From: Streptomyces ficellus
GTDB lineage: Bacteria > Actinomycetota > Actinomycetes > Streptomycetales > Streptomycetaceae
Direction of reading: 5' to 3'
NCBI RefSeq assembly: GCF_030406405.1
Contig: NZ_JAUEPL010000001.1
Location: 124,001 to 188,000, forward strand
Length of the DNA stretch: 64,000 nucleotides
The notes below the pieces were generated by a model. The model saw nothing but the letters and a program-made list of their open reading frames with translations. It was not told where the DNA came from and did no database searches. Shown in pieces: positions 1-64,000 of the stretch (the first letter of the stretch is position 1; each line of letters starts with the position of its first letter). A program made the position numbers and the translations under genes.

Positions 1-2514
1 GACCGCCTCGTGGACCCGCCACAGCGGTTCCCCGGCCGCCAGCCGGTCCAGCGCCTCCAGGCCGAGTGCGTACTCGCGCAGGGCCAGGGAGCGCTTGTGG
101 CCGAGGAAACGGCCGCGCAGCCGCTCCAGGTTCTCCGGGCGCGTGTACTCCGGACCGTAGATGATCCGCAGGTACTCCCGGCCGCGCACCTTGATGCCCG
201 GCTGCACCAGCCGCCCCTTGCCGTCCCGCGCGAGCGCCTGGAGGGGCTTGACGACCATGCCCTCGCCGCCCGCGCCGGTCAGCTCCAGCCACCAGTCGAT
301 GCCGGCCCGGACCGAGTCGTCGTCGCCGGTGTCGACGACCAGGCGCCGCGTCCCCTGGAGCAGGCCGGTCGGGTCGTGCTCCACCAGCCGGTCGAGCCAT
401 GCCAGCTGCTCGTCGTGCGGTACGGCCGCCAGCGAGCGGCCCGGCGCGGCCAGGATCTGGAACGGCGCGAACCGCACCCCCTCCAGCCCCTCGGTGTCCC
501 AGCAGTAGCGCCGGTACGCCTCGGTGAACGCAGCCGCGTCCGCCGCCCGCTCCCGCTGCGTGCCCAGCAGGCCCGTCACGTCGACGCCCCTGCCCACGGC
601 CGCCTCCAGCGCCGCGACGGCGCCGGGGAACACCGCGCCGGACGCGGCGCCGACCGCCGCGTACTGCGTGCGCAGCAGCCCGGACGCCTTGAGCGACCAC
701 GGCATGAGCTCGCCGTCCAGCAGCAGCCAGTCGCCCGCGCCGGAGGCGCCCTTGGACGCTGCCGGCTCCTCCCACAGCCCAGCCGCCGTCACGGCCGCGC
801 GCAGCCGCTCCAGCACCTGCTCGGTGACCGTCTCGTCATCGAAGAACGGCCGCCCGGTGCGGGTGTGCAGCGTCCCCGTGGGGCCCGCCACGCCGAACCG
901 CTCGCGGGCCGCGTCCGCGTCGCGGCACACCAGCGCCACGGCCCGCGAGCCCATGTGCTTCTCCTCGCACACCACCCGCTCGACGCCGTCCGCCCGGTAC
1001 TGCGCGAACGCCTCCGCCGGGTGCTCCAGGTAGCCGTCGCTCTTGGAGGTCGCCGTGGGTGCCATCGTCGGTGGCAGGTACGCCAGCAGCCGCGGGTCCA
1101 CCGCGAACCGGCTCATGACCTCCAGCGCGGCCGCCGCGTTCTCCTCGCGTACGCCGACGTTGCCCGCGTACCGGGTCTCCACGACCCGCCGCCCGTGCAC
1201 GTCCGCCAGGTCGAGCGGCCGGCCCTGGTGCCCGCCGGGCGCCTCGGTGGCCAGCGGCTTGACCGGCTCGTACCAGACCTTCTCGGCGGGTACGTCGACC
1301 AGTTCGCGCTCCGGCCAGCGCAGCGCGGTCATCTTCCCGCCGAAGACGGCGCCGGTGTCGAGGCAGATGGTGTTGTTGATCCACGAGGTGTTGGGCACGG
1401 GCGTGTGGCCGTAGACGACCGCGGCACGGCCCCGGTACTCCTCGGCCCACGGGTAGCGCACCGGCAGCCCGAACTCGTCGGTCTCGCCGGTGGTGTCGCC
1501 GTACAGCGCGTGCGAGCGCACCCGGCCGGACGTGCGGCCGTGGTACTTCTCCGGCAGACCGGCGTGGCACACGACGAGCCTGCCGTCGTCGAGGACGTAG
1601 TGACTGACGAGCCCGTCGATGAACTCCCGCACCTGGGCCCTGAACTCCTCGCTCTCCCCCTCCAGTTGCGCGATCGTCTCGGCGAGCCCGTGCGTGTGCT
1701 GGACCTTCCTGCCCTTGAGCCAGCGCCCGAGCTTGTTCTCGTGGTTGCCGGGCACGCACAGCGCGTCACCGGAGGCCACCATGCCCATGACGCGGCGCAG
1801 TACGCCGGGGCTGTCCGGGCCGCGGTCGACCAGGTCGCCGACGAACACCGCCGTACGCCCCTCGGGGTGGACGCCGTTGTCGTACCCGAGCTTGGCGAGC
1901 AGCGTCTCCAGCTCGGAGGAGCAGCCGTGGACGTCACCGATGATGTCGAAGGGGCCCGTGAGGTGGCGCAGGTCGTTGAACCGCTTCTCCCGGACGACCT
2001 CGGCGGCCTCGGCCTCTGCCTCGCCGCGCAGGATGTGCACCTTGCGGAAGCCCTCGCGCTCCAGGCCGCGCAGCGAACGGCGCAGCTCGCGGCGGTGGCG
2101 CTGGATGACATGGCGGGGCATGCCGGCCCGGTCGGGCCGGGTGGCGTTGCGCTCGGCGCACACCTCCTCGGGCATGTCGAGGACGATGGCGATGGGCAGC
2201 ACGTCGTGCTCGCGGGCCAGGCGCACCAGCTGCCGGCGGCTCTCCTGCTGCACGCTGGTCGCGTCGACCACGGTCAGCCGGCCGGCGGCGAGGCGCTTGC
2301 CGACGATGTAGTGCAGGACGTCGAAGGCGTCGCCGCTCGCGCTCTGGTCGTTCTCGTCGTCGGCGACCAGACCGCGGCAGAAGTCCGAGGAGATGACCTC
2401 GGTGGGCTTGAAGTGCTTGCGCGCGAAGGTCGACTTGCCGGAGCCGGTGGCTCCGACGAGTACGACGAGGGACAGGTCGGTGACCGGCAGCCTGCGGGTC
2501 GTGGTCTCGGTCAC
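1..2514 (-). CDS. pnkp: Polynucleotide kinase-phosphatase Pnkp (3' end cut by window)
   Basis: RNA-repair enzyme that heals and seals cleaved RNA ends together with Hen1. Three modules are visible in order. An N-terminal kinase has the P-loop GATGSGKST at residues 21-29. A central metallophosphatase has DVHG, GDLVDRG and GNHE motifs. A C-terminal ligase/adenylyltransferase domain carries EEKHMGSR, whose lysine is the expected AMP acceptor. The GTG start at 2514 overlaps the Hen1 stop as GTGA, so the two are translationally coupled. All 838 codons to the window edge are open; the family is about 850 residues, so only a short C-terminal piece should be missing. The domain call is firm; the cellular substrate (probably ribotoxin-cleaved tRNA) is known of the family, not shown here. 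Confidence 0.96.
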   Translation of the reverse strand, partial: MTETTTRRLPVTDLSLVVLVGATGSGKSTFARKHFKPTEVISSDFCRGLVADDENDQSASGDAFDVLHYIVGKRLAAGRLTVVDATSVQQESRRQLVRLAREHDVLPIAIVLDMPEEVCAERNATRPDRAGMPRHVIQRHRRELRRSLRGLEREGFRKVHILRGEAEAEAAEVVREKRFNDLRHLTGPFDIIGDVHGCSSELETLLAKLGYDNGVHPEGRTAVFVGDLVDRGPDSPGVLRRVMGMVASGDALCVPGNHENKLGRWLKGRKVQHTHGLAETIAQLEGESEEFRAQVREFIDGLVSHYVLDDGRLVVCHAGLPEKYHGRTSGRVRSHALYGDTTGETDEFGLPVRYPWAEEYRGRAAVVYGHTPVPNTSWINNTICLDTGAVFGGKMTALRWPERELVDVPAEKVWYEPVKPLATEAPGGHQGRPLDLADVHGRRVVETRYAGNVGVREENAAAALEVMSRFAVDPRLLAYLPPTMAPTATSKSDGYLEHPAEAFAQYRADGVERVVCEEKHMGSRAVALVCRDADAARERFGVAGPTGTLHTRTGRPFFDDETVTEQVLERLRAAVTAAGLWEEPAASKGASGAGDWLLLDGELMPWSLKASGLLRTQYAAVGAASGAVFPGAVAALEAAVGRGVDVTGLLGTQRERAADAAAFTEAYRRYCWDTEGLEGVRFAPFQILAAPGRSLAAVPHDEQLAWLDRLVEHDPTGLLQGTRRLVVDTGDDDSVRAGIDWWLELTGAGGEGMVVKPLQALARDGKGRLVQPGIKVRGREYLRIIYGPEYTRPENLERLRGRFLGHKRSLALREYALGLEALDRLAAGEPLWRVHEAV

Positions 2515-3983
2515 GCGGCCTTCTCCTCCTTCGTGGTCGTCGCTGTCTTCCTGCTGAAGACGGCCATCTGCGTGGGCGGGCCGACTTCGGGGTCGTCCGG
2601 CCCCACGGGGACGAACTCCACGCCGTACCCGTGCCGTTCGCCCACCTCGTGCGCCCAGGCACGGAACTCCTCGCGGGTCCACTCGAAGCGGTGGTCGCCG
2701 TGGCGCACATGCCCGGCGGGCAGCGTCTCCCAGCGCACGTTGTACTCGACGTTCGGTGTCGTCACGATCACCGTCCCGGGCCGCGCCGAGCCGAACACCG
2801 CGTATGCGAGGGCGGGCAGCCGCGGCAGGTCGAGGTGCTCGATGACCTCGCTGAGCACGGCCGCGTCATAGCCCTTCAGCCGCTTGTCGGTGTACGTCAG
2901 CGAGCCCTGGAGCAGGTTCACGCGCTCCGCCTGCCGCTCCCCCATCGACTCAAGACGCAGCCGGCGCGCGGCGATGGTCAGCGCCCTCATGGACACGTCC
3001 ACGCCCAGGATGTCGGTGAACCGGACGTCCTTGAGCAGCGCCTGCACCAACTGGCCCTGGCCGCACCCCAGGTCGAGCACCGTGCTCGCCCCGGCGTCGC
3101 GCAGCGCCCGGAGTATCGCCTCCCGCCGCTGCTCGGCGAGCGGCACCGGCTTGTCCTCGGTGTCGGTCGTCTCGTCGACGGCGTTGTCGACGTCCTCGAC
3201 CTCCAGGTCGTCGGCCTCGGCGAGCCGCACCAGCTCCAGCCGCTCCATCGCCTGCCGGGTCAGGCCCCAGCGGCGCGACAGGTAGCGGCTGGTGATGAGC
3301 TTCTGCTCGGGGTGCTCGGCCAGCCAGCCCTCTCCGGCGCGCAGCAGTTTGTCGACCTCGTCGGGCGCCACCCAGTAGTGCTTGGCGTCGTCGAGGACCG
3401 GCAGCAGGACGTACAGGTGCCGCAGCGCGTCGGCGAGCCGCACCTCGCCCTCCAGCACCAGCCGTACGTAGCGGGAGTCCCCCCACTGCGGGAACCGCTC
3501 GTCCAGCACCACCGGCTCGGCCTCGACCGACGCCCAGCCCAGCGGCCCGAACAGCGAACGGACCAGTTCGGCGCCACCGCGCGCGGGCAGCGCGGGCACC
3601 TCGATCCGCAGCGGCAGCGGCCCGGCGGCCCGCTCCGGCAGCGCGGTGCACACGCCGCGCAGCGCGCTTTTGAAGACGGTGCTCAGCGCGACGGACAGCA
3701 GCGAGGACGCCGCGTACGGCCGGTCGTTGACGTACTGCGCCAGCGCCGCGTCGGGCGCCCCGCCCCGGCCCTTGCCCTTGCCGCGCCGGACCAGCGCGAC
3801 GGGGTCCACCTCCAGCAGCAGCGCCGCCGTGCAGCGCTCGGTGGATGCCTCGGGGTAGAAGACATGCGCCGTGCCGTGCGCGGTGGAGAACGCCTGCGCC
3901 TTGTCGGGATGCTTGTGCAGCAGGAAACCGAGGTCGGTGGCGGGGCGCTCTGGGGAACCGGTCGTACTGATCGTCAGGAACAC
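2511..3983 (-). CDS. hen1: 3'-terminal RNA ribose 2'-O-methyltransferase Hen1
   Basis: Partner of Pnkp. It methylates the 2'-OH at the broken RNA 3' end before sealing, which protects the repaired RNA from being cut again. The 490-residue protein has an N-terminal Hen1-specific (ligase-activating) half starting FLTISTTG and a C-terminal SAM methyltransferase. SAM motif I is VLDLGCGQG at about residues 302-310. The metal-site signature SEVIEH is near 379-383, followed by histidine-containing RHGDHRFEW. GTG at 3983 is chosen because family similarity begins exactly there; 25 extra upstream codons are open but look non-native. It forms a two-gene operon with pnkp (4-nt overlap). Confidence 0.96.
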   Translation of the reverse strand: MFLTISTTGSPERPATDLGFLLHKHPDKAQAFSTAHGTAHVFYPEASTERCTAALLLEVDPVALVRRGKGKGRGGAPDAALAQYVNDRPYAASSLLSVALSTVFKSALRGVCTALPERAAGPLPLRIEVPALPARGGAELVRSLFGPLGWASVEAEPVVLDERFPQWGDSRYVRLVLEGEVRLADALRHLYVLLPVLDDAKHYWVAPDEVDKLLRAGEGWLAEHPEQKLITSRYLSRRWGLTRQAMERLELVRLAEADDLEVEDVDNAVDETTDTEDKPVPLAEQRREAILRALRDAGASTVLDLGCGQGQLVQALLKDVRFTDILGVDVSMRALTIAARRLRLESMGERQAERVNLLQGSLTYTDKRLKGYDAAVLSEVIEHLDLPRLPALAYAVFGSARPGTVIVTTPNVEYNVRWETLPAGHVRHGDHRFEWTREEFRAWAHEVGERHGYGVEFVPVGPDDPEVGPPTQMAVFSRKTATTTKEEKAA

Positions 3984-4401
3984 GCGTCCGAGTATCGCCC
4001 GGTACGCCCGGCCCGACCACGGGTTTTCCGCCTGCCCCCGTTCCGGCGGCCGGGCCACGGCCCGGTCGCCCGCGCGGAAGGGGGGCGTGCGGGTGAGGGG
4101 CGCGCGGGCGAGGGTTGACGACGGACGGGACCGGGGCCCGCTCCAGCCCCGCAGGTTCCGCCCCGTCGACCAGCCCCGTCGACCGGCCCCGTCGACCGGC
4201 CGTCAACCGCTCGGTCCCCGCCGGGTGAACCTCATCGACCCACGGGCCCCGGACGTCCCCGCCAGTGACCCCCGGCCCATACCCGTCGTTGGCTCGGGCG
4301 GAGCCGGACCGCCCGGCCCGCGCGCCGGCGGCGGATGTCGGCGCGTCGTTCTCTCTTGTCGCCCTCCCCCACTGGGGAGGGCCAGGGCCGAGGAGGCCGC
4401 C
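3984..4401. other. Intergenic region with a 13-bp triplicate repeat
   Basis: No gene is supported in these 418 bases. They must carry the promoter of hen1-pnkp on the minus strand and possibly one for the small plus-strand gene at 4402. At 4161-4199 a 13-bp unit (CCCCGTCGACCRG) occurs three times in tandem; its role is unknown. Confidence 0.5.
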
Positions 4402-4716
4402 ATGTCCCAGGAAGCCGTGCCCGAACAGAAGGGCCTGCTGCAGCAGATGGAGGAGCTGATGGCGGCCCTGACCGCCGACCTCTCGCAACTGGACGCCGAA
4501 CTACAGTCCTCGGCCACCCGCTTCCCGTCCACCGCGACCCCGAGCGCGGAGTCCGCCGCCCCCACGACGCCGGCCACCAAGCCCACCGCCGCCCCGGCCG
4601 CCCCGGAGGCACCCGACGCCGCCCCCGCCATGCCCGCCGCGACTCCCGCCTCGCCCGACACCGCCTGCTCCGCACCCGCAACCAGCTCTCCCGCGGGCCG
4701 CAACACCGGCAGGTAG
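4402..4716 (+). CDS. Small Ala/Pro-rich hypothetical protein
   Basis: A 104-residue open frame not recognised as a known family. The first 35 residues (starting MSQEAVPEQKGLLQQMEEL) are acidic and predicted helical or coiled. The rest is low-complexity Ala, Pro and Thr with a single cysteine. GAGGAGG-like purines (GCCGAGGAGGCC) lie just upstream of the ATG, and third positions are G/C-rich as in real genes nearby. An antisense frame covers the same bases but has poorer composition and no good start. It stands alone between hen1 and the DUF6099-like gene. It could be a small stress or structural protein or a non-expressed frame. Confidence 0.45.
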   Translation: MSQEAVPEQKGLLQQMEELMAALTADLSQLDAELQSSATRFPSTATPSAESAAPTTPATKPTAAPAAPEAPDAAPAMPAATPASPDTACSAPATSSPAGRNTGR

Positions 4717-4789
4717 CCCTCGCGCGCGCCCGCCGTCCCCGGCGTGAGCGGTCGCGGCGCGTCACCCGCACTCGCCGGCGCGGGCGGGG

Positions 4790-5308
4790 TCATGACGGGC
4801 CCGCCGTAGAGTCCGCGGGGTCCGTCATGGTCGCCCGGTCGGGGGGCCCGCCGGGCGGTCTGGTCCGCTCTCGTACCGTCAGGCGGCGCAGCATGACGCG
4901 CACGCGGTCGCTCGATTCGTCGGCGGCGTCGATCGCCTCGATGCACTGCCAGTAGAGCCCCTCCTCATCAGTGGCGCAGGCGACGCCGACGAGCGCGATG
5001 CCCACCTCGCCCAGCAGCGCGCCCAGCCCCAGTAATGTGCGCCGCACATCCGCGACGTCCGAGAGCCTTGCCGCTCGCAGCCCGTCCGGGCGCAGGGCCG
5101 GATGGTCCGGCCCCGGCCCGCCGCGTCCGCCGATCTCGCTGAGGCCACGCGCCTCGCCCCTCAGCTCCAGTGGCCCCGTCAGCGCCAGCTGGTTTCCGAT
5201 CGCCTGGGCGAGCGCTTGTGCCTGCCAGGCCTCCGTCACGATGTCCAGCGCCACCCGGCTCTCCGCCAGGGCGCGCCGTCCGGCCGCGATCAGCCGCTCC
5301 GCATCCAT
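4790..5308 (-). CDS. DUF6099-like hypothetical protein
   Basis: 172 residues, largely alpha-helical by composition, with no signal peptide or membrane segment. The beginning MDAERLIAAGRRALAESR resembles a conserved actinobacterial family of unknown function that I recall as DUF6099. The last 30 residues are low-complexity and charged. It stands alone on the minus strand between a convergent small gene and the pyrophosphohydrolase at 5434. ATG at 5308 is the only sensible start. No biochemical role can be inferred. Confidence 0.75.
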   Translation of the reverse strand: MDAERLIAAGRRALAESRVALDIVTEAWQAQALAQAIGNQLALTGPLELRGEARGLSEIGGRGGPGPDHPALRPDGLRAARLSDVADVRRTLLGLGALLGEVGIALVGVACATDEEGLYWQCIEAIDAADESSDRVRVMLRRLTVRERTRPPGGPPDRATMTDPADSTAGPS

Positions 5309-5433
5309 CTACGCCGCCCCCGTTCATACGACTTTCCGCCCACCTATTCACTACCCAGAGTGAAGCTGAACGGACCCAAACGCCAGGGGAATTCGGAAAT
5401 CTGTGGACACGAAGCTCAGAGTGCATAACTCGA

Positions 5434-5874
5434 TCACTCCGTAGAGTGACGACCCGCATCCCGATCAGCGTTCCGATCAGCGTCTCGGTCCGCATCCCGA
5501 TCAGCGTCCCGGTCCGCATTGCGGTCCCCCCGTGCGGCCCGCCCCGGAGGCCGTCCCACCGGGAAGCGGACCTCATTCCGGTCGATCTTGGCGGAGAGCG
5601 CGGCGAGCGGATCGATGCCGAGCACGCCGCAGAACTGGAGCAGGTACGCCAGCACGTCGGCGACCTCGTCCGCCACCCGGTGCGCCGTCTGCGGGTCGTC
5701 CATCACGCGGTCGGCCTCTTCGGGCGTCAACCACTGGAAGATCTCCAGCAGTTCGGCCGCCTCGACGCTCAGCGCCGCCGCCAGGTTCTTCGGCGTGTGG
5801 TACGGCTGCCACTCCCGCGAGGCCGCGAACTGCGCGAGCCTGCGCTGCAATCCCTGCACATCCAGTTCCGTCAC
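5434..5874 (-). CDS. MazG-like nucleotide pyrophosphohydrolase
   Basis: An all-alpha NTP pyrophosphohydrolase of the MazG/RS21-C6 type, likely hydrolysing non-canonical (d)NTPs to monophosphates. The core (residues 1-110) contains the EAAELLEIFQW helix with acidic metal ligands and the partner motif DEVADVLAYLLQF. The GTG start at 5874 overlaps the stop of the upstream ATPase gene as GTGA, so the two are co-translated. Unusual: the last 35 residues are a run of DADR/NADR tetrapeptides encoded by imperfect 12-nt repeats (about 5454-5530), a species-specific tail outside the fold. The stop codon lies in a short inverted repeat (TCACTC-CGTA-GAGTGA, 5434-5449). Confidence 0.88.
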   Translation of the reverse strand: MTELDVQGLQRRLAQFAASREWQPYHTPKNLAAALSVEAAELLEIFQWLTPEEADRVMDDPQTAHRVADEVADVLAYLLQFCGVLGIDPLAALSAKIDRNEVRFPVGRPPGRAARGDRNADRDADRDADRDADRNADRDAGRHSTE

Positions 5875-7079
5875 GGGCTCAGGTCTACCACCGTCACTCC
5901 GGCCCGCCCGCGCGCGGCCCCGGCCCCCGTCTCGCCGACCGTCCCCACCAGCCGCATGTGGCCCTCGGCGCAGATCTGCCCGGCCAGCGCGGCCAGTTCC
6001 CGCGTCTGGCGCCGGTCCAGGGCGCGGTCGAAGCCGTCGGCGAGGACGGTGAGCGTCTGCATCGCGTCGGGCACCTCCGCCGCCCGGTCCATGGCGAGCA
6101 CGCCCGGGCCGGTGAGCAGCACCAGCGCGAGCGCGAGGTACCGCAGTTCGCCCTCGCCGAGCCGCCCGACGGGCGTACCGCCGCCGTCCGCCCCTCGGCC
6201 GAGCACCGCCCGTACCGTCCCGTCGGCGAGTTCCTCGACGCCCAGGTCGCGGACCTGCCCGGCGCAGCCCGCCCGGGCGACGGCCGCGAGCCGGGCGTGC
6301 CGGCGCGGGCAGCCGGTGCGCGTGCGGTGGAGCACCTCGGCGAGGTTGTCGCAGCCGCGCCGCAGCCGCCCTTCACCCACCGCCACGGGCGCCCGCATCC
6401 GCTGCGGCTGAGGGTCGCAGGGGAAGACGGACCGGAGCGCCACGACGACCTGCTCGGCGGCGGCGAGCACACGCCGCTGCCCTTCGGTCTTGCCCGCCAC
6501 GCGCAGCGGCAGCAGCGCCGTACCGAGCCGGTCACCCGGCAGTGGGCCGCGGGTGACCGGCACCGATCCGGCGGTGTGCCACTCGGCCTGCACGGTACGG
6601 CGGCCGGGGTCGCGCAGCGCCGTCGTGAGCAGCGTCCGTCCGTCGCCGCCCGTCAGCCGCTCGCCCACGACGCGGAGCTCCGGCTCGGCCTGGACGGCCA
6701 GGTCCAGGCGCACGGGCCCGGCCGGGCCGTCCACGGTGCAGCCGATCCGGAAGCCGCGCCGTCCCTGCGCGTCCGCCTCCGCGCGCTCGGGCACGCAGGC
6801 GACCGGGTCGGGGAAGGCACCGGCGAGCGAGGCGCCGGCGCCCAGCAGCGCCAGCGCCTCGTACGCCTGCAGCGCGCTGGACTTGCCACTGCCGCTCGCC
6901 CCCGCGAAGAGCGTCACCGGCCCGAGCCGGAAGGCGGCACCACGATGGGATTTGAAGGCGGACAGCCGCAGTTCCGTGACGACGGGGCGCGTGGGGCGTA
7001 CGTGGCGGCGGGGTTGCGGAAGCGGCGTGGGCTCGGCGGGGCCTGCCGGTCCGGGGATGCCGGGGCGAGTTGCATGCAT
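5871..7079 (-). CDS. ATP-binding protein (ABC/RecF-like ATPase)
   Basis: 402-residue P-loop ATPase of the AAA_21/RecF-like class. The N-terminal strand VVTELRLSAFKSHRGAAF is typical of SMC/RecF/OLD-type ATPases. Walker A is GASGSGKSS. A signature-like segment GRLGEGELRYLALALVLL precedes the Walker B strand GVLAMDRAAE. Here Walker B has DRAAE rather than the usual DEPE, so the catalytic glutamate is shifted or missing. ATG at 7079 is chosen; a GTG nine codons upstream is also open. The 3' end overlaps the MazG-like gene. The role is unknown; related Streptomyces proteins are annotated only as AAA ATPases. Confidence 0.8.
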   Translation of the reverse strand: MHATRPGIPGPAGPAEPTPLPQPRRHVRPTRPVVTELRLSAFKSHRGAAFRLGPVTLFAGASGSGKSSALQAYEALALLGAGASLAGAFPDPVACVPERAEADAQGRRGFRIGCTVDGPAGPVRLDLAVQAEPELRVVGERLTGGDGRTLLTTALRDPGRRTVQAEWHTAGSVPVTRGPLPGDRLGTALLPLRVAGKTEGQRRVLAAAEQVVVALRSVFPCDPQPQRMRAPVAVGEGRLRRGCDNLAEVLHRTRTGCPRRHARLAAVARAGCAGQVRDLGVEELADGTVRAVLGRGADGGGTPVGRLGEGELRYLALALVLLTGPGVLAMDRAAEVPDAMQTLTVLADGFDRALDRRQTRELAALAGQICAEGHMRLVGTVGETGAGAARGRAGVTVVDLSP

Positions 7080-7163
7080 GCTCGGACCGTAGGGGCAGCG
7101 CGTCACGCTGAACCGTTCCGCCCGAACAACCTTCCAACGAACGGGGGAGAGGGCCGGCGAGGG

Positions 7164-7562
7164 TCAGGGCTGCGGGACGGCCGCGGCGGCGATTCCCTCG
7201 ACCTCCGTGCCGGCCGGCGCCAGCAGGAAGACGTTCCGGTCGACCCGGTGCATGCCGCTGCCGAGCCCGAAGACGACGCCGCTGCTGAAGTCCAGGATCC
7301 GCTTGGCGACGTCCGCGTCCGCCGCCGTCAGATCCAGCAGGACGGGGACCTGCGCGATGAGGTGCTCGGCGACCTCGCGCGCGTCGGAGAAGACCTGCAC
7401 CCGCAGGACGACCATGCGGCGCTGCTCGGCGGCCTCGTAGTCCTGCGGGATCGTCCGGTGGTCGACCCTCGACGGCCACTCGTTGCGCCCACGAAGCGGA
7501 ACGACCTGGGCCAGGCCCTCCCATTGTTCGTCGGTGACGTCGTACCTCTCGTACCTACTCAT
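7164..7562 (-). CDS. SepF-like cell division protein (short paralogue)
   Basis: 132 residues with the SepF beta-sheet core: RRMVVLRVQVFSDAREVAEHL, then PVLLDLTAADADVAKRILDFSSGVVFGLGSGMHRV. SepF bundles FtsZ and ties it to the membrane. The N-terminus MSRYERYDVTDEQWEGL lacks an evident amphipathic membrane-targeting helix, so this is one of the extra SepF paralogues that streptomycetes carry rather than the divisome SepF beside ftsZ. The ATG at 7562 is preceded by the purine-rich GAGGCGAGGAT. It is monocistronic by position. Confidence 0.85.
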   Translation of the reverse strand: MSRYERYDVTDEQWEGLAQVVPLRGRNEWPSRVDHRTIPQDYEAAEQRRMVVLRVQVFSDAREVAEHLIAQVPVLLDLTAADADVAKRILDFSSGVVFGLGSGMHRVDRNVFLLAPAGTEVEGIAAAAVPQP

Positions 7563-7866
7563 ACGCCTATCCTCGCCTCCCTCACCCGTTCGGCCCAACT
7601 GCGACACGGGCCCGCGCCGAACCGGCCGAATCGACTCCGGACACGCGTCGCCCGCGGGCACACTCACCACCCCACCACACCCGCCGTCGGCCCGCACCGT
7701 CATCGTGACCGGACCACACCTGACGCACCGTCGAGCAGGCGCCCGCAACGGTGGACTGACGTTTCGTCCGCTGTTCGCCGGAGGGTGGCATGGCTCATCC
7801 GGGGGTCATCCCTACGGCCGTCGCGGTGGCCTGCCGGATGGCGCCGCGAGGCGCGGGCGCGCAGCA

Positions 7867-7910
7867 TTGACAGTCCAAAACAGCCCAGCTACTTTCGGCC
7901 CAGGCCGAAA
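7867..7910 (+). promoter_or_regulatory. Promoter with overlapping 18-bp palindromic operator (site 1)
   Basis: TTGACA (7867-7872), a 17-nt spacer and TACTTT (7890-7895) form a good sigma-70-type promoter for the transport operon. The palindrome TTTCGGCCCAGGCCGAAA (7893-7910) overlaps the -10 element, a position typical of repression. It is one of four related sites in the locus (others at 14612, 20511 and 22110). The preceding bases 7563-7866 contain no gene. Confidence 0.8.
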
Positions 7911-7945
7911 CTGTCCAGGTTTTGACAGGCCTTCCGGAGGCCCCC

Positions 7946-9211
7946 ATGAAGACAGGTTTCAAGCGCGCCACCGTTCCTCTCGCACTCCTCACCCTCACCG
8001 CGCTGACCGCGGCCGGGTGCGCCGGCGGTGACAGCGGCTCGGGGTCGAACAAGGTCACCGTCTGGATGTACCCGGTGATCATGGATCCGAAGGCCAACGC
8101 CGCGTACTGGGACGGCATCGAAAAGGGCTTCGAGGCGGCCCACAAGGACCTCGACCTCGCCGTCGAGCAACTGCCCTGGGAGAACCGGGACCAGAAGCTC
8201 GCCACCGCGTTCGGCAGTGGCAAGGGCCCCGACGTGGTGCTGCTCGGCCCCGACCAGATCCCGCAGTTCCAGGCGAACGGCGCGGTGCAGCCGGTGGACC
8301 GGGCCATCGAAAAGGCAAGGAGCGCGTTCCGCCCGGCGGCCCTGGAAGCCATGACGCAGGACGGCAAGGTCTACGCGGCGCCGATCTACCACACCGTCAC
8401 CAGCACGCTCTACAACAAGAAACTCCTGGACAAGGCGGGGATAAAGGAACCGCCCGCCACCTGGGACGCCCTCAAGGCCGCCGCGCCGAAGCTGAAGCGG
8501 GCCGGGGTCGCGACCCTCGACTACTCCGCCAGCAACGAGGCCTCGCTCAATATGAGCTTCTACCCGCTGCTGTGGCAGGCGGGCGGCAAGGTCTTCGACG
8601 AGAGCGGCAAGAAGACCGCGTTCAGCAGCCCCGAGGGCGTCGAGGCGCTCACCTTCCTCGTCGACCTCTACAAGGCGGGCGCCGTACCGAGGTCCGCGCT
8701 GACCAACGCCAACCTCTTCACCGACCAGGCGCTGGGCAAGGAACAGGTGGCGATGGGCTACACGAACACGCCCTCCGACGCCGCCCTCGCCGAGAAGACA
8801 TGGGGGAAGGGGAACGCGATCGTCGGCCCCGCCCTCACCGGGCCCCGCAAGCAGGTCTGCTTCGGTATGCCGGGCGGCCTCGGCATCAACGCCAGGACCA
8901 AGAACCTGACCGGTGCCGAGAAATTCATCACCTATATGACCGAGCCCGCGCAGATCCGGTCCATGGGCACGGCGGGCGGGTTCTTCTCACCGCGTACGGA
9001 TGTCACCGTGCCCAACGGCAGCCCGTTCGCCAAGGAGTACGAGGCGGCTCTCGCCCACACCTTCCCCGGCGAGCCGCACCCGGCCGCCCGCCAGCTGATG
9101 GCGCTGATCACCCCCGAGATCCAGGCCGCGCTCACCGGCAAGAAGTCCCCTGAGCAGGCACTGGAGGCGGCGGCCAAGGAAGGCGACGATCTGCTGGCGC
9201 GGCAGCGTTGA
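7946..9211 (+). CDS. ABC transporter sugar-type solute-binding lipoprotein
   Basis: 421-residue extracytoplasmic binding protein of the family 1 (MalE-like) type, delivering substrate to the two permeases downstream. A lipoprotein signal is clear: the N-terminal KR, a hydrophobic stretch and the lipobox TAAGC with Cys25 as lipidation site. The body has typical features: an early VTVWMYP strand, then PDVVLLGPDQIPQF and a late GGLGINARTKN. ATG at 7946 sits 5 nt after GGAGG. It is the first gene of a six-gene operon under the operator at 7893. The ligand cannot be read from sequence; the family usually binds oligosaccharides, sugar alcohols or related polyols. Confidence 0.93.
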   Translation: MKTGFKRATVPLALLTLTALTAAGCAGGDSGSGSNKVTVWMYPVIMDPKANAAYWDGIEKGFEAAHKDLDLAVEQLPWENRDQKLATAFGSGKGPDVVLLGPDQIPQFQANGAVQPVDRAIEKARSAFRPAALEAMTQDGKVYAAPIYHTVTSTLYNKKLLDKAGIKEPPATWDALKAAAPKLKRAGVATLDYSASNEASLNMSFYPLLWQAGGKVFDESGKKTAFSSPEGVEALTFLVDLYKAGAVPRSALTNANLFTDQALGKEQVAMGYTNTPSDAALAEKTWGKGNAIVGPALTGPRKQVCFGMPGGLGINARTKNLTGAEKFITYMTEPAQIRSMGTAGGFFSPRTDVTVPNGSPFAKEYEAALAHTFPGEPHPAARQLMALITPEIQAALTGKKSPEQALEAAAKEGDDLLARQR

Positions 9212-10203
9212 GCAAGCTCGAGCCCCGCGAGACGTCCCCCGACGACGCGCTCCCCACCGCCCCGCCGGCCGCGGCACCCGCCGAGGGCGCGGCCCGGGCG
9301 GTGGCCGCGGCGGCGGCGGCCGGGAGGCGGCCCGCTCCCGCGCGGCGGCGGGAGGCGCTGGTGGGGCTGGCGTTCGTGGCGCCGATGCTCGCCCTGTTCC
9401 TCGTCTTCCGCTTCGGCCCCACGCTCGGTGCCGCGTTCCTGTCGCTCACCGACTACCGGCTCAGCGGCGAGTGGGACTTCATCGGCGCCGCCAACTACAC
9501 CCGGCTGCTGAACGACGACCTGTTCTGGGAGAGCCTCGGCGTCACCGCCGTCTACACCGCGCTGTACGTCCCCATGACGGTGCTGCTCGCGCTCGGCACC
9601 GCCGCCTTGCTGTACCGCACGCTCTGGCTGCGCGGCTTCTTCCGGGGCCTGTTCTTCCTGCCGTACGTCACCAGCATCGTCCTCGCCGCGGTCATCTGGA
9701 AGTGGATCTACGAGGTGGAGGACGGACTGCTGAACTCCACCCTCGGCGCCCTCGGCCTCGGAGAGATCGACTTCCTCGGCAACGAGTCCCTCGTCCTGCC
9801 GTCCATCGCCGCCGCCTCGGCCTGGAAGGGCTTCGGCTACTCCATGCTGATCCTCCTCGCCGGGCTCCAGTCCATCCCCCGGGAGGTCACCGAGGCCGCC
9901 ACCATCGACGGCGCGAGCGCCTGGCAGCGCTTCCGCTGGGTGACCCTGCCCCTCCTGCGCCCGGTGCTCTTCTTCGTCCTGGTCATCGAGGCGATCCAGG
10001 CCTTCCAGGTCTTCGACGCCATGTACGTGATGACCGCCGGCGGGCCGGTCAGGGCCAGCTACTCCCTCGTGTACTTCCTCTACGACTCCGGCTTCAAGTT
10101 CTTCGACTTCGGCTACGCCAGCGCGGTGGGCCTGGTCCTCTTCCTCGTCGTGCTCGTCTTCTCGCTCATCCAGCGCCGGCTCATCGGAAGGGAGGAGGAC
10201 TGA
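9208..10203 (+). CDS. ABC transporter permease (MalF-like, CUT1)
   Basis: 331 residues. A 45-residue Ala/Pro-rich cytoplasmic N-terminus precedes about six transmembrane helices, starting at VGLAFVAPMLALFLVFRFGP. The EAA loop that contacts the ATPase is visible as REVTEAATIDGASAWQRFRWVTLP. The start is an unusual TTG that overlaps the stop of the binding protein (TTGA), implying tight translational coupling. No ATP-binding subunit is encoded in the locus; in Streptomyces such importers commonly share the multitask ATPase MsiK, which is presumably the case here. Confidence 0.92.
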   Translation: MSKLEPRETSPDDALPTAPPAAAPAEGAARAVAAAAAAGRRPAPARRREALVGLAFVAPMLALFLVFRFGPTLGAAFLSLTDYRLSGEWDFIGAANYTRLLNDDLFWESLGVTAVYTALYVPMTVLLALGTAALLYRTLWLRGFFRGLFFLPYVTSIVLAAVIWKWIYEVEDGLLNSTLGALGLGEIDFLGNESLVLPSIAAASAWKGFGYSMLILLAGLQSIPREVTEAATIDGASAWQRFRWVTLPLLRPVLFFVLVIEAIQAFQVFDAMYVMTAGGPVRASYSLVYFLYDSGFKFFDFGYASAVGLVLFLVVLVFSLIQRRLIGREED

Positions 10204-11006
10204 TGGCGCGGCTGAGGCTGGGGGTCCTGCTGGGCCTGGTCGCGTTCGTGACCGTCACGCCCTTCGTCATCATGGTGCTGGTGGCCTTCGCGCCGCCCGG
10301 CGGCAAGACGCTGCCGGGCGCCCTCGACCTGACCCGGGCCACCTGGCGGAACTTCTCCGACGTCCTCCAGAGCGCCGACATCACGCGCTGGGCGATGAAC
10401 TCCCTGATCTACTCGCTGGTGTCGGTGCTGCTCATCCTGCTGTTCGCGTCGATGGCCGGGTACGCGTTCGCCAAGAAGCGGTTCCCGGGCCGCGAGGTGC
10501 TGTTCTGGTCATTCCTGGCGACGCTGATGGTGCCGTTCCAGGCCACGCTCATCCCGTACTACATCCTCGTCTCGGAACTGGGCGGCGTGGACACGTACTG
10601 GGGCCTGATCGTGCCGACCCTCGCCAATTCCCAGGCCGTCTTCCTGATGCGGCAGTTCATCGTGCAGCTGCCCGACGAGCTGTTCGAGGCGGCGAAGATC
10701 GACGGTGCGTCGGAGTGGCGGGTGTTCACCACGATCGTGCTCCCCCTGATCCGGCCGGTCCTCGCCACGCTCGGCGTGTTCGTCTTCCTGTGGCACTGGA
10801 ACGACTTCCTGTGGCCCCTGGTCATCGGCCAGTCGGAGGGCATGCGCACGCTCACCGTGGGGCTCGCCACGCTGGAGGGCGAGAACGTGACCATCAACCA
10901 GATCATGGCCGGAGCCACCATCACCGTCGTCCCCTGCCTGCTCGTCTTCGGGCTGCTGCAGCGGTACCTGACCGATTCCATCGCCACCAGCGGCCTGAAG
11001 TCATGA
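10203..11006 (+). CDS. ABC transporter permease (MalG-like, CUT1)
   Basis: 267 residues, second membrane subunit of the importer. Transmembrane helices are evident from residue 6 (LGVLLGLVAFVTVTPFVIMVLV) to the C-terminus. The conserved EAA loop is ELFEAAKIDGASEWRVFTTIVLP, and the protein ends in the usual LTDSIATSGLKS-type tail. The ATG overlaps the upstream permease stop by one base (TGATG) and its own stop overlaps the next gene (ATGA). Confidence 0.93.
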   Translation: MARLRLGVLLGLVAFVTVTPFVIMVLVAFAPPGGKTLPGALDLTRATWRNFSDVLQSADITRWAMNSLIYSLVSVLLILLFASMAGYAFAKKRFPGREVLFWSFLATLMVPFQATLIPYYILVSELGGVDTYWGLIVPTLANSQAVFLMRQFIVQLPDELFEAAKIDGASEWRVFTTIVLPLIRPVLATLGVFVFLWHWNDFLWPLVIGQSEGMRTLTVGLATLEGENVTINQIMAGATITVVPCLLVFGLLQRYLTDSIATSGLKS

Positions 11007-11710
11007 CCGTGGTCGTCGACGTGAACCGGATGCTCGGCCCCCTCCCCCACGACGACGTCCCCAGCCGGGACGAGACGGGGCTGCTCGCGGAGCTGGAGCG
11101 GCTGCGGATCGACACGGCGTGCGTCAGCCACGCGTACGCCGTCCACGGCGACCCGCGCGACGGGAACGGACAGCTCGGGCTGATCGGCGACCGGCGGCTG
11201 CTCCCCGTACCCGTCCTCGTGCCCGGCCCCCTCGGCACCGGCCGGTGGACGGGCGGCGCCCCGCTGGCGCGCCTGTGCCCCCGGCTCCACGGCTGGTCCC
11301 CCACCGGCCCGCACGCCCGGGGACTGCTCGCCGAGCTGGCCGCGAGCGGCACCACCGTGCTGCTCGCCCGCGACGAGGTGACGGCGGCCGAGGTGCGTGT
11401 GCTGGCCGCCGCCGCGCCGGCGCCGCGCATCGTCCTGACCGGCACCGGCTACCGCGCGCTGCGCGAACTGGCCGAGCTGCTGGAGACCCACCCTTCCCTG
11501 TACGTCGACACCTCCACCCTCTGCGGCCACCGCCAGGTGGAGTGGCTCGCCGAGCGGTACGGCGCCCACCGCGTGCTGTTCGGGACGGGCGCCCCCGTCA
11601 CGGACGACGCCGGCCCGCGTCACCTGCTGGACACCCTCGACCTGCCCGGCGCCGACGTGGCGCTCATCGCCGGCGGCAACGCGCTGCGGCTGCTGGGCGG
11701 TGAGCCATGA
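11003..11710 (+). CDS. Amidohydrolase-superfamily protein with degenerate metal site (set A)
   Basis: 235 residues of the short TIM-barrel amidohydrolase family (COG2159-like) that have lost the metal ligands. Where the canonical neighbour has DAHGH, this protein has DVNRM (residues 6-10). The C-terminal GSDA/GTDA aspartate is replaced by glycine (FGTGAP, Gly196). The overall strand order and the late YGAHRVLFGTG motif are still recognisable. ATGA overlaps on both sides place it between the permease and the canonical amidohydrolase at 11707. The consistent loss suggests a non-catalytic partner subunit or a new activity; this is inference. Its closest structural counterpart in the window is the gene at 18602-19360. 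Confidence 0.78.
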   Translation: MTVVVDVNRMLGPLPHDDVPSRDETGLLAELERLRIDTACVSHAYAVHGDPRDGNGQLGLIGDRRLLPVPVLVPGPLGTGRWTGGAPLARLCPRLHGWSPTGPHARGLLAELAASGTTVLLARDEVTAAEVRVLAAAAPAPRIVLTGTGYRALRELAELLETHPSLYVDTSTLCGHRQVEWLAERYGAHRVLFGTGAPVTDDAGPRHLLDTLDLPGADVALIAGGNALRLLGGEP

Positions 11711-12471
11711 GCCGCGCCATGGACGTCATCGACGCGCACGGGCACATCGGCCGGTGGTCCGCGTTCGCCATCACGGACGGCTCGGCGGAGAGCCTGGTCG
11801 CGATGATGGACCGGTGCGGGGTCGCCACCGCGTGCGTGTCGCACCTGCTGGCGGTCGGGCCCGACGCGCGCGCCGGCAACGCCCTGCTCCTCCAGGCCCT
11901 CCAGGCCCACCCCGGCCGGCTGCTCGGCTACGCCGTGTACCAGCCGCACGACCCGCAAGGCCCCGAACGGCTGCGGGACCTGCTGGACGCGCCCGGCGTC
12001 ATCGGCGTCAAGCTCCACCCCGAGGTGCACGAGACGGCGCTCGACGACCGCGCGTACACGCCCGCGTTCGAGGCGGCCGCCGAGCGGCGGCGGATCGTCC
12101 TGGCACACAGCCAGCACGGCAGCCCCTGGTCCGACGCCCGGCACTTCGCGACCGTCTCGCCCCGCCACCCCGGCGTACCTCTGCTCATGGGCCACGCGGG
12201 GCTGTTCCCCCAGGGGTTCCGCCCGGCCGTGGAGGCGGCGGAACGCTGCCCCGACCTCATCCTGGAGACCTGCGGCTCGCGTATGACGGCACGTCACCTG
12301 GTGCGGATGGTCGCCGAGGCCGGAGCGGACCGGGTCGCGTTCGGCTCGGACGCCGTCTTCCTGGACCTGCGGACCGGGCTCGGCCGGGTGCTGCTCGCCG
12401 GCCTTCCGGAGCCGGACCGGGAGCAGGTGCTGCACGGCACCATGGACCGGCTGCTGAAGGGCATCGTGTGA
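11707..12471 (+). CDS. Metal-dependent amidohydrolase, canonical (set A)
   Basis: 254 residues of the amidohydrolase superfamily with a complete metal site: D9-A-H11-G-H13, lysine in GVKLHP (102), His134, His163 in MGHAG and Asp215 in FGSDA. Family members hydrolyse lactones or amides or decarboxylate ring acids, so a lactonase or ring-opening step is plausible. It overlaps the degenerate paralogue upstream (ATGA) and abuts the DegT-like gene downstream. Its nearest relative in the window is the gene at 17844-18602. No signal peptide, so cytoplasmic. Confidence 0.86.
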   Translation: MSRAMDVIDAHGHIGRWSAFAITDGSAESLVAMMDRCGVATACVSHLLAVGPDARAGNALLLQALQAHPGRLLGYAVYQPHDPQGPERLRDLLDAPGVIGVKLHPEVHETALDDRAYTPAFEAAAERRRIVLAHSQHGSPWSDARHFATVSPRHPGVPLLMGHAGLFPQGFRPAVEAAERCPDLILETCGSRMTARHLVRMVAEAGADRVAFGSDAVFLDLRTGLGRVLLAGLPEPDREQVLHGTMDRLLKGIV

Positions 12472-13595
12472 ACCGGCCGCCGCGGTGGCCCGCGTGGCCG
12501 CCACCCCCGACCGACGAGCAGCGCCGCGCCCTGCTGGCGGTCCTGGACAGCGGGCGGTGGGGCGCCACCAGCGGCACGGCGACGGAGGAGTTCGCGGCGG
12601 CGTTCGCGCGGCGCACCGGGGCCGCCCACGGGGTGTGCACCGCGAACGGCACCGTCGCGCTGTTCCTGGCGCTTCGCGCCCTGGGCGTCGGCCCCGGCGA
12701 CGAGGTGATCGTGCCCGCGTACACCTTCGTGGCGAGCGCCACGGCCGTGGTGCTGGCCGGGGCGGTGCCGGTCGCCGCCGACGTCACCGAGGACACGCTG
12801 CACCTGGACCCGGCGGCCGTGCGCCCGCTCGTCGGTCCGCGTACGAAGGCCGTCATGGCGGTGCATCTGGCCGGGGCGCCCGCGGACGTGGAGGCGCTGC
12901 GCGGTGCGGGGCTCCCCGTGGTGGAGGACGCGGCGCAGGCGCACGGCGCCGCGCGGCACGGCCGCCCGGCGGGGTCGCTGGGGGACGTGGCCTGCTTCAG
13001 CTTCCAGTCGAGCAAGGCGATGACGGCCGGGGAGGGCGGCATCGTCGTCATGGGCGATCATGCCCTGTACGAGCGCGTGTGGTCCCTGCACAACGTCGGG
13101 CGCCGCCCCGGCGGAGGCTGGTACGACCATCCGGAGCTGGGCTGGAACCTGCGGATGACCGAATTCCAGGCGGCGCTGCTGCGCCCTCAGCTCGCGCTGC
13201 TGGACGGCTGGATCGACCGCCGTGCCCGCGCTGCCGCCGCGCTCGCCGAGGCCCTCGGCGCCGTGCCGGGCCTGGACCTCCTCCCCGCACCGTCCGGCAC
13301 GACCCGGCACACCTGGCACCTGGCGATGCTGCGGTACGACTCCGGGGCCTTCGGCGGCCGCCCCGTGTCGGCGTTCCTGGCCGCGATGGCCGCCGAAGGC
13401 GTGCCGCTGGACGCCGGTTACCGCTCGCTGAGCCAGCTGCCGTACGTGCGGGCCCCCGTGCCGTGTCCGGTGGCGCAAGCGGCGCGGGAGAGCGTGGTGT
13501 GGGTGCGGCAGCCGCTGCTGATGGCCGGCGAGGCCGCCATGGCGTACATCGGCCGTGCCGCGCTCGCCGTGCGACGGGCGGTCACGCCGAGGTGA
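12468..13595 (+). CDS. DegT/DnrJ/EryC1/StrS-family PLP enzyme (set A)
   Basis: 375 residues of the sugar-aminotransferase fold-type I PLP family. The Schiff-base lysine is K183 in FSFQSSKAMTAGEGG. The ring-nitrogen aspartate is D154 in VVEDAAQAHGA, and GTVALFLALRALGVGPGDEV is the usual cofactor-phosphate region. Enzymes of this family transaminate keto-sugars or keto-cyclitols; in a catabolic setting the reverse direction (deamination of an aminosugar or aminocyclitol) is equally possible. The GTG start at 12468 overlaps the previous stop by 4 nt. Its 3' end overlaps the convergent oxidoreductase gene by 14 bp. No glycosyltransferase or nucleotide-sugar gene is nearby, which argues against antibiotic sugar biosynthesis. 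Confidence 0.9.
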   Translation: MNRPPRWPAWPPPPTDEQRRALLAVLDSGRWGATSGTATEEFAAAFARRTGAAHGVCTANGTVALFLALRALGVGPGDEVIVPAYTFVASATAVVLAGAVPVAADVTEDTLHLDPAAVRPLVGPRTKAVMAVHLAGAPADVEALRGAGLPVVEDAAQAHGAARHGRPAGSLGDVACFSFQSSKAMTAGEGGIVVMGDHALYERVWSLHNVGRRPGGGWYDHPELGWNLRMTEFQAALLRPQLALLDGWIDRRARAAAALAEALGAVPGLDLLPAPSGTTRHTWHLAMLRYDSGAFGGRPVSAFLAAMAAEGVPLDAGYRSLSQLPYVRAPVPCPVAQAARESVVWVRQPLLMAGEAAMAYIGRAALAVRRAVTPR

Positions 13596-14553
13596 GCGCG
13601 CCGAACGTCTCGATCGCGCGCAGGGCGTCCGCCTGCGGCATGCCGGGCGGCTGGACGCGCAGGATCAGCCCGTCGGCGCCCATCTGCGCGTACCGGCCGA
13701 TCCTCTCCGCGCACTCGGCGGTGGAGCCGATGACGGACCGGGCGGCGATGGCGTCCCACGGCTGGGCGTAGCGGGCGGCGTCGGCGGAGGTGCGCTTCCA
13801 GTCGCCGTACGCGTCGTACAGCTCCCGCAGCGGGCCCTCCAGGGCGGTGCGGGCCTCGGCGGTGGTGGGCGCGGCGTACCCCTCGCGGCAGATGATGACC
13901 TCGGCGCCGAGCGAGCGCGGGCCGCGCGGGAAGGACCGGTAGAGGGCGATCTTCTCGGGGAGTTCCTCGTCGGTCTCGTTGAAGGACGTCGTCCAGCCGT
14001 CGCACGCCCAGGCGGTCCGCTCCAGGGCGGCGGCGACGCGGCCGCCGTTCCAGATGCGGGGGCGGGGCCTTTGGACCGGCCGGGGCGAGAGGAAGGCGTC
14101 CTCGACCCGGTGCCGGCGGCCTTCGTGGGTGACCTCGTCCTCGGTCCACAGCCGGGTGACCAGCTCCAGGCACTCCTCGAACCGCGATACGCGCTCCTGG
14201 GGCCGGACGCCGTACAGCGCGAACTCCTCGGGGCGGTAGCCGAGGACGAAACCCGCGGTGAGGCGGCCGCCTGACAGGACGTCGATGTGGGCGAGGGTCT
14301 CGGCGAGCCACACCGGGTGGTGCACGGGGGCGATCAGCCCGGCGGTCGCCAGGCCGATCCGGTCGGTGTGCGCGGCCAGGTACGCCAGGGAGGTGATGGC
14401 CTCGTGGTAGCCGGGCCGGTGCAGGTGCCGTTCGCCCAGGACGGCCCAGGAGAAGCCGGCCTGTTCGGCGAGGCGGACCTGCTCGACGGCGTCGGCGAGG
14501 CGGGGCCGGTCGGCCTTGTCCGCGTAGAGGTTGACATACAGGCCGAGTCGCAT
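13582..14553 (-). CDS. LLM-class flavin-dependent oxidoreductase
   Basis: 323 residues of the bacterial luciferase-like monooxygenase family. The N-terminal strand is MRLGLYVNLYADKADRPRL. It has the AEQAGFSWAVLGERHLH region, AHIDVLSGGRLTAGFVLGYRPEEF (flavin/F420 phosphate region) and the C-terminal IGSTAECAERIGRYAQMGADGLIL motif. Whether FMN or F420 is used cannot be told. ATG at 14553 is preferred over an upstream in-frame start because similarity begins there. It is divergent from the lyase gene at 14674, sharing the palindrome at 14611, and converges on the set A PLP enzyme. A redox step on the imported compound is the likely role. Confidence 0.88.
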   Translation of the reverse strand: MRLGLYVNLYADKADRPRLADAVEQVRLAEQAGFSWAVLGERHLHRPGYHEAITSLAYLAAHTDRIGLATAGLIAPVHHPVWLAETLAHIDVLSGGRLTAGFVLGYRPEEFALYGVRPQERVSRFEECLELVTRLWTEDEVTHEGRRHRVEDAFLSPRPVQRPRPRIWNGGRVAAALERTAWACDGWTTSFNETDEELPEKIALYRSFPRGPRSLGAEVIICREGYAAPTTAEARTALEGPLRELYDAYGDWKRTSADAARYAQPWDAIAARSVIGSTAECAERIGRYAQMGADGLILRVQPPGMPQADALRAIETFGALTSA

Positions 14554-14610
14554 GGGAGCGCTGTCCCTTCCCTTACCGGCTTGCCTCACGGGCTTCCTTC
14601 ACGGGCTTCC

Positions 14611-14630
14611 TTTACGGTCCGGACCGTAAA
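14611..14630. promoter_or_regulatory. Perfect 20-bp palindromic operator (site 2)
   Basis: TTTACGGTCCGGACCGTAAA is a perfect palindrome in the 120-bp divergent gap between the oxidoreductase (start 14553) and the lyase (start 14674). Its core matches sites 1, 3 and 4. A 13-bp unit, CACGGGCTTCCTT, is tandemly duplicated directly beside it (14587-14612). Confidence 0.82.
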
Positions 14631-14673
14631 GGCTAGCGTGTCGGCGACGACCGCGACAGACGGGAGCGTACCC

Positions 14674-15705
14674 ATGTCGGCTGCTGAGGACCTGGTACGG
14701 CGGTTGCGCGGCACCGTCCTGCCGGCGGTCGCAACCCCGATGGACGCGGCGGGGGTTGTGGACTTCGGGGCCCTGCGCGGCTATGCGGAACGGATCGCCG
14801 GGGAGCCGATCGGCGGGGTGGCGGTGTGGGCCCATACGGGGCGCGGGCTGTATCTGTCGGAGGACGACCGGCGGCGGGTCCTCGCGGTGTGGCGGGAGGC
14901 CGTCGGGGGGCCGGTGGTGGCGGGGGTGGGGGTGCCGCGTGCGGCCGGGGCGGTGAACCTGGGCGAGGCGGTGGACGCGACGGTGGGGATGGCGGTGCGG
15001 GCGGCTGAGGGTGGCGCGGACGCGGTGATGGTCTACCCGCTGGCGCAGTTGGACGGGGACGATGACGCGGCGGTGGAGTTGCACGAGCGGGTGGCCGCGG
15101 CGAGCGGTCTGCCGGTGGTCGGGTTCTTCCTGCACGGGGAGGCGGGGGGCTATCCGTATCCGCCGTGGCTGGTGAGCCGGCTGCTGGCGCTGCCGGTGGC
15201 CGTGGGCATCAAACTGGCCACCCTGGACCGGGCGATGGACTGCCAGGACGCCATCCGGGCGGCGCGGAGCAGCGGCCGTCTGGTCATCACCGGCGAGGAC
15301 AGGATGTTCGGGCCGTCGCTGATGTGGGGCGCGGATTCGGCGCTGGTGGGTATCGCGGCGGCCCAGGTGCCCTTGACGGTGGCCGTCCTGGAGGCGTGGC
15401 GGGCGGGAGATCACGGGCGGTTCGTGCGCGCGTCGGCGCGCCTGGACCGGTTCGCGGAGGCGACGTTCCTCGCGCCCATCGAGGGCTATGTGCAGCGGAT
15501 GCTGTGGGCCGCGGTGTGGGAGGGGCTCATTCCGGAGGAGGCCGCGCACGATCCGTACGGGCCGGGGCTGCCGGCGGTGGAGCGGCGGACCGTCGTCGAC
15601 TGCCTGGAGTCGCTGGCCAAAGAGGCCCAAGAGGCCGAAGAGGCCAACGACACCGAGGACTCCGAGGAGGCCGGGACGGAGGACGACGGGCCCGCACGCT
15701 CCTGA
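14674..15705 (+). CDS. Dihydrodipicolinate synthase/N-acetylneuraminate lyase-family protein
   Basis: 343 residues of the DHDPS/NAL class I aldolase fold. The barrel starts GTVLPAVATPMDAAGVVDF. The Schiff-base lysine is K180 in VAVGIKLATLD, and the end-of-barrel GEDRMFGPSLMWGADSALVG follows. The usual YNxP tyrosine motif of DHDPS is not present (GFFLHGEAGGYPYPP instead), so lysine biosynthesis is unlikely; a pyruvate-type or keto-acid lyase or a dehydratase of sugar acids is more probable. The last 30 residues are a strongly acidic tail (EEANDTEDSEEAGTEDD) absent from typical members. Its stop is only 7 bp from the convergent beta-propeller stop. Confidence 0.85.
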   Translation: MSAAEDLVRRLRGTVLPAVATPMDAAGVVDFGALRGYAERIAGEPIGGVAVWAHTGRGLYLSEDDRRRVLAVWREAVGGPVVAGVGVPRAAGAVNLGEAVDATVGMAVRAAEGGADAVMVYPLAQLDGDDDAAVELHERVAAASGLPVVGFFLHGEAGGYPYPPWLVSRLLALPVAVGIKLATLDRAMDCQDAIRAARSSGRLVITGEDRMFGPSLMWGADSALVGIAAAQVPLTVAVLEAWRAGDHGRFVRASARLDRFAEATFLAPIEGYVQRMLWAAVWEGLIPEEAAHDPYGPGLPAVERRTVVDCLESLAKEAQEAEEANDTEDSEEAGTEDDGPARS

Positions 15706-15712
15706 CGCCAGG

Positions 15713-17809
15713 TCAGTTGGCCAGCAAGCCCTTCAGGACGGCCTCGTACTGCGCGGTGATCTCCGCGGGCAACCCGGACGGGCACAGCGGGTCGAGCCGC
15801 AGCCGGGCCAGGTCACGCGTGGCCACGCCCCACGCGTGCCAGGTGGCCCGCTCCCAGGCCAGTTGCGGCGGGTTGTACCAGCCGTCGCCCAGGCCGCCGA
15901 GTACGAGCTGGGCGTCGTCGCTCCCCGGTCCGAGCCGGTAGACCGAGCCGCCGAACACCGAGGCGTACACCTGCCCGAAGTGGACGCTGATCTCGCCGTA
16001 GCTGGGGAGCTTGCCGGTCTTGATGACCGTCCTGCTCTCCAGGTCCATGGCGAACCAGGTGCCCGAGCGGCGCTTGTAGAGGCCGTACAGGATGCCGTCG
16101 TGCACCTCGATGTGCTGGATGCTGGCGTGGCCCTCGATGGGGGTCGCCTCCCACAGCACCGTACGGCGCCGCAGGTCGAAGGCGACGACGGTGGCGTGCG
16201 GCCGGGCGGGGGTCACGCTGCCGCCGCCCCAGGTGTCCCCGGCGAGGTAGGCGGTGCGGTGGCCGACCCGGTCGTCGAGCGCCACGGACATCACGCTCTG
16301 GTCGGTGATGACGTCCTTGTGGACGGTGAGCCGTCCACGGGAGCGCTCCACCAGGGTGAGGGCGCCCTTGAGGCCGCCGGCCGGCGGCGCGCTGGCCACC
16401 AGCAGCAGATCCTGTTCGGGTACGTACGCCATGTCGGTGGGGCGTTGCTGGTCGTTGTCGATGAAGCCCATCGAGCGGATCTTGCCGCGGCGGGGGTCGA
16501 TCTCCAGGAACTCGGTGCTGGGGTACATCGCCGCGTACACCCGGCCGCCGACCACCCGGAGCTGCTTGGGCTCGCCGGGGATCCTGATGCGCTTGGACGT
16601 GCCGTGCGAAGGCCGGTGGGTCGTCAGCGAGTAGTGCCCGCCGACGTGGACGGTGCCGCCCGCCTGGTACGCGATGGACTGGACCGGGTCGGGTCCGGAC
16701 AGGCCGATGTCGATGAGCTCCACGATCTCGGACTTCTTGGTGGGCAGGTCGAGCCACCACAGCCGGCCGCTGCCGACTGCGCCGAGCATGGTGTTCTTGC
16801 CGAGCGGGATGAGGGCGCGGTGTTCGTCGCCGGTGGCGGGTGCGGCGACCGCGACGAGCCGGTCGCCCTCGCGCCGGTAGACGGTGCCGGTGGGCCGGCC
16901 GACGCAGTAGAGGGCGCCATCGGGCATCACCGTGATGGCGTCGGCGATGCGTTCCGCGGCGGGGATCATGATCGCGCGGGCGTCGCTGCCGTCGGGGGCC
17001 AGGTCGACGATGGTCCTGCCGAGGGAGCCGAGTACCCGGCCGCCGTGCGCGAGGAGGGCGGCCGCGCCGCCGTACGGGGTGGGGGTGATGTTGCGCTTGG
17101 CTCCGGTGGCGCGGTCGTACGCGATGACGTAGCCGCGCGGGAGGGTGCCGGCGTAGACGTAGCGGTCGTCGGCGGCGATGGCGCGGACGTACTGCTCGCC
17201 GGCCATGGCGGCGCCGAGGTTGCGCAACGTGCCGGTCTGGGGCTTGTACTCCCAGACCTCGCCGCGCGGGTGGGTGCCCGCGTACACGGTTCCGTCGGGG
17301 GCGGTGGCGAGGCACCAGACGAAGCCGCCGGCCGGGCCGATGGTGCCGATGCGGGTGACGGTGCCGGTGGCGGGGTCGATGCGGTGGATGTCGGGGAAGG
17401 GGTAGGACCCGATGTAGACGTGGCCGCCGGAGACGGTCGCCGCCCAGCCGCCGTCGCCGCGGGTGAGCCGGAAGGATCTGGTGAGCTTTCTGGTCGTCAG
17501 GTCGATCTCGCCGACGCGGGTGGGGTTCTGGCCGCGGGCGACCACATAGGCGTGGTTGCCCAGCACGGTCGTACCGACGATCGCCGCGGTCAGGGACGCG
17601 ACGCCGTACGTGGAGACCGGCTCACCGGAGCAGCGGTGCCCGGCCTCCACCGTGCCGGTGGCCTCGGCGGTGCCGGTGGTGTCCACCGCTCCTGTCGCTC
17701 GCGCCGTGCCTGCTGCGGCGGCGTTCGCCGCGCTCGGGCTGATGGTCTGTCCCGCCACCGCCGCCAGGGTGAATCCGGCTCCGGCGTTGAGCAGTCGCCT
17801 GCGTTCCAT
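15713..17809 (-). CDS. Exported beta-propeller protein (PQQ/SMP-30-like repeats)
   Basis: 698 residues. The N-terminus (MERRRLLNAGAGFTLAAVAG) has a twin-arginine-like RRRLL followed by a hydrophobic stretch and an Ala-rich cleavage region, so export, possibly by Tat, is likely. The rest is beta-propeller repeats of the type GGHVYIGSYPFPDIHRIDP, DGTVYAGTHPRGEVWEYKP and GRVYAAMYPSTEFLEIDP. No catalytic signature is recognised. It is the last gene of the four-gene minus-strand operon (20481 to 15713), 34 nt behind the canonical amidohydrolase. A role as extracellular lyase, lactonase or sensor for the imported compound is inference only. Confidence 0.78.
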   Translation of the reverse strand: MERRRLLNAGAGFTLAAVAGQTISPSAANAAAAGTARATGAVDTTGTAEATGTVEAGHRCSGEPVSTYGVASLTAAIVGTTVLGNHAYVVARGQNPTRVGEIDLTTRKLTRSFRLTRGDGGWAATVSGGHVYIGSYPFPDIHRIDPATGTVTRIGTIGPAGGFVWCLATAPDGTVYAGTHPRGEVWEYKPQTGTLRNLGAAMAGEQYVRAIAADDRYVYAGTLPRGYVIAYDRATGAKRNITPTPYGGAAALLAHGGRVLGSLGRTIVDLAPDGSDARAIMIPAAERIADAITVMPDGALYCVGRPTGTVYRREGDRLVAVAAPATGDEHRALIPLGKNTMLGAVGSGRLWWLDLPTKKSEIVELIDIGLSGPDPVQSIAYQAGGTVHVGGHYSLTTHRPSHGTSKRIRIPGEPKQLRVVGGRVYAAMYPSTEFLEIDPRRGKIRSMGFIDNDQQRPTDMAYVPEQDLLLVASAPPAGGLKGALTLVERSRGRLTVHKDVITDQSVMSVALDDRVGHRTAYLAGDTWGGGSVTPARPHATVVAFDLRRRTVLWEATPIEGHASIQHIEVHDGILYGLYKRRSGTWFAMDLESRTVIKTGKLPSYGEISVHFGQVYASVFGGSVYRLGPGSDDAQLVLGGLGDGWYNPPQLAWERATWHAWGVATRDLARLRLDPLCPSGLPAEITAQYEAVLKGLLAN

Positions 17810-17843
17810 ACGTCCCTCTCCTGTTCTGGAGGTTCGGATCGCT

Positions 17844-18602
17844 TCACATGTGCGGCGGGAGGTCCGTGCCGACCTTCAGGCCGAACAGCTCCGCCGCGTT
17901 GCGCCACAGCACTCGCTCCAGCTCTTCCTCCGTGAACCGCGCGTCCCGGATCACGCCCAGGGACACGCAGGGGTCGATCAGCGTCGCGTCCGTGCCGAAC
18001 AGCAGCCGCTCGACGGGGACTCCGGCCTCGCGCGCGTACGCGACGCGGCCCGCGTCCGTCGCCGTACGGCAGTGCTCCAGGTAGAGGCGGTCGCAGGCGG
18101 CCGCGGCGTGGGCGGCCTCGCGCCAGGCGTCACCGCCCGCGTGGCCCATGATCACCCGCAGCCCCGGCCGGGCCTCCACCAGCTCGGGCAGGAGGGTGAC
18201 CTCGCGCCCCCAGGTGTGCAGCAGCAGCGGTACGCCGGCCTCGGCGACCACGTCGAAGGCCTCGGCCATCTCACGGCAGCCGGGCAGCCGTCCCGGATAG
18301 TGGGTGTGGATCTTGGCTCCGACGAACCGGCCGGTGTCCAGGCAGCGGCGGAGGTCGGCGGCGCTCTCCTCGATGCGGTTGGGGTTGACGACGGCGTACC
18401 CGTACAGCCGGGGGCGGCTCTCCAGCGCCTCGCGCAGTGCCGCGTTGCCCGCGACCGCGTCGTACACGACGGCTTCCGACGCCGACACGATCTGGAGGTC
18501 GATGCCGTACCGGTCCATCTGGGCGAGGTTGGTGTCGGCGTCACCGGTCGTCAGGTGGAACTGCCAGCGGCCCACATGGGCGTGCACATCGATGATCGGC
18601 AT
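17844..18602 (-). CDS. Metal-dependent amidohydrolase, canonical (set B)
   Basis: 252-residue amidohydrolase with an intact site: D5-V-H7-A-H9, lysine 97 in GAKIHTHYPG, His129 in LLLHTWG, His154 in MGHAG and Asp205 in FGTDA. The alignment to the set A canonical enzyme is clear through the DxHxHxGRW and GNA-LLxAL-RLxGYAV regions. Its ATG shares one base with the stop of the degenerate partner (TGATG). Likely cytoplasmic lactonase or decarboxylase-type hydrolase in the same pathway. Confidence 0.86.
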   Translation of the reverse strand: MPIIDVHAHVGRWQFHLTTGDADTNLAQMDRYGIDLQIVSASEAVVYDAVAGNAALREALESRPRLYGYAVVNPNRIEESAADLRRCLDTGRFVGAKIHTHYPGRLPGCREMAEAFDVVAEAGVPLLLHTWGREVTLLPELVEARPGLRVIMGHAGGDAWREAAHAAAACDRLYLEHCRTATDAGRVAYAREAGVPVERLLFGTDATLIDPCVSLGVIRDARFTEEELERVLWRNAAELFGLKVGTDLPPHM

Positions 18603-19360
18603 CAGGCGAGCAGCTCCTCGACATTCTTGGTGGCGATGGCGGCGCGGGCGTCGGGTGGGATGTCGGCGTAGCGCAGTTTCAGCGTCTGGGGCGAGATGTC
18701 CATGAACGGGGTGCGCGAGCCGAAGACGAGGTGGCGCGGGCCGACCGCGTCGATGACCCGCTCGATGGAGTCGGGACCGGACAGCATGCGGGTGGTGGCC
18801 TTGAACCCGGGCTCCTCGCGGGCCAGGAGGAGGAAGTCGGCCAGCAGGTAGGCGTGCAGGTCGAGGAAGATGACATCGGCTCCCCGGCCGGTCAGCGGCG
18901 GGCCGAAGCGGCGCGGGTCGCCGTCGTGCAGGAGCACCATCCCGCGGTCGATCGCCAGCTTCACCACGTGGCGGTAGCCGGGGAAGCCGGGCTCGGCGGC
19001 CTGTTCGCAGGTGAACAGCCGCAGGAACCGCACTCCCGCGGCGGTCAGTTCGTCCAGCCGGTCCTCAGCCGTCATCGCGTCCCGTACGTCAACGGTGCCG
19101 ACCGGCAGCAGTTCGGGGCAGTCGGCGAGGTCGCGCAGCGTCTCGGCGTTGCCGGCGGCGTCGTCGAAGAGCGGCCCGCGCGTGGAGAGCGCGAGGGCGC
19201 CGGCGACGGGAGAACGGCGCAGATGGGCCCGTACGCCGTCGAGGTGGATGTCGCGGTGGTGGCGGGGCCATGGCCCGTACATCACGTCCACGTCCCAGCC
19301 GATGTGCTCCTCGGCGGACGGCTGAAGCCATGCGTACGTCTCGTGCGGCGACACGCTCAT
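18602..19360 (-). CDS. Amidohydrolase-superfamily protein with degenerate metal site (set B)
   Basis: 252 residues. It has DVDVMYGPWP (residues 23-32) where the active family has DxHxH, and FGSRTPFM with Arg216 in place of the conserved aspartate. The DVxxMxGPxP pattern is shared with the set A degenerate protein (DVNRMLGPLP), so loss of the ligands is ancestral, not recent decay. The C-terminus (IPPDARAAIATKNVEELL) is the usual amidohydrolase end. The ATG overlaps the stop of the set B PLP enzyme (ATGA). Probably an obligate partner of the canonical amidohydrolase immediately downstream. Confidence 0.77.
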   Translation of the reverse strand: MSVSPHETYAWLQPSAEEHIGWDVDVMYGPWPRHHRDIHLDGVRAHLRRSPVAGALALSTRGPLFDDAAGNAETLRDLADCPELLPVGTVDVRDAMTAEDRLDELTAAGVRFLRLFTCEQAAEPGFPGYRHVVKLAIDRGMVLLHDGDPRRFGPPLTGRGADVIFLDLHAYLLADFLLLAREEPGFKATTRMLSGPDSIERVIDAVGPRHLVFGSRTPFMDISPQTLKLRYADIPPDARAAIATKNVEELLA

Positions 19361-20481
19361 GATGTGGCGACCTTCCCCAGCGCCTGCGCGATCCGGTCCA
19401 CGTCGTCCTCGCTGTAGCCCTCGTTCCACGGCAGAACCAGCAACGTACGGCCGATGAGCCGCTCGGCGCGAGGACACAGGCCCGGCGGGTAGCCCGACAG
19501 TGCCGGATTGGCGTACAGCGGCCGCTCCAGATAGCCGGGCAGGGCGGGCACGCCCCGCTCCTCCAGTCCGCGCGCCCAGCGGGTGTTGTCGTCGACGAGG
19601 AGCGGGACGACCCACCAGGCGTGGCCGGTACGCCGCTGAGGGACCGTCACCCCGGGCAGCCCGCCGACGGCCTCGATGAGGCGCCGCGCGCTCGCGCGGC
19701 GGCGGGCGACGACGCCCGCGACCCGGGTGAGCTGGACGCGGGCGACCGCGGCGACCAGTTCCGTCATGCGGTAGTTGAGGCCCATGGTGCGGTGGATACG
19801 GCCCTCGGCGCGGTCCCAGCCCTTGTCCATGAACAGCCGCATACGGGTGGCGAGGGACGGATCGTCGGTGAGGGTGAGGCCGCCGTCGCCCGCGGTGATG
19901 TGCTTGTACTGCTGGAGGCTGAAGCAGGCGATGTCCCCGGTGGTCCCGAGCAGCCGGCCGGCCTCGTCCTCGCCGAGCCAGGCCTGGGCGCAGTCCTCGA
20001 TGAGCAGCAGCCCGTGCCGGTCGCAGATCTCCCTCAGCCGTACGGTGTCGGCGGCGCCGCCGAAGAGGTGGACGGCGATGACGGCCTTGGTGCGCGGGGT
20101 GACGGCCGCCTCGACGGCGTCGGGGTCGAGGTTGCCGTCGTCCTCGCGTACGTCGGCGAAGACGACCCGGCCGCCCTGGGCGACGACGGGCGCGACGGTG
20201 CCGAAGTCGGAGATGGGGGTGGTGATGACCTCGTCGCCGGGGCCGACTCCGGCGGCGGCCACGGCGAGGTGGAGGGCGGCGGTGCCGGAACTGCACGAGA
20301 CGGCCTCGGCGCGCCCGTACAACTGGGCCATTTCGGCCTCCAGCGCCCGGGCCTCGTGGCCGAACGCGCCGCACAGGACGGCCGAGTCCAGGACCCGGAG
20401 CACCGCCACGCGTTCCTCCTCGCCGAATGTCCTTCCCCGTGGGTCGAGAACTGTGGGCAGCGGCATTTCCCGTTGCGGCAT
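19357..20481 (-). CDS. DegT/DnrJ/EryC1/StrS-family PLP enzyme (set B)
   Basis: 374 residues. PLP lysine K193 lies in ACFSLQQYKHITAGDGG and D163 in LLIEDCAQAWLG; SCSSGTAALHLAVAAAGVGPGDEV is the phosphate-binding segment. It differs clearly from the set A enzyme in the substrate-facing regions, so the two probably act on different keto or amino positions or on different partners. ATG at 20481 is chosen because it follows the operator-promoter at 20511-20554 with a normal leader; an upstream in-frame start would lie inside the operator. First gene of the operon PLP enzyme, degenerate amidohydrolase, canonical amidohydrolase, beta-propeller. Confidence 0.9.
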   Translation of the reverse strand: MPQREMPLPTVLDPRGRTFGEEERVAVLRVLDSAVLCGAFGHEARALEAEMAQLYGRAEAVSCSSGTAALHLAVAAAGVGPGDEVITTPISDFGTVAPVVAQGGRVVFADVREDDGNLDPDAVEAAVTPRTKAVIAVHLFGGAADTVRLREICDRHGLLLIEDCAQAWLGEDEAGRLLGTTGDIACFSLQQYKHITAGDGGLTLTDDPSLATRMRLFMDKGWDRAEGRIHRTMGLNYRMTELVAAVARVQLTRVAGVVARRRASARRLIEAVGGLPGVTVPQRRTGHAWWVVPLLVDDNTRWARGLEERGVPALPGYLERPLYANPALSGYPPGLCPRAERLIGRTLLVLPWNEGYSEDDVDRIAQALGKVATS

Positions 20482-20510
20482 CGGGGGATTATCCTCTCGG
20501 CAGCACGCGA

Positions 20511-20554
20511 TTATGGCCTGGGCCGAAAGTAGAACCCCCATCGGCGGCCGTCAA
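20511..20554 (-). promoter_or_regulatory. Promoter with overlapping operator (site 3)
   Basis: Read on the minus strand, TTGACG (20554-20549), a 17-nt spacer and TACTTT (20531-20526) give the same promoter geometry as at 7867. The operator TTATGGCCTGGGCCGAAA (plus-strand 20511-20528) overlaps the -10 in the same register as site 1; CTACTTTCGGCCCAGGCC is identical in both. One half-site is weaker (TTATGGCC). Confidence 0.8.
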
Positions 20555-20619
20555 TCAGGCGTAACGCAGGCGTCACCCCGCACACGGGAACGGGCACTTC
20601 AGCACAGAGTGCCGGGGCA

Positions 20620-20693
20620 GTGCGTCAAGTGGTACGTCAGGTGGTATGCCGGGCGGGTACGTCAGGTGGTACGTCAGGTGATATGCCGGGCGG
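20620..20693. repeat. Two tandem 37-bp direct repeats upstream of the regulator gene
   Basis: Units 20620-20656 and 20657-20693 differ at only about three positions. Each contains two GGTACGTCAGGT-like boxes followed by ATGCCGGGCGG. They lie between the set B promoter and the regulator start at 20770, so they may be binding sites for the regulator itself or a variable-number repeat in its leader. Confidence 0.75.
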
Positions 20694-20769
20694 TGTGTCA
20701 CTTCGGGGCGTCAGTCCGGCGCGCCGGCAGAGCACTTCAGTGGAATGTCCAGCAGAACGGAGACCGGCC

Positions 20770-22023
20770 ATGCCGCTCACGGTCGGCGTGATAGGTCCCG
20801 AGGACCTGGTCCACAAGGTTGTCGCGGTCGGCGGCCAGGCGGCCGGACCCGCCCGGCTGCTGCCCCTGCCGTACCGTCACGAGGACGAGACCACCGACCT
20901 CGTGACCGGTGCCCGGTCGCGGGCGGACGCGCTGCTGTTCACCGGCGTCGTCCCGCACACGCTGGCGGGCGCCGCCGGGGTGCTGGACCGCCCGGCGATG
21001 TACGTGCCGTACAACGGCGCCACCCTGCTGCGGGCGCTGGTCGAACTGCTGCGGCTCGGGCACGACGTGGCCCGCGTCTCCATCGACACGCTCCGCCGCG
21101 ACGAGGTGCTGGAGACGATGGCGGAGGCGAAGTTGCCCACCGACCGGGTGCGGGTGCTGCCGTACCGGCCGGGGCTCACCTCGCAGGAGATCGTGGACTT
21201 CCACCTGGAGGCCCGTGACAGCAAGAAGACCAGGGTGGCCATCACCTGTCTCGGCTCGGCGTACCACGTGCTGGAGCAGCAGACGCACGCGGTGCGGCTC
21301 GCACCGTCCCGGCACTCGATACTGGCGACCCTTCAGGCGCTGGTCCTGACCACGGCGGGGCAGCACAGCGGGGACGCGCAGGTGGCGCTGGGCATCATCG
21401 ACCTGCCGGGCGCGGACGCGCGGCTGGCGGAGGACATACGGGTGCTCGGTGGCAGTCTGGCCGAGCTGCCCGATGGGCGGCGGCTGGTGGTGACGACGCG
21501 CGGGGTGCTGGAGACGGTGACAGAGCGATTCACTTGTATCCCGTTCCTCGACGGCCTCGCGTCCCGGCACGGCACCGCGCATGTCGGGTTCGGCCTGGGG
21601 CGTACGGCGGCCGAGGCGGAGGCCCTCGCCCGGCGGGCCGTCAACCGGGCGCGCTCGGTGGGCGCGGCGGCGGGCGTGGTCTCCATGGCGGACGACGTCG
21701 ACCTGGTCATCGCGGCCGGCGGGACCGGGGCGGCGGCCGATGCTGACGCCGGTGCCGAGCCGGCCGCGCCGGAGAGCCCCGCACTGCTGGCCCGCCGCGC
21801 CGGGCTGCACCCGCACACCCTCGACCGGCTGCGGGAACTGGCCGCGGCGGACGGGGGCGCAGGCGTCACCGCCCACCTCGTGGCCGAGCACCTGTCCGTG
21901 CAGCAGCGCACCGCCCGCCGCATCCTCAAGCGCCTGGAGCGGGCGGGCGTCGCCGTACCGACCGGGAGTCGTCAGGACGGGCGGACCGGCCGCCCTCCCA
22001 CCGTCTACCGGGTCCATCTGTAG
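20770..22023 (+). CDS. Putative transcriptional regulator with C-terminal winged HTH
   Basis: 417 residues. The C-terminal 75 residues look like a winged helix-turn-helix: HPHTLDRLRELAAA, then VTAHLVAEHLSVQQRTARRILKRLERAG and a basic RQDGRTGRPPTVYRV wing. The N-terminal 200 residues (starting MPLTVGVIGPEDLVHKVV) resemble a ligand-binding alpha/beta domain. The middle segment with GTAHVGFGLGRTAAEAEALARRAVNRAR is like a degenerate GGDEF or GTP-cyclohydrolase-type domain. It is the only regulator in the locus and sits centrally between operator sites 3 and 4, so it is the best candidate for binding the 18-bp palindrome. ATG at 20770 follows a weak purine-rich RBS. I cannot name the family with certainty. 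Confidence 0.72.
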   Translation: MPLTVGVIGPEDLVHKVVAVGGQAAGPARLLPLPYRHEDETTDLVTGARSRADALLFTGVVPHTLAGAAGVLDRPAMYVPYNGATLLRALVELLRLGHDVARVSIDTLRRDEVLETMAEAKLPTDRVRVLPYRPGLTSQEIVDFHLEARDSKKTRVAITCLGSAYHVLEQQTHAVRLAPSRHSILATLQALVLTTAGQHSGDAQVALGIIDLPGADARLAEDIRVLGGSLAELPDGRRLVVTTRGVLETVTERFTCIPFLDGLASRHGTAHVGFGLGRTAAEAEALARRAVNRARSVGAAAGVVSMADDVDLVIAAGGTGAAADADAGAEPAAPESPALLARRAGLHPHTLDRLRELAAADGGAGVTAHLVAEHLSVQQRTARRILKRLERAGVAVPTGSRQDGRTGRPPTVYRVHL

Positions 22024-22109
22024 CCCGCGGCCGACCGGTTACGCCGCGGTCCGTCCGCGGTCCGTCCCTGGTCCTTTCCTGGTCCGTCCCTGGTCCGCGG
22101 CCGTTCCCG

Positions 22110-22127
22110 TTACGGCCCGGGCCGAAA
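22110..22127. promoter_or_regulatory. Palindromic operator (site 4)
   Basis: TTACGGCCCGGGCCGAAA lies 52 bp upstream of the enolase-superfamily gene and differs from a perfect palindrome at one pair. It shares the consensus TTWCGGYC-CR-GRCCGWAA with sites 1 and 2. No convincing -35/-10 was identified around it. Confidence 0.8.
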
Positions 22128-22178
22128 CCCCGACACCGCAACCGCCACCCCCCACGGCGGAGACGAAGGAGCTCGCGC

Positions 22179-23279
22179 GTGAGAATCGCCTCGTTCCACA
22201 CCCATGTCGTCCGTGCCCGCTATCGCCGCCCGTTCGCCATCAGCAGCGGCAGCAGCACCGACCTTGTCAGCCTCCTCGTGGAGGTCCGGACGGCCGATGG
22301 GGCGTCCGGTTTCGGCGAGGCGTCGCCGATGACCGCGTACACCGGCGAGACCCTGGCCGGGCTGTGCGCGGCGGTGACCGACCATGTCGGGCCGGCGCTC
22401 GTCGGCCGTGACCCGCGCGACCTGACGGGCGCCCATGCCGCCATGGACGCCGCGATCCGGGGCCAGCACCTGGCCAAGGCGGCGCTCGACCTGGCGTTGC
22501 ACGACCTCGCGGCGGGCGCCGCCGGGTGGCCCGCGCACCTGCTGCTGGGCGGCGGGGCGACGGGCGGGCCGGTGCCGACGACCTGGGTGGTGGGGCTGGG
22601 CACGCTCGACGAGATGGCGGAGGAGGCCGCCCGGTACGCGGCGGCCGGCTTCCCGCACATCAAGCTCAAGGGCGGTGAGGACCCGGCGCTCGACGTCGAG
22701 CTGGTCGCCGCCGTGCGCAAGGCGGTCCCCGAGTCGGTCGAGCTGTCGCTGGACGCCAACGAGGGGTACGCGCCGGGCGGCGCCGCCCGCACCGTCGCCC
22801 GCCTCGCGGACGCCGGGCTGGACCTGGTGGAGCAGCCGCTGCCGCGCTGGGACCTGGACGGGCTGGCGGCGCTGCGCGCGCACGGCGGGGTACGGGTCAT
22901 GGTGGACGAGTCGGTGCAGTCGGCGCACGACGCGCTGGAGGTGGTGCGCCGGGGCGCCGCCGACGTACTCAACATCAAGATCCTGAAGGTGGGCGGGCTG
23001 TACCGGGCGCGGCAGATCGCGGCTCTCGCCCAGACCGCGGGCCTCGCGGTGAAGGTCGGCACGATGCCGGAGCTGGGGGTGGCGACCCTCGCGGCCGCGC
23101 ACCTGTCGGCCGCGCTGCCCCACGCCACGGTTCCGCCGGACCTGGTGGGGCCGCTGCTCGTCGACGAGGAGCCGCTCGCCCCGGCGGCGTTCGCGGACAC
23201 ACCGGGGACGGGCCGGGTGCAGCTGCCGGTCGCGCCGGGCCTGGGCCATGGGCTGCGTGCGGGGGCGTCGTTGAGGTGA
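22179..23279 (+). CDS. Enolase-superfamily enzyme, muconate-cycloisomerase subgroup
   Basis: 366 residues with all catalytic elements of the MLE subgroup: K162-L-K164 (HIKLKGG), metal ligands D192 (LSLDANEG), E218 (LVEQPL) and D243 (VMVDES), and the second acid/base lysine K267 (LNIKILKVGG). This subgroup includes muconate cycloisomerase, dipeptide epimerase, N-acylamino-acid racemase and o-succinylbenzoate synthase; all begin by abstracting a proton next to a carboxylate. The GTG start at 22179 follows GAAGGAG with good spacing. An epimerase or cycloisomerase acting on an acid intermediate of this locus is the best reading. Confidence 0.88.
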   Translation: MRIASFHTHVVRARYRRPFAISSGSSTDLVSLLVEVRTADGASGFGEASPMTAYTGETLAGLCAAVTDHVGPALVGRDPRDLTGAHAAMDAAIRGQHLAKAALDLALHDLAAGAAGWPAHLLLGGGATGGPVPTTWVVGLGTLDEMAEEAARYAAAGFPHIKLKGGEDPALDVELVAAVRKAVPESVELSLDANEGYAPGGAARTVARLADAGLDLVEQPLPRWDLDGLAALRAHGGVRVMVDESVQSAHDALEVVRRGAADVLNIKILKVGGLYRARQIAALAQTAGLAVKVGTMPELGVATLAAAHLSAALPHATVPPDLVGPLLVDEEPLAPAAFADTPGTGRVQLPVAPGLGHGLRAGASLR

Positions 23280-23286
23280 CCACACG

Positions 23287-23321
23287 GAACGGCCCGCCCC
23301 CTTCCGCGGGACGGGCCGTTC
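23287..23321. terminator. Stem-loop terminator after the enolase-superfamily gene
   Basis: GAACGGCCCG (23287-23296) pairs perfectly with CGGGCCGTTC (23312-23321) across a 15-nt loop. It lies between the stop at 23279 and the convergent gene ending at 23379 and probably serves both. There is no long T tract, as is common in Streptomyces. Confidence 0.8.
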
Positions 23322-23378
23322 TTGTGCGGTGAAGCGGGTGGCTTACCGGATCGCGGAGCCTTACCGGATCGGGGAGTT

Positions 23379-25565
23379 TTACCGGATCGCGGAGCCGAAG
23401 ACCTCACCGGCGGCGGGGAGGCCGCCCTGACCGGGCCGGTACGTGGTGACCGGCTCGGTCGCGGTGCCGGAGAACACGTTCGCCCACGGCACGGTGTGGA
23501 CGGCGCCGGTCGCGGCCGGGCCGTAGGGCATGCCGACGTACAGGTGCGTGCCGGTGGCGGTGATGCTGGTGCCCAGGCGCTGGCCGGCGCCCGAGGTGCC
23601 CGGCAGGCCCGCCTTGCCCGGCTCGACCGCGACGTCGGAGGCGCCGGGAGCGCCCAGCAGCGGGAACACCGTGATCGAGCCGGCGTCGGCGGCCGTACCG
23701 ATGTCCTCGTTGGGGATGCCGACCGCCAGCAGGGTGTTCTGGGCGGTGCTCACCGCGCCCGGCGTGGTGGCGACGGCCGAGAGGTAACGGCCGAAGTTGT
23801 CGGACTCCTCCTGGACGCCGAGCACGTCGGTGGCGTCCTGGTTGATGTCGGCGATCTGGGCGACCATGCCGGTGGCGGACACCCGGAGGGTGACGACGCG
23901 GCCCGCGTCCTTCACGGTGGCGCTGTCCTCGCCGGGAGAGCCGATGGCGACGATCGACTGCGTCGCGGGCGCCGTGGCCGACGTGCGGTACGGGACCATG
24001 GCGAGGCCGGCACCGAACTGGTCGCCGGTCTCCGCGCCGCCGTTGACGGCGTCGCTGTCCTGATTGAGGCCCACCAGCGAGGTGGGCAGGCCCTCGGCGT
24101 TCAGCTTGTGGCTGAGGATCTCCACGCCGCCGGCGGTCGTCTTCGCCTCGATGGCCTCTCCGGGAGCGCCGATGGCGATGTGCTCCGGGGAGGCCGCGAC
24201 CGTGGTGCCGAACCGGTCGTCCTTCTCGACGGCTCCGGAGACGCCCGTCTTGTCCTGGTGCACGGCCGCGTTGGTGGTTCCGCGCAGGTAGAAGGTGCTG
24301 CCCGCGTTGGCGACGTCGCCCAGGTCCTCGCCGGGCATGCCGATCAGCAGGTAGGGCTCACCGGCGGTGGTGGCACCGGCGGCCAGGGCGTGGCCCATGC
24401 GGTCGCCCGCCTCGGAGGCGGATGCCTTGATGGCCCCCGAGCCCGTGCCCTGCTCCAGGTTGAGCGAGGCCTTGCCCTTGGTGAGGCCGGCCGGGGCCCC
24501 GTACAACACCTGCACCATGCCGGCGTCGGTGGCGGTGCCCAGGTCCTCGGCGGGGACGCCGACCACGAGGTCGGTGCAGCCGTCCAGGTTGTGGTCGAAG
24601 ACGGCGAGGGTCTCGCCGAAGTAGTCGCTCGCCTCGGAGCCGCCGGGCACGGCGTCGAGGTCCTGGTTGATCTCGGCGGTGCCCTTGCCGCCGCCGTAGA
24701 TGATGCGCACGAGACCGGCCTTGGCGTCGCCGCCGACGGTGGCCTGCGGGTCGCCGACCGCGATGTCGCGCTGGCCGTCGCAGTTGAAGTCGGTGGGACG
24801 GGCGGCCGCCACCGTGCTGTCGACCCATGCCTTCAGGTCGTCGACCCGGCTGCTGACGGCGCCAGTGCGGGTCTCGTCGGTACCCAGGCAACCGCCCTGC
24901 CAGGAGCGGCTGCTGACGGCGACCAGCTCGGTCTTGCCGTCCTTCTCGCGGACCGCCGGGCCACCGGTGTCGCCCTGGCAGATCGCGGCGCCGGCGGCCG
25001 CGCCGGTGAGGGCGAGGGTGTCGGGGTTCACGGCGTCGACGGTGAACGCGGACGTGTTGAGCCGGTTCGGCACCCATTCGGCCTTGGTGCGGCCGTAGCC
25101 GGTGACCGTCAGGGCCTCGCCCTGGGCGACCGGTGCGGCGGCGAGCGCGACGGGGGTGATGCCGGTGGTGGGCTTGGCGAGCCGGGCGAGGACCAGGTCA
25201 CGCCCGGCGCGCGGCACGAGTTCCACGATTTCGCCGGTCTGGCCGCCGGTGGTGGTGAGGTCGGTGCGGCCGATGGTGGCGACGGACTTGAGCGCGGGCT
25301 TTCCGGCGACCACCGGGGCGCTCTGCTGGGGGTCGGCGGCGAAGCAGCTCGCGGCGGTGGCGATCCACTGGGGCGCGACGAGGACGCCGGAGCAGGCGCG
25401 TTCGCCTCCGCCGATGTCGATCTTGGCCGTGAAGGTGTACTTGCCGTCGGCGGCCGGGCCACCGATGACCGCCTGGGCGGCGGGTGCGGCGGTCAGCAGG
25501 CCGGCCGCCACGCCGGTGGCGAGGATGCCGGCGGTGACTGCCGCGCGTGGGAACTTTCCTGACAC
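23379..25565 (-). CDS. Secreted trypsin-like/FG-GAP repeat protein, probably catalytically inactive
   Basis: 728 residues. The signal peptide (MSGKFPRAAVTAGILATGVA, then an Ala-rich region) is followed at about 33 by VIGGPAADGKYTFTAKI, an S1 peptidase domain. Two of the three catalytic residues are changed: the TAAHC histidine is serine (TAASC, Ser73) and the GDSGGP nucleophile is threonine (GDTGGP, Thr200). D123 in RDLVLARL remains. From about residue 255 there are multiple FG-GAP/integrin-like repeats (DFNCDGQRDIAVGDP, LDGCTDLVVGVPAEDLG and similar). It is therefore more likely an adhesin or binding protein than a protease. It lies 57 nt downstream of another secreted protein gene, probably one operon. 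Confidence 0.85.
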   Translation of the reverse strand: MSGKFPRAAVTAGILATGVAAGLLTAAPAAQAVIGGPAADGKYTFTAKIDIGGGERACSGVLVAPQWIATAASCFAADPQQSAPVVAGKPALKSVATIGRTDLTTTGGQTGEIVELVPRAGRDLVLARLAKPTTGITPVALAAAPVAQGEALTVTGYGRTKAEWVPNRLNTSAFTVDAVNPDTLALTGAAAGAAICQGDTGGPAVREKDGKTELVAVSSRSWQGGCLGTDETRTGAVSSRVDDLKAWVDSTVAAARPTDFNCDGQRDIAVGDPQATVGGDAKAGLVRIIYGGGKGTAEINQDLDAVPGGSEASDYFGETLAVFDHNLDGCTDLVVGVPAEDLGTATDAGMVQVLYGAPAGLTKGKASLNLEQGTGSGAIKASASEAGDRMGHALAAGATTAGEPYLLIGMPGEDLGDVANAGSTFYLRGTTNAAVHQDKTGVSGAVEKDDRFGTTVAASPEHIAIGAPGEAIEAKTTAGGVEILSHKLNAEGLPTSLVGLNQDSDAVNGGAETGDQFGAGLAMVPYRTSATAPATQSIVAIGSPGEDSATVKDAGRVVTLRVSATGMVAQIADINQDATDVLGVQEESDNFGRYLSAVATTPGAVSTAQNTLLAVGIPNEDIGTAADAGSITVFPLLGAPGASDVAVEPGKAGLPGTSGAGQRLGTSITATGTHLYVGMPYGPAATGAVHTVPWANVFSGTATEPVTTYRPGQGGLPAAGEVFGSAIR

Positions 25566-25622
25566 GTTGTGGTCCTTGGTCTTCTTCGCTGCGGAGCGTG
25601 GGGTGAGGGCAGTAAGGCGCGG

Positions 25623-26141
25623 TCAGCCGGTGACGCGGATCTCGACCAGGACGGTGGGGTCACCGCCGGTGCCCTCGCCGACGCCCTGGAAGTTGTCCTT
25701 GGGAACGTTGACGGTCTGGGTCTTCCCGTTGGCCGTCAGGTCCGCGCTGATCGGGTGGTCGCTGGTCTGCAGCGCGTAGACGTCGGGGACTTCAAGCGTG
25801 AGGTAGCCGCGCGTGGCGTTGGCGTCGAAGCAGTATTTGCCGTCGGCGGTCTGCCGCGTCCATACCTGGATTTGCTGCCGGGAGCTGTCGCAGTCGGCGA
25901 GGAGGATGCGGCCGTCTCCCTTGTGCAGGGTGAGGCCCTTCTCGGCCAGGATCTTGGCGGCGTTCGGGTACGAGAAGTCCTCGACGGCGACGGGAGGCAA
26001 GGTGTCGTCGGCGGCCGCGGCGGCGGTGGTGCCGATGGACTGCGGCCCTCCCGCGGCGAAGGCGAGGGTGGAGATGCCGGCGAGGGAGGCGAGAGCCCCC
26101 ATCAGGACGGCGAGCAGGCGCCCGCGGAGGCGAGGTATCAC
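25623..26141 (-). CDS. Secreted protein of unknown function
   Basis: 172 residues. A Sec-type signal peptide (MIPRLRGRLLAVLMGALASL, then GISTLAFA) precedes a mature domain with two conserved-looking segments: SYPNAAKILAEKGLTLHKGDGRILLADC and QIQVWTRQTADGKYCFDANATRGYLTLEVPDVYAL. Two cysteines could form a disulphide. The GTG start at 26141 is followed by a normal n-region. It precedes the FG-GAP protein in the same orientation, so the pair may be co-secreted. Family not recognised. Confidence 0.78.
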   Translation of the reverse strand: MIPRLRGRLLAVLMGALASLAGISTLAFAAGGPQSIGTTAAAAADDTLPPVAVEDFSYPNAAKILAEKGLTLHKGDGRILLADCDSSRQQIQVWTRQTADGKYCFDANATRGYLTLEVPDVYALQTSDHPISADLTANGKTQTVNVPKDNFQGVGEGTGGDPTVLVEIRVTG

Positions 26142-26385
26142 AGAGTGGGATCCTTCCGGACGGTGTGCGGCGACGCCAAAGTCCGGAACTCAGCTTCCCC
26201 CCGCACAGCTGATGGTCAGTCAACCGAATGCGCGAGGACCTTACCTGAACATCACTACGCAAAACCATGACGCGCGTCACACACGGTGGGCGCGCACCCA
26301 TGACACCCCTGCTGCGGGCCTGTCAGTGCAGGCGTATACAAATGAACCGACAATAGGACGAAGAACGCGGGGGCGGATCAGCGCG

Positions 26386-27849
26386 GTGACGCACACATCT
26401 ACGGCGGCAGCGGGGGCGAACGCGCCGGACCCCACGGCCACAGCGGCGACCGGGTCGGGATCGGGGTTGGGGTTGGGGCCTGGGTTCGCGTCGGGGTCCG
26501 GGGCGGGGCCGGAGTCCGGGGCGGGGCCGGAGTCCGGGGCGGGGCCGGCGTCCGGGGCGGGGCCGGCGTCCGGGGCGATGTCCGGGTTGGGGTCCGGATC
26601 GGGATCCGGGGCTAGGTTCGCGTCGGGGTCCGGGGCGATGTCGGCGGCCACGCCCGAATCCGCTCCCACGCCGGCGGTCACGCCCGGACGGCGACGGCTG
26701 CTGAGCGTGGACGTGGCCCGCGCCATCGCGGTGTTCGCCATGTTCGCCGCCCACATCGGCCCGCCCGCCGAGCCCGAAGGAGCCGGCTATCTGCTGGTCG
26801 CGTTCGACGGGCGCGCCCCGGCCATCTTCACGCTCATCGCGGGGCTTTCGCTGACGCTCTCCCGGGGCGGCACCCGGCCGCGCAAGCAGCCGGGCGGGGC
26901 GGTGCGCGGCACCCTCGTACGGTGTGCCGTACTGGCGGTGCTGGGACTGGCGCTGACGGAGCTGCGATCGGGAATCGCGGTGATCCTCGCGTTCTTCGCG
27001 CTGTACTTCCTGGCCGCCGAGCCGCTCGCGCGGCTGCGCACCCGGGCCCTGGTCGCGGTCGCCGCGCTGTCCGTGGTCGTCGGGCCCGTCCTGTCGTACG
27101 TTCTGGGGCCGTACTTCGGGTACCGCGCGACCGGGCGCGGCCGCTACCCCGGCTTCGAGGCCGTCACCAGCTGGTCGGGGTTGGGTGACGCGCTGGACAC
27201 GCTGCTGCTGTCGGGGGCGTATCCGTGGCTGACGTACTTCCCGTACGTGGTCGCCGGCATGGCGCTGGGCCGGGTCGCGGACCTGCGCCGTCCCGGTATC
27301 GCCCGCCGCCTCATCGGCTGGGGAGCGCTGATCACGCTGGCCGGGCACGGCCTGTCGGCCCTGGCACTGGGCCCGGGTGGCGGGCGCGAGGCACTGCTGC
27401 GGGCCATCGCCAGGAGCCACGCGTTCGCGGTCGACGCCCCTGATCCGGTGCGGGCGGTGCTCGCCAAGCAGGCGGGCGCGATACCCAGCACCTCCTGGGC
27501 CTGGCTGCTGGTCGACGACCCGTACAGCCAGACCCCGCTGGAGACCCTCGCCAACATCGGCGCGGGTCTGCTGCTCCTCGGCCTCGCCGTCGCCGCGTGC
27601 CGCGGCAGGCTCCTCGAACCACTGCTGCGCCCGCTGGCCGTCGTCGGCACGATGGGCCTGTCGGTGTACGCCGTACACGTCATCGCGCGGGCGGAACTGC
27701 ACCCCCACCACGGCTGGCCGGCACTGGGCGCGTTCTGCGGGGTCTCACTGGTGGGGTGTGCCGTATGGGCGTACGTCTTCCGCCGCACTCCCTTGAGGCG
27801 GGGGCCCCTGGAGTGGACGCTGCACGCCCTCGTGCGGTCGACCAAGTGA
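26386..27849 (+). CDS. Multi-pass membrane protein (DUF1624/acyltransferase-like)
   Basis: From about residue 105 the protein (starting GRRRLLSVDVARAIAVFAMF, then AAHIGPP) is a typical DUF1624/DUF418-like integral membrane protein with about ten helices, for example AIFTLIAGLSLTLSR and PWLTYFPYVVAGMALGRVADL. These families are related to heparan-alpha-glucosaminide N-acetyltransferase; a substrate cannot be named. The start is uncertain: GTG at 26386 gives 487 residues with an 80-residue Gly/Ser/Pro/Ala-rich repeat region; ATG at 26638 would remove that region and start just before TM1. I list the longer form because the repeat is in frame. Confidence 0.75.
   Translation: MTHTSTAAAGANAPDPTATAATGSGSGLGLGPGFASGSGAGPESGAGPESGAGPASGAGPASGAMSGLGSGSGSGARFASGSGAMSAATPESAPTPAVTPGRRRLLSVDVARAIAVFAMFAAHIGPPAEPEGAGYLLVAFDGRAPAIFTLIAGLSLTLSRGGTRPRKQPGGAVRGTLVRCAVLAVLGLALTELRSGIAVILAFFALYFLAAEPLARLRTRALVAVAALSVVVGPVLSYVLGPYFGYRATGRGRYPGFEAVTSWSGLGDALDTLLLSGAYPWLTYFPYVVAGMALGRVADLRRPGIARRLIGWGALITLAGHGLSALALGPGGGREALLRAIARSHAFAVDAPDPVRAVLAKQAGAIPSTSWAWLLVDDPYSQTPLETLANIGAGLLLLGLAVAACRGRLLEPLLRPLAVVGTMGLSVYAVHVIARAELHPHHGWPALGAFCGVSLVGCAVWAYVFRRTPLRRGPLEWTLHALVRSTK
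26497..26577. repeat. Tandem 18-bp GC-rich repeat
   Basis: The unit TCCGGGGCGGGGCCGGAG starts at 26497, 26515, 26533 and 26551, with a partial fifth copy at 26569. In the plus frame it encodes SGAGPE/SGAGPA at the start of the membrane protein. The 18-bp length keeps the frame, so copy number can vary without disrupting it. Confidence 0.85.
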
Positions 27850-27943
27850 CCCCCACCCGCCGTGCCTGCTCGGCCACCGCACCCGTCCCGCCTCATGACG
27901 CACGGGGACCCGGCGGGCCCACTTGCCCCTTGACCCCACCGTA

Positions 27944-27960
27944 TGTCAGGCTGCCTGACA
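27944..27960. promoter_or_regulatory. Inverted-repeat operator upstream of the quercetinase
   Basis: TGTCAGG-CTG-CCTGACA is a perfect 7-bp inverted repeat with a 3-bp centre, ending 25 nt before the quercetinase ATG. The same arms recur at 51152-51168. It is likely the site of a flavonoid- or phenol-responsive repressor; the regulator is not identified. Confidence 0.75.
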
Positions 27961-27985
27961 CTTCGAGCCGAGTCCGGGAGACCCC

Positions 27986-28543
27986 ATGACGATGGAATAC
28001 GCCACCCCCTACCGACGCGCCTCCCGCATACCCGCCGATCCGGGCAAGCCCTACTTCATCGAGAAGGGCGAGGGCGACCGCGCCCACCTGTTCGGTGACC
28101 TGATCACCATCTACGCGGGCGGCGAGCAGAGCGAGAACACCTTCAACTTCTTCACCGTGGAAGGCCCCAAGGGCAACCTGATCCCGGCCCACCTGCACCC
28201 CGACACCTACGAGGTCTTCTACGTCACCGCCGGGGCGGTCCGCCTGTTCGTCGAGGACACCGAGGGCAACCAGCAGGAGAAGCTCCTCACGCCCGGCGAC
28301 TTCGGCTTCGTACCCAAGAACTGCCCCCACGCCTACCGGATGGAGCGCCACCACAGCCAGGTCGTGGGCGTCGCCGCGGGCCCCGGCGGGACGTTCGAGC
28401 GGTTCTTCGAGAACCTGGGCGCGCCCGCCGACCAACTCGGCCTGCCGGTCGAGCCGGTCGTACCCGAACCCCACAAGTTCGCCACCGTCCCGCGCCAGTA
28501 CGACGTGCGGTTCCTGCCCGACCACGAGTGGCGGACCCGGTGA
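27986..28543 (+). CDS. queD: Quercetin 2,3-dioxygenase (quercetinase, cupin)
   Basis: 185-residue single-domain cupin closely resembling the Streptomyces QueD type: it begins MTMEYATPYRRASRIP, then PGKPYFIEKGEGDRAHLFGD. Metal ligands are His69, His71 and Glu76 in PAHLHPDTYEVFYV and His115 in NCPHAYRME. The enzyme cleaves the heterocyclic ring of flavonols with release of CO, giving a depside. The downstream esterase, coupled by a GTGA overlap, is well placed to hydrolyse that depside. Identification rests on recalled similarity of long stretches (TIYAGGEQSENTFNFFT, HSQVVGVAAGPGGTFERFF). Confidence 0.92.
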   Translation: MTMEYATPYRRASRIPADPGKPYFIEKGEGDRAHLFGDLITIYAGGEQSENTFNFFTVEGPKGNLIPAHLHPDTYEVFYVTAGAVRLFVEDTEGNQQEKLLTPGDFGFVPKNCPHAYRMERHHSQVVGVAAGPGGTFERFFENLGAPADQLGLPVEPVVPEPHKFATVPRQYDVRFLPDHEWRTR

Positions 28544-29460
28544 ACGACAACCGCCCCTCCCTGCCGGAGCTGATCACCGCACCGCACCCGGACGTCGCTC
28601 CGCTGCCGCCCGCCGCGCAGTGCGGGAGCGTACACGTGCTGCGCGGCGTCCCGTACGCCAACGTCGCCGACAGCCGCCCGCTGGAGCTGGACCTGTGGCT
28701 GCCTGAGAGCGCCGGGGCGGGCCACGGTCCCGTGCCGCTCGTGCTGTTCGTGCACGGCGGCGCCTGGCGGCGAGGCCGGCGCGACGACATGGGGCTGCGC
28801 ACCCGCCAGTGGACGCCCGGGCCGTTCGCCCGCATCGCGGCGGCGGGCCTCGCCGTCGCCTGCGTCGACTACCGGCTCAGCGGGGAGGCCCGCTTCCCCG
28901 CCCCGCTGGACGACCTCCGCGCCGCGCTGCGGTGGCTCACGGTGCGCTCGGCGGAGCTCGGCATCGACACCGGACGTACGGTCGTGTGGGGCGAGTCCGC
29001 GGGCGGTCACCTCGCCTCCCTCCTCGCGCTCACGCACGCCGGCGCTGCCCTGGCCGGCCCATCCGTGGCGGGCGCTGCCCTGGCGGGCGCCGTCGTCTGG
29101 TACGGGCCGAGCGATCTGGCCACCCCGCGCGGCGGCTACGACCCGTACGATCCCGCCACGCCGGAAGCGATGCTCGTCGGGGCCGCCCCCGCCACCGTCC
29201 CGGACCGCGCCGCCGCGGCCGGCCCCGTGGCACAGGTCCACCCCGGAGCCCCGCCCTTCCTGCTGGTCCACGGCGAGGAGGACACCATGGTGTCGTGCAC
29301 GCACAGCGAAGCACTGGCCGCGCGCCTGAAGGAGGCGGGCGCACCGGTCGAGCTGTGGACGGTCCCGGGCGCCGACCACGGCTGGCACGGGCTGCCCGAC
29401 ACTGGGGTGGAGGCCATCTTCGCGCGCTCGCTGGACTTCGCCCGGCGGGTCGTGACCTGA
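28540..29460 (+). CDS. Alpha/beta-hydrolase esterase (HSL/BD-FAE-like)
   Basis: 306 residues. It has the oxyanion-hole motif HGGAWRRG (residues 72-79) and nucleophile Ser153 in GESAGG. The acid is in HGEEDTMVS and the histidine in GADHGWHG. GTG at 28540 overlaps the quercetinase stop (GTGA). The family hydrolyses short aromatic or acyl esters, which fits cleavage of the depside made by quercetinase into protocatechuate and phloroglucinol-type acid. That pathway step is inference from gene order. Confidence 0.88.
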   Translation: MNDNRPSLPELITAPHPDVAPLPPAAQCGSVHVLRGVPYANVADSRPLELDLWLPESAGAGHGPVPLVLFVHGGAWRRGRRDDMGLRTRQWTPGPFARIAAAGLAVACVDYRLSGEARFPAPLDDLRAALRWLTVRSAELGIDTGRTVVWGESAGGHLASLLALTHAGAALAGPSVAGAALAGAVVWYGPSDLATPRGGYDPYDPATPEAMLVGAAPATVPDRAAAAGPVAQVHPGAPPFLLVHGEEDTMVSCTHSEALAARLKEAGAPVELWTVPGADHGWHGLPDTGVEAIFARSLDFARRVVT

Positions 29461-29491
29461 CCGCAGCCGGCCGGTGGTCATGCCCGCGAGG

Positions 29492-30358
29492 TCAGGCGAT
29501 ACGCGCCGCCGCCCCCGACACCCGTACCCGCTTGTCGCCCTCGCGCAGTTCGACGGTCAGCACGCCCGGGCGGCCCATGTCGTCGCCCTGGTGAAGGGTG
29601 AGGATCGCCGAGTCCGGGACCAGGCCGAGTTCGCGGGCGTACGCCCCGAAGGCACCCGCCGCCGCGCCGGTCGCCGGGTCCTCGACCACACCGCCCACCG
29701 GGAACGGGTCGCGCACGTGGAAGACGAACTCCGACGCGCGCCACACCAGTTGCACGGTGGTCAGGTCCAGGCGGCGCATGAGGGCGTCGAGGCGGTCGAA
29801 GTCGTACGCCAGGTCCGCCAGCCGTTCGCGGGTCGCGGCGGCGAGCACCAGGTGGCGGGCACCGGCGAAGGCGATCCGGGGCGGAAGCGCCGGGTCCAGG
29901 TCGGCGGCAGGCCAGCGAAGCGCGGCCAGCGCCTCGGTGAGGTCCGCCTCGGCGACGTCCTCGACGCGCGGCTCGACCGTGGTGAGCGTGGCCCGCAGCG
30001 CCCCGTCCTCCTCGGTCACCGTCACCGGTACGGTCCCGGCGCGCGTCGCGAACACCAGGTCCCCGGCCCCGATGCGCTCGCCGAGCGCGACAGCCGTGGC
30101 GACCGTGGCGTGGCCGCAGAACGGCACCTCCGCCTTGGGGCTGAAGTACCGAATGGTGAACGCCCGCCCCGGCACCCCGTCCAGCCCCTCGGGCGGCGCG
30201 GACAGGAACGCCGACTCGCTGTACCCGAGCTGGGCGGCGATGGCCAGCATGTCGGCGTCATCGAGCCGGGAGGCGTCGAGGACGACGCCGGCGGGGTTGC
30301 CACCCTCAGGGTCGCTGGAGAAGGCGGTGTAGCGCAGGATTTCAGGCCTCGTCGTCAT
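29492..30358 (-). CDS. PhzF-family isomerase-like protein
   Basis: 288 residues of the PhzF/diaminopimelate-epimerase-like fold: SSDPEGGNPAGVVLDA, catalytic Glu48 in LGYSESAFL, FTIRYFSPKAEVPFCGHATVATA and the second-lobe GxxGAAAGAFGAYA segment. No phenazine genes accompany it, so it is a stand-alone homologue of unknown substrate. ATG at 30358 is chosen; GTG two codons upstream is also possible. Bases 30359-30635 upstream hold no gene, only GCCGGGTGCCGGGTGCC-type simple repeats. Confidence 0.9.
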   Translation of the reverse strand: MTTRPEILRYTAFSSDPEGGNPAGVVLDASRLDDADMLAIAAQLGYSESAFLSAPPEGLDGVPGRAFTIRYFSPKAEVPFCGHATVATAVALGERIGAGDLVFATRAGTVPVTVTEEDGALRATLTTVEPRVEDVAEADLTEALAALRWPAADLDPALPPRIAFAGARHLVLAAATRERLADLAYDFDRLDALMRRLDLTTVQLVWRASEFVFHVRDPFPVGGVVEDPATGAAAGAFGAYARELGLVPDSAILTLHQGDDMGRPGVLTVELREGDKRVRVSGAAARIA

Positions 30359-30635
30359 GATCACCCCAACTCACGAACGCCGGGCCTTGTTCCCGGGTCT
30401 CGACGGACGGCGGCTTTGGGGCCTATGACGACGCGGATGCCCCGCGCTGCCGGGTGCCGGCTGCCGGGCGCGCGGTGCCGGGTGCCGGGTGCCGTACGAG
30501 ATCACCTTCCTGGCGATGGGCTCCCCTGTGCCGCGAGCGGGCCGAGTAGCGCCTTGTGACGCGCGGCTTCACCACAGAGGCTCTCCGACTCGGCACTACG
30601 CCCCCACGACGCCTCCAGCGAACCGTCAGGTGTCG

Positions 30636-32522
30636 TCATACGACGGCGACCTCACGAGCCACCCCGCCCACCAACTCCCGAAGCTTCTCCCGGGTCTCCA
30701 GGTCCGTCGAGTACACGATCGTGCCGATCATGCCTCGGGTCAGCAGCACCTTGTAGGTGTTGCGGATGAGGCGGTCCACGTCGGCGTCCGGGGTGGCCTT
30801 CTTGAAGACCGGGTCCTTGGAAGCCGTGCGGTCCGTGACCCAGCGGTCGCCGCGCCAGACCAGGTCGGGGCCGATGATGACGCCGGACCAGTCGTACTCG
30901 AACCCCTGGGCGGTGTAGACGCAGCCGACCTGCCCGAAGCCGGCGGGGTCGGTGGCCCACAGCGCGGCCGGGGGCGCGCCCGAAACGGAGCGGTCGCCGC
31001 GCAGGTTCCAGGGGCGGGACCACTCGCCGATGACGACGTCGGCCGGGAGTGGTTCGCCGGGCTTGGGCTCGGGGGACCAGCGCCAGCAGTAGCCGGCGGA
31101 CATGCGGGCGCTGTAGTTCTGGGCGCGGCGGGCGTCGAGGAACGCTTCCATCTCCTGCGGAGTGTCGGCGACCAGCAGCCGCATGCGGTCGTCGGGCTCC
31201 CACACCACCGGGCCGCCGGGCTCCAGGCCGAGCAGCCGTACCACCCAGCGCAGATAGGCGGCGCTCCCGCCGCACCGGAACTGGCTCTGCAGCGGCACGA
31301 CATGGCAGTCCAGGCCCCTGGCCGCCGCGGCCGCCTTGATCTCGTCCACGGTGCCCATCTCGCCGGGGCGCACGACCTGGTGCTCGTCGAGGAGGAAGAC
31401 GGGGACGCGGGCGACGTCGATGAGTTCGTCCAGCTGTCGCCTGCCGGTGCGGTGGGCGGCGGACGTGAAGCGGTTGGCGGAGGTCTCGCGAATGCGGTGG
31501 GCCTCGTCACAGATCAGGACGTCGAGTGTGTTCCTCTCCGTGGTCATGAAGCTGTTGAAGTACGTGAACAGCTTCTGCACCTCTCGCTTGCGCGTGCCCG
31601 CCACCTTCCGCATCGTCTTGGTGAACGACTGTGAGCCGGTGGCGTGCAGGGCGGGAATGCCCTGCCGGTACAGCTCGCCGAGCAGGGAGAGCGCGATGAC
31701 GCTCTTGCCGGTGCCGGGCCCGCCGGTGACCACCACGATTTCCTTGCGGTCGGACCGCTTCGCCTTGCGTACGGCGTTGAGCACCAGCCGGTACGCGACC
31801 TGTTGTTCGTCCAGGAGTACGAACTGCTCGCGATCGCGTACCTCTTGGGCCGCGACCGCCATCAATTGCTTCGACGGAACGGTCTTGCCCGCCAGCAGTT
31901 CGTCGGCGGCACGGGCGCCCGGGTGTTTGTCACTGAGCCTGGCGAGGAGGTGGTCGAGGAACTCTCCGCGCCGATCGCCGGTGAACAACTGACCACGGCC
32001 GTCCACTTCTATCGCCCGCAGACCGCTGACGCCGAACTCGGTGGCATTGTGGAGGAACGCCACTCCACTGACCCGGTTCGGGTGCTCGGCCACCGCGCCG
32101 TTGAAGTCGACGAGGTACTGGCAGTAGCGCCGCACCTGCTCGATGGGGTTGAGGACCGGATGCGCGTAGGCGTCGATGCGGCACAGGGCCGGGTCGTCCT
32201 CGTCGGGCTCGGCCTGGCTCCACTGCTTCAGCTCCACCACGACGTACGAGGGCTCCCCCGTTACCGGGTGGACTCCGGCGAGCACCGCGTCGGCGCGCTT
32301 GCTGTTCAGCGGGAGCGCGTACTCCAGCATGACCTCCACGTCGCCCAGACCCGCGTCGTTGAGCACGGCGGCCAGGACGGGGATGCTGCGCTCCCAGGAG
32401 CGCACCTCGGACGGGCCGGGCCGGTAGCCGTGCATATGGACGAACTGGTCGGTGAGGTGGAGGTACAGAGAACTGTCGAGCGCCATGACGGCGACCGTTT
32501 TCGCGGACGCGCGGAACAGCAA
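30636..32522 (-). CDS. DUF2075 (Schlafen-group-3-like) helicase with N-terminal nuclease-like domain
   Basis: 628 residues from TTG 32522, where family-like sequence (LLFRASAKTVA) begins; a longer frame runs to an ATG at 32627. The N-terminal 230 residues have a PD-(D/E)XK-like arrangement: KRADAVLAG (Asp78), then YVVVELKQW (Glu97, Lys99). The C-terminal part is the DUF2075 P-loop helicase: Walker A TGGPGTGKS at 266-274, Walker B LDVLICDEAHR, LQSQFRC and YTAQGFEYDWSGVII. Such nuclease-helicase fusions process nucleic acid and are frequent in mobile or defence contexts, but no defence partner gene is visible here. Confidence 0.87.
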   Translation of the reverse strand: MLFRASAKTVAVMALDSSLYLHLTDQFVHMHGYRPGPSEVRSWERSIPVLAAVLNDAGLGDVEVMLEYALPLNSKRADAVLAGVHPVTGEPSYVVVELKQWSQAEPDEDDPALCRIDAYAHPVLNPIEQVRRYCQYLVDFNGAVAEHPNRVSGVAFLHNATEFGVSGLRAIEVDGRGQLFTGDRRGEFLDHLLARLSDKHPGARAADELLAGKTVPSKQLMAVAAQEVRDREQFVLLDEQQVAYRLVLNAVRKAKRSDRKEIVVVTGGPGTGKSVIALSLLGELYRQGIPALHATGSQSFTKTMRKVAGTRKREVQKLFTYFNSFMTTERNTLDVLICDEAHRIRETSANRFTSAAHRTGRRQLDELIDVARVPVFLLDEHQVVRPGEMGTVDEIKAAAAARGLDCHVVPLQSQFRCGGSAAYLRWVVRLLGLEPGGPVVWEPDDRMRLLVADTPQEMEAFLDARRAQNYSARMSAGYCWRWSPEPKPGEPLPADVVIGEWSRPWNLRGDRSVSGAPPAALWATDPAGFGQVGCVYTAQGFEYDWSGVIIGPDLVWRGDRWVTDRTASKDPVFKKATPDADVDRLIRNTYKVLLTRGMIGTIVYSTDLETREKLRELVGGVAREVAVV

Positions 32523-33469
32523 GGACTTCCCCCAGGCAGCACGAAGTGACTCGTGCGGGTGGGGGCGTGTCCTTCGATACTCCACCGGGGTGGAGCGGAA
32601 GCCCGTCGGGCCGCGTTGACGATGCATCCGAGAGTACCTGGCGGTACTGACAGCCGTGCCGGTGGCCGTGGGTGCGGAGGCGCACCGGGTCCCGCTCTCC
32701 CTGCCGCATCTCAGCCGTCAGCCGTACGCCTCCGCCACGGCAACACGGCAACACGGCACAGATGGTGAGCGCTCCTGGCACCGAGAGCCGCGCTCATGGG
32801 TGGAAGCGCGCCGCCGGCCGGCAACCATACAGCGCACCTGGCGTGTGACGGACTCGGCCGCCTTCTTGGAGCGCGTCCGACGTGGTGAGGCGACGACGCT
32901 TGTAGGAGAGGAAAGCGTTCCGTCATTCGGGTGCGGCAGGAGGCCATTCGGAGGCGTGGAAGCAGTGCCCGCGTACTGCTTACGAAAGTCTGGGCCCGCG
33001 CCCGTGCCGTTCGGCGCGGGAAAGGAGATGGGGCGCGATGGGCACAGAAACCATCCCCGCAAGGCTGCTCGGGGAGCCTACCGAGCAGTCGCAGGCTTGG
33101 AGGCGGCGCCTTGCGGGTGACGAAGCCGGCACCGGCGGATCCCGCGGAGGCGACCGAGCCCTGGAGCCGTTGGTGGTGGCAGCGCCCGCGGGCCGGCCGG
33201 CCTGGCCCCGCGGCTGCAGGAACAGGCCACGCAGACCTATGTGTTCGCCGCCTTCAGCGGGCACAGCGCCGGTGGAATCAACACCGCCGCCACCACCATG
33301 TCCGTCGAGTCAGCGCCCTCGCTGATCCTGCGCTACGTACTCAGCCAGTACCTGGTGCCTCATCAGTACCGGCAAGGCCCCCAATACCAGCCTCTCGACC
33401 GTTTGAGCCGCAGGTCCGGTGCCCAGGCATCCGGCCCGTTCTGCAGCCCCGAAGCCGACCGGAGAAACG
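32523..33469. other. Long region without a recognisable gene
   Basis: About 950 bases in which every open frame is short or has poor composition. Around 33229-33345 a plus-strand stretch reads QATQTYVFAAFSGHSAGG and continues INTAATTMSVESA. This looks more protein-like than its surroundings and could be a remnant of a lost gene; I cannot assign it. A possible SigK-like promoter for the cupredoxin lies at its right end (GCATCC at 33427, CGAAG at 33450, spacing one base longer than in the other four). Confidence 0.4.
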
Positions 33470-33877
33470 ATGCTCTACCGCCCACTCAGGCCGCACTCCG
33501 CCCTGGCAGCCGTCGCACTGTGCATGCTGACAGCCGTCACCGCCTGCTCCAACGGCGAAGGTTCGGCACCCGCCGCTTCTCGTCCCGCCACCTCTGCCTC
33601 GTCTCCCCCGGCAGGCAAGAAGGAGGCGCGCATCACCGTCAAGGACTTCGCGTTCAAACCCGCGAACCTCACCGTCAGCCCGGGAACGACCGTCACCGTG
33701 ATCAACCAGGACTCCGCACCCCATACGGTCACAGCCGGCAGCGGAGGCAAGCCCTTCGACACGGGCACCATCGCCGCAGGTGAGTCGGCCACGTTCGCCG
33801 CACCCTCCAGCGCTGGGAAATACAGCTACATCTGTGACATCCACCCGTTCATGAAGGGTTCGCTCACCGTCCGCTGA
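33470..33877 (+). CDS. Cupredoxin (plastocyanin/amicyanin-like) lipoprotein
   Basis: 135 residues. Lipobox LTAVTAC with Cys26, then a Ser/Pro/Ala linker and a single type 1 copper domain from about residue 52. Copper ligands are His85 (APHTVTA), Cys122, His125 and Met128 (YICDIHPFMKG). An outer-surface, membrane-tethered electron carrier or copper-binding protein. ATG at 33470 follows GGAGAA. The small membrane protein 43 nt downstream is probably co-transcribed. Confidence 0.92.
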   Translation: MLYRPLRPHSALAAVALCMLTAVTACSNGEGSAPAASRPATSASSPPAGKKEARITVKDFAFKPANLTVSPGTTVTVINQDSAPHTVTAGSGGKPFDTGTIAAGESATFAAPSSAGKYSYICDIHPFMKGSLTVR

Positions 33878-33920
33878 CGACGGTGGCGGCGGTACGTCCG
33901 TCGTGCGGGGAAGGAAAACC

Positions 33921-34388
33921 ATGACGCTCGACCAGTCCGGCTCGTCACGCCCCGCCCGGCGGGGCCACCAGTCGCTACGGGTCGCTGCCCGCGCCCTGGC
34001 CGCCGTCGGCCTGGCCGTGGACGCCTCTGTACACGCCCACCTCGCCGACCGCTACGACGCGGCCACCGCGACCATCAGCCAGGGCACGCTATTCCGCGTC
34101 GAAGCCGCCCTCGCCGCCCTCGCAGCGCTCCTCGTCCTGGCATGGCGTCGAGCTGCGGCGGACGCGTTCGCCTGGCTGGTCGCCGCAGGAGGGCTCGCCG
34201 CCCTCCTCGTGTACCGCTACGTGAACGTCGGTGGCATCGGGCCCTTGCCCAATATGTACGAGCCGACGTGGTTCACGGAAAAATACGTCGTGGCAGCCGC
34301 ACAGGTTCTGGCCATCGTGGCTGCCACGCTCCTCCTCACAGGCATCCGGCGGCCCTACTTCCGGGCTCGCCGTCCTGGACGCGTATGA
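33921..34388 (+). CDS. Small integral membrane protein
   Basis: 155 residues with about four transmembrane helices: LAAVGLAVDASVHAHLAD, FRVEAALAALAALLVL, AFAWLVAAGGLAALLVY and VVAAAQVLAIVAATLLLTG. Between helices 3 and 4 lies NVGGIGPLPNMYEPTWFTEK, a conserved-looking extracellular loop. ATG at 33921 follows GGGGAAGG. Genes like this often accompany cupredoxins in actinobacteria, suggesting a shared membrane complex; no family name is claimed. Confidence 0.82.
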   Translation: MTLDQSGSSRPARRGHQSLRVAARALAAVGLAVDASVHAHLADRYDAATATISQGTLFRVEAALAALAALLVLAWRRAAADAFAWLVAAGGLAALLVYRYVNVGGIGPLPNMYEPTWFTEKYVVAAAQVLAIVAATLLLTGIRRPYFRARRPGRV

Positions 34389-34516
34389 GATGCACATGGT
34401 GCTCATTGGCTACGCGGCCAGTGGATCGCCGCTCCACTCGCAACGTCCGCGTAGAGACCGCGAGCGGCGCTACGCCTGACCTGTTCAGGAGATCAAGCGA
34501 AGTGGTGGCACGACTA

Positions 34517-35266
34517 TCACCTGCCTGGCGGCAAGTCCCGCAGGAGTCGGCCACCCTCACACACTGTGCCGTGAGCCTGGGCCGCGGCCAGGCTGGGTGG
34601 CATCGCGACCTCACCGAGCATGCCCGCTGTCAGGAAAGCGGTGAGCCGGTGCCAGTCGCCTGCGTCGCGGAGCATGGCATGTCCGCCGCTCGGCATGGAG
34701 ACGCCGCAGGCCCGTACACCCGCGCGATGGGCCCTGCGTACGAAATCCCAGGAGCCGCGGGCGCTGGTGACACGGTCGCCCTCGTCGTGCAGAACCACCA
34801 TCTGTTTGCCCCTGAGGTGCGTCACGGGTTCTCCCGGCGGACACCATGGGGCAAGGGCCACAACCCCGCTCACGTGGGAGTGCCCCGCCACCCGGAGAGC
34901 CGCCCGGGCGCCCATGGAGTGCCCCACCAGGACCACTGGTCTGAGCGGGGCGAGCGATTTGAGCTCGTCCAGTGCCTCGTTGGCGTCGTGGACCGGGTCG
35001 GTACGGGATCCGTTCCAGCCGCGGTAGCGGTAGTGGACCGTCGCGAGGAGCACGTCACCTTTCGGCATCCTTCGGAGGATCGCGCTGCCGAACGGCCGCA
35101 TGCGGGCCGCCGGGAGGTTCAACAGTGGTGGTGGCGTCAGGGCGTCCGAGCGGCCTCCGTGCAGGAGCAGCACCGCTCCTCGAGGCACGGGCGGCACGAC
35201 GCGTGTCCGCAGCGGCCGATGTCCGTCACCATCCCGGTCGCCGCCCCTCCCCCCGAGCCCGCTCAT
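34517..35266 (-). CDS. Alpha/beta-hydrolase (dienelactone-hydrolase-like)
   Basis: 249 residues. AVLLLHGGRSDA forms the oxyanion region, the nucleophile is Ser117 in VGHSMGA, the acid Asp164 in HDEGDRVT and the base His196 in SGGHAML. ATG at 35266 is chosen; an open frame continues upstream but has no domain content. It has no signal peptide. It is alone on the minus strand, facing the membrane protein gene. Substrate unknown. Confidence 0.82.
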   Translation of the reverse strand: MSGLGGRGGDRDGDGHRPLRTRVVPPVPRGAVLLLHGGRSDALTPPPLLNLPAARMRPFGSAILRRMPKGDVLLATVHYRYRGWNGSRTDPVHDANEALDELKSLAPLRPVVLVGHSMGARAALRVAGHSHVSGVVALAPWCPPGEPVTHLRGKQMVVLHDEGDRVTSARGSWDFVRRAHRAGVRACGVSMPSGGHAMLRDAGDWHRLTAFLTAGMLGEVAMPPSLAAAQAHGTVCEGGRLLRDLPPGR

Positions 35267-35635
35267 CGGGCACCCCGCAGGCCGTGTCGGGCGGACCGGT
35301 GCGGTGGGCGGGGAGAGAAACCGCTCGTGCGCGCCACGTACTGCGCATAGCGGGGGCGTCCCGCCATATGGGCCTCCAGAAGTCGCTTGCCGCTCTCCCC
35401 GGTGCAGGAGAGCGCTCATTGTCACCAGCGCGACCAACGGCAAGCACGACCGAACTCCGCCGGGTGCCGCAGACCATCGGGTACATGCCTCATCAGATGA
35501 GCGAGTCGCCGAAGTAGTCACCGTCCCACAGGCGTGCGTCGGACCGCCTCATCGCGGATGCGGCGCGATGTCGAGGGTGCTTCGAAGCCCGGCCCCGGCC
35601 GGATTGGTCACGGCGCGCGATTCGGCAGTCGGCCG
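35267..35635. other. Intergenic region, no gene seen
   Basis: About 370 bases between two minus-strand genes. No open frame with convincing codon use, structural RNA or repeat was recognised; the promoter of the alpha/beta-hydrolase gene must lie here. Confidence 0.4.
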
Positions 35636-36088
35636 CTACCGGCTGACACGGCCGGGCTCGGTTTCGAGCTGCGCCCACACCGTGTGCCCGTGGGCGGAGG
35701 GCTCGTCGCCCCACGACGACGCCAGGGCGTCGACGATGCGCAGACCGCGTCCGCCTTCGGCGAGGAAGCCGGAGGGGTGGCGCCATCGAGCTCGTACGAC
35801 GTCGACGTCGATGCCCGGCCCGGCGTCATCGACCTCCAACCGCACGTACCACGGCCGGGCCTCGTCGCAGAAGAGCCACATGCGCACACCCCACGGCGGA
35901 GTGCCGTGACGCACCGCATTGGACAACATCTCCGTCAGCACCAGCAGGGCGTCATCGGCGAGGGTTTCCAGATGCCACTGCGCCAGGCAACGGCCGATCG
36001 CGGCTCTTGCTCCGGCAGCGGTGCTCGCCATCGAAGCGGTAGAGCAGCCGCTCCCAGGAGGCGATACAACGGGCACGAGGACTTTCAT
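35636..36088 (-). CDS. ATP-binding protein, RsbW-like HATPase (anti-sigma/serine kinase type)
   Basis: 150 residues of the stand-alone GHKL ATPase family that is abundant in Streptomyces. The N box is LLVLTEMLSNAVRHG, the G1 box LEVDDAGPGIDV and the G2 box EGGRGLRIVDALASSWG. Such proteins either phosphorylate anti-anti-sigma factors or act as signalling partners in small operons. No sigma or anti-anti-sigma gene adjoins it, so its target is unknown. ATG at 36088 follows AAAGG. Confidence 0.88.
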   Translation of the reverse strand: MKVLVPVVSPPGSGCSTASMASTAAGARAAIGRCLAQWHLETLADDALLVLTEMLSNAVRHGTPPWGVRMWLFCDEARPWYVRLEVDDAGPGIDVDVVRARWRHPSGFLAEGGRGLRIVDALASSWGDEPSAHGHTVWAQLETEPGRVSR

Positions 36089-36414
36089 ACCTTTGATTCG
36101 TTACCGGCACGTGCCCGGATGGGTCGGCCCGCAGCGCCCTGACAACCTTGGGCAACGCCTGCGTCAGCCACTGAACACTCGGCGCGGCAACCCATAAGTT
36201 CGCGCGGCGACCGGAAGGGGCTCGGGCGGAAGCCGAAGCCCCCTTCCTCGCGTCGTCGATCACCTCTTGCACGTTGCCGCACACCACCTCGGATGTGCCG
36301 TTCCACCGCGTACGGCAGACGGAGCCGGAGCCGGACGTCGTGAGCGTCCCCTTCTCCAGAGGCCACCTGTTCTCCCGAGGCCACCTGGCTGGCCAAGGAA
36401 AAAGGACTGTGGAC

Positions 36415-36441
36415 CCATCTGTCTGCCGTCCGGCTCCGAAC
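36415..36441 (+). promoter_or_regulatory. Predicted SigK-type promoter for the molybdopterin oxidoreductase
   Basis: CCATCTG (36415-36421), 15 nt, CGAAC (36437-36441). The GTG start at 36449 lies only 7 bases after the -10, so the mRNA is probably leaderless. The remaining bases of the 360-bp gap (36089-36414) show no gene. Confidence 0.65.
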
Positions 36442-36448
36442 AGGCGGT

Positions 36449-38026
36449 GTGACTGTTCTTGAGAACCTGTGGTTCCGTCGGCTGCTCGCTGGGCTGAGCG
36501 GATTGCTTGCCGGGTACGCGGCGCTTGCGGTGGCTGAGCTTGTCGCTGCCGCTGCTGTTCGTCCCGAGGCGGGTCCGGTCACGGCGGTGGGTGGAGCGGC
36601 CATCGACCGTACGCCGGCGCCGGTGAAGGACTGGGCGATCCGTACCTTCGGCGAGAGCGACAAGCTGGTCCTGCAACTGGGCATTGTCGCGGTCCTCGCG
36701 GCCCTCGCCGTGGTCCTGGGACTTGTCGCGCTGCGCCACCGGCGGGTGGGCGCGGCGGGGGTGCTGCTGTTCGGCGTGGTGGGAGCCGTCGCCGCCACGA
36801 GTCGTCCCGACTCCGACTCCTTCACCGACGGGGTGCCGTCCCTGGCGGGGGCGCTCGCGGGGGCCGCGCTCCTCCGGTGGCTGACCGGCCTGCTCATCGC
36901 TCCCGCACGCGCGGCGGCGTCGGCGTCCGGGGAGGGCTGGGACCGGCGCGGTTTCCTGATCGCCGCGAGCGCCGCCGCCGTGGCGTCCACCGGCGCCGGA
37001 GTCGTGGGCCGGACGCTGGGCGCGTCGCGTGCCCGCGACGCGACTTCCTCCCGGGCGGCCGTCGTTCTGCCCCGGCCGGACTCGCTCGCCGCACCGGTGC
37101 CCAAGGGCGCGCAGCTGCGTGTCGCAGGTGTCAGCCGGTTCGTCACCCCCAACAAGGATTTCTACCGTGTCGACACAGCCTTGGTCGTGCCCACGGTGGA
37201 TGCCACGCGCTGGCGGCTGCGTATTCACGGCCGGGGCGTGCGCAGGCCCCTCACACTCACCTTCCAGGACCTGCTCGACCGGGAGCTGGTCGAGCGGGAC
37301 ATCACACTCGCCTGCGTCTCCAACGAGGTCGGCGGCCCGTACGTGGGCAATGCCCGCTGGATCGGTGTACGCCTGGCCGACCTGCTGGCCGAGGCCGGTG
37401 TGAAGCCGCCGTCCAAGGGCGGCCCGGCCGATCAGCTGGTGGCCCGCTCCGTCGACGGCATGACGCTCGGCACCCCGGTCGAGGACGTGATGGACGGGCG
37501 CGACGCGCTGCTCGCCGTCGGTATGAATGGCGAGCCGCTGCCCTTCGACCACGGCTTTCCTGTCCGCATGGTGGTGCCTGGCCTGTACGGGTACGTCTCG
37601 GCGTGCAAGTGGATCGAGGACATCGAACTCACCACGTTCGACGCCTACGACCCCTACTGGGTCAAGCGCACATGGGCCCGCGAGGCACCCATCAAGACCC
37701 AGTCGCGCATCGACACGCCCAAGCCGTTCGCCCGCCCGGCCGCCGGGATCGTCATGGTCGCCGGCGTCGCCTGGGCCCAGCACCGGGGCATCGACGTGGT
37801 GGAGGTACGCGTCGACGACGCCCCTTGGGAGCGGGCCGACCTTGCCACGGAGGGCACGATCGACACCTGGCGACAATGGTCCTTCCCCTGGAAGGCCACC
37901 CCTGGCAGCCACACCTTGACCGTCCGCGCAACCGACCGCACCGGACAGACGCAGACGGAGAAACGCACCCGCACGATCCCCGACGGGGCGAGCGGATGGC
38001 ACTCGGTGGTGGTCACCGTGGACTGA
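36449..38026 (+). CDS. Membrane-anchored molybdopterin oxidoreductase (sulfite-oxidase family)
   Basis: 525 residues. The N-terminal third has about four transmembrane helices (residues 12-36, 72-95, 102-117, 133-152), then DRRGFLIAASAAA, a Tat-like motif, before the catalytic domain. The sulfite-oxidase-type Moco domain begins near 220; the Mo-coordinating cysteine is Cys289 in ITLACVSNEVGG. A C-terminal Ig-like dimerisation domain follows (VVEVRVDDAPWERADLA). The fold orients the active site outside the cytoplasm. Comparable proteins are part of SigK-controlled gene sets in mycobacteria. No RBS is seen before the GTG, consistent with a leaderless message. Confidence 0.9.
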   Translation: MTVLENLWFRRLLAGLSGLLAGYAALAVAELVAAAAVRPEAGPVTAVGGAAIDRTPAPVKDWAIRTFGESDKLVLQLGIVAVLAALAVVLGLVALRHRRVGAAGVLLFGVVGAVAATSRPDSDSFTDGVPSLAGALAGAALLRWLTGLLIAPARAAASASGEGWDRRGFLIAASAAAVASTGAGVVGRTLGASRARDATSSRAAVVLPRPDSLAAPVPKGAQLRVAGVSRFVTPNKDFYRVDTALVVPTVDATRWRLRIHGRGVRRPLTLTFQDLLDRELVERDITLACVSNEVGGPYVGNARWIGVRLADLLAEAGVKPPSKGGPADQLVARSVDGMTLGTPVEDVMDGRDALLAVGMNGEPLPFDHGFPVRMVVPGLYGYVSACKWIEDIELTTFDAYDPYWVKRTWAREAPIKTQSRIDTPKPFARPAAGIVMVAGVAWAQHRGIDVVEVRVDDAPWERADLATEGTIDTWRQWSFPWKATPGSHTLTVRATDRTGQTQTEKRTRTIPDGASGWHSVVVTVD

Positions 38027-38222
38027 GACACGCGGCGCGAACGGGCGGGGTCCGCATGGCGAAGGACTGCCGAGACTGCAAGCCCTGGATGTCGGCGGGA
38101 CGGACTCAGTCGGGGAGCGCCAGAGGTTGTAGAGCGCTTGATCACGCCAGGCGGGGCAAGCGCCGCATAAAGGCAGGCCATCATCTCGCAAGCCGTATGT
38201 GTCCAGGAAGGACGCCACCATC

Positions 38223-38672
38223 ATGCCCACTCATCACTCCGGCCCCGTAACAGCCCGCACCCGCGTACAGCAGGCCGCCCTCGTCGTTGGCGCGGTATTC
38301 CTCCTGGTCGGCATCCTGGGCTTCATTCCCGGAGTCACCACCGATTACGACACGATGAAGTTCGCCGAGCACCACTCCGAGGCCAAGCTCCTCGGCCTTT
38401 TCCAGATCTCGATCCTGCACAACATCGTGCACCTGCTGTTCGGCATCGCCGGCCTCGCCATGGCGCGCGCCGCCTCCACCGCCCGCGCCTTCCTCATCGG
38501 CGGCGGCGCCATCTACCTGGTGCTGTGGATCTACGGCCTGATCATCGACCACGACAGCGCGGCCAACTTCGTCCCCGTCAACTCAGCAGACAACTGGCTG
38601 CACTTCGTACTCGGCATCGGCATGATCGCCCTCGGCGTCCTGCTCACCCGCCGTACCACCGCCGCACGCTGA
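38223..38672 (+). CDS. DUF4383 membrane protein
   Basis: 149 residues with four helices: AALVVGAVFLLVGILGFIPG, LGLFQISILHNIVHLLFGIAG, AFLIGGGAIYLVLWIYGLI and WLHFVLGIGMIALGVLL. The ISILHNIVHLLFGIAGLAMAR segment is characteristic of DUF4383. ATG at 38223 follows AGGAAGGA by 12 nt, better than the upstream GTG. It lies between the oxidoreductase and CHRD genes, same orientation; no separate promoter of the SigK type was found, so it may be read through from 36449. Function unknown. Confidence 0.9.
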   Translation: MPTHHSGPVTARTRVQQAALVVGAVFLLVGILGFIPGVTTDYDTMKFAEHHSEAKLLGLFQISILHNIVHLLFGIAGLAMARAASTARAFLIGGGAIYLVLWIYGLIIDHDSAANFVPVNSADNWLHFVLGIGMIALGVLLTRRTTAAR

Positions 38673-38714
38673 CGACGTCACAGCACAAGGTTGCCTGAAA
38701 ATGCTGCGGCGGAA

Positions 38715-38750
38715 GGGCGGGTGACCGGGATTCCCCCGGGCCACCCGCCC
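38715..38750. terminator. Stem-loop terminator after the DUF4383 gene
   Basis: GGGCGGGTGACCGGG pairs with CCCGGGCCACCCGCCC around a short loop with one bulge. It separates the DUF4383 gene from the next promoter at 38814. Confidence 0.7.
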
Positions 38751-38813
38751 TCCTGCTGCGGCAAGCGACTCACCCGGTTACCTCTGGCCGCGGACCACCG
38801 CTTCAATGAGAAG

Positions 38814-38840
38814 CAATCCACCTGAGCCGCCAAACCGAAT
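38814..38840 (+). promoter_or_regulatory. Predicted SigK-type promoter for the CHRD protein
   Basis: CAATCCA (38814-38820), 15 nt, CGAAT (38836-38840), about 60 bp before the GTG at 38902. Same motif and spacing as at 36415, 41717 and 41816. Confidence 0.65.
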
Positions 38841-38901
38841 AAAGGGAGAAAGAAGCTGGAAAAGCGTCAGAACAGGTAGCCCCGGAAGGGGATGGATTCT
38901 C

Positions 38902-39573
38902 GTGACAACTACCCACCACGCCCGTCTTGCCACCCTGATAGCCGTGCCGGCGGCGCTCACCCTGGCAGTGGCGGTACCCGCACTGGCAAGTGACAGCGAC
39001 CACAGCACTACCAAGGCCCAGCAGCACCGCGGCTATCACGTCGATCTCCGCCAGCAGAACAACTCTGGTGCCGGTGGTAGCGCGCAGCTCAGTCTGGACG
39101 GCCGGAAGCTGACGGTGAAGATCTACGCCACTGGGCTCGTCCCCGGCCAGCCGCATGCCCAGCACATCCACGGCTCCACCACCGGCAAGGACTTCCGCTG
39201 CCCCGACATGACCGCGGACAAGAACAAAGACGGCATCGTCACCACCACGGAGGGCCTGCCCGCCTATGGCGACATCAACATCTCGCTGACCACCAAGGGC
39301 GACACCACCAAGGCCAGCGCGCTCGCTGTCGACCGCATGCCGGTCGCCGGCAAGGACGGCAAGCTGTCCTACTCGCGCACCATCACCGTCTCCCAGGCCG
39401 TGGCCGACCACATCAAGAACCTGCACATCGTGCAGCACGGTATCGACCCCAACGGCAACGGCACATACGACTTCAGCAAGGGCAAGAGCGAACTCGACCC
39501 GAAGCTGCCGCAAGAAGCGACAGCTCCCGCAAGCTGCGGAATGATCAAGGGAAGCACCCACGACATGAAGTAA
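38902..39573 (+). CDS. Secreted CHRD-domain-like protein
   Basis: 223 residues with a Sec signal peptide (ARLATLIAVPAALTLAVAVP, then ALAS). The mature part has GGSAQLSLDGRKLTVKIYATGLVPGQPHAQHIHG, the signature of CHRD-like beta-sandwich domains with clustered histidines. An EF-hand-like TADKNKDGIVTTTEGLP and a C-terminal cysteine follow. The GTG at 38902 is preceded by GGAAGGGG. It carries its own predicted SigK promoter. Likely a surface protein; metal or calcium binding is possible but not shown. Confidence 0.85.
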   Translation: MTTTHHARLATLIAVPAALTLAVAVPALASDSDHSTTKAQQHRGYHVDLRQQNNSGAGGSAQLSLDGRKLTVKIYATGLVPGQPHAQHIHGSTTGKDFRCPDMTADKNKDGIVTTTEGLPAYGDINISLTTKGDTTKASALAVDRMPVAGKDGKLSYSRTITVSQAVADHIKNLHIVQHGIDPNGNGTYDFSKGKSELDPKLPQEATAPASCGMIKGSTHDMK

Positions 39574-40262
39574 CCACCCGACCGACTGCGGTGCCCCGAC
39601 GAACTGACGCCCGTTCCCGGTGACGATCAGGCAAAGATCGTCACCGGCTCAACGGACCAGTACACAGCCGGGGCGCCGACCGTCCCGGGGAAGCATGAAC
39701 GGCACAACCACGGATGCCGTGAGTTTGCGCCTCCACGCCCCTTCGGTTGAACGGCGGGCCGCTGAGCAGGCCCGCAGGACTGCGGCACCGAAGCAGGGGC
39801 AGCAACAGCGTCCGGGCGCATTGACGAAGGCATCCCCAGCGCTCGTCACGAGGCTTCGCCGTCCAGGACACATGGTGGCCGGCTGAACTGAACATGTCGT
39901 CGTCCTCGTCGTGCACATAGAGAAGGCCGCTCATGCGATGTGGGTTTGAGTGTCGCTGGCCCAGGGTGTTGGCTTCCAACTCCATCACCACGGTGGAGAA
40001 GCGCCGCCGCACCGAGTCTGTGCTCTCACGAAGAGACTTTCGCAGCGTTTGCCAGACCTCAAGACGGGGCGGTGATGTGGGGCAGGCTGGACGGCGGTAA
40101 GCGGAGCGAACCGATTGCGTTGCACGAAGCGCTGCCCGCGATCGGCCGTCGGCCCTTTCTTGGTATCCGTGGGTGGAAGGCTGTGGTGTCTTTACACCCC
40201 GCCCGGCACCGACGCCGCGTTCGCCTGCGCCGTGCTGGGTTGCGAGCCGCCCGCCAGTGGCC
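39574..40262. other. Long region without a recognisable gene
   Basis: About 690 bases between convergent genes (CHRD protein and RskA). Open frames exist on both strands but none has a start with RBS, a domain or consistent codon bias. No terminator hairpin was pinned down. It may hold a decayed gene. Confidence 0.4.
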
Positions 40263-41009
40263 TCAAGCGGGAAGCGTCATGAGCATCAGGGGAGTGCTCG
40301 TGGGCTGCGGTGACCCGCCGGCGGGTTCCACGGTGACCCCTACTCCGCTGGCGCCGTCGACGTCCCCCTCCATCACCAGGCCGCCGTCGGTACGGGTGAG
40401 GCCGGCGGGCCTCATCTTGCCGCCGTCGGCGAACCACAGCTGGTACGTCTTGCCGGAGGGTAGCTCGGGCAGGCCGGACGCCAAGAACACGGCGCTGTTC
40501 TCCTCACGGGAGACGACCACGGTGGCCTTGGCACCGCCCTTGCCGCTCGCCGTGACGGTGCGGGCGTCGGGGGCCACCAGTACCCGCGCCATGTCGGCCG
40601 CCCGCTGTTCCGCTCGTTGCGCCTGTTCCTCGGCTTGCCACGCCTCCTGGTGCTGCCACACCGCCACGCCGCCGAACGCGGTGGCAGCGGCGACGCACGC
40701 CGCGAGGACCAGGCGAGGCAGCCGCCCCATGCGACCGGACGTGGGCTGCGGCGCGGAGACGCCGGGCAAGAATGTCGGTGGAAGCTGACGGACGGTGGAG
40801 ATCCGGCTCAGAACCTGCTCCTTCAGAGCGGCCGGTGGGGCGGAGGCCACGGCGGAACCGAGGCGGGCGGCGGTGGCGGACAGCTCACGCACCTCCTGCG
40901 CGCACGCCGGGCAGTCCCGCAGATGGCGCTCGAACTCGTCCCGCTCGTCGTCCGGCAGCGCGTCGAGCGCGTAGGCGCCGGAAGGCGCATGCAGATGCTC
41001 CTCGTTCAC
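40263..41009 (-). CDS. rskA: Anti-sigma-K factor RskA
   Basis: 248 residues. The cytoplasmic N-terminus has a zinc-type anti-sigma motif: GAYALDALPDDERDEFERHLRDCPAC, with HxxxCxxC. A single transmembrane helix is at about 97-117 (RLVLAACVAAATAFGGVAVW), then an extracytoplasmic RskA domain (SGKTYQLWFADGGKMRPAG). The GTG start overlaps the sigK stop as GTGA. RskA holds SigK at the membrane and releases it after regulated proteolysis (known from mycobacteria). Confidence 0.93.
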   Translation of the reverse strand: MNEEHLHAPSGAYALDALPDDERDEFERHLRDCPACAQEVRELSATAARLGSAVASAPPAALKEQVLSRISTVRQLPPTFLPGVSAPQPTSGRMGRLPRLVLAACVAAATAFGGVAVWQHQEAWQAEEQAQRAEQRAADMARVLVAPDARTVTASGKGGAKATVVVSREENSAVFLASGLPELPSGKTYQLWFADGGKMRPAGLTRTDGGLVMEGDVDGASGVGVTVEPAGGSPQPTSTPLMLMTLPA

Positions 41010-41590
41010 GCGTTCACTCCCATGCAGTCCCGCAGCCGGATCAGTCCGTCACGCAGCCGCGTCTTGACCGTCCCCAGGGGCGCCGACAGCGAGGCGGCGA
41101 CCTCCCGGTAGGTGTACCCGTGGTAGTAGGCCAGTGTCACCGCCTGCTTCTGCAGTTCGGTCAGGGACTGAAGGCACCGTCGTACCTGCTCGCTCTCCAG
41201 CCGGACCGTCACCTCCTCGCTGACCTGGTCGTAGGCGGGCGTGTGCTCCCGGCGCGCACTGCGCCGGTCGCGCTCCGTGGCCGCCTGCTCGGAGCGGACG
41301 CGGTCCACCGCACGGCGGTGGGCCATGGTCATCACCCATGCCATGACGCTCCCCTGCTCCGGCCGGAACCGGGCAGCGTGGCGCCACACCTCCACCATGA
41401 CCTCCTGTGCGACCTCCTCGGACTGGGCCGGGTCCCTGAGCACCCTGAGCACCAGCCCGAAGACTGGCCCCGCGATCGAGTCGTAGAGCGTGGCGAAAGC
41501 ATCCTGGTCACCGCCGGCCACCTGGGCGACGACCTCCGAAAGGTCGGGCTCGCGGTGCGACGAGCCGCCGATGCGTGCGAATTCCCTCAC
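41006..41590 (-). CDS. sigK: ECF RNA polymerase sigma factor SigK
   Basis: 194 residues with region 2 (DAFATLYDSIAGPVFGLVLRVLRDPAQSEEVAQEVMVEVWR) and region 4 (LTELQKQAVTLAYYHGYTYREVAASLSAPLGTVKTRLRDGL). The partner RskA and the divergent fasciclin gene, equivalent to the mycobacterial SigK targets MPT70/MPT83, support the name. GTG at 41590 is preceded by GAGGCGGG. The divergent promoters for sigK and the fasciclin gene lie back to back at 41717-41842 and share one motif, so sigK is probably autoregulated. Confidence 0.93.
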   Translation of the reverse strand: MREFARIGGSSHREPDLSEVVAQVAGGDQDAFATLYDSIAGPVFGLVLRVLRDPAQSEEVAQEVMVEVWRHAARFRPEQGSVMAWVMTMAHRRAVDRVRSEQAATERDRRSARREHTPAYDQVSEEVTVRLESEQVRRCLQSLTELQKQAVTLAYYHGYTYREVAASLSAPLGTVKTRLRDGLIRLRDCMGVNA

Positions 41591-41716
41591 CGCGCACCCG
41601 CCTCGCGGGCACGGTCCGCTGGACGGATCGCGACCTGCTGGTCGTCCATGAGCGACCCCTTCACGTGTGTCGTGGTGGAAGGAAGCGAAGTACGCCCATG
41701 CTTCCCTTTGCCGCTG

Positions 41717-41743
41717 ATTCGTAGCCCAGCCGTTTGCGGATGG
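41717..41743 (-). promoter_or_regulatory. Predicted SigK-type promoter of sigK-rskA
   Basis: On the minus strand CCATCCG (41743-41737), 15 nt, CGAAT (41721-41717). It matches the promoter for the divergent fasciclin gene in both boxes and spacing; the leader to the sigK GTG is about 120 nt. Confidence 0.68.
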
Positions 41744-41815
41744 GTCGTGGCCCCCGCCCGTCTGTGTGACGTTCTGCCGGATGAGGCTGGCTCCTCGGAT
41801 TTTCCAGCTTGGGAC

Positions 41816-41842
41816 CAATCCGATACGGCGGCATCTCCGAAT
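41816..41842 (+). promoter_or_regulatory. Predicted SigK-type promoter of the fasciclin gene
   Basis: CAATCCG (41816-41822), 15 nt, CGAAT (41838-41842). The leader to the ATG at 41964 is about 115 nt. Confidence 0.68.
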
Positions 41843-41963
41843 GGGGGACGTGAGGGCAGCGGCAGGACTTCGCACCTGTTCCCGGGCTTCGAGTTCTGCC
41901 CGCTGCCCTCCTTACCCCGGTCGGCACCCAACGGCGGTGCCGGCATTCCTCACGAGGAGACCC

Positions 41964-42608
41964 ATGCATACGATCCGTTCCCGCCGCGCTCTCGCCACTG
42001 TCGCAGCCGCCGTCACCCTGCCGCTCGCCCTCACGGCCTGCGGCATGGGCGACTCGAGCGATTCGACGTCGGACGCGTCGGCGACCGCTGCCGCGTCCAC
42101 CCCGAGTGAGACCGAGGAGAAGGCGACGGCGGACGGGCCGTTCGGCCCGGCGTGCGCGTCGGTGCCCAAGGAAGGTGCGGGAAGTTTCGACGGGATGGCG
42201 AAGGACCCCGTCGCCACGGCCGCCACGAACAACCCTGCCCTGTCGACCCTCGTCACAGCCGTGAAGAAAGCCGGCCTGGTCGACACCCTCAACAACGCCC
42301 AGAACATCACAGTCTTCGCACCGACCAACGACGCCTTCGCAAAAATCCCTAAGGCGGATCTCGACAAGGTCCTGAACGACAAGGCCACACTGACGAAGAT
42401 CCTCACCTACCACGTGGTCGGCCAGAAGCTCACACCGCAGCAGCTCGAGAGCGGCACGTTCGAGACGCTGGAGAAGAGCACGCTGACCACGTCCGGCTCG
42501 GGCGAGTCGTACCAGGTCAACGGCAACGCCAACGTCGTGTGCGGCAACGTGCCCACAGCCAACGCCACCGTCTACATCGTCGACACCGTCCTCATGCCCA
42601 AGATGTAA
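41964..42608 (+). CDS. Fasciclin-domain lipoprotein (MPT70/MPT83-like)
   Basis: 214 residues. Lipobox LALTAC with Cys26, an acidic Ser/Thr linker, then one FAS1 domain from about 72: MAKDPVATAATNNPALSTLVTAVKKAGLVDTL, the H1 motif NITVFAPTNDAFAKIP, LTKILTYHVVGQKL and the H2-like NATVYIVDTVLMPKM. A surface adhesion-type protein. ATG at 41964 follows GAGGAGA. Divergent from sigK, the arrangement known for the mycobacterial SigK regulon. Confidence 0.95.
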   Translation: MHTIRSRRALATVAAAVTLPLALTACGMGDSSDSTSDASATAAASTPSETEEKATADGPFGPACASVPKEGAGSFDGMAKDPVATAATNNPALSTLVTAVKKAGLVDTLNNAQNITVFAPTNDAFAKIPKADLDKVLNDKATLTKILTYHVVGQKLTPQQLESGTFETLEKSTLTTSGSGESYQVNGNANVVCGNVPTANATVYIVDTVLMPKM

Positions 42609-42616
42609 CCGCCTCG

Positions 42617-42657
42617 GCGAAGGAGGGGCCCGGGCGAGGCCCGGGCCCCTCCTTCGC
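42617..42657. terminator. Strong 19-bp stem-loop terminator
   Basis: GCGAAGGAGGGGCCCGGGC (42617-42635) pairs perfectly with the segment 42639-42657 around a 3-nt GAG loop, 9 bases after the fasciclin stop. Confidence 0.92.
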
Positions 42658-43396
42658 TTCGCGCAATGGCGAGGTGGGCAACTTGCTTGTAGCAGCACAG
42701 GGTTGCAGCCAGTCCAAGAAGGGCTTGAAGTACCGGCCGGTCGGGGTCGTGCCTTGTGTGGTGACCCACCACCATCGCTTCGCCCCTGCGCCGTCACGGG
42801 TGCTGGCGGCGCTTCCACCGACTGTGCCATCAGGTGCCTGACCAGCGCCGCAATGTGCCTGACACGCCATGAGAACGAACGCCAAATGAGTGTCACGAGC
42901 GCCATGTCAGCGTCCAGGAATCGCCCGCAACGCCCGCACCGCACACAATGCGCATAAACAAAACCCGCAGGTCATCGGCGCTTCGCGGCCGGTTGCAAGA
43001 ATGGCCACGCACTCCACGTGGTGCGTCATCGAAATCGCGTCACGGGGAGAGGGAACCAGAGAATGCACAGGTCAGATGGACTTTCTCCGCCCCACTTGCG
43101 GCCCATCAAACAGGCCGAGCGTCAAATGAGCGTCATGAGCCGGCCAGGCGCCTGTGTGGTTGAGGTCGAGACGGTTCGCAAGGCCGGGCCGGACCCGGTG
43201 GAAGTGGCCATGGCGGTCGGGCTCGGCGGCGACTGCCTCGCGGACGTCGGGATGCTGCGGGCCGGTCGCCTCAGACGCGACGGTCTCCCGCCTCATCGAC
43301 ACCCTCGACACGGCTGGCCCGAGGCCCCTTCGCGCGATACGGGACGCGCGGGCCAAAGTGCGTGACAGCGTCTGGAAGCGGGCAGTGGGCCGACCG
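42658..43396. other. Region without a recognisable gene
   Basis: About 740 bases between the fasciclin terminator and the GH1 pseudogene. Base composition is less biased than in neighbouring genes. No frame is convincing on either strand and no repeat or RNA was recognised. Confidence 0.4.
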
Positions 43397-44586
43397 TCAC
43401 TCGGCGAGGTGACCGGTGCGGGCGATGGTGCCGAGCCGGTGGGCGCTGGGCTTGGGAGTGCGGGGGCGAAGGTCTGGCGGTCGACGGCGACCAGGCCGAA
43501 GGTGGGCTTGTAGCCGGCGACCCATTCGAAGTTGTCGAGCAGCGACCAGTGGATGTACCCGCGCACGTCGATGCCGTCGTCCATGGTGACTCGAAGTCCG
43601 TGCAGGGCGGTGCCGGTGTAGTCGATGCGGCGGGTGTCGTCGGCGGTGGCGATGCCGTTCTCGGTCACCAGGATCGGTACGCCGCCGGTCGTCTGCCAGG
43701 TGTGGCGTACGGCCTGTTCCAGGGCTTGGGGGTAGTGACTCCCAGTCGGTCAGGGTCTGCTCGGCGGTCTCCGGGACGGGCAGGGGGCCGTCGGGGCCGA
43801 TGACGGTGCGGGTGTATGCCTGTACGCCGATGAAGTCGTCGCCCTTGGCGGCTTCGAGGAAGAAGTCCTCACGCTCTCGGGACCGGGCGGCGGCCGCCTC
43901 CCACCGCCGGGTGTGGACTGGACGACCTGGCTGGCGATCGTCCAGCCGGCCGCGATCCCGGACTGGCCGCGCAGGATGTCCACGGCGCGGGCGTGGGCGG
44001 CGACCAGAGCGTCGGCGGTCGGGCGGTGGGGGGCGGGCATGACGCCGGTAAAGGCGGGCCCGTTCGGTGGACGGCAGGTGGAGTTGGGCGGTCATGGCGG
44101 CGAGGTTGGGCTCGTTGATGGTGCAGACGTACGAGACGCCCCCGGCCAGGATGGACAGGACGGTCTCGCAGTAGCGGGGGCGAAGCGGTCGGCCGAGCCG
44201 GGGGCGGGCCCATCCGCCGGCGGCGGTCATCCAGCGGGGCACGGTGAAGTGCTGCAGGTGACGACAGGGTCCAGCCCGCGTGCGCGGCAACCGGCGACCA
44301 TGCGGCGGTAGTGGTCGAGCGCGGCGCGGGAGATTTCACCGGGTTGGGGCTCGATGCGGCTCCACTGTAGGGGGAACCGGTAGGTGTTGAGGCCGAGACC
44401 GGCGGCGATGTCCAGGTCCTCCTCCCAGCGGTGCCAGCTGTCGCAGGCGTCCCCGCTGGGCTCGGTGAAGAACGTGTCGGGGCGGTGTTCCATCTCCCAG
44501 AAGTCGTTGTTGACGTTGCCGCCCTCGACCTGGTGGGCAGCGGTCGCGGCGCCCCACAGGAAGCCGTCGGGGACGGCGCTGTTCAT
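43397..44586 (-). pseudogene. GH1 beta-glucosidase, multiply frameshifted
   Basis: The pieces of one family 1 glycosidase follow in order but in different frames. MNSAVPDGFLWGAATAAHQVEG starts at 44586. Then come VPRWMTAAGGW, SYVCTINEPN (acid/base Glu), AVDILRGQSGIAAGWTI, DFIGVQAYTRTVIGPDG, LVTENGIATADDTRRIDY (nucleophile Glu in TENG), IHWSLLDNFEWVAGYKPTFGLVAVDR and finally RTPKPSAHRLGTIA ending at 43397. At least five frame changes are needed, with few stop codons, so either decay is recent or the assembly has indel errors. It is the last member of the glycoside operon, 28 nt after the GH3 gene. Confidence 0.9.
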
Positions 44587-44614
44587 ACGAGACTCCTTGT
44601 CGCTCAGGGTGGGC

Positions 44615-46369
44615 TCACGCTGCGGAGTCGGCGGCATATCGCAGCCCGTGGCCGAAGGGGTAGAGCGGATCGGTGCTCTCCTGCGGCACATCGGGACGTC
44701 CGGCCTCGACCTCGGCCATGGAACGGGGAAGTTGGAACGGCAGCCTGCCCTGTGGGGCCGCCCGGCCGAACAGGACGTCGAGCAGCGCCCGGTCGCCGGC
44801 GCCGTAGGCGGCGAGCAACACGGCGGCACGGTCGGCGATTTCGGGGATGACGGCGGGTCGTTCGAGGTGGATGGTGACGACGGTGGGCACCCTGTCGAGC
44901 AGGGCGAGGATCTGCTTGAGGCGGTCTCGGTCGAAGTCGAGTCGGCCGGCGTGGAAGAAGGACTCGAACAGGCCCGGGCGGGGCTCGTAGGGGGTGTTCA
45001 GGCGCAGCACCGCGAGGTCGGCCTGAGCCGGGTCGGTGACGATGTCCGTGTACTCGGCGGCCACGGCCGGGTCGACGCCCTCCACGTACAGCCGGGGGCG
45101 GCCGGTCAGCGGCAGTACGCCGGCACGGTTCTCCAGCAGGGTCAGCGAGCGGCGCTGGGCGGTCTCCCCGGCGGTGCGGAAGTCGGCGCGGCCGACGATC
45201 TCTTCGGCGGCGTCCGGGTCGACATAGCGGCGGTCGTCGAACAGCCCGAGGCGGAATTTCTCGGCGAGCAGTCGGGTGACGGAGGCGTCGAGGCGGGATT
45301 CCGCCAGCCGTCCGTTGCGGACGAGGCCCGTGATCAGCTCGGGGCATGCCTCGCCGCCGATCTGGTCGGCGCCGGCGTGCAGCACCTTCAGTGCCCGCTC
45401 CTCGGGCGTGAGGTGTTCCACGCCCCAGGCGCGGGCGGCGTGCATCTCGCCCATGATCGGGCCGTCGTTGATCAGGCCCCAGTCGGTGCAGACGATGCCG
45501 TCGAAGCCCAGCTTCTCGCGCAACAGCCCGGTGATGATCCCCTTGTTGAAGCCGAAGCCGACCTCTTCGTACATGGTGCCGACCGGCATGCCGTAATACG
45601 GCATGACCTGCGTCGCCCCGGCGGCGATGGCCGCCTTGAACGGCCCCAGGTGGTAGTCGAAGAAGCCACCCGGGTAGACCTGTTCCCTGCCGTAGGGGAA
45701 GTGCGGGTCCTCGCCGTCCTTCTGCGGGCCGCCGCCGGGGAAGTGCTTGACCATCGCTGCCACGCTGTCCTGGCCAAGCTGCTCGCCCGGACCCCGCAGG
45801 CCCTCGATGTACGCGGCGGCCAAGCGCGAGGTGAGGTCGGCGTCCTCACCGAACGTGCCCGAGATACGGGCCCAACGCGGTTCGGTGGCCAGGTCGATCT
45901 GCGGGTGCAGGGCGACACGCAGACCGACGGCCAGGTACTCGCGGCGCACGATGTCGCCGTACCGGCGAACCAGCTCCACGTCGTCGATGGCCGCCAAGCC
46001 CAGGGCCTCGGGCCACTGAGAGAAGGGGCCGGCCATCATCGCGGTGCCCGGATTGTCGGTGAACGCGTGGCGCGGATCGGTGGACAGCGTCACCGGGATG
46101 CCGAGCCGGGTGGCGGCGGCCTGCTCCTGGAGGCGGTTGTGGAGCTCGGCCATCTCGCGTGGGGTGCCCGCACCCAGCAGGTTGAAGTGCGACATGAGCT
46201 GGTCGGACATCATCTGCTCGGCGGTGAGGCCGATGGGTGCGGGGTTCGCTCCGATGCCTATCGCGTGGTGGAAGAGCAGCCCGGCCTTCTCTTCCAGGGT
46301 CATCCGGGGCAGCAGGTCGGCCACCCGTTCTTCGACGTTGCGGCTGGGGTCGCGGTACGGGTGAATCAC
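44615..46369 (-). CDS. GH3 beta-glucosidase-like glycoside hydrolase
   Basis: 584 residues. It begins HPYRDPSRNVEERVADLLPRMT with LEEKAGLL, typical of family 3. KHFPGGG and the nucleophile Asp in GIVCTDWGLI are present. The second domain with LTLLENRAGVLPL, PYGAGDRALLDVLFG-type and DPLYPFGHGLRY segments is also seen. No signal peptide, so intracellular. The GTG start overlaps the rhamnosidase stop (GTGA). Likely removes glucose from the de-rhamnosylated aglycone glycoside. Confidence 0.92.
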   Translation of the reverse strand: MIHPYRDPSRNVEERVADLLPRMTLEEKAGLLFHHAIGIGANPAPIGLTAEQMMSDQLMSHFNLLGAGTPREMAELHNRLQEQAAATRLGIPVTLSTDPRHAFTDNPGTAMMAGPFSQWPEALGLAAIDDVELVRRYGDIVRREYLAVGLRVALHPQIDLATEPRWARISGTFGEDADLTSRLAAAYIEGLRGPGEQLGQDSVAAMVKHFPGGGPQKDGEDPHFPYGREQVYPGGFFDYHLGPFKAAIAAGATQVMPYYGMPVGTMYEEVGFGFNKGIITGLLREKLGFDGIVCTDWGLINDGPIMGEMHAARAWGVEHLTPEERALKVLHAGADQIGGEACPELITGLVRNGRLAESRLDASVTRLLAEKFRLGLFDDRRYVDPDAAEEIVGRADFRTAGETAQRRSLTLLENRAGVLPLTGRPRLYVEGVDPAVAAEYTDIVTDPAQADLAVLRLNTPYEPRPGLFESFFHAGRLDFDRDRLKQILALLDRVPTVVTIHLERPAVIPEIADRAAVLLAAYGAGDRALLDVLFGRAAPQGRLPFQLPRSMAEVEAGRPDVPQESTDPLYPFGHGLRYAADSAA

Positions 46370-48669
46370 TGCTGCTCCTCGGTGGTGCGGTGGGGGGCGT
46401 GGAAGGTGTGATTGCCGGGCCCGGCCCGGGTTGGTTCGGCGCCCGGCAGGTCGATGGTGGCCTCGGTGCCCTGGGGGACGGTCACGCTGACCGTCAGCCG
46501 GCCGTCGGTCAGGCGCCACGCCATCTCGGCCCGTCCGTACGGTGTCTCGTGCGCGGCCTTGGCCCAGGTGAGGCCGCCGCCGGGGCGGGGCCGGACGAGC
46601 AGGCGGCGGTAGCCGGGGGCGGCGGGGGCGAGACCGGCGACGGTGCGGTGCAGCCAGTCGGCGATCGCGCCGAGCGCGTAGTGGTTGAAGGAGGTCATCT
46701 CTCCGGGGTTGACGCTGCCGTCGGGCAGCAGGCTGTCCCAGCGCTCCCAGATCGTGGTGGCGCCCATGTCCACCTGGTAGAGCCATGACGGGCAGGAGCG
46801 CTCCAGCAGCAACCGGTACGCGGTATCGGTGTGGCCGGTGGCGGTGAGCGCGTCGCACACCAACGGCGTGCCGAGGAACCCGGTGCCGATCCGGTACCCA
46901 CGCTTGGCCACCAGAGCGGCCAGCCGGTTCCCGGCCTCGGCTCGCTCGGCGCCGTCCTGGAGCAGGTCGAAGCCGAGGGCGAGGGCGTAGGCGGTCTGGG
47001 TCTCTTCCGTGAGGTGGCCGCCGAGGGTGTGGAAGCGGGCGCGGAAGGCTTGCCGTACGGCATCGGAGAGTGCGTGGTAGTGCTCGGCGTCGTCCTTCCT
47101 CCCCAGTACGTCGGCGGTGCGGGCCAGCAGTCGGGACGAGTGCGCGAAGTAGGCGGTTGCGACGAGTGGGGAGGAGGTCGTCGCCCCGCCGGGGTCGTCG
47201 GGGGACGCGGTCGGGTCGAGCCAGTCGCCGAACTGGAAGCCCTCGCCCCACACGTGCGTGGGGCCGGCGGTCCGGTCGACGGCGTCGACCCAGGCGCGCA
47301 TGGACGGGTACTGGGTGCGCAGCACCTCGGTGTCGCCGTACCGCTCGTACAGCACCCACGGGACGATGACGGCGGCGTCGCACCAGCCGGCCATCGGGGG
47401 GTTGCCGGGAGGCATCGGTACGGGGATGTTCAAGGGGATGTCAGGGCTGATCACCGGGGGGATGCCGTCGGGGTCCTCGCTCTGGTCGGCGGCGAGGTCG
47501 CGCAGCCAGGAGCGCAGGAAGTCCTTGGTGTCGTAGAGGAACGTGGCGGTGGGGGCGAAGACCTGGATGTCGCCGCTCCAGCCGAGGCGTTCGTCGCGCT
47601 GGGGGCAATCGGTGGGAACATCGAGGAAGTTGCCCCGCATCCCCCACACCACGTTCTCGTGCAGCCGGTTCAGCGACGGATCGGAGGACTCGAACCAGCC
47701 TGTCCGCCGGAGGTCGCTGTGCAGGACCACAGCCGTGACGTCACCGGGGCCGAGTTCGCCGGGCCAGTTGTCGATGTCGGCGTAGCGGAAGCCGTGGAAG
47801 GTGAAGCGGGGCTCCCACTGCTCGCCGTCGGCGTCGCCGCGCAACGTGTAGCGGTCGGTGGCCATGGCGCCGCGCAGCGGACGTACGCACAACTCGCCGT
47901 CCTCCAACACCTCCGCATGCCGCAGAGTTACGGTGCGCCCCGCCTCACCGCGGACGCGGATGCGGAGCCTGCCGACCAGGTTCTGGCCGAAGTCCACGAG
48001 GGTGCGCCCGGTTGGCGAGGTGGTGACGGAGAGCGGGGGCAGGCACGCGATGCGCCGCACGGGAGGGCTGTCGGCCGGGAACAGCACCGAGGTGTCGAAG
48101 TCCACCACGCGCACCGGATGCCAGTGCGTGTCGTCGAAGCCCGGTTCGCTCCAGCCGGGCAGCTCCCGGCGGGCGTCGTATGCCTCCCCCTCGTACAGGC
48201 CGGCGGCGGTGACCGGCCCGGCCGCCGCGCGCCAGCCCGGACCGGTCGTGACCGTCTGGACGCTGCCGTCGGCGTACTCGATCCGCAGCTCGGCGAGCAG
48301 TCCGGTGTGCGATCCGTAGATGTCACGGTTGCCGCCGTTGAAGCCGAGCAGGCCCCGGTACCAGCCGTCCGCCAGGTGCGCGCCCCAGGCATTGGGACCG
48401 GGGCGCAACATCCGGGTCACGTCGAAGGACTGGTAGCGGTGGCGATGGTGGTAGCTGGTCCAGCCCGGTGCCAGGACGTGGTCACCGACCACGGCGCCGT
48501 TGAGCTGCATCTCGTACACCCCCAGGGCGGTGACCCTCAGCTCCGCCCGTCTCACCTGGCCGCTCGCGGTGAACACCTCACGCAGCAGCGCGGCGGGCCG
48601 ACCCTTGGGAGCGGGTGGCTCTTCCGGCCAGGCGGGGGTGATGACCTGAGCGGTCCAGGTGTGGGGCAT
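46366..48669 (-). CDS. GH78 alpha-L-rhamnosidase
   Basis: 767 residues, shorter than many GH78 enzymes but with the core domains: an N-terminal carbohydrate-binding-like domain (YEMQLNGAVVGDHVLAPGWTSY), LVDFGQNLVGRLRIRV, and the catalytic (alpha/alpha)6 barrel with the general-acid region DVPTDCPQRDERLGWSGD and the second acid in GATTIWERWDSL. No signal peptide: it acts inside the cell after uptake of the glycoside by the MFS protein encoded 51 nt upstream. It releases terminal rhamnose, as in rutin, hesperidin or naringin-type compounds. Confidence 0.95.
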   Translation of the reverse strand: MPHTWTAQVITPAWPEEPPAPKGRPAALLREVFTASGQVRRAELRVTALGVYEMQLNGAVVGDHVLAPGWTSYHHRHRYQSFDVTRMLRPGPNAWGAHLADGWYRGLLGFNGGNRDIYGSHTGLLAELRIEYADGSVQTVTTGPGWRAAAGPVTAAGLYEGEAYDARRELPGWSEPGFDDTHWHPVRVVDFDTSVLFPADSPPVRRIACLPPLSVTTSPTGRTLVDFGQNLVGRLRIRVRGEAGRTVTLRHAEVLEDGELCVRPLRGAMATDRYTLRGDADGEQWEPRFTFHGFRYADIDNWPGELGPGDVTAVVLHSDLRRTGWFESSDPSLNRLHENVVWGMRGNFLDVPTDCPQRDERLGWSGDIQVFAPTATFLYDTKDFLRSWLRDLAADQSEDPDGIPPVISPDIPLNIPVPMPPGNPPMAGWCDAAVIVPWVLYERYGDTEVLRTQYPSMRAWVDAVDRTAGPTHVWGEGFQFGDWLDPTASPDDPGGATTSSPLVATAYFAHSSRLLARTADVLGRKDDAEHYHALSDAVRQAFRARFHTLGGHLTEETQTAYALALGFDLLQDGAERAEAGNRLAALVAKRGYRIGTGFLGTPLVCDALTATGHTDTAYRLLLERSCPSWLYQVDMGATTIWERWDSLLPDGSVNPGEMTSFNHYALGAIADWLHRTVAGLAPAAPGYRRLLVRPRPGGGLTWAKAAHETPYGRAEMAWRLTDGRLTVSVTVPQGTEATIDLPGAEPTRAGPGNHTFHAPHRTTEEQQ

Positions 48670-48720
48670 GTCTGCCTTTCTCGGTGTCGACGGGGCGGGG
48701 GCCGTCCGGGGGAGGGTCGT

Positions 48721-50190
48721 TCAGGCGGCGGGGGCGGCGTCGGTTTCCGCCGGGTCCCGCAGTGGGGGGATGAACAGCGATATCGCCAGGGTCAGCGCGG
48801 TGAGCAGCGCTCCGGTCCAGAAGAGCCAGGCGTAGCCGCCGTCCTGATAGAAGGCGGTGCCGTCCACGACGGTGCTGTGTGTCGCGAGGGCGGCGAACGA
48901 GAGCGCGGTGACGATGGCGCCGAAGAAGTTGACGCCCATGTTGAGCATGCCGCTGCCCAGGCCCTGCTCTTCCTTGGACACCACGCCGACGACCAGCGCC
49001 GGAGCTCCCGCGACGACGAGGCCGGAGCCGAGGTTGGCCAGGCACGAGGTGAGGATGAGTTCGGTCTCATCGGCATGGAAGAAGCCCACCAGGCCGTAGC
49101 CGACCGCCATCAGAGCCAGCCCCGCCCACCAGATCAGCCGGGCGTCGACGGTGCGCAGGAGCCGGCTGGCGACGATTCCGGTACCGAACATCACCACGTT
49201 CCAGCTCACGCTGACGACGGCGTTGTGCTGTGCGGTCCACCCCAGACCGGCGGAGACGCCGGGGATGTGCGGGTAGAGGGCGAGCAGGATCGCCATGCCC
49301 GGCATGGTGTACGCGACGGCCTGAGCGAGCCCGCCACTGACGAGGACCAGGGCGACCGGGCGTCGGCTGAGCACCTTCAGGTCCAGGATGGGGTGGGCGC
49401 TGGAGCGCTCCACGAAGAAGAAGACGACCAGTGCGACCAGGCCGGCGGCGAGCCAGCCGAGCGTTTTGGCGTCGGCCCAGCCCCAGCTCTGTCCCTGGCC
49501 GACCGCGTAGACGACCGCGGTCAGACCTCCGCCGAGGACCAGACCACCGAGCCAGTCGAAGCCGGGTCGGCAGTCGTGCTGTGGGGTCTGGGGCACCAGC
49601 AGGGCGATCAGCCCGAAGCCGACGGCGGAGGCCGCGGCGAGGAACCACATCACGCCCTTGTAGCCCCAGCCGTCCACCAGCCAGCCGGCCAGGAACGGCG
49701 CGGCCAGGGCGACCAGGCCGACGCTGCTGCCCAGGATGGCGCTGGCCGGCTTCACCAGCCGGGCGGGGAAGATGTCCCGCACGGCGGGGAAGGACAGGGC
49801 GGCGAAGGGGCCGTAACAGCCGGCGATGGCCCGTCCGACCAGCAGCAGCCAGAAACTGCCCGCCATCGCGGCGATGACGTCTCCGACGACAGCCAGGCCG
49901 GTCATCAGGAGCATGAGCCGCTTCCTGCCGTACCGGTCACCCAGTTTCATCACGAACGGCGTCAGCAGCGTCGAGACGAGGACGACGGTCAGACCGAACC
50001 AGGCCACGTGCGTGGTGTGGAAGATCTGCGCCACGCTGGCGGTGGCATTGGCGCCCAGGATGCCGGCGGCGGCCAGCAGCTGGGTCGGCCAGATGAGCGC
50101 GATGAGTACGGCGACCAGTCGCGGGGTCCATCTCGCGGTGTCGTCGGACGAGGCTGCGTCGAGCGAGGGGCTGGCAGACGTCGGTGTCAT
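48721..50190 (-). CDS. MFS transporter (14-helix DHA2-like) of the glycoside operon
   Basis: 489 residues with about 14 transmembrane helices and the motif A loop KLGDRYGRKRLMLLM. ATG at 50190. It is the first gene of the operon MFS, GH78, GH3, GH1 pseudogene, and is divergent from a TetR gene with a 30-bp palindrome between them. By position it imports rhamnosyl-glucosides; the DHA2 type more often exports drugs, so export of aglycone is an alternative. Confidence 0.88.
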   Translation of the reverse strand: MTPTSASPSLDAASSDDTARWTPRLVAVLIALIWPTQLLAAAGILGANATASVAQIFHTTHVAWFGLTVVLVSTLLTPFVMKLGDRYGRKRLMLLMTGLAVVGDVIAAMAGSFWLLLVGRAIAGCYGPFAALSFPAVRDIFPARLVKPASAILGSSVGLVALAAPFLAGWLVDGWGYKGVMWFLAAASAVGFGLIALLVPQTPQHDCRPGFDWLGGLVLGGGLTAVVYAVGQGQSWGWADAKTLGWLAAGLVALVVFFFVERSSAHPILDLKVLSRRPVALVLVSGGLAQAVAYTMPGMAILLALYPHIPGVSAGLGWTAQHNAVVSVSWNVVMFGTGIVASRLLRTVDARLIWWAGLALMAVGYGLVGFFHADETELILTSCLANLGSGLVVAGAPALVVGVVSKEEQGLGSGMLNMGVNFFGAIVTALSFAALATHSTVVDGTAFYQDGGYAWLFWTGALLTALTLAISLFIPPLRDPAETDAAPAA

Positions 50191-50310
50191 GAAGCCGCTC
50201 CTTTCGCGAACAGGGAGGGTCGGGTTCGTGCGTGGAACGGCAGGCCGTCAGCCAGGGCTCATATCTGGCCACAGGCGCGAAACGGTCCCTCGCTTTCGGA
50301 TGATGATGAG

Positions 50311-50340
50311 ACCAATACTTAGTGCGCGCTAGGTATTGGT
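50311..50340. promoter_or_regulatory. 30-bp near-perfect palindrome, probable TetR operator
   Basis: Thirteen of 15 pairs match. The outer arms are ACCAATAC and GTATTGGT, the centre GTGCGCGC. It lies in the 250-bp divergent gap between the MFS operon and the TetR gene. Confidence 0.82.
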
Positions 50341-50440
50341 AGAGTGACGCACATCACATAACTGAGGGTCAGGTGTCCCCTGCCATGCGGCGGTGACACC
50401 TCGCGGGAGCCGACGACGCGCGCTCGGTACGGTTGTACGC

Positions 50441-51064
50441 ATGGGGACACCACGCGGGCCGCGCGGCGGCTACACAACAGGGCTGGCCAGGCGTAACCAG
50501 ATCCTTGAGGCCGCACTGCTGCGCTTCGGCCAGGACGGTTACCGCAAGACCTCACTGGCCCGCATTGCCCGCGACGCCGACATCACCGACGCCGGGCTGC
50601 TCCACCACTTCCGCGACAAGCAGCAACTGCTGCTGGCCGTGGTGCAGTACTGGCACGAGCGGCTCGATGAGCAATGGGTACGCGTACCCGACTCCGTACG
50701 TGACGCCTTCCGCTGCCACCTGGAAGACACCGCCGAAGCACTGAACATGCCGGGGATCCTCGAACTCGCCGTCGTGATCGGCGCCGAGGCCACCGCACCG
50801 GATCACCCCGCGCACGAGTTCTTCTCCCACTGGCAGGAAAAGGGCGTACGCGAACTCGCGGACCGCCTGCGGGCCGGCGCCGAGTCCGGTGAGCTCAAAG
50901 CGGGCCTGGACCACGAGAACATCGCCCGGGAGTGCGCGGCGCTGGACGCCGGACTACGACTGCAGTGGCTGGCCGGCGAGCGCTCATTCGACCTGATCGC
51001 CGTGATGCGCTCGCACCTGGACCGCCTGATGAGCACGATCGCGGCCGACGGCAAGGGGCTCTAG
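50441..51064 (+). CDS. TetR-family transcriptional regulator
   Basis: 207 residues. The HTH is QILEAALLRFGQDGYRKTSLARIARDADITDAGLLHHFRDKQQLLLAVV; the ligand domain ends with LRLQWLAGERSFDLIAVM. ATG at 50441 is preferred over an upstream in-frame start because the basic N-terminus MGTPRGPRGGYTTGL is normal for the family. It probably binds the palindrome at 50311 and represses both itself and the glycoside operon until a glycoside or aglycone binds. Confidence 0.93.
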   Translation: MGTPRGPRGGYTTGLARRNQILEAALLRFGQDGYRKTSLARIARDADITDAGLLHHFRDKQQLLLAVVQYWHERLDEQWVRVPDSVRDAFRCHLEDTAEALNMPGILELAVVIGAEATAPDHPAHEFFSHWQEKGVRELADRLRAGAESGELKAGLDHENIARECAALDAGLRLQWLAGERSFDLIAVMRSHLDRLMSTIAADGKGL

Positions 51065-51151
51065 CGCTTGGCCTTCCGGGGGCGTGGCGACAGCCTGACG
51101 GCACACCCGATTCCGGGCGGCAAGCGCACCCCGCGCCGCAGTCGCACATGA

Positions 51152-51168
51152 TGTCAGGTAGCCTGACA
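51152..51168. promoter_or_regulatory. Inverted repeat identical in arms to the quercetinase operator
   Basis: TGTCAGG-TAG-CCTGACA, 29 nt upstream of the ATG at 51198. The arms are identical to those at 27944-27960 and the distance to the start codon is similar (25 nt there). Confidence 0.75.
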
Positions 51169-51197
51169 GAGTCGCTTCCTCGTGCCGGAGGTCTGCC

Positions 51198-51362
51198 ATG
51201 ACCGTGGAGTTCGCCCGCTTTCACCGCGCCGGAGGGAAGCGGACCAAAAACACCTTGCCCTTCATGGAGTGCCTGGAGGGCGAGCGGTACGAGAAGCCGT
51301 GCCGCAGCAGTGCGACGCGCGGCCTGCCCAGCCACCAGCGGAGCACCGGGAGCTTTTCCTGA
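51198..51362 (+). pseudogene. Short ORF, apparent N-terminal remnant of a quercetinase-like cupin
   Basis: 54 codons starting MTVEFARFHRAGG, with LPFMECLEGERYE further on. Compared with the quercetinase at 27986 (MTMEYATPYRRAS, then YFIEKGEGDRAH), the opening MTxE(Y/F)A and the F(I/M)ExxEG(D/E)R pattern align. No cupin metal ligands remain. A good RBS (GGAGG) precedes the ATG, and the stop overlaps the XapX start (TGATG), so it is likely still translated and may serve as a leader that couples XapX synthesis. It could instead be an unrelated small protein. Confidence 0.5.
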
Positions 51363-51508
51363 TGGCATACGTGAAGGTGCTGCTGGCCGGGATGGTGGTC
51401 GGGGTTCTGTACGTGGCACTGCGGGTGAAGGCCCCCGCTCCCCCGCCCGTCGCGCTGTGCGGCCTGCTCGGCATGCTGCTGAGCCAGGCCGCTCTGGGGG
51501 CCCTGTGA
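51362..51508 (+). CDS. XapX-domain small membrane protein 1
   Basis: 48 residues, essentially one XapX domain: MAYVKVLLAGMVVGVLYVAL, then RVKAPAPPPVALCGLLGML. One or two membrane helices with the family hallmark (K/S)APAPP. The function of XapX proteins is unknown. Start and stop overlap the neighbouring frames by 1 and 4 nt, so it is part of a coupled three-frame unit. Confidence 0.85.
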   Translation: MAYVKVLLAGMVVGVLYVALRVKAPAPPPVALCGLLGMLLSQAALGAL

Positions 51509-51801
51509 CCGCCCCACGCACGGCCCGTGCGGCGGCATTCGTGCGCCGGGCGGGGGTCTCCCTCCTCGCCGGAACGGTGATGGGCGCAGTCTTCTGGGCC
51601 CTGGACGTCGCTGCACCCGCACCGCCCCTGCTGAGCCTGTGCGGACTGGCGGGCATCCTCCTCGGCGAGCGGGTCGCCACGGCCCTCCGCACGCGGTTGG
51701 CACGGCGCCGCCGACCCGCCGCCCCGGTGATCCCCACACCCTCCGGGGGCGCCCGTCCCGAGAGAGCGCCACACGCGAACTTCCCTTCCTCCCGTCCTTG
51801 A
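51505..51801 (+). CDS. XapX-domain small membrane protein 2
   Basis: 98 residues. The XapX core is RAGVSLLAGTVMGAVFWALD, then VAAPAPPLLSLCGLAGILLGE, followed by a basic, Pro-rich cytoplasmic tail. GTG at 51505 overlaps the first XapX stop (GTGA). The tandem pair may form a heteromer. Confidence 0.82.
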   Translation: MTAPRTARAAAFVRRAGVSLLAGTVMGAVFWALDVAAPAPPLLSLCGLAGILLGERVATALRTRLARRRRPAAPVIPTPSGGARPERAPHANFPSSRP

Positions 51802-51871
51802 CGCGCATTCCAAAGACCGGCGCCGGGAGGGGTCTCCAGACCCCGGGCGCCGCCGTCAGGCAGGAAATGGG

Positions 51872-52843
51872 TCACAGATCCAGGACGAGGCGCGGGCAGG
51901 CGGCGCGCGAGACGCAGATGAACATCGTGTCGTTGCGGGCCTGCTCGGCGGGGGTGAGGAGGGAGTCGCGGTGGTCCACCACCCCGTCGAGGACCACGGT
52001 CTCGCAGGTGCCACAGGTGCCCTCCTGGCACGAGGACAGGATCTGCACGCCGGCCTCCTCGACCGTCTGGAGGACGGTCTTGTCCGGGGGGACGGTCACC
52101 GTGATGCCGCTCCGGGAGAGTTCCACCTCGAAGGAGGTCGATGGGGCGTCGTCCTCCCGCGCCTTCGGAGTGAACCGCTCGATGTGCAGCGTGCCTTCCG
52201 GCCAGGAGGCACACCGCCGCTCCACCGCGTTGAGCAGGGGCTCGGGACCGCAGCAGTAGATGAGGGTGCCGGGGACGGGGCTGCCAAGCAGCCCGTCCAG
52301 GTCGAGAAGGCCGGTCTCGTCCTGGGGGCACAGTGCTACCCGGTGCGGGTGGTCCTTGGCGAGCTGCCCGGCGAAGGCCATGGTCGCGCGGCTGCGTCCG
52401 CCGTACACCAGCCGCCAGTCGGCTCCCCGCCGCTCGGCGGCGGCGATCATCGGCAGGACCGGAGTGATGCCGATGCCGCCGGCGATGAACAGGTAGCGGG
52501 CGGAGTCGGCCAGCGGGAAGTGGTTGCGGGGGCCGCGCACCCGGACCGTGTCTCCCTCGGCCAGCGTGTCGTGCACGTAGCGGGAGCCGCCCCGGCTCTC
52601 CGGCTCGCGCAGCACGGCCACGTGGAGGAGGGAAGTGTCCCCCGGGTCGCCGCACAGCGAGTACTGCCGTACCAGGTCGGGGCCCAGCACCAGGTCGATG
52701 TGGGCGCCGGGGCTCCACGCGGGCAGCCGCTCGCCGGAGGGGTGGGCCAGGCTGAGCCGGACGACGCCCTCGGCGAGGGGCTCCTTGCGCACCAGGGTCA
52801 GGTCGAGTTGGACCTCGGTGCGTTGTGGGCTCGTGATGGTCAT
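51872..52843 (-). CDS. vanB: Rieske oxygenase reductase (PDR/VanB-type)
   Basis: 323 residues of the phthalate-dioxygenase-reductase class, passing electrons from NAD(P)H to the oxygenase at 53118. The flavin site is RQYSLCG (residues 59-65), the nucleotide site IAGGIGITPVLPM and CGPEPLL. A C-terminal plant-type [2Fe-2S] domain has Cys272, 277, 280 and 310 (SSCQEGTCGTCE and FICVSRA). ATG at 52843 chosen at the start of similarity. It is the last gene of the operon containing the transporter, oxygenase and a 77-residue protein. Confidence 0.92.
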   Translation of the reverse strand: MTITSPQRTEVQLDLTLVRKEPLAEGVVRLSLAHPSGERLPAWSPGAHIDLVLGPDLVRQYSLCGDPGDTSLLHVAVLREPESRGGSRYVHDTLAEGDTVRVRGPRNHFPLADSARYLFIAGGIGITPVLPMIAAAERRGADWRLVYGGRSRATMAFAGQLAKDHPHRVALCPQDETGLLDLDGLLGSPVPGTLIYCCGPEPLLNAVERRCASWPEGTLHIERFTPKAREDDAPSTSFEVELSRSGITVTVPPDKTVLQTVEEAGVQILSSCQEGTCGTCETVVLDGVVDHRDSLLTPAEQARNDTMFICVSRAACPRLVLDL

Positions 52844-52887
52844 GGTGGTTCTCTTTTCGGACCGGGGGCGGGGACCGGGGGGCGGCT

Positions 52888-53121
52888 TCAGGCGAAGGCC
52901 GCGTGCCGAGGCTGAGGCGTGGATGCGGGAGCGGGCTCCGGGGCAGGGCCGGGGCGGTGGTCCTCGGGGTGGCCCAGCAGCCAGTCCCACAGCTCCACCG
53001 GGTCCTCGAACTCCCGCTGCGCACGGCAGTGGCAGACGGCCAGCAGCCGGTCGGTACCGAGCACCCAGTGGATGCGGTGGACGTTCTCGCCGGAGAGGAC
53101 GGGTGGGTGGAGCGGGATCAT
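52888..53121 (-). CDS. Small protein between oxygenase and reductase
   Basis: 77 residues: IHWVLGTDRLLAVCHCRAQ, then EFEDPVELWDWLLGHPED and a Pro/Ala tail. The ATG overlaps the oxygenase stop (ATGA), so it is co-translated with the Rieske component. CHC could be a metal or redox motif. It may be an accessory factor of the O-demethylase; the family is not recognised. Confidence 0.72.
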   Translation of the reverse strand: MIPLHPPVLSGENVHRIHWVLGTDRLLAVCHCRAQREFEDPVELWDWLLGHPEDHRPGPAPEPAPASTPQPRHAAFA

Positions 53122-54182
53122 CGGGCCACCGTCCGAGCCTGCGTGGCGGCCCCCTCCTGGGCCAGGCGGGCGAGGATGCGGCGGGCGGCGAGTCCGCCGG
53201 TGTCGATGTTGATGCTCAGTTCCTGGTAGCCCGTCTTCTCACTGTCCAGGGCCTTCTGGAGCACGTTGAGGGCCACGACGTCCTGCATGACGACCGTGTG
53301 GTTGTTGGTACGCAGGAATTCGCTCACCTCCTGGTCGTCCAGGGCGAAGTCGCGCGCCACGGCCCAGAAGTCGTACGTGGTCTTCTCCGTCGACGGGGTG
53401 ATGCCGTAGACGACTTCGACGTGGAAGGCGTGCGGGTCGCTGCCGTCCGGATTGGGGCCGGGTGCGCCCACGGGCGCGATGCGCGAGTGGAGCAGGTAGA
53501 GACAGGGGGCGTGGTACTCGATGTCCTGCCAGCGGGTGATCCGGCCCTCGATGCCCGTGGACTTCGCGTAGAACGGCGGGCACTCGGCGTCGTCCATATG
53601 ACGGCTGACGTGGACGATGCCGGCCGTGTCGTCGGCCTCCGTGGTGATGGGCGTCTCGGCCACCTCCGGCGTACCGATGTAGCCGCCGTGCAGGTACGTC
53701 TCGTGGGACAGGTCCATGAGGTTGTCGACGAGCAGCCCGTAGTCCGCGTCGATCGGTTCCATGCCGGACACGACGGTGTAGTTGGGCGAGTCCATCCACG
53801 GGGCGCGGGGCGGCAGAGTGTCCCCCGGTTCGCGGTCGCCGATCCATACCCACACGAAGGAGTCCTGCTCGACGACCGGGTAGGTCTTCAGTCGGGCGGT
53901 GCGCGGGATGCGCTGCTGGCCAGGTACGGAGACGCAGCCGCCGTCCGTGCCGTAGGTGAAGCCGTGGTAGCCGCACACCACGCGGTCGCCGTCCAGCCGG
54001 CTGGGCGCCTGGGAGAGCGGGAAGCGGCGGTGCACGCAGCGCTCGGCCATCGCCACGGCCCGGCCGTCCTCGGTCCGGTACAGCAGGATCGGCTCACCCA
54101 GCACGGTGCGGCCGAGCAGCTCGCGGCCGACCTCGCGGCCGTAGGCGGCGACGTACCACTGATCGCGTACGAAAGCGGTCAT
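53118..54182 (-). CDS. vanA: Vanillate O-demethylase-type Rieske oxygenase
   Basis: 354 residues. The Rieske [2Fe-2S] ligands are C49-x-H51 (ERCVHRRFPLS) and C70-xx-H73 (VCGYHGFTYG). The mononuclear iron site is in LLVDNLMDLSHETYLHGG with His159 and His164. VanA converts vanillate to protocatechuate plus formaldehyde; related members demethylate or hydroxylate other aromatic acids, so vanillate is the best but not the only candidate. ATG at 54182; the transporter gene lies 25 bp upstream. Confidence 0.9.
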   Translation of the reverse strand: MTAFVRDQWYVAAYGREVGRELLGRTVLGEPILLYRTEDGRAVAMAERCVHRRFPLSQAPSRLDGDRVVCGYHGFTYGTDGGCVSVPGQQRIPRTARLKTYPVVEQDSFVWVWIGDREPGDTLPPRAPWMDSPNYTVVSGMEPIDADYGLLVDNLMDLSHETYLHGGYIGTPEVAETPITTEADDTAGIVHVSRHMDDAECPPFYAKSTGIEGRITRWQDIEYHAPCLYLLHSRIAPVGAPGPNPDGSDPHAFHVEVVYGITPSTEKTTYDFWAVARDFALDDQEVSEFLRTNNHTVVMQDVVALNVLQKALDSEKTGYQELSINIDTGGLAARRILARLAQEGAATQARTVAR

Positions 54183-54207
54183 GATCGTTTCCTTCTGGGT
54201 GTGGGTT

Positions 54208-55578
54208 TCAGTGCGCGGTGGCGAGTCGCACGTCAGGTGCCGGGGCGGGGCGCAGCAGCAGCAGGAGGGCCGCGGTGGCGAGGTAGATCACGCTGACGGC
54301 CAGGTAGAGCTCCTGCGGGGTCCAGCCGCTGTCGAGGAGGCCGCCCGCGACGGTGGGGGCGAGGATCGCGCCGGTGCGGCCGATCGCGAGGGCGCTGCCG
54401 AGCCCGGTGGCGCGGATGCCCGTGCCGTACGTGGCGGGAGTGAGCGCGTACAGCCCTGCCACCGAGCCGTTGGCGAACAGACCGATCACCGCGCCGAGCG
54501 TGAAGGCGAGCCCCGGCCAGGAGGTCGAGGCGATGAAGGCCGGCAGCAGTACGGCGGTGGCGATCAGGTAGGCCATGAGGACGGAGCGGAGCGCGAAGCG
54601 GGCGGCGAGCGCCCCGAGGACGGCCGAGCCGAAGATGCCGCCGACGTTGAGCAGCGTGCCGCCGGTCAGGCCCTGGTTGCCGGACAGTCCCGCCTCGACC
54701 AGCAGGGTCGGCGTCCAGCTGGTGATGAAGTAGAAGCCGGCCATGACGAGGAAGAAGGCCGACCACAGCAGCAGCGTCGCGCGGCGCAGCGCCGGGGAGA
54801 GCAACTCCCGGAAACCGGCCCCGATTCCGGTCCGTACGGTGGTGGGCTCGGGCAGCGCCTGCAGCGGCGGCTGCCCCATGCGCCGGGCCAGGGCGTTGAT
54901 CCTCTCCAGGGCCCGCTTGGGCCTGCGGGAGGCCAGGAAGTCCACGGACTCGGGCAGGCGGAAGAAGGCCAGCGGGACGGCGGCGGCGGTGGCCAGGCCG
55001 CCGGCCAGGAAGACCGAGCGCCAGCCGAACTGGCCGATCATGGAGACGGCGAGCAGTCCGCCGACGGTGGCGCCGACCGCGTAACCGGCGGAGTTCAGGC
55101 TGACGGCCAGGCCGCGCCAGCGGCGGGAGGCGTACTCGCCGGCGATGACGTTGCTACAGGCCAGGACACCGCCGATGCCGACTCCGGTGAGCACGCGCAG
55201 CGCTCCGAGCTGGGCGGGCGACTGACTCACCGAGGAGAGCAGCATCCCGATCGCGGCCACTGCCAGGCAGCCCAGGATGACCGGGCGGCGGCCGATCCGG
55301 TCGCCCCAGGGGGCGACGAACATCGCGCCCAGGGCCATGCCGACCAGGCCCGCGCTGAGCAGCAGACCCAGCTCGGAAGAGCTGAGCTCCCAGCTGGCCG
55401 ACACGGCTTTGCCGGTGAAGGCCATGACGAGGACGTCGAAGCCGTCGAGCATGTTGAGCACGACGCACACCGCGATCGCGCCCCACTGGAAGCGGCTCAT
55501 CGGCCCCGCGTCGAGGGCGGCGCGCAGAGAGGGGCCGGTCACCGGTCCCGGCGCCGGGGAAGAGGACGGCAGATCCAT
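54208..55578 (-). CDS. Aromatic acid:H+ symporter (AAHS-type MFS)
   Basis: 456 residues, 12 transmembrane helices. AAHS hallmarks: MLDGFDVLVMAFTGKAV in TM1 (DGxD) and WGDRIGRRPVILG in the motif A loop. ATG at 55578. First gene of the operon with the Rieske oxygenase and reductase, so it probably imports the methoxylated aromatic acid. Confidence 0.92.
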   Translation of the reverse strand: MDLPSSSPAPGPVTGPSLRAALDAGPMSRFQWGAIAVCVVLNMLDGFDVLVMAFTGKAVSASWELSSSELGLLLSAGLVGMALGAMFVAPWGDRIGRRPVILGCLAVAAIGMLLSSVSQSPAQLGALRVLTGVGIGGVLACSNVIAGEYASRRWRGLAVSLNSAGYAVGATVGGLLAVSMIGQFGWRSVFLAGGLATAAAVPLAFFRLPESVDFLASRRPKRALERINALARRMGQPPLQALPEPTTVRTGIGAGFRELLSPALRRATLLLWSAFFLVMAGFYFITSWTPTLLVEAGLSGNQGLTGGTLLNVGGIFGSAVLGALAARFALRSVLMAYLIATAVLLPAFIASTSWPGLAFTLGAVIGLFANGSVAGLYALTPATYGTGIRATGLGSALAIGRTGAILAPTVAGGLLDSGWTPQELYLAVSVIYLATAALLLLLRPAPAPDVRLATAH

Positions 55579-55836
55579 GGCAGCACTCCGTTGTCGACTG
55601 CGTGGTGGTCGTCGACACCCTCCGCAAGGCGTAGGGGGGTGGGCGCGGGTGCGGCCCCGGCGGACCGGGGCCCGGGCGTCGACCGGTGCGGACCATCGTG
55701 GGGTCGGCGCCCTCGGGTCACCATGGGTCTTTCCGGATGCCGGGAAACATCTGCGAAACGCCGGCCCTGGCCGCAGGGACTTGGCTCGCGACGCGGCATG
55801 GGCGGGTACTAAAGCTTTGGCGCAGGACGGCGCGGT

Positions 55837-56223
55837 TCAGACCTGCGGCGTGATCATGGCGCGGGAGATCGCCCGAGCGCTCGTACAGACCAGCCGCGCC
55901 AGCGCGTGCGCGGAGGCGCTGCCATGGCGCACCACCAGCGACACCGCGGCGATCACCGCACCGTCGCCGCCGTGCACCGGCGCGGCGACCGACAGGGCGT
56001 CCATCGTGACCTGGCGGTCGCTGACCGCGTAGCCATGGGTCCGCGTCTCGGCCGGCATGCGCCGCAGCGTGCGCGGATCGCCGACCGTGCATGGCGTGAA
56101 GCGCTCGAAGGGGCCGGCGAGCGCAGCGCCTCTGTCGTTCCCACGGGACTGCCCCGCCCCTCGGCGTCGGCGTGTCCGTACGGGGCCAAGAGTCTCGGAG
56201 CAGGTGAACAGCAGATTGCGCAT
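55837..56223 (-). pseudogene. C-terminal remnant of an IclR-type regulator
   Basis: Only the second half of an IclR effector domain is present: FERFTPCTVGDPRTLRR, then GYAVSDRQVTMDALSVAAPVHG and VIAAVSLVVRHGS. There is no HTH, and upstream bases give an unrelated frame (MRNLLFTCSETLGPV). It lies at the promoter side of the VanAB operon, where a regulator is expected, so a former local regulator has been lost. The intact IclR gene at 61779 may now control the cluster. Confidence 0.75.
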
Positions 56224-56309
56224 GGCCCATTGACCATGCGTCGAGCCGCCTCTACGTTGAACCGCATTCCGGCACGATTGATTCGCATCACGGAACCCAG
56301 GAGGTTCTC

Positions 56310-57110
56310 GTGGCTCTCGCTCCTGCTGTTTCTCCTCTCGCCCGCTTCACCATTGACGGGCGTTCGATTGTCATCACCGGTGCCACCGGCGCCCTCGGCA
56401 GTGCGGCGGCACGCGCCCTGAACGCCCTGGGCGCTCGTCTCACCCTTGTGGGTGGCAACGCCGACAAGCTCGACGCGCTGGCCGCGGAACTGGACGGGCC
56501 CGGACCGGTCGAGACCGTCCGGCGCAGGCCGGACACCCCGGACGATGCCGAGGCGATCATCTCCGCCGCCGTGAAGACGTACGGTGACGTGCACGGTCTG
56601 CTCGTCGCCTCCGGCACGAACCACGTCGCGCCGATCACCGAGATGAAGGTCGAGGACTTCGACGCCGTGCAGTCGGCGAACATCCGTGGCTCATGGCTGA
56701 TGTGCCAGGCGGTGGGGCGGCACATGCTCGGCCGCGACGGCGGGGGCAGCGTCGTACTCGTGTCCTCCACCCGCGGCCGGCTGGGTCACCCCGCCGGATA
56801 CTCCGCGTACTGCCCCTCCAAGGCCGCGGTCGACCTGCTCGGCCGCAGTCTCGCCGCCGAGTGGGGCGGTGCCGGAGTCCGGGTGAACGTGCTGGCTCCC
56901 ACCGTGTTCCGCTCGGAGCTGACCGCCTGGATGTACGAGGAGGACGAGAAGGCCACCGCGACCCGCGAGGCCATGCTCGCCCGCATCCCGCTGGGCCGGC
57001 TGGCCGAACCGGAGGACTTCGCCGGGGCGTTGATCTACCTGCTGAGCGACGCCTCCTCGTTCGTCACCGGACAGGTCCTGTACCTCGACGGGGGGTACAC
57101 CGCATGCTGA
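56310..57110 (+). CDS. Short-chain dehydrogenase/reductase
   Basis: 266 residues, classical SDR. The coenzyme motif is TGATGALG (23-30); catalytic Ser153 and the YCPSK motif (Tyr167, Lys171) are present; the C-terminal VTGQVLYLDGGYTAC end is standard. GTG at 56310 follows CCAGGAGG. Overlaps the next dehydrogenase gene by 7 nt. Oxidises or reduces a hydroxy/keto group in the same pathway; substrate unknown. Confidence 0.92.
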   Translation: MALAPAVSPLARFTIDGRSIVITGATGALGSAAARALNALGARLTLVGGNADKLDALAAELDGPGPVETVRRRPDTPDDAEAIISAAVKTYGDVHGLLVASGTNHVAPITEMKVEDFDAVQSANIRGSWLMCQAVGRHMLGRDGGGSVVLVSSTRGRLGHPAGYSAYCPSKAAVDLLGRSLAAEWGGAGVRVNVLAPTVFRSELTAWMYEEDEKATATREAMLARIPLGRLAEPEDFAGALIYLLSDASSFVTGQVLYLDGGYTAC

Positions 57111-57994
57111 CCGTCGCCGTCGCCGGCGCGGGGCTGATGGGCCGCGGTATAGCGGAGGTGTTCGCGGGGGCGGGCCATCCGGTACGTCTGCACGACGTCG
57201 ACGCCGACGCCCTGCGCGGCGCGGTGGACAGCCTGCGGCAGCTCGACGGGCCTGTCGACGGCAGCACCGACCTGGCCGAAACGGTCACGGGAGCCGGACT
57301 CGTCGTCGAGGCCGTCGCCGAGAACCTGGAGGCCAAACGGGAGCTGTTCGCCCGCCTGGACCGCCTGTTGCCCGACGCGCTGCTGGCCAGCAACACCTCC
57401 GTGCTGCCGGTGAGCAGCATCGCCGAACGCACCACCCGCCCCGAGCGAGTGGTCGGCACCCACTGGTGGAACCCGCCCGGCCTGATCCCCGTGGTCGAGG
57501 TCGTCCGCGGGAAGCACACCAGCGAGGAGACGATGGAGCGCACCACCGCGCTTCTGACGTCCCTCGGCAAGCTGCCGGTGCGCGTCGAGCGCGACGTACC
57601 GGGATTCGTCGGCAACCGTCTCCAGCACGCCCTGTGGCGCGAGGCGATCGCGCTCGTCGCGGACGGAGTGTGCACCGCGGAGACAGTCGACACGGTGGTA
57701 CGCAACACCATCGGCCTGCGTCTGGCCGCCATGGGCCCCCTGGAGAACGCCGACTACGTCGGGCTCGACCTCACCCTGGCCATCCACGAGGCCGTCCTGG
57801 CCGACCTGAACCGCTCCCCGAGCCCTTCTCCGCTGCTGCGTGAGCTGGTGGCGGCGGGCAACCTCGGTGCCAAGAGCGGCCGCGGCTTCCTCACTTGGCC
57901 CGAGGGCAGCCGCGAACGGGCAGGCGCACGCCTGGCCCGGCACATCGCCCGACAGCTCGCGGCCACGGGGGACAACGGCCCGCCCGCGGCATGA
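57104..57994 (+). CDS. 3-hydroxyacyl-CoA dehydrogenase-family NAD enzyme
   Basis: 296 residues. The Rossmann motif is GAGLMG (8-13). SNTSVLPVSSIAERT and THWWNPPGLIPVVEVVRG resemble the carnitine dehydrogenase/lambda-crystallin branch more than true beta-oxidation enzymes. GFVGNRLQHALWREAI starts the helical C-domain. Together with the BKACE at 60867 it could oxidise a 3-hydroxy acid to the 3-keto acid that BKACE then cleaves; this coupling is inference. Confidence 0.9.
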   Translation: MLTVAVAGAGLMGRGIAEVFAGAGHPVRLHDVDADALRGAVDSLRQLDGPVDGSTDLAETVTGAGLVVEAVAENLEAKRELFARLDRLLPDALLASNTSVLPVSSIAERTTRPERVVGTHWWNPPGLIPVVEVVRGKHTSEETMERTTALLTSLGKLPVRVERDVPGFVGNRLQHALWREAIALVADGVCTAETVDTVVRNTIGLRLAAMGPLENADYVGLDLTLAIHEAVLADLNRSPSPSPLLRELVAAGNLGAKSGRGFLTWPEGSRERAGARLARHIARQLAATGDNGPPAA

Positions 57995-58158
57995 CCTGCC
58001 CCCTCGGGAGTGTCTCGCCCGATCCGCTTGAGCCCATCGCGGCCCGGAGTTCCATGCGGAGCTGACACTCCTCGTTCCTCCACCCGAGCGGTTTCACCCT
58101 GCGCCCGCCGCGGTGTCCGCCCGCGCTCATGCCGGCCACCATCGAGATACGGAAGCCC

Positions 58159-59625
58159 ATGACCAACAGCTCCAACCCGTCCAACGCCGCTGCCGACGGC
58201 ATACCCCGCCGCACCCTGGGCGGGCTGCTCGGCGGAAGTGCACTTGCCGCCGTCACCGGACTGGCCATCCCAGCCTCCGCCTCTGCTGCATCTGGTGGCG
58301 GCAGTGCCCTGCGGACGGAGCAGCCGTTCCGCGCCCGGACCGATCGTCAGAGCAAGCGGCGCCCCAACCTTCTGGTGATCCTCGCTGACGATCTGGGCTG
58401 GGCCGACCTGTCCTGCTACGGCGCACCTCACATCAAGACCCCGAACCTGGACCGGCTCGCCCGCCAGGGCGTGCGCTTCACCAACGGCTACTCCGCCTCG
58501 TCGAGTTGCTCCCCGACCCGGTTCGGCCTCTACACCGGGCGCTACCCGGGCCGTACCCACGGCGGGCTGGCCGAGCCGATCGCCAACCATTCTCACGGAC
58601 TGGACCCCGCCCACCCCACGCTGGCCTCCCTGCTGAAGGCCGCCGGCTATTCCACCGCGCTCATCGGCAAGTGGCACTGCGGCTTTCTGCCGGACTACAG
58701 CCCCACCAAGTCCGGCTGGGACGAGTTCTTCGGCAATCTGGGTGGCGGACTGGAGTACTTCTCCAAGCTCGGCCCGCTGGGTGAGTACGACCTGTACGAG
58801 GGCGACGCGACCTACCAGGACCTGCGCTACTACACCACCGTCCTCACCGAGCGGGCCGTGGAGTACGTAGGCCGCAGCCACGACGCGCCGTGGCTGCTGA
58901 ACCTCAACTTCACCACCCCGCACTGGCCGTGGCTGACCGAGGACGACGCGGAGACCGGGGCGGTGATCGCCGCCAAGATCGAGGAGGCAGGAGGCGGCGC
59001 CGAAGCGTACACGGCCTTGCTCCACCTCGACGGCGGCTCGGTGGAGAAGTACGCCGCGATGGTGGAGAGCCTGGACACCGCCGTTGGCCAGGTGCTGGAC
59101 GCGCTCCGCAGATGCGGCCAAGAGGACGAGACTCTGGTGCTGTTCGCCAGCGACAACGGCGGGGAGCGATTCTCCTACAACTGGCCACTCACCGGGGGCA
59201 AGGGAGACCTGCGGGAAGGCGGCATCCGGGTCCCCACGATCCTCCGCTGGCCCGCGCGGATCGGTGCCCACCAGGTGAGCCACGAGCCGAACCACACCAT
59301 CGACTGGACCGCAACGCTCCTGGAGGTGGCCGGCGCCCGGCCGGATCGCGACTATCCGCTCGATGGTACGAGCCTGGCGGGCTACCTGCTGCGCGGCGAG
59401 CACCTGTCGGAGCGCGACCTGTTCTGGCGGGTCCGGGCCAACCGCGCGCTGCGGCGCGGCCACTGGAAGTACTACCAGGACTCCTCCGGCGCCGACCACC
59501 TGTACAACCTGGCCTTGGACGCCCGGGAGCAGGCCGATCGCGCCGCCGACAAGCCCCAGCTGCTCAAGGAACTCAAGGCGGCCTGGGAGAAGACCGCCGC
59601 GACCCTGCTGCCCTACCCCAACTGA
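58159..59625 (+). CDS. Secreted sulfatase (type I, formylglycine-dependent)
   Basis: 488 residues. The N-terminal IPRRTLGGLLGGSALAAVTG is a Tat-type signal. The catalytic signature CSPTRFGLYTGR has Cys117 as the residue converted to formylglycine. Metal-site regions ILADDLGWADLSCYG and LFASDNGGE are present. It hydrolyses a sulfate ester outside the membrane. ATG at 58159 follows ACGGAAG; an ATG ten codons upstream is also open. It starts a run of plus-strand genes (sulfatase, cyclase, cupin, BKACE), suggesting that the natural substrate carries a sulfate. Confidence 0.92.
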   Translation: MTNSSNPSNAAADGIPRRTLGGLLGGSALAAVTGLAIPASASAASGGGSALRTEQPFRARTDRQSKRRPNLLVILADDLGWADLSCYGAPHIKTPNLDRLARQGVRFTNGYSASSSCSPTRFGLYTGRYPGRTHGGLAEPIANHSHGLDPAHPTLASLLKAAGYSTALIGKWHCGFLPDYSPTKSGWDEFFGNLGGGLEYFSKLGPLGEYDLYEGDATYQDLRYYTTVLTERAVEYVGRSHDAPWLLNLNFTTPHWPWLTEDDAETGAVIAAKIEEAGGGAEAYTALLHLDGGSVEKYAAMVESLDTAVGQVLDALRRCGQEDETLVLFASDNGGERFSYNWPLTGGKGDLREGGIRVPTILRWPARIGAHQVSHEPNHTIDWTATLLEVAGARPDRDYPLDGTSLAGYLLRGEHLSERDLFWRVRANRALRRGHWKYYQDSSGADHLYNLALDAREQADRAADKPQLLKELKAAWEKTAATLLPYPN

Positions 59626-59675
59626 CGTACGAACCCGTCCGGACACCACCGATCAAGAACGAAAGGCAGAACACC

Positions 59676-60512
59676 ATGTCCAACACCCCCTTCACCTGGC
59701 CTCTCGGCCCCAACGAGCAGGGCCTCGAGTTCTACGACCTCTCCCACCCGTGGGGGCACGGCACGCCGTGCTGGCCCTACTTCGAGGACGTGAAGATCGA
59801 GCGCCTGCACAGCATGTCCAAGTCCCGCGTCCTGACCCAGCGGATCACCACGGTCATGCACTCGGGCACCCACATCGACGCCCCCGGCCACGTCGTGGAG
59901 AACACCCCGCTGCTCGACGAGATACCGCTCAGCTCCTTCTTCGGCACCGGCGTCGTCGTCTCGATCCCCAAGAAGAAGTGGGAGGTCGTCACCGCCGCCG
60001 ACCTGGAGGCGGCCACCCCGGAGATACGCCCCGGCGACATCGTCATCGTCAACACCGGCTGGCACCACACCTACGGCGACAACAGCGACTACTACGCCTA
60101 CTCGCCCGGCTTCTACAAGGAGGCCGGAGAGTGGTTCGCCGCCAAGGGCGTCAAGGCCGTCGGAACCGACACCCAGGCCCTCGACCACCCGCTGGCCACC
60201 GCCATCGGCCCGCACGGCCCGGGCGCTCCGAACGGCCTGCTGCCGTGGGCCTGCGAGGAGTACGAGGCCGAGACCGGCCGCAAGGTCCTCGACGACTTCC
60301 CCGAGTGGGAGCCGTGCCACCGCGCCATCCTGTCCAAGGGGATCATCGGCTTCGAGAACGTCGGCGGCGACCTGGACAAGGTCACCGGCAAGCGCGTCAC
60401 CTTCGCCGCGTTCCCCTGGCGCTGGACCGGAGGTGACGGCTGCATCGTGCGTCTGGTCGCCATCGTCGACCCCACCGGCGCATACCGGATCGAGAAGGGT
60501 GAGCGGGGATGA
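59676..60512 (+). CDS. Cyclase-family (kynurenine-formamidase-like) hydrolase
   Basis: 278 residues of the cyclase/KynB family. Metal motif HSGTHIDAPGHVV, IVIVNTGWHHTYGDN and VGTDTQALDHPLAT are typical. Family members are metal-dependent amidases, lactonases or decyclising enzymes. ATG at 59676 follows GAAAGGCAG. The stop overlaps the cupin start (ATGA). Confidence 0.92.
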   Translation: MSNTPFTWPLGPNEQGLEFYDLSHPWGHGTPCWPYFEDVKIERLHSMSKSRVLTQRITTVMHSGTHIDAPGHVVENTPLLDEIPLSSFFGTGVVVSIPKKKWEVVTAADLEAATPEIRPGDIVIVNTGWHHTYGDNSDYYAYSPGFYKEAGEWFAAKGVKAVGTDTQALDHPLATAIGPHGPGAPNGLLPWACEEYEAETGRKVLDDFPEWEPCHRAILSKGIIGFENVGGDLDKVTGKRVTFAAFPWRWTGGDGCIVRLVAIVDPTGAYRIEKGERG

Positions 60513-60865
60513 GTCCGATGCGCGTCACCCGGCTCCAGCAGGCCCCGCCGTACCAGCCGCCGTCGCACCACGGCGTCGGCGCAGTGCGGCTGCAGGGCCA
60601 CGAAGCCGGGCCGACCGCACGTTTCTGGACCGGGCTGTCGTACTACCTGCCCGGCGGAGCGGCGGACGCGGCGCCGACGGCGGAGGAGACGGTGTACGTC
60701 GTCCTCGACGGCGAGGTCGTGGTCACCGCCGACGGCCATGAGGAGGCTCTGCGGCCCTACGACTCCGTACACCTGGCCAAGGGACAGATCCGCTCGGTGG
60801 AGAACCGCTCCAAGCGACCCGCCACTCTGCTCGTCACCATCGCACTGCCGGACGGGGAGGGCTGA
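60509..60865 (+). CDS. Small cupin-domain protein
   Basis: 118 residues, one cupin barrel: EETVYVVLDGEVVVTADGHEEALRPYDSVHLAKGQIRSVENRS. The first cupin motif lacks the usual HxH pair, so metal binding is doubtful. ATG at 60509 overlaps the cyclase stop. Likely an isomerase or binding protein of the same pathway; not further assignable. Confidence 0.86.
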   Translation: MSPMRVTRLQQAPPYQPPSHHGVGAVRLQGHEAGPTARFWTGLSYYLPGGAADAAPTAEETVYVVLDGEVVVTADGHEEALRPYDSVHLAKGQIRSVENRSKRPATLLVTIALPDGEG

Positions 60866-60866
60866 C

Positions 60867-61688
60867 GTGGGCGTCGTCATCACCGTCGCGCCCACCGGGC
60901 CGATCGCCACCAAGGCCGACAACCCCCACCTGCCGACCTCACCGGAAGAGATCGCCGAAGCCGTCGCCGACGCCTACCAGGCCGGCGCGTCGGTCGCCCA
61001 CATCCATCTGCGCGACGAGCGCCAGCGGCCGACCGCCGACCTGGACATCGCACGCCGGACCATGGACCTGATCGAGGCACGCTGCCCGATCCTGATACAG
61101 CTCTCCACCGGAGTGGGACTCAGCGTGCCCTTCGAGGAGCGGGAGCGGCTGGTGGAGCTACGACCCCGCATGGCCACCCTCAATCCCTGCTCGATGAGCT
61201 TCGGCGACGGCGAGTTCCGCAATCCGCCGGACAAGGTACGCCGTCTCGCGGCCCGCATGCGCGAGCTCGGCATCAAACCGGAGCTGGAGATCTACGACAC
61301 GGGGCACCTGGAGGCGTGCCTGCGGTTGTGGAAGGAGGGGCTGCTCGCCGAGCCGCTGCAGTTCTCCCTCGTCCTCGGCGTTCGCGGCGGCATGGCCGCC
61401 ACCGCGGACAACCTCCTCACCATGGTCCGCCGACTGCCACCGGGCGCGATCTGGCAGGTCATCGCGATCGGACGGCACAACCTGCCGCTCACCGCGATGG
61501 GCCTGGCGCTCGGCGGCAACGCCCGCGCAGGTCTGGAGGACACCCTGCACCTGCGCAAGGACGAGCTCGCCCCCGGTAATCGGTCCCTCGTCGACCGGGC
61601 GGTCACCCTGGCCCACGACCTGGACCTGCCCCTCGCCGGGATCGAGGAGACCGAACAGCTCCTCGGCCTGCCGGACCGCAAGAGCTGA
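60867..61688 (+). CDS. BKACE-family (DUF849) beta-keto acid cleavage enzyme
   Basis: 273 residues. Zinc ligands His45 and His47 in VAHIHLRD; ITVAPTGPIATKADNPHLPTSPEEIAEAV at the N-terminus and GGNARAGLEDTLHLRKDELAPGN near the C-terminus are diagnostic. BKACE enzymes cleave a beta-keto acid with acetyl-CoA to acetoacetate and a new acyl-CoA. The GTG is one base after the cupin stop, so co-translated. The beta-keto substrate could come from the dehydrogenases at 56310 or 57104. Confidence 0.92.
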   Translation: MGVVITVAPTGPIATKADNPHLPTSPEEIAEAVADAYQAGASVAHIHLRDERQRPTADLDIARRTMDLIEARCPILIQLSTGVGLSVPFEERERLVELRPRMATLNPCSMSFGDGEFRNPPDKVRRLAARMRELGIKPELEIYDTGHLEACLRLWKEGLLAEPLQFSLVLGVRGGMAATADNLLTMVRRLPPGAIWQVIAIGRHNLPLTAMGLALGGNARAGLEDTLHLRKDELAPGNRSLVDRAVTLAHDLDLPLAGIEETEQLLGLPDRKS

Positions 61689-61778
61689 GGAGACAGAGGG
61701 GCATGGACGCCGTGCTCCCCGGACCGCGCCCATACGGCAGGCTGTCCGGGGACACGACGTGAGAAAGGAACACACGCC

Positions 61779-62573
61779 ATGACGGCGGTTGACGAGCAAT
61801 CCAGGCCGGGGCGCGGCAGTGCGAGCGGCATCCAGGTCATCGCACGCGCGGCCGAGGTGCTGCGCCTGCTCCAGGCAGCCCCGTCCGGCCTCACCCAGGC
61901 CGAGGTGGTCGAACGGATCGGTCTCGCCAAGTCCACGGTCCACCGCATCCTCGGCGCCCTGGAGGCGGAGGGGCTGGTGACCGTGGCCGGCACCCGCGGG
62001 CGGTACCGGCTGGGCCCGGAGATCCCCCGCATGGCCGCCTCCGTGCGGTCGGCGATGATCGTCGACCTGCGCCCCTACCTTGAGGACCTGTCCCGCGAAC
62101 TCGAGGAAACCATCGACCTGTCGGTCATGGAGGACCACCAGGTCGTCTTCGTCGACCAGGTCGTCGCCGACCGCCGGCTGCGCGCGGTCAGCGCGGTCGG
62201 CGCCGGTTTCCCGCTGCACTGCTGCGCCCCCGGCAAGGCACTGCTCGCCGCCCTACCGGTGGCCGCCCTGGAGTACGCCGTACCGAACCGGCTCACCGCC
62301 GAAACCCCGCACACCCTCACCACCCGCCCCGAGCTGCACCGCGAGCTCGATGAGATCCGCCGCACCGGCGTCGCCTTCGACCGCGAAGAGCACACCCTCG
62401 GCATATCCGCGGCCGGGGTCGCCATCCGCACCGCGGCCTGGGGCACCGCAGCCATCAGTGTGCCCACCCCGACGCAACGCTTCGCCGGGCGCGAACAGGC
62501 GATCACCGATGCCCTGTTGCAGGCCAAGGAGCGCATCGAAACGGACTTCGGCGCCATGAAGCCGACACCGTGA
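61779..62573 (+). CDS. IclR-family transcriptional regulator
   Basis: 264 residues. The N-terminal winged HTH is VLRLLQAAPSGLTQAEVVERIGLAKSTVHRILGALEAEGLV. The effector domain has HCCAPGKALLAALP and GVAFDREEHTLGISAAGVAI. ATG at 61779 follows GAGAAAGGA. Located between the BKACE run and a second aromatic-acid transporter, it is the probable regulator of this cluster. Confidence 0.94.
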   Translation: MTAVDEQSRPGRGSASGIQVIARAAEVLRLLQAAPSGLTQAEVVERIGLAKSTVHRILGALEAEGLVTVAGTRGRYRLGPEIPRMAASVRSAMIVDLRPYLEDLSRELEETIDLSVMEDHQVVFVDQVVADRRLRAVSAVGAGFPLHCCAPGKALLAALPVAALEYAVPNRLTAETPHTLTTRPELHRELDEIRRTGVAFDREEHTLGISAAGVAIRTAAWGTAAISVPTPTQRFAGREQAITDALLQAKERIETDFGAMKPTP

Positions 62574-62658
62574 CGACGCGTCGCCCGGCTCCGGGCACGT
62601 GCTTCCCGCGTCCACCTCCTTCACCTGCACCTGCCCCGAGACCCAAGGAATCGCCTGC

Positions 62659-64000
62659 ATGAAAGCGAAACCGTCTCCAAGATGCCCTGAACCACAACGT
62701 CCCGCCGACGTACGCCTGTTCATTCTCATGGCCGCCCTGATCGCGATGTTCGAGGGCTACGACCTGTCCGTGTACGGAGCCACTGTGCCGGCCCTGCTGC
62801 ACGAGCCCGGCTGGCACGTGTCCAAGGAAGAAGCAGGCGACATTGGATCGCTCGTCGCCGCCGGCATGCTGATCGGCGCCGGCATCGCCGGGGCCGCAGG
62901 ACGGCGCCTGGGCACCCGGCGACTGCTCCTGAGCGGCCTGTCGTTCTTCTCCCTGTGCATGCTCGGCTCCGCCCTGGCCGACGGGCCCGGCGTGTTCGCC
63001 GCGTCCCGTCTCTTCGCAGGGATCGGTCTGGGCGTGGTACTGCCCACGCTCACCGCCGTGGTGGGTGAGATGTCCGCACCGCACGTACGCGTCCGCAACA
63101 TCGCCATCACCATGGCCGGCTCCTGCGTCGGCTCCCTCGGAGCACCGCTTCTCGGCTCGTGGCTGCTGCCGGACGTCTCTTTCCGGGTGCTGTATCTCGT
63201 CGGCGCGGCCGCTTTGCTCACCGTGGTGCCGTGGGCCTTCCTGCGTCTGCCCGAGAGCCCGCTGTACCTCGCGCGTACCAGCCGCGCCGACGAAGCCGCC
63301 CGGACCGCCGCCCGATTCGGCCTGCCCGCCCCGCAACCGCCCGCCGCATCACAGCCCAGGCACCGGTTCCTCGGGCTCGGCCCGCTGCTCCGGCGCCCGC
63401 TGGTCGTCACCACGCTGCTGTTCTGGCTGATGACCTTCTGCGGGCTGCTGCTGATCTTCGGCTTCAGCACGTGGCTGCCGACGCTCATGCAGACCGGCGG
63501 CTTCTCCATCGGTTCGGCCCTGACCATGACGTGCCTGTCGTGGATCGGCGCGGGCGTCGGCATGGTGCCCGGAGGGGTGCTCGCCGACCGGCTCGGCCCC
63601 AAGCGCGTGGTGACCGGCGCCTTCCTTGCCGGTGCCGCCGGTCTGCTCGTGATCAGCCGGGGCCCGGCCGGCTGGGTCCTGTACCTGTGCCTGCTCATGT
63701 GCGGCTTCGGGCTGCTGGCCTCCCAGGCGTTCGTCAACGCCTACCTGATCGGCTGCATGCCGGCGGACCTGCGCGTCCCGGCCCTCGGGTGGTCGTTGTC
63801 CGTCGGACGGCTCGGCGCCATCGCCGGCCCCTCGCTCGGCGGGCGAATCCTCGACTCCGGGCTGGGCCTGGAATGGAATTTCTACTTCTTCGCCGCCACG
63901 GCCGCCGTCGGCGCCACGGCAGCGATCGCCGTGCCCACTGGTCCGCTCGGTCAAACCGCCCCGCACCGGACGACCACCACCATCGGCACGGCCGACAGCG
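62659..64000 (+). CDS. Aromatic acid:H+ symporter (AAHS-type MFS), cut by window end
   Basis: 447 codons are visible before the window ends; the family is about 440-470 residues. DVRLFILMAALIAMFEGYDL in TM1, then VYGAT, matches the DGxD-type AAHS start with E-G-Y-D. Motif A is less canonical (AAGRRLGTRRLLLSG). LPESPLYLARTSRADEA follows the central loop and a second motif A is GGVLADRLGPKRVV. ATG at 62659 is chosen. A second, distinct uptake system in the aromatic cluster, probably for a different acid. Confidence 0.9.
   Translation, partial: MKAKPSPRCPEPQRPADVRLFILMAALIAMFEGYDLSVYGATVPALLHEPGWHVSKEEAGDIGSLVAAGMLIGAGIAGAAGRRLGTRRLLLSGLSFFSLCMLGSALADGPGVFAASRLFAGIGLGVVLPTLTAVVGEMSAPHVRVRNIAITMAGSCVGSLGAPLLGSWLLPDVSFRVLYLVGAAALLTVVPWAFLRLPESPLYLARTSRADEAARTAARFGLPAPQPPAASQPRHRFLGLGPLLRRPLVVTTLLFWLMTFCGLLLIFGFSTWLPTLMQTGGFSIGSALTMTCLSWIGAGVGMVPGGVLADRLGPKRVVTGAFLAGAAGLLVISRGPAGWVLYLCLLMCGFGLLASQAFVNAYLIGCMPADLRVPALGWSLSVGRLGAIAGPSLGGRILDSGLGLEWNFYFFAATAAVGATAAIAVPTGPLGQTAPHRTTTTIGTADS

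Follow-up and report, generated by a model that had tools for sequence, protein, structure and literature searches.

Which compound does this stretch of the Streptomyces ficellus genome serve to take up and break down, and are its genes governed as one system? The stretch occupies positions 7867-23321 of the window, that is, of the whole 64,000-nt piece of DNA that was analysed (GCF_030406405.1, NZ_JAUEPL010000001.1, 124,001-188,000 of the forward strand). No described equivalent of this gene set was found in the parts of the open-licence PMC literature that were seen. The locus offers a manageable way into a carbon/nitrogen pathway, with one regulator, one operator and a screenable binding protein. 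Furthermore, it exposes a family of regulators, here termed REG, and a recurrent pairing of an intact with a degenerate amidohydrolase, and versions of the gene set recur in other soil bacteria. The reading favoured here, which we consider fairly probable, is that of one catabolic regulon in which REG would repress the uptake and breakdown of an amino- or keto-sugar (perhaps uronate) compound.

Gene content

Fourteen genes in six units, as delimited by gene order and strand, were found between 7867 and 23321. This recount replaces the 12 genes in five transcription units of the original prediction, of which the gene families and the single regulator gene were confirmed.

Unit 1, 7946-13595, plus strand, six genes:
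7946-9211, plus, CUT1 solute-binding lipoprotein (SBP_bac_1)
9208-10203, plus, ABC permease 1 (BPD_transp_1)
10203-11006, plus, ABC permease 2 (BPD_transp_1)
11003-11710, plus, AH1a, degenerate PF04909 amidohydrolase
11707-12471, plus, AH1b, intact PF04909 metal-dependent amidohydrolase
12468-13595, plus, DegT1, PLP aminotransferase
Unit 2:
13582-14553, minus, LLM-class flavin/F420 oxidoreductase, matching PF00296
Unit 3:
14674-15705, plus, DHDPS/NAL-superfamily lyase
Unit 4, 20481/20541-15713, minus strand, four genes:
19357-20541, minus, DegT2, PLP aminotransferase; probably starts at 20481, on the downstream side of operator 3
18602-19360, minus, AH2a, degenerate PF04909-like partner, PF04909 score below the Pfam cut-off
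17844-18602, minus, AH2b, intact PF04909 amidohydrolase
15713-17809, minus, exported beta-propeller-like protein, twin-Arg-like N-terminus read by eye
Unit 5:
20770-22023, plus, REG regulator, 417 aa
Unit 6:
22179-23279, plus, MLE-subgroup enolase-superfamily enzyme
Right end:
23278-23330, plus, hairpin, -35.2 kcal/mol, z -4.88

The strong hairpin closes the regulon on the right. The structure, which had been proposed as a terminator, does exist; however, it has a poor T tail and is absent from the terminator-scan list.

Operator sites and promoters

The operator sequence of the gene set is TTWCGGNCNNGNCCGWAA, an 18-bp palindrome that occurs at four places.

7867-7910, plus, TTGACA-17 bp-TACTTT promoter-like element, read by eye and overlapped by operator 1
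7893-7910, operator 1, TTTCGGCCCAGGCCGAAA, 36 bp upstream of the solute-binding protein gene
14612-14629, operator 2, TTACGGTCCGGACCGTAA, between the divergent LLM and DHDPS-like genes
20511-20528, operator 3, TTTCGGCCCAGGCCATAA on the minus strand, overlapping the -10-like TACTTT of DegT2
22110-22127, operator 4, TTACGGCCCGGGCCGAAA, before the MLE gene

Four units had been described as each preceded by the palindrome; the four palindromes stand, but one of them serves the divergent LLM/DHDPS-like pair. No palindrome immediately precedes the regulator gene: the nearest lies 242 bp away, at 20511, and the gene was counted in the regulon only through this shared divergent site. When up to three mismatches were allowed, the window gave nine strand matches against 0.32 expected, a number reached in none of 100 shuffles; eight of these lie at the four operators and one inside the regulator gene at 21588. 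Across the organism's own 6.3-Mb genome, the palindrome with at most one mismatch was found at the four regulon places only, and two mismatches added two further places (reversed control: one forward and one reverse match). The units share one predicted operator, which lies in front of them and is rare in the rest of the genome.

The promoter of operator 1 was aligned with those of four relatives and with the DegT2 promoter, and in all ten of these sequences, which come from five genomes, the geometry TTGAC-17/18-TA(C/G)TTT is kept. A promoter scan found no consensus promoter, so this conservation is what the promoter reading is based on.

Exact sites were then sought in 12 chosen REG-carrying genomes. 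Nine of these hold 29 exact sites in total and three hold none, while the reversed sequence gave no site in any of the 12. Twenty-four of the sites lie in loci of the gene set, two before the gene of an exported barrel enzyme and three elsewhere (L182, L185 and L186), where the adjoining genes have no evident relation to the regulon. In 70 loci selected by REG, 139 of 145 sites with at most one mismatch fall outside called genes, a count that stands without a shuffle control. The predicted operator is thus a mark of the promoters of this gene set and of few other places.

The regulator REG

Residues 1-200 of REG form a two-lobed sensor fold of the PrpR type and residues 337-417 a winged helix. 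The fold comparison covered residues 1-201 only, whereas the middle part (205-316) may be GGDEF-like (CdaR type), judging by eye from its topology. The sensor part matched 2q5c with Z 18.0 over 183 residues and PrpR (2pju) with Z 17.6, the next score being 11.9. REG shares this N-terminal fold with PrpR, the NtrC-family propionate regulator (2pju, 2q5c), at 8-10% identity; the likeness is one of fold only, as Pfam PrpR_N did not match REG. No Pfam or NCBIfam model matched the sensor part, nor did an NCBIfam model match it in two relatives from the class of Bacillus sp. M6-12, which were checked against NCBIfam only. In contrast to PrpR, which has a sigma54 AAA+ domain, REG ends in a winged helix and gave no Pfam match to the AAA+ domain at E<=10. 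A PrpR-type sensor fold joined to a C-terminal winged helix characterises the family of which REG is a member.

At two promoters the operator overlaps with the -10-like hexamer, and REG bound to the operator would act as a repressor. Once its sensor domain binds the substrate of the pathway or one of the intermediates, REG would release the operator. From the position of the sites only, we infer repression rather than activation.

A search of 398 genomes in the class of Bacillus sp. M6-12 found the REG family in 126. Some of the REG loci in this class stand beside D-aminoacylase-like, M20, N-carbamoylase-like or amino-acid transport genes (product names judged by eye), one Bacillus locus holds a D-serine ammonia-lyase scoring above its cut-off, and L-serine dehydratase is present in Nocardia REG loci. 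Because some relatives adjoin such amino-acid genes, REG alone does not imply a sugar. These neighbours favour a regulon that degrades an amino-acid-containing compound (an N-acyl amino acid, a D-amino acid or a conjugate) rather than a sugar, a reading that we consider unlikely in view of the importer, the DegT relatives and the linked genes described below.

The importer

One solute-binding protein of the SBP_bac_1 family and two BPD_transp_1 permeases make up a CUT1 importer, with the binding lipoprotein and the two permeases in the same order as in MalEFG-type systems. This is a sugar type of importer, which argues against an amino-acid substrate. None of the 14 genes encodes an importer ATPase, a point against the favoured reading; the importer probably relies on a shared ATPase (MsiK in Streptomyces). 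The lipoprotein and permeases would import an oligosaccharide or monosaccharide that contains an amino- or keto-sugar. The binding protein is nearest to maltose, trehalose and acarbose binders, among them the acarbose/maltose binder GacH, a resemblance that would also suit an aminocyclitol (inosamine, valienamine or an aminoglycoside fragment).

Aminotransferases and amidohydrolase pairs

Both DegT proteins match PF01041, and the PLP-binding lysine is present in 55 of 55 members. Their solved relatives are mostly sugar or cyclitol aminotransferases, contrary to what an amino-acid substrate would suggest; those closest to DegT1 are AHBA synthase (223 bits) and the 2-deoxy-scyllo-inosose aminotransferases, which again favours an aminocyclitol. 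Unlike those enzymes, the DegT genes here belong to an import operon with amidohydrolase pairs. Neither protein reached the NCBIfam cut-offs of the DegT equivalogs (PseC, LegC, ArnB-type and others), over 22 families for DegT1 and the best 25 of 26 for DegT2. The two enzymes would exchange amino and keto groups on a sugar ring.

Each of two operons holds one DegT, one intact and one degenerate amidohydrolase. The metal site (HxH, His, His, Asp) is complete in AH1b and AH2b, with the His columns kept in 50 of 50 sequences and the Asp in 49 of 50 (one gap), and is incomplete in AH1a and AH2a. With distant relatives aligned to one AHb reference, Gly replaces the metal-ligand Asp in all 11 members of the AH1a group (AH1a included), of which four keep the first His; in the AH2a family (AHa), the first His is replaced by D, the second by L or M and the Asp by R, each in 40 of 40. 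The sets had previously been described as duplicated; the duplication is right, but it had been overlooked that metal ligands are missing from one amidohydrolase in each pair. The AHb profile matches PF04909 enzymes (gamma-resorcylate decarboxylase, ACMSD and 3cjp), with which it has complete metal ligands in common, and the locus differs from these known enzymes in that, in each of two operons, a degenerate partner is encoded alongside. We take the degenerate partner to be a putative regulatory or structural subunit, and each pair may be a hetero-oligomer. The metal-dependent members would hydrolyse or decarboxylate the product of the DegT step.

The remaining enzymes

The LLM enzyme, which would carry out a flavin/F420 redox step, scored 158.4 bits against the F420 subfamily TIGR03619, below the cut-off of 166.9. 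The lyase belongs by fold to the DHDPS/NAL superfamily (DapA, NanA, YagE) and has the Schiff-base lysine of these enzymes, present in 50 of 51 members. The canonical motif of that superfamily is of the GxTGE type, in place of which HTGRG is found here. Cleavage of a 2-keto-3-deoxy-type acid to central metabolites would be its role.

The catalytic site of the MLE subgroup (KxK, K and the three metal ligands D/E/D) is present in 38 of 38 members, as in the muconate cycloisomerase/N-acylamino acid racemase subgroup. The enzyme would remove a carboxylate alpha-proton, thereby epimerising, dehydrating or cycloisomerising its substrate. Its relatives include N-acylamino acid racemases and its best solved match is a dipeptide epimerase, as an amino-acid substrate would have it; against this, its best NCBIfam model is muconate cycloisomerase (TIGR02534), at 221.9 bits and below the cut-off of 334.95. 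No functional family was found for the propeller-like protein, and a PDB profile search gave low-scoring matches, largely to propellers.

The nature of the substrate and the succession of these reactions are putative; lactone hydrolysis, epimerisation and retro-aldol cleavage are guesses made at the level of protein families.

Linked genes in relatives

Genes in relatives were called with a scoring script of our own and not with a published gene finder. Linkage in 70 REG loci was seen for the DHDPS-like gene in 45, DegT in 40, the propeller (two clusters) in 37, AHa and AHb in 35 each, permease 2 in 34, MLE in 32, LLM in 31 and the solute-binding protein in 30. In Kribbella capetownensis and K. 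pittospori the genes are split, and each part has an operator, exact or with one mismatch. Unlinked genes in relatives had been named as the outcome that would speak against a regulon; many loci are linked, and the split Kribbella parts are tied by the operator. Together, operator specificity and linkage strongly support the self-contained regulon originally proposed.

Carbohydrate enzymes linked in relatives narrow the substrate, and their presence in several lineages counts against an amino-acid compound. Heparinase II/III genes lie in the REG loci of Paenibacillus vini (L095) and of another genome of its class (L133), and heparinase II/III-like genes also lie beside amidohydrolase/DegT homologues elsewhere. 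Near the REG homologue of genome G515 are NagA-like (deacetylase), NagB-like and mannitol-dehydrogenase-family genes, and GlcNAc 2-epimerase, PIG-L and GH123 genes are linked in relatives. The exported barrel protein, linked to the regulon in Kribbella only through the operator, matched GH76 with Z 23.7 and cellobiose 2-epimerase with Z 22.9. Its E-values in Foldseek are weak: the best for GH76 was 4.5e-04, and an unrelated sheath protein took first place. Eight of 14 loci around its relatives were annotated. In the S. ficellus genome, a search gave no heparinase II/III domain and the barrel enzyme had no match at E<=1e-15, so the link to a polysaccharide is guilt by association in other genera.

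Some relatives also carry genes for Gfo/Idh proteins and for xylose-isomerase-like TIM barrels, two families in which inositol enzymes also occur. Neither family occurs among the 14 genes here, and the other linked genes point to uronate or amino-sugar polymers, so that an aminocyclitol substrate appears improbable. Mycosporine degradation, raised by the cyclitol and serine hints, was dropped, since the literature seen in part gave no support.

Antibiotic clusters often contain DegT and LLM enzymes, and among solved proteins DegT1 matches AHBA synthase best; in addition, in five Streptomyces-type loci the MLE gene is followed by that of a FUSC-type membrane protein, which could be an exporter. 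That the genes form a biosynthetic rather than a catabolic cluster, for an amino-sugar natural product, is nevertheless very unlikely, given the dedicated importer, the operator overlapping the promoters, the aldolase-type lyase and the absence of NRPS, PKS and glycosyltransferase genes among the neighbour families scanned (20 representatives).

The uptake and conversion of an amino- or keto-sugar-like compound, as first proposed, fits the CUT1 importer, the DegT relatives and the linked carbohydrate genes, but as a whole it is only partly supported. A bolder form of the catabolic reading is tentative: the locus could represent a new Actinomycetes route for an extracellular glycan of the amino-sugar/uronate type, in which transamination by the two DegT enzymes and the amidohydrolase pairs would replace the usual phosphorylated amino-sugar pathway, under a new class of regulator with a PrpR-type sensor and winged helix; other genera, and also Paenibacillus-type bacteria, would have a different lower branch.

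Among plasmid records, the exported barrel protein had no match, AH2a and AH2b had one each (Nonomuraea) and the DHDPS-like lyase had two (Nonomuraea and Prescottella). The c12 protein, which is not encoded in the window, had 20 matches; in ten such plasmid stretches, which included a Nonomuraea record without annotation, ABC importers, Gfo/Idh, sugar isomerase or serine ammonia-lyases lie near some, which is suggestive but not decisive.

Gene content of the locus

The locus at 7867-23321, in a genome of 6.3 Mb, contains 14 genes in six units, as read from gene order and strand, rather than the 12 genes in five units counted in the original prediction. The gene families named in that prediction were borne out by Pfam, with AH2a lying under its cut-off; in an NCBIfam scan of ten proteins, no cut-off was reached among the matches listed. 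The units are as follows.

Unit 1: CUT1 solute-binding lipoprotein (SBP), two permeases, amidohydrolases AH1a and AH1b, PLP enzyme DegT1
Unit 2, minus strand: LLM oxidoreductase
Unit 3: DHDPS-like lyase
Unit 4, minus strand: PLP enzyme DegT2, amidohydrolases AH2a and AH2b, exported beta-propeller-like protein (propeller)
Unit 5: regulator REG
Unit 6: MLE-type enzyme

Each component of the regulon belongs to a known family. Full-text searches of open-licence PMC papers listed no match to their combination, to the operator, to the architecture of the regulator or to the pairing of intact with degenerate amidohydrolases, which is no proof that these are undescribed.

Operator and promoters

The operator of this locus, the palindrome TTWCGGYCCRGRCCGWAA at 7893, 14612, 20511 and 22110, is real and specific. 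With up to three mismatches, nine strand matches were obtained in the window, eight of them at the four operator places, against an expectation of 0.32, and nine matches were attained in none of 100 shuffles of the window. With up to two mismatches, the whole genome yielded 11 strand matches at six places, of which the four in the locus have at most one mismatch on the better strand and the remaining two have two mismatches; the reversed control palindrome gave one match per strand under the same conditions. A looser form, TTWCGGNCNNGNCCGWAA, was scanned without mismatches in 12 chosen REG-carrying genomes and was found as 29 palindromes in nine of them, whereas its reversed control gave no match in any of the 12. 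Exact sites were absent from the Micromonospora, Virgisporangium and Jiangella genomes, in which REG is 46-48% identical and the loci hold sites at one mismatch. Of the 29 exact sites, 24 lie within loci of the same gene set, two precede the gene of an exported barrel enzyme, which was counted in the regulon by its operator site, and three (L182, L185 and L186) adjoin genes without evident relation.

The loci selected by REG, 70 in all, contain 145 sites with one mismatch or none, 139 outside and six inside called genes. The genes within 300 bp downstream encode the propeller (34), LLM (30), MLE (24), SBP (23), DegT (22), DHDPS-like (20), REG (20) and c14 (9) proteins and others (21), these counts not being independent owing to the many close relatives (29 Kribbella and 18 Streptomyces loci).

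The SBP and DegT2 promoters of five genomes, which the promoter alignment covers, share the layout TTGAC, a spacer of 17-18 bp and TA(C/G)TTT, and the operator starts within the second hexamer (both 10/10 sequences). The assignment of these promoters rests on conservation, because a consensus promoter scan found no promoter site. Such a geometry, typical of a repressor, points to probable repression. A terminator had been predicted at the right end of the regulon, where a hairpin was indeed found (23278-23330, z -4.88); its T tail is poor and it was unlisted by the terminator scan.

The regulator REG

The AlphaFold model of REG has a pLDDT of 87.3 and a pTM of 0.51. In a fold search, its two-lobed domain resembled PrpR sensor domains over 183 residues (2q5c, Z 18.0; 2pju, Z 17.6), the next-best match of the sensor part having a Z of 11.9; the Foldseek E-value was 2.8e-07. 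Against Pfam, the sensor part of this protein (P0013) had no match at E<=10; for the other 20 members of the REG alignment, this comparison covers the 25 commonest of 62 weak families. The middle domain may be read as GGDEF-like from its strand order, and a winged helix follows it and closes the protein.

REG is present in six of 297 family genomes (E<=1e-20) and two of 396 phylum genomes (E<=1e-25), the own genome included in both, as well as in 126 of 398 genomes of the class of Bacillus sp. M6-12 (E<=1e-20). Among named genomes, those with the most similar REG are Streptomyces. In the Bacillus sp. M6-12 class (L103-L151), this uncharacterised family is often multicopy and adjoins amidase-like or D-amino-acid genes. 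Twenty class loci were picked from the listed REG matches, their genes being named by eye in part. Some of them hold heparinase II/III, c12, c14, a CUT1 importer, Gfo/Idh, sugar isomerase and DHDPS-like genes; others hold, by eye, D-aminoacylase-like, beta-lactamase-like and amino-acid transport genes, or M20, N-carbamoylase-like and SSS-transporter-like genes.

Linkage and division of the gene set

In a scan of named genomes (70 REG loci; 18 labels from record titles), 67 of the 70 loci hold, besides REG, one or more other families of the set, or else c12, c14 or Gfo/Idh. DHDPS-like genes were counted in 45 loci, DegT in 40, the propeller (two clusters) in 37, AHa and AHb in 35 each, permease2 in 34, MLE in 32, permease1 and LLM in 31 each, SBP in 30, c12 in 15, c14 in 13, AH1a in eight and Gfo/Idh in seven; the counts are conditional on selection by REG and are partly lower bounds, since several loci end at contig ends.

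The set is divided in two species, Kribbella capetownensis and K. pittospori. A propeller and the importer, LLM, MLE, DHDPS-like and REG genes share one locus, and a second REG, a propeller, DegT2, AHa and AHb lie in another; SBP, AH1a, AHb and DegT1, without permeases, lie ∼11-13 kb from the second-REG locus on the same contig, and an additional locus encodes a 524-aa exported protein. Every one of these parts has the operator, which is exact except ahead of the first SBP and at the operon of the second REG, where it has one mismatch; this is stronger evidence of a regulon than adjacency alone.

Across the 70 loci (L027-L096), LLM/MLE occurs in 33 and c12/c14 in 15, with both in none and neither in 22, as if the two pairs were alternative lower branches of one pathway; the two groups also differ in genus. 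By motif, c12 is DHDPS-like, without a Pfam match in the one protein scanned, and c14 is an NAD-dependent epimerase. A single stretch in Nonomuraea holds both DegT/AH operons, the importer, REG and c12/c14. Separately, c12 (L058:8920-9945, L095:1215-2291 and 20 plasmid records) is labelled 'dihydrodipicolinate synthase family' and carries an HTTQF motif; in several phyla it is often accompanied by an epimerase and has ABC importers, Gfo/Idh or serine ammonia-lyases in its vicinity.

Catalytic residues and paired amidohydrolases

In the AHb-type amidohydrolases the HxH motif and two further His columns are kept in 50/50 sequences and the Asp in 49/50, with one gap. In the AHa type, the first His is replaced by Asp, the second by Leu or Met and the Asp by Arg (each 40/40); AH1a has Gly in place of the Asp in 11/11 and keeps the first His in 4/11. 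Each DegT operon of the locus therefore pairs an intact amidohydrolase with a degenerate one, and a hetero-oligomer of the two is predicted. The PLP lysine of DegT is conserved in 55/55 sequences, the DHDPS-like lysine in 50/51 (the exception being Glu) and the MLE lysines and metal ligands in 38/38.

Substrate of the pathway

A sugar-derived substrate is somewhat favoured. The importer type and the nearest solved SBP relatives, which bind maltose, trehalose and acarbose, point to it, as do DegT1, closest to AHBA synthase and then to 2-deoxy-scyllo-inosose and sugar aminotransferases, and DegT2, whose closest matches are sugar aminotransferases, among them perosamine synthetase. The exported protein of Kribbella has a model (pLDDT 85.2) with an (alpha/alpha)6-type barrel fold, resembling GH76 (Z 23.7) and cellobiose 2-epimerase (Z 22.9), with weak Foldseek E-values. 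Its relatives occur in eight of 345 class genomes, and their neighbours were read in eight of 14 fetched loci: heparinase II/III accompanies AH1a and/or AHb in L207, L208 and L210, L204 combines DegT and a propeller with GlcNAc 2-epimerase, PIG-L and a heparinase C-domain, and L203 holds GH123 with a propeller. Near the REG homologue of another genome (G515) are a NagA-like gene (165.4 bits, below the cut-off of 225.65) and NagB-like, mannitol-dehydrogenase-family and enolase-superfamily genes. However, in searches of the own genome no heparinase II/III domain was found, and the exported barrel protein had no counterpart there at E<=1e-15. An amino-acid compound, which we consider an improbable substrate, would accord with a D-serine ammonia-lyase in Bacillus, an L-serine dehydratase in Nocardia and, in two plasmid records, serine ammonia-lyases close to c12/c14.

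The alpha-barrel family itself (L180:6846-8420; relatives L188-L202) appears by eye to be Tat-type exported and has no Pfam match above the cut-off.

Other features of the window

Three further regions were noted by eye. Two ORFs at 43072-44586 resemble the N-terminal and C-terminal portions of a single GH1 beta-glucosidase, the gene of which looks interrupted, or split by the gene caller; they adjoin GH3-like and rhamnosidase-like genes. An apparent aromatic or phenolic catabolic region at 51872-62573 holds Rieske oxygenase, ferredoxin reductase, MFS, SDR, hydroxyacyl-CoA dehydrogenase, sulfatase-like, cyclase-like, BKACE-like and IclR genes. A secreted trypsin-like protease is encoded at 23379-25565, and its gene contains degenerate internal repeats, for example four copies of 68 nt at spacings of 222, 195 and 408.
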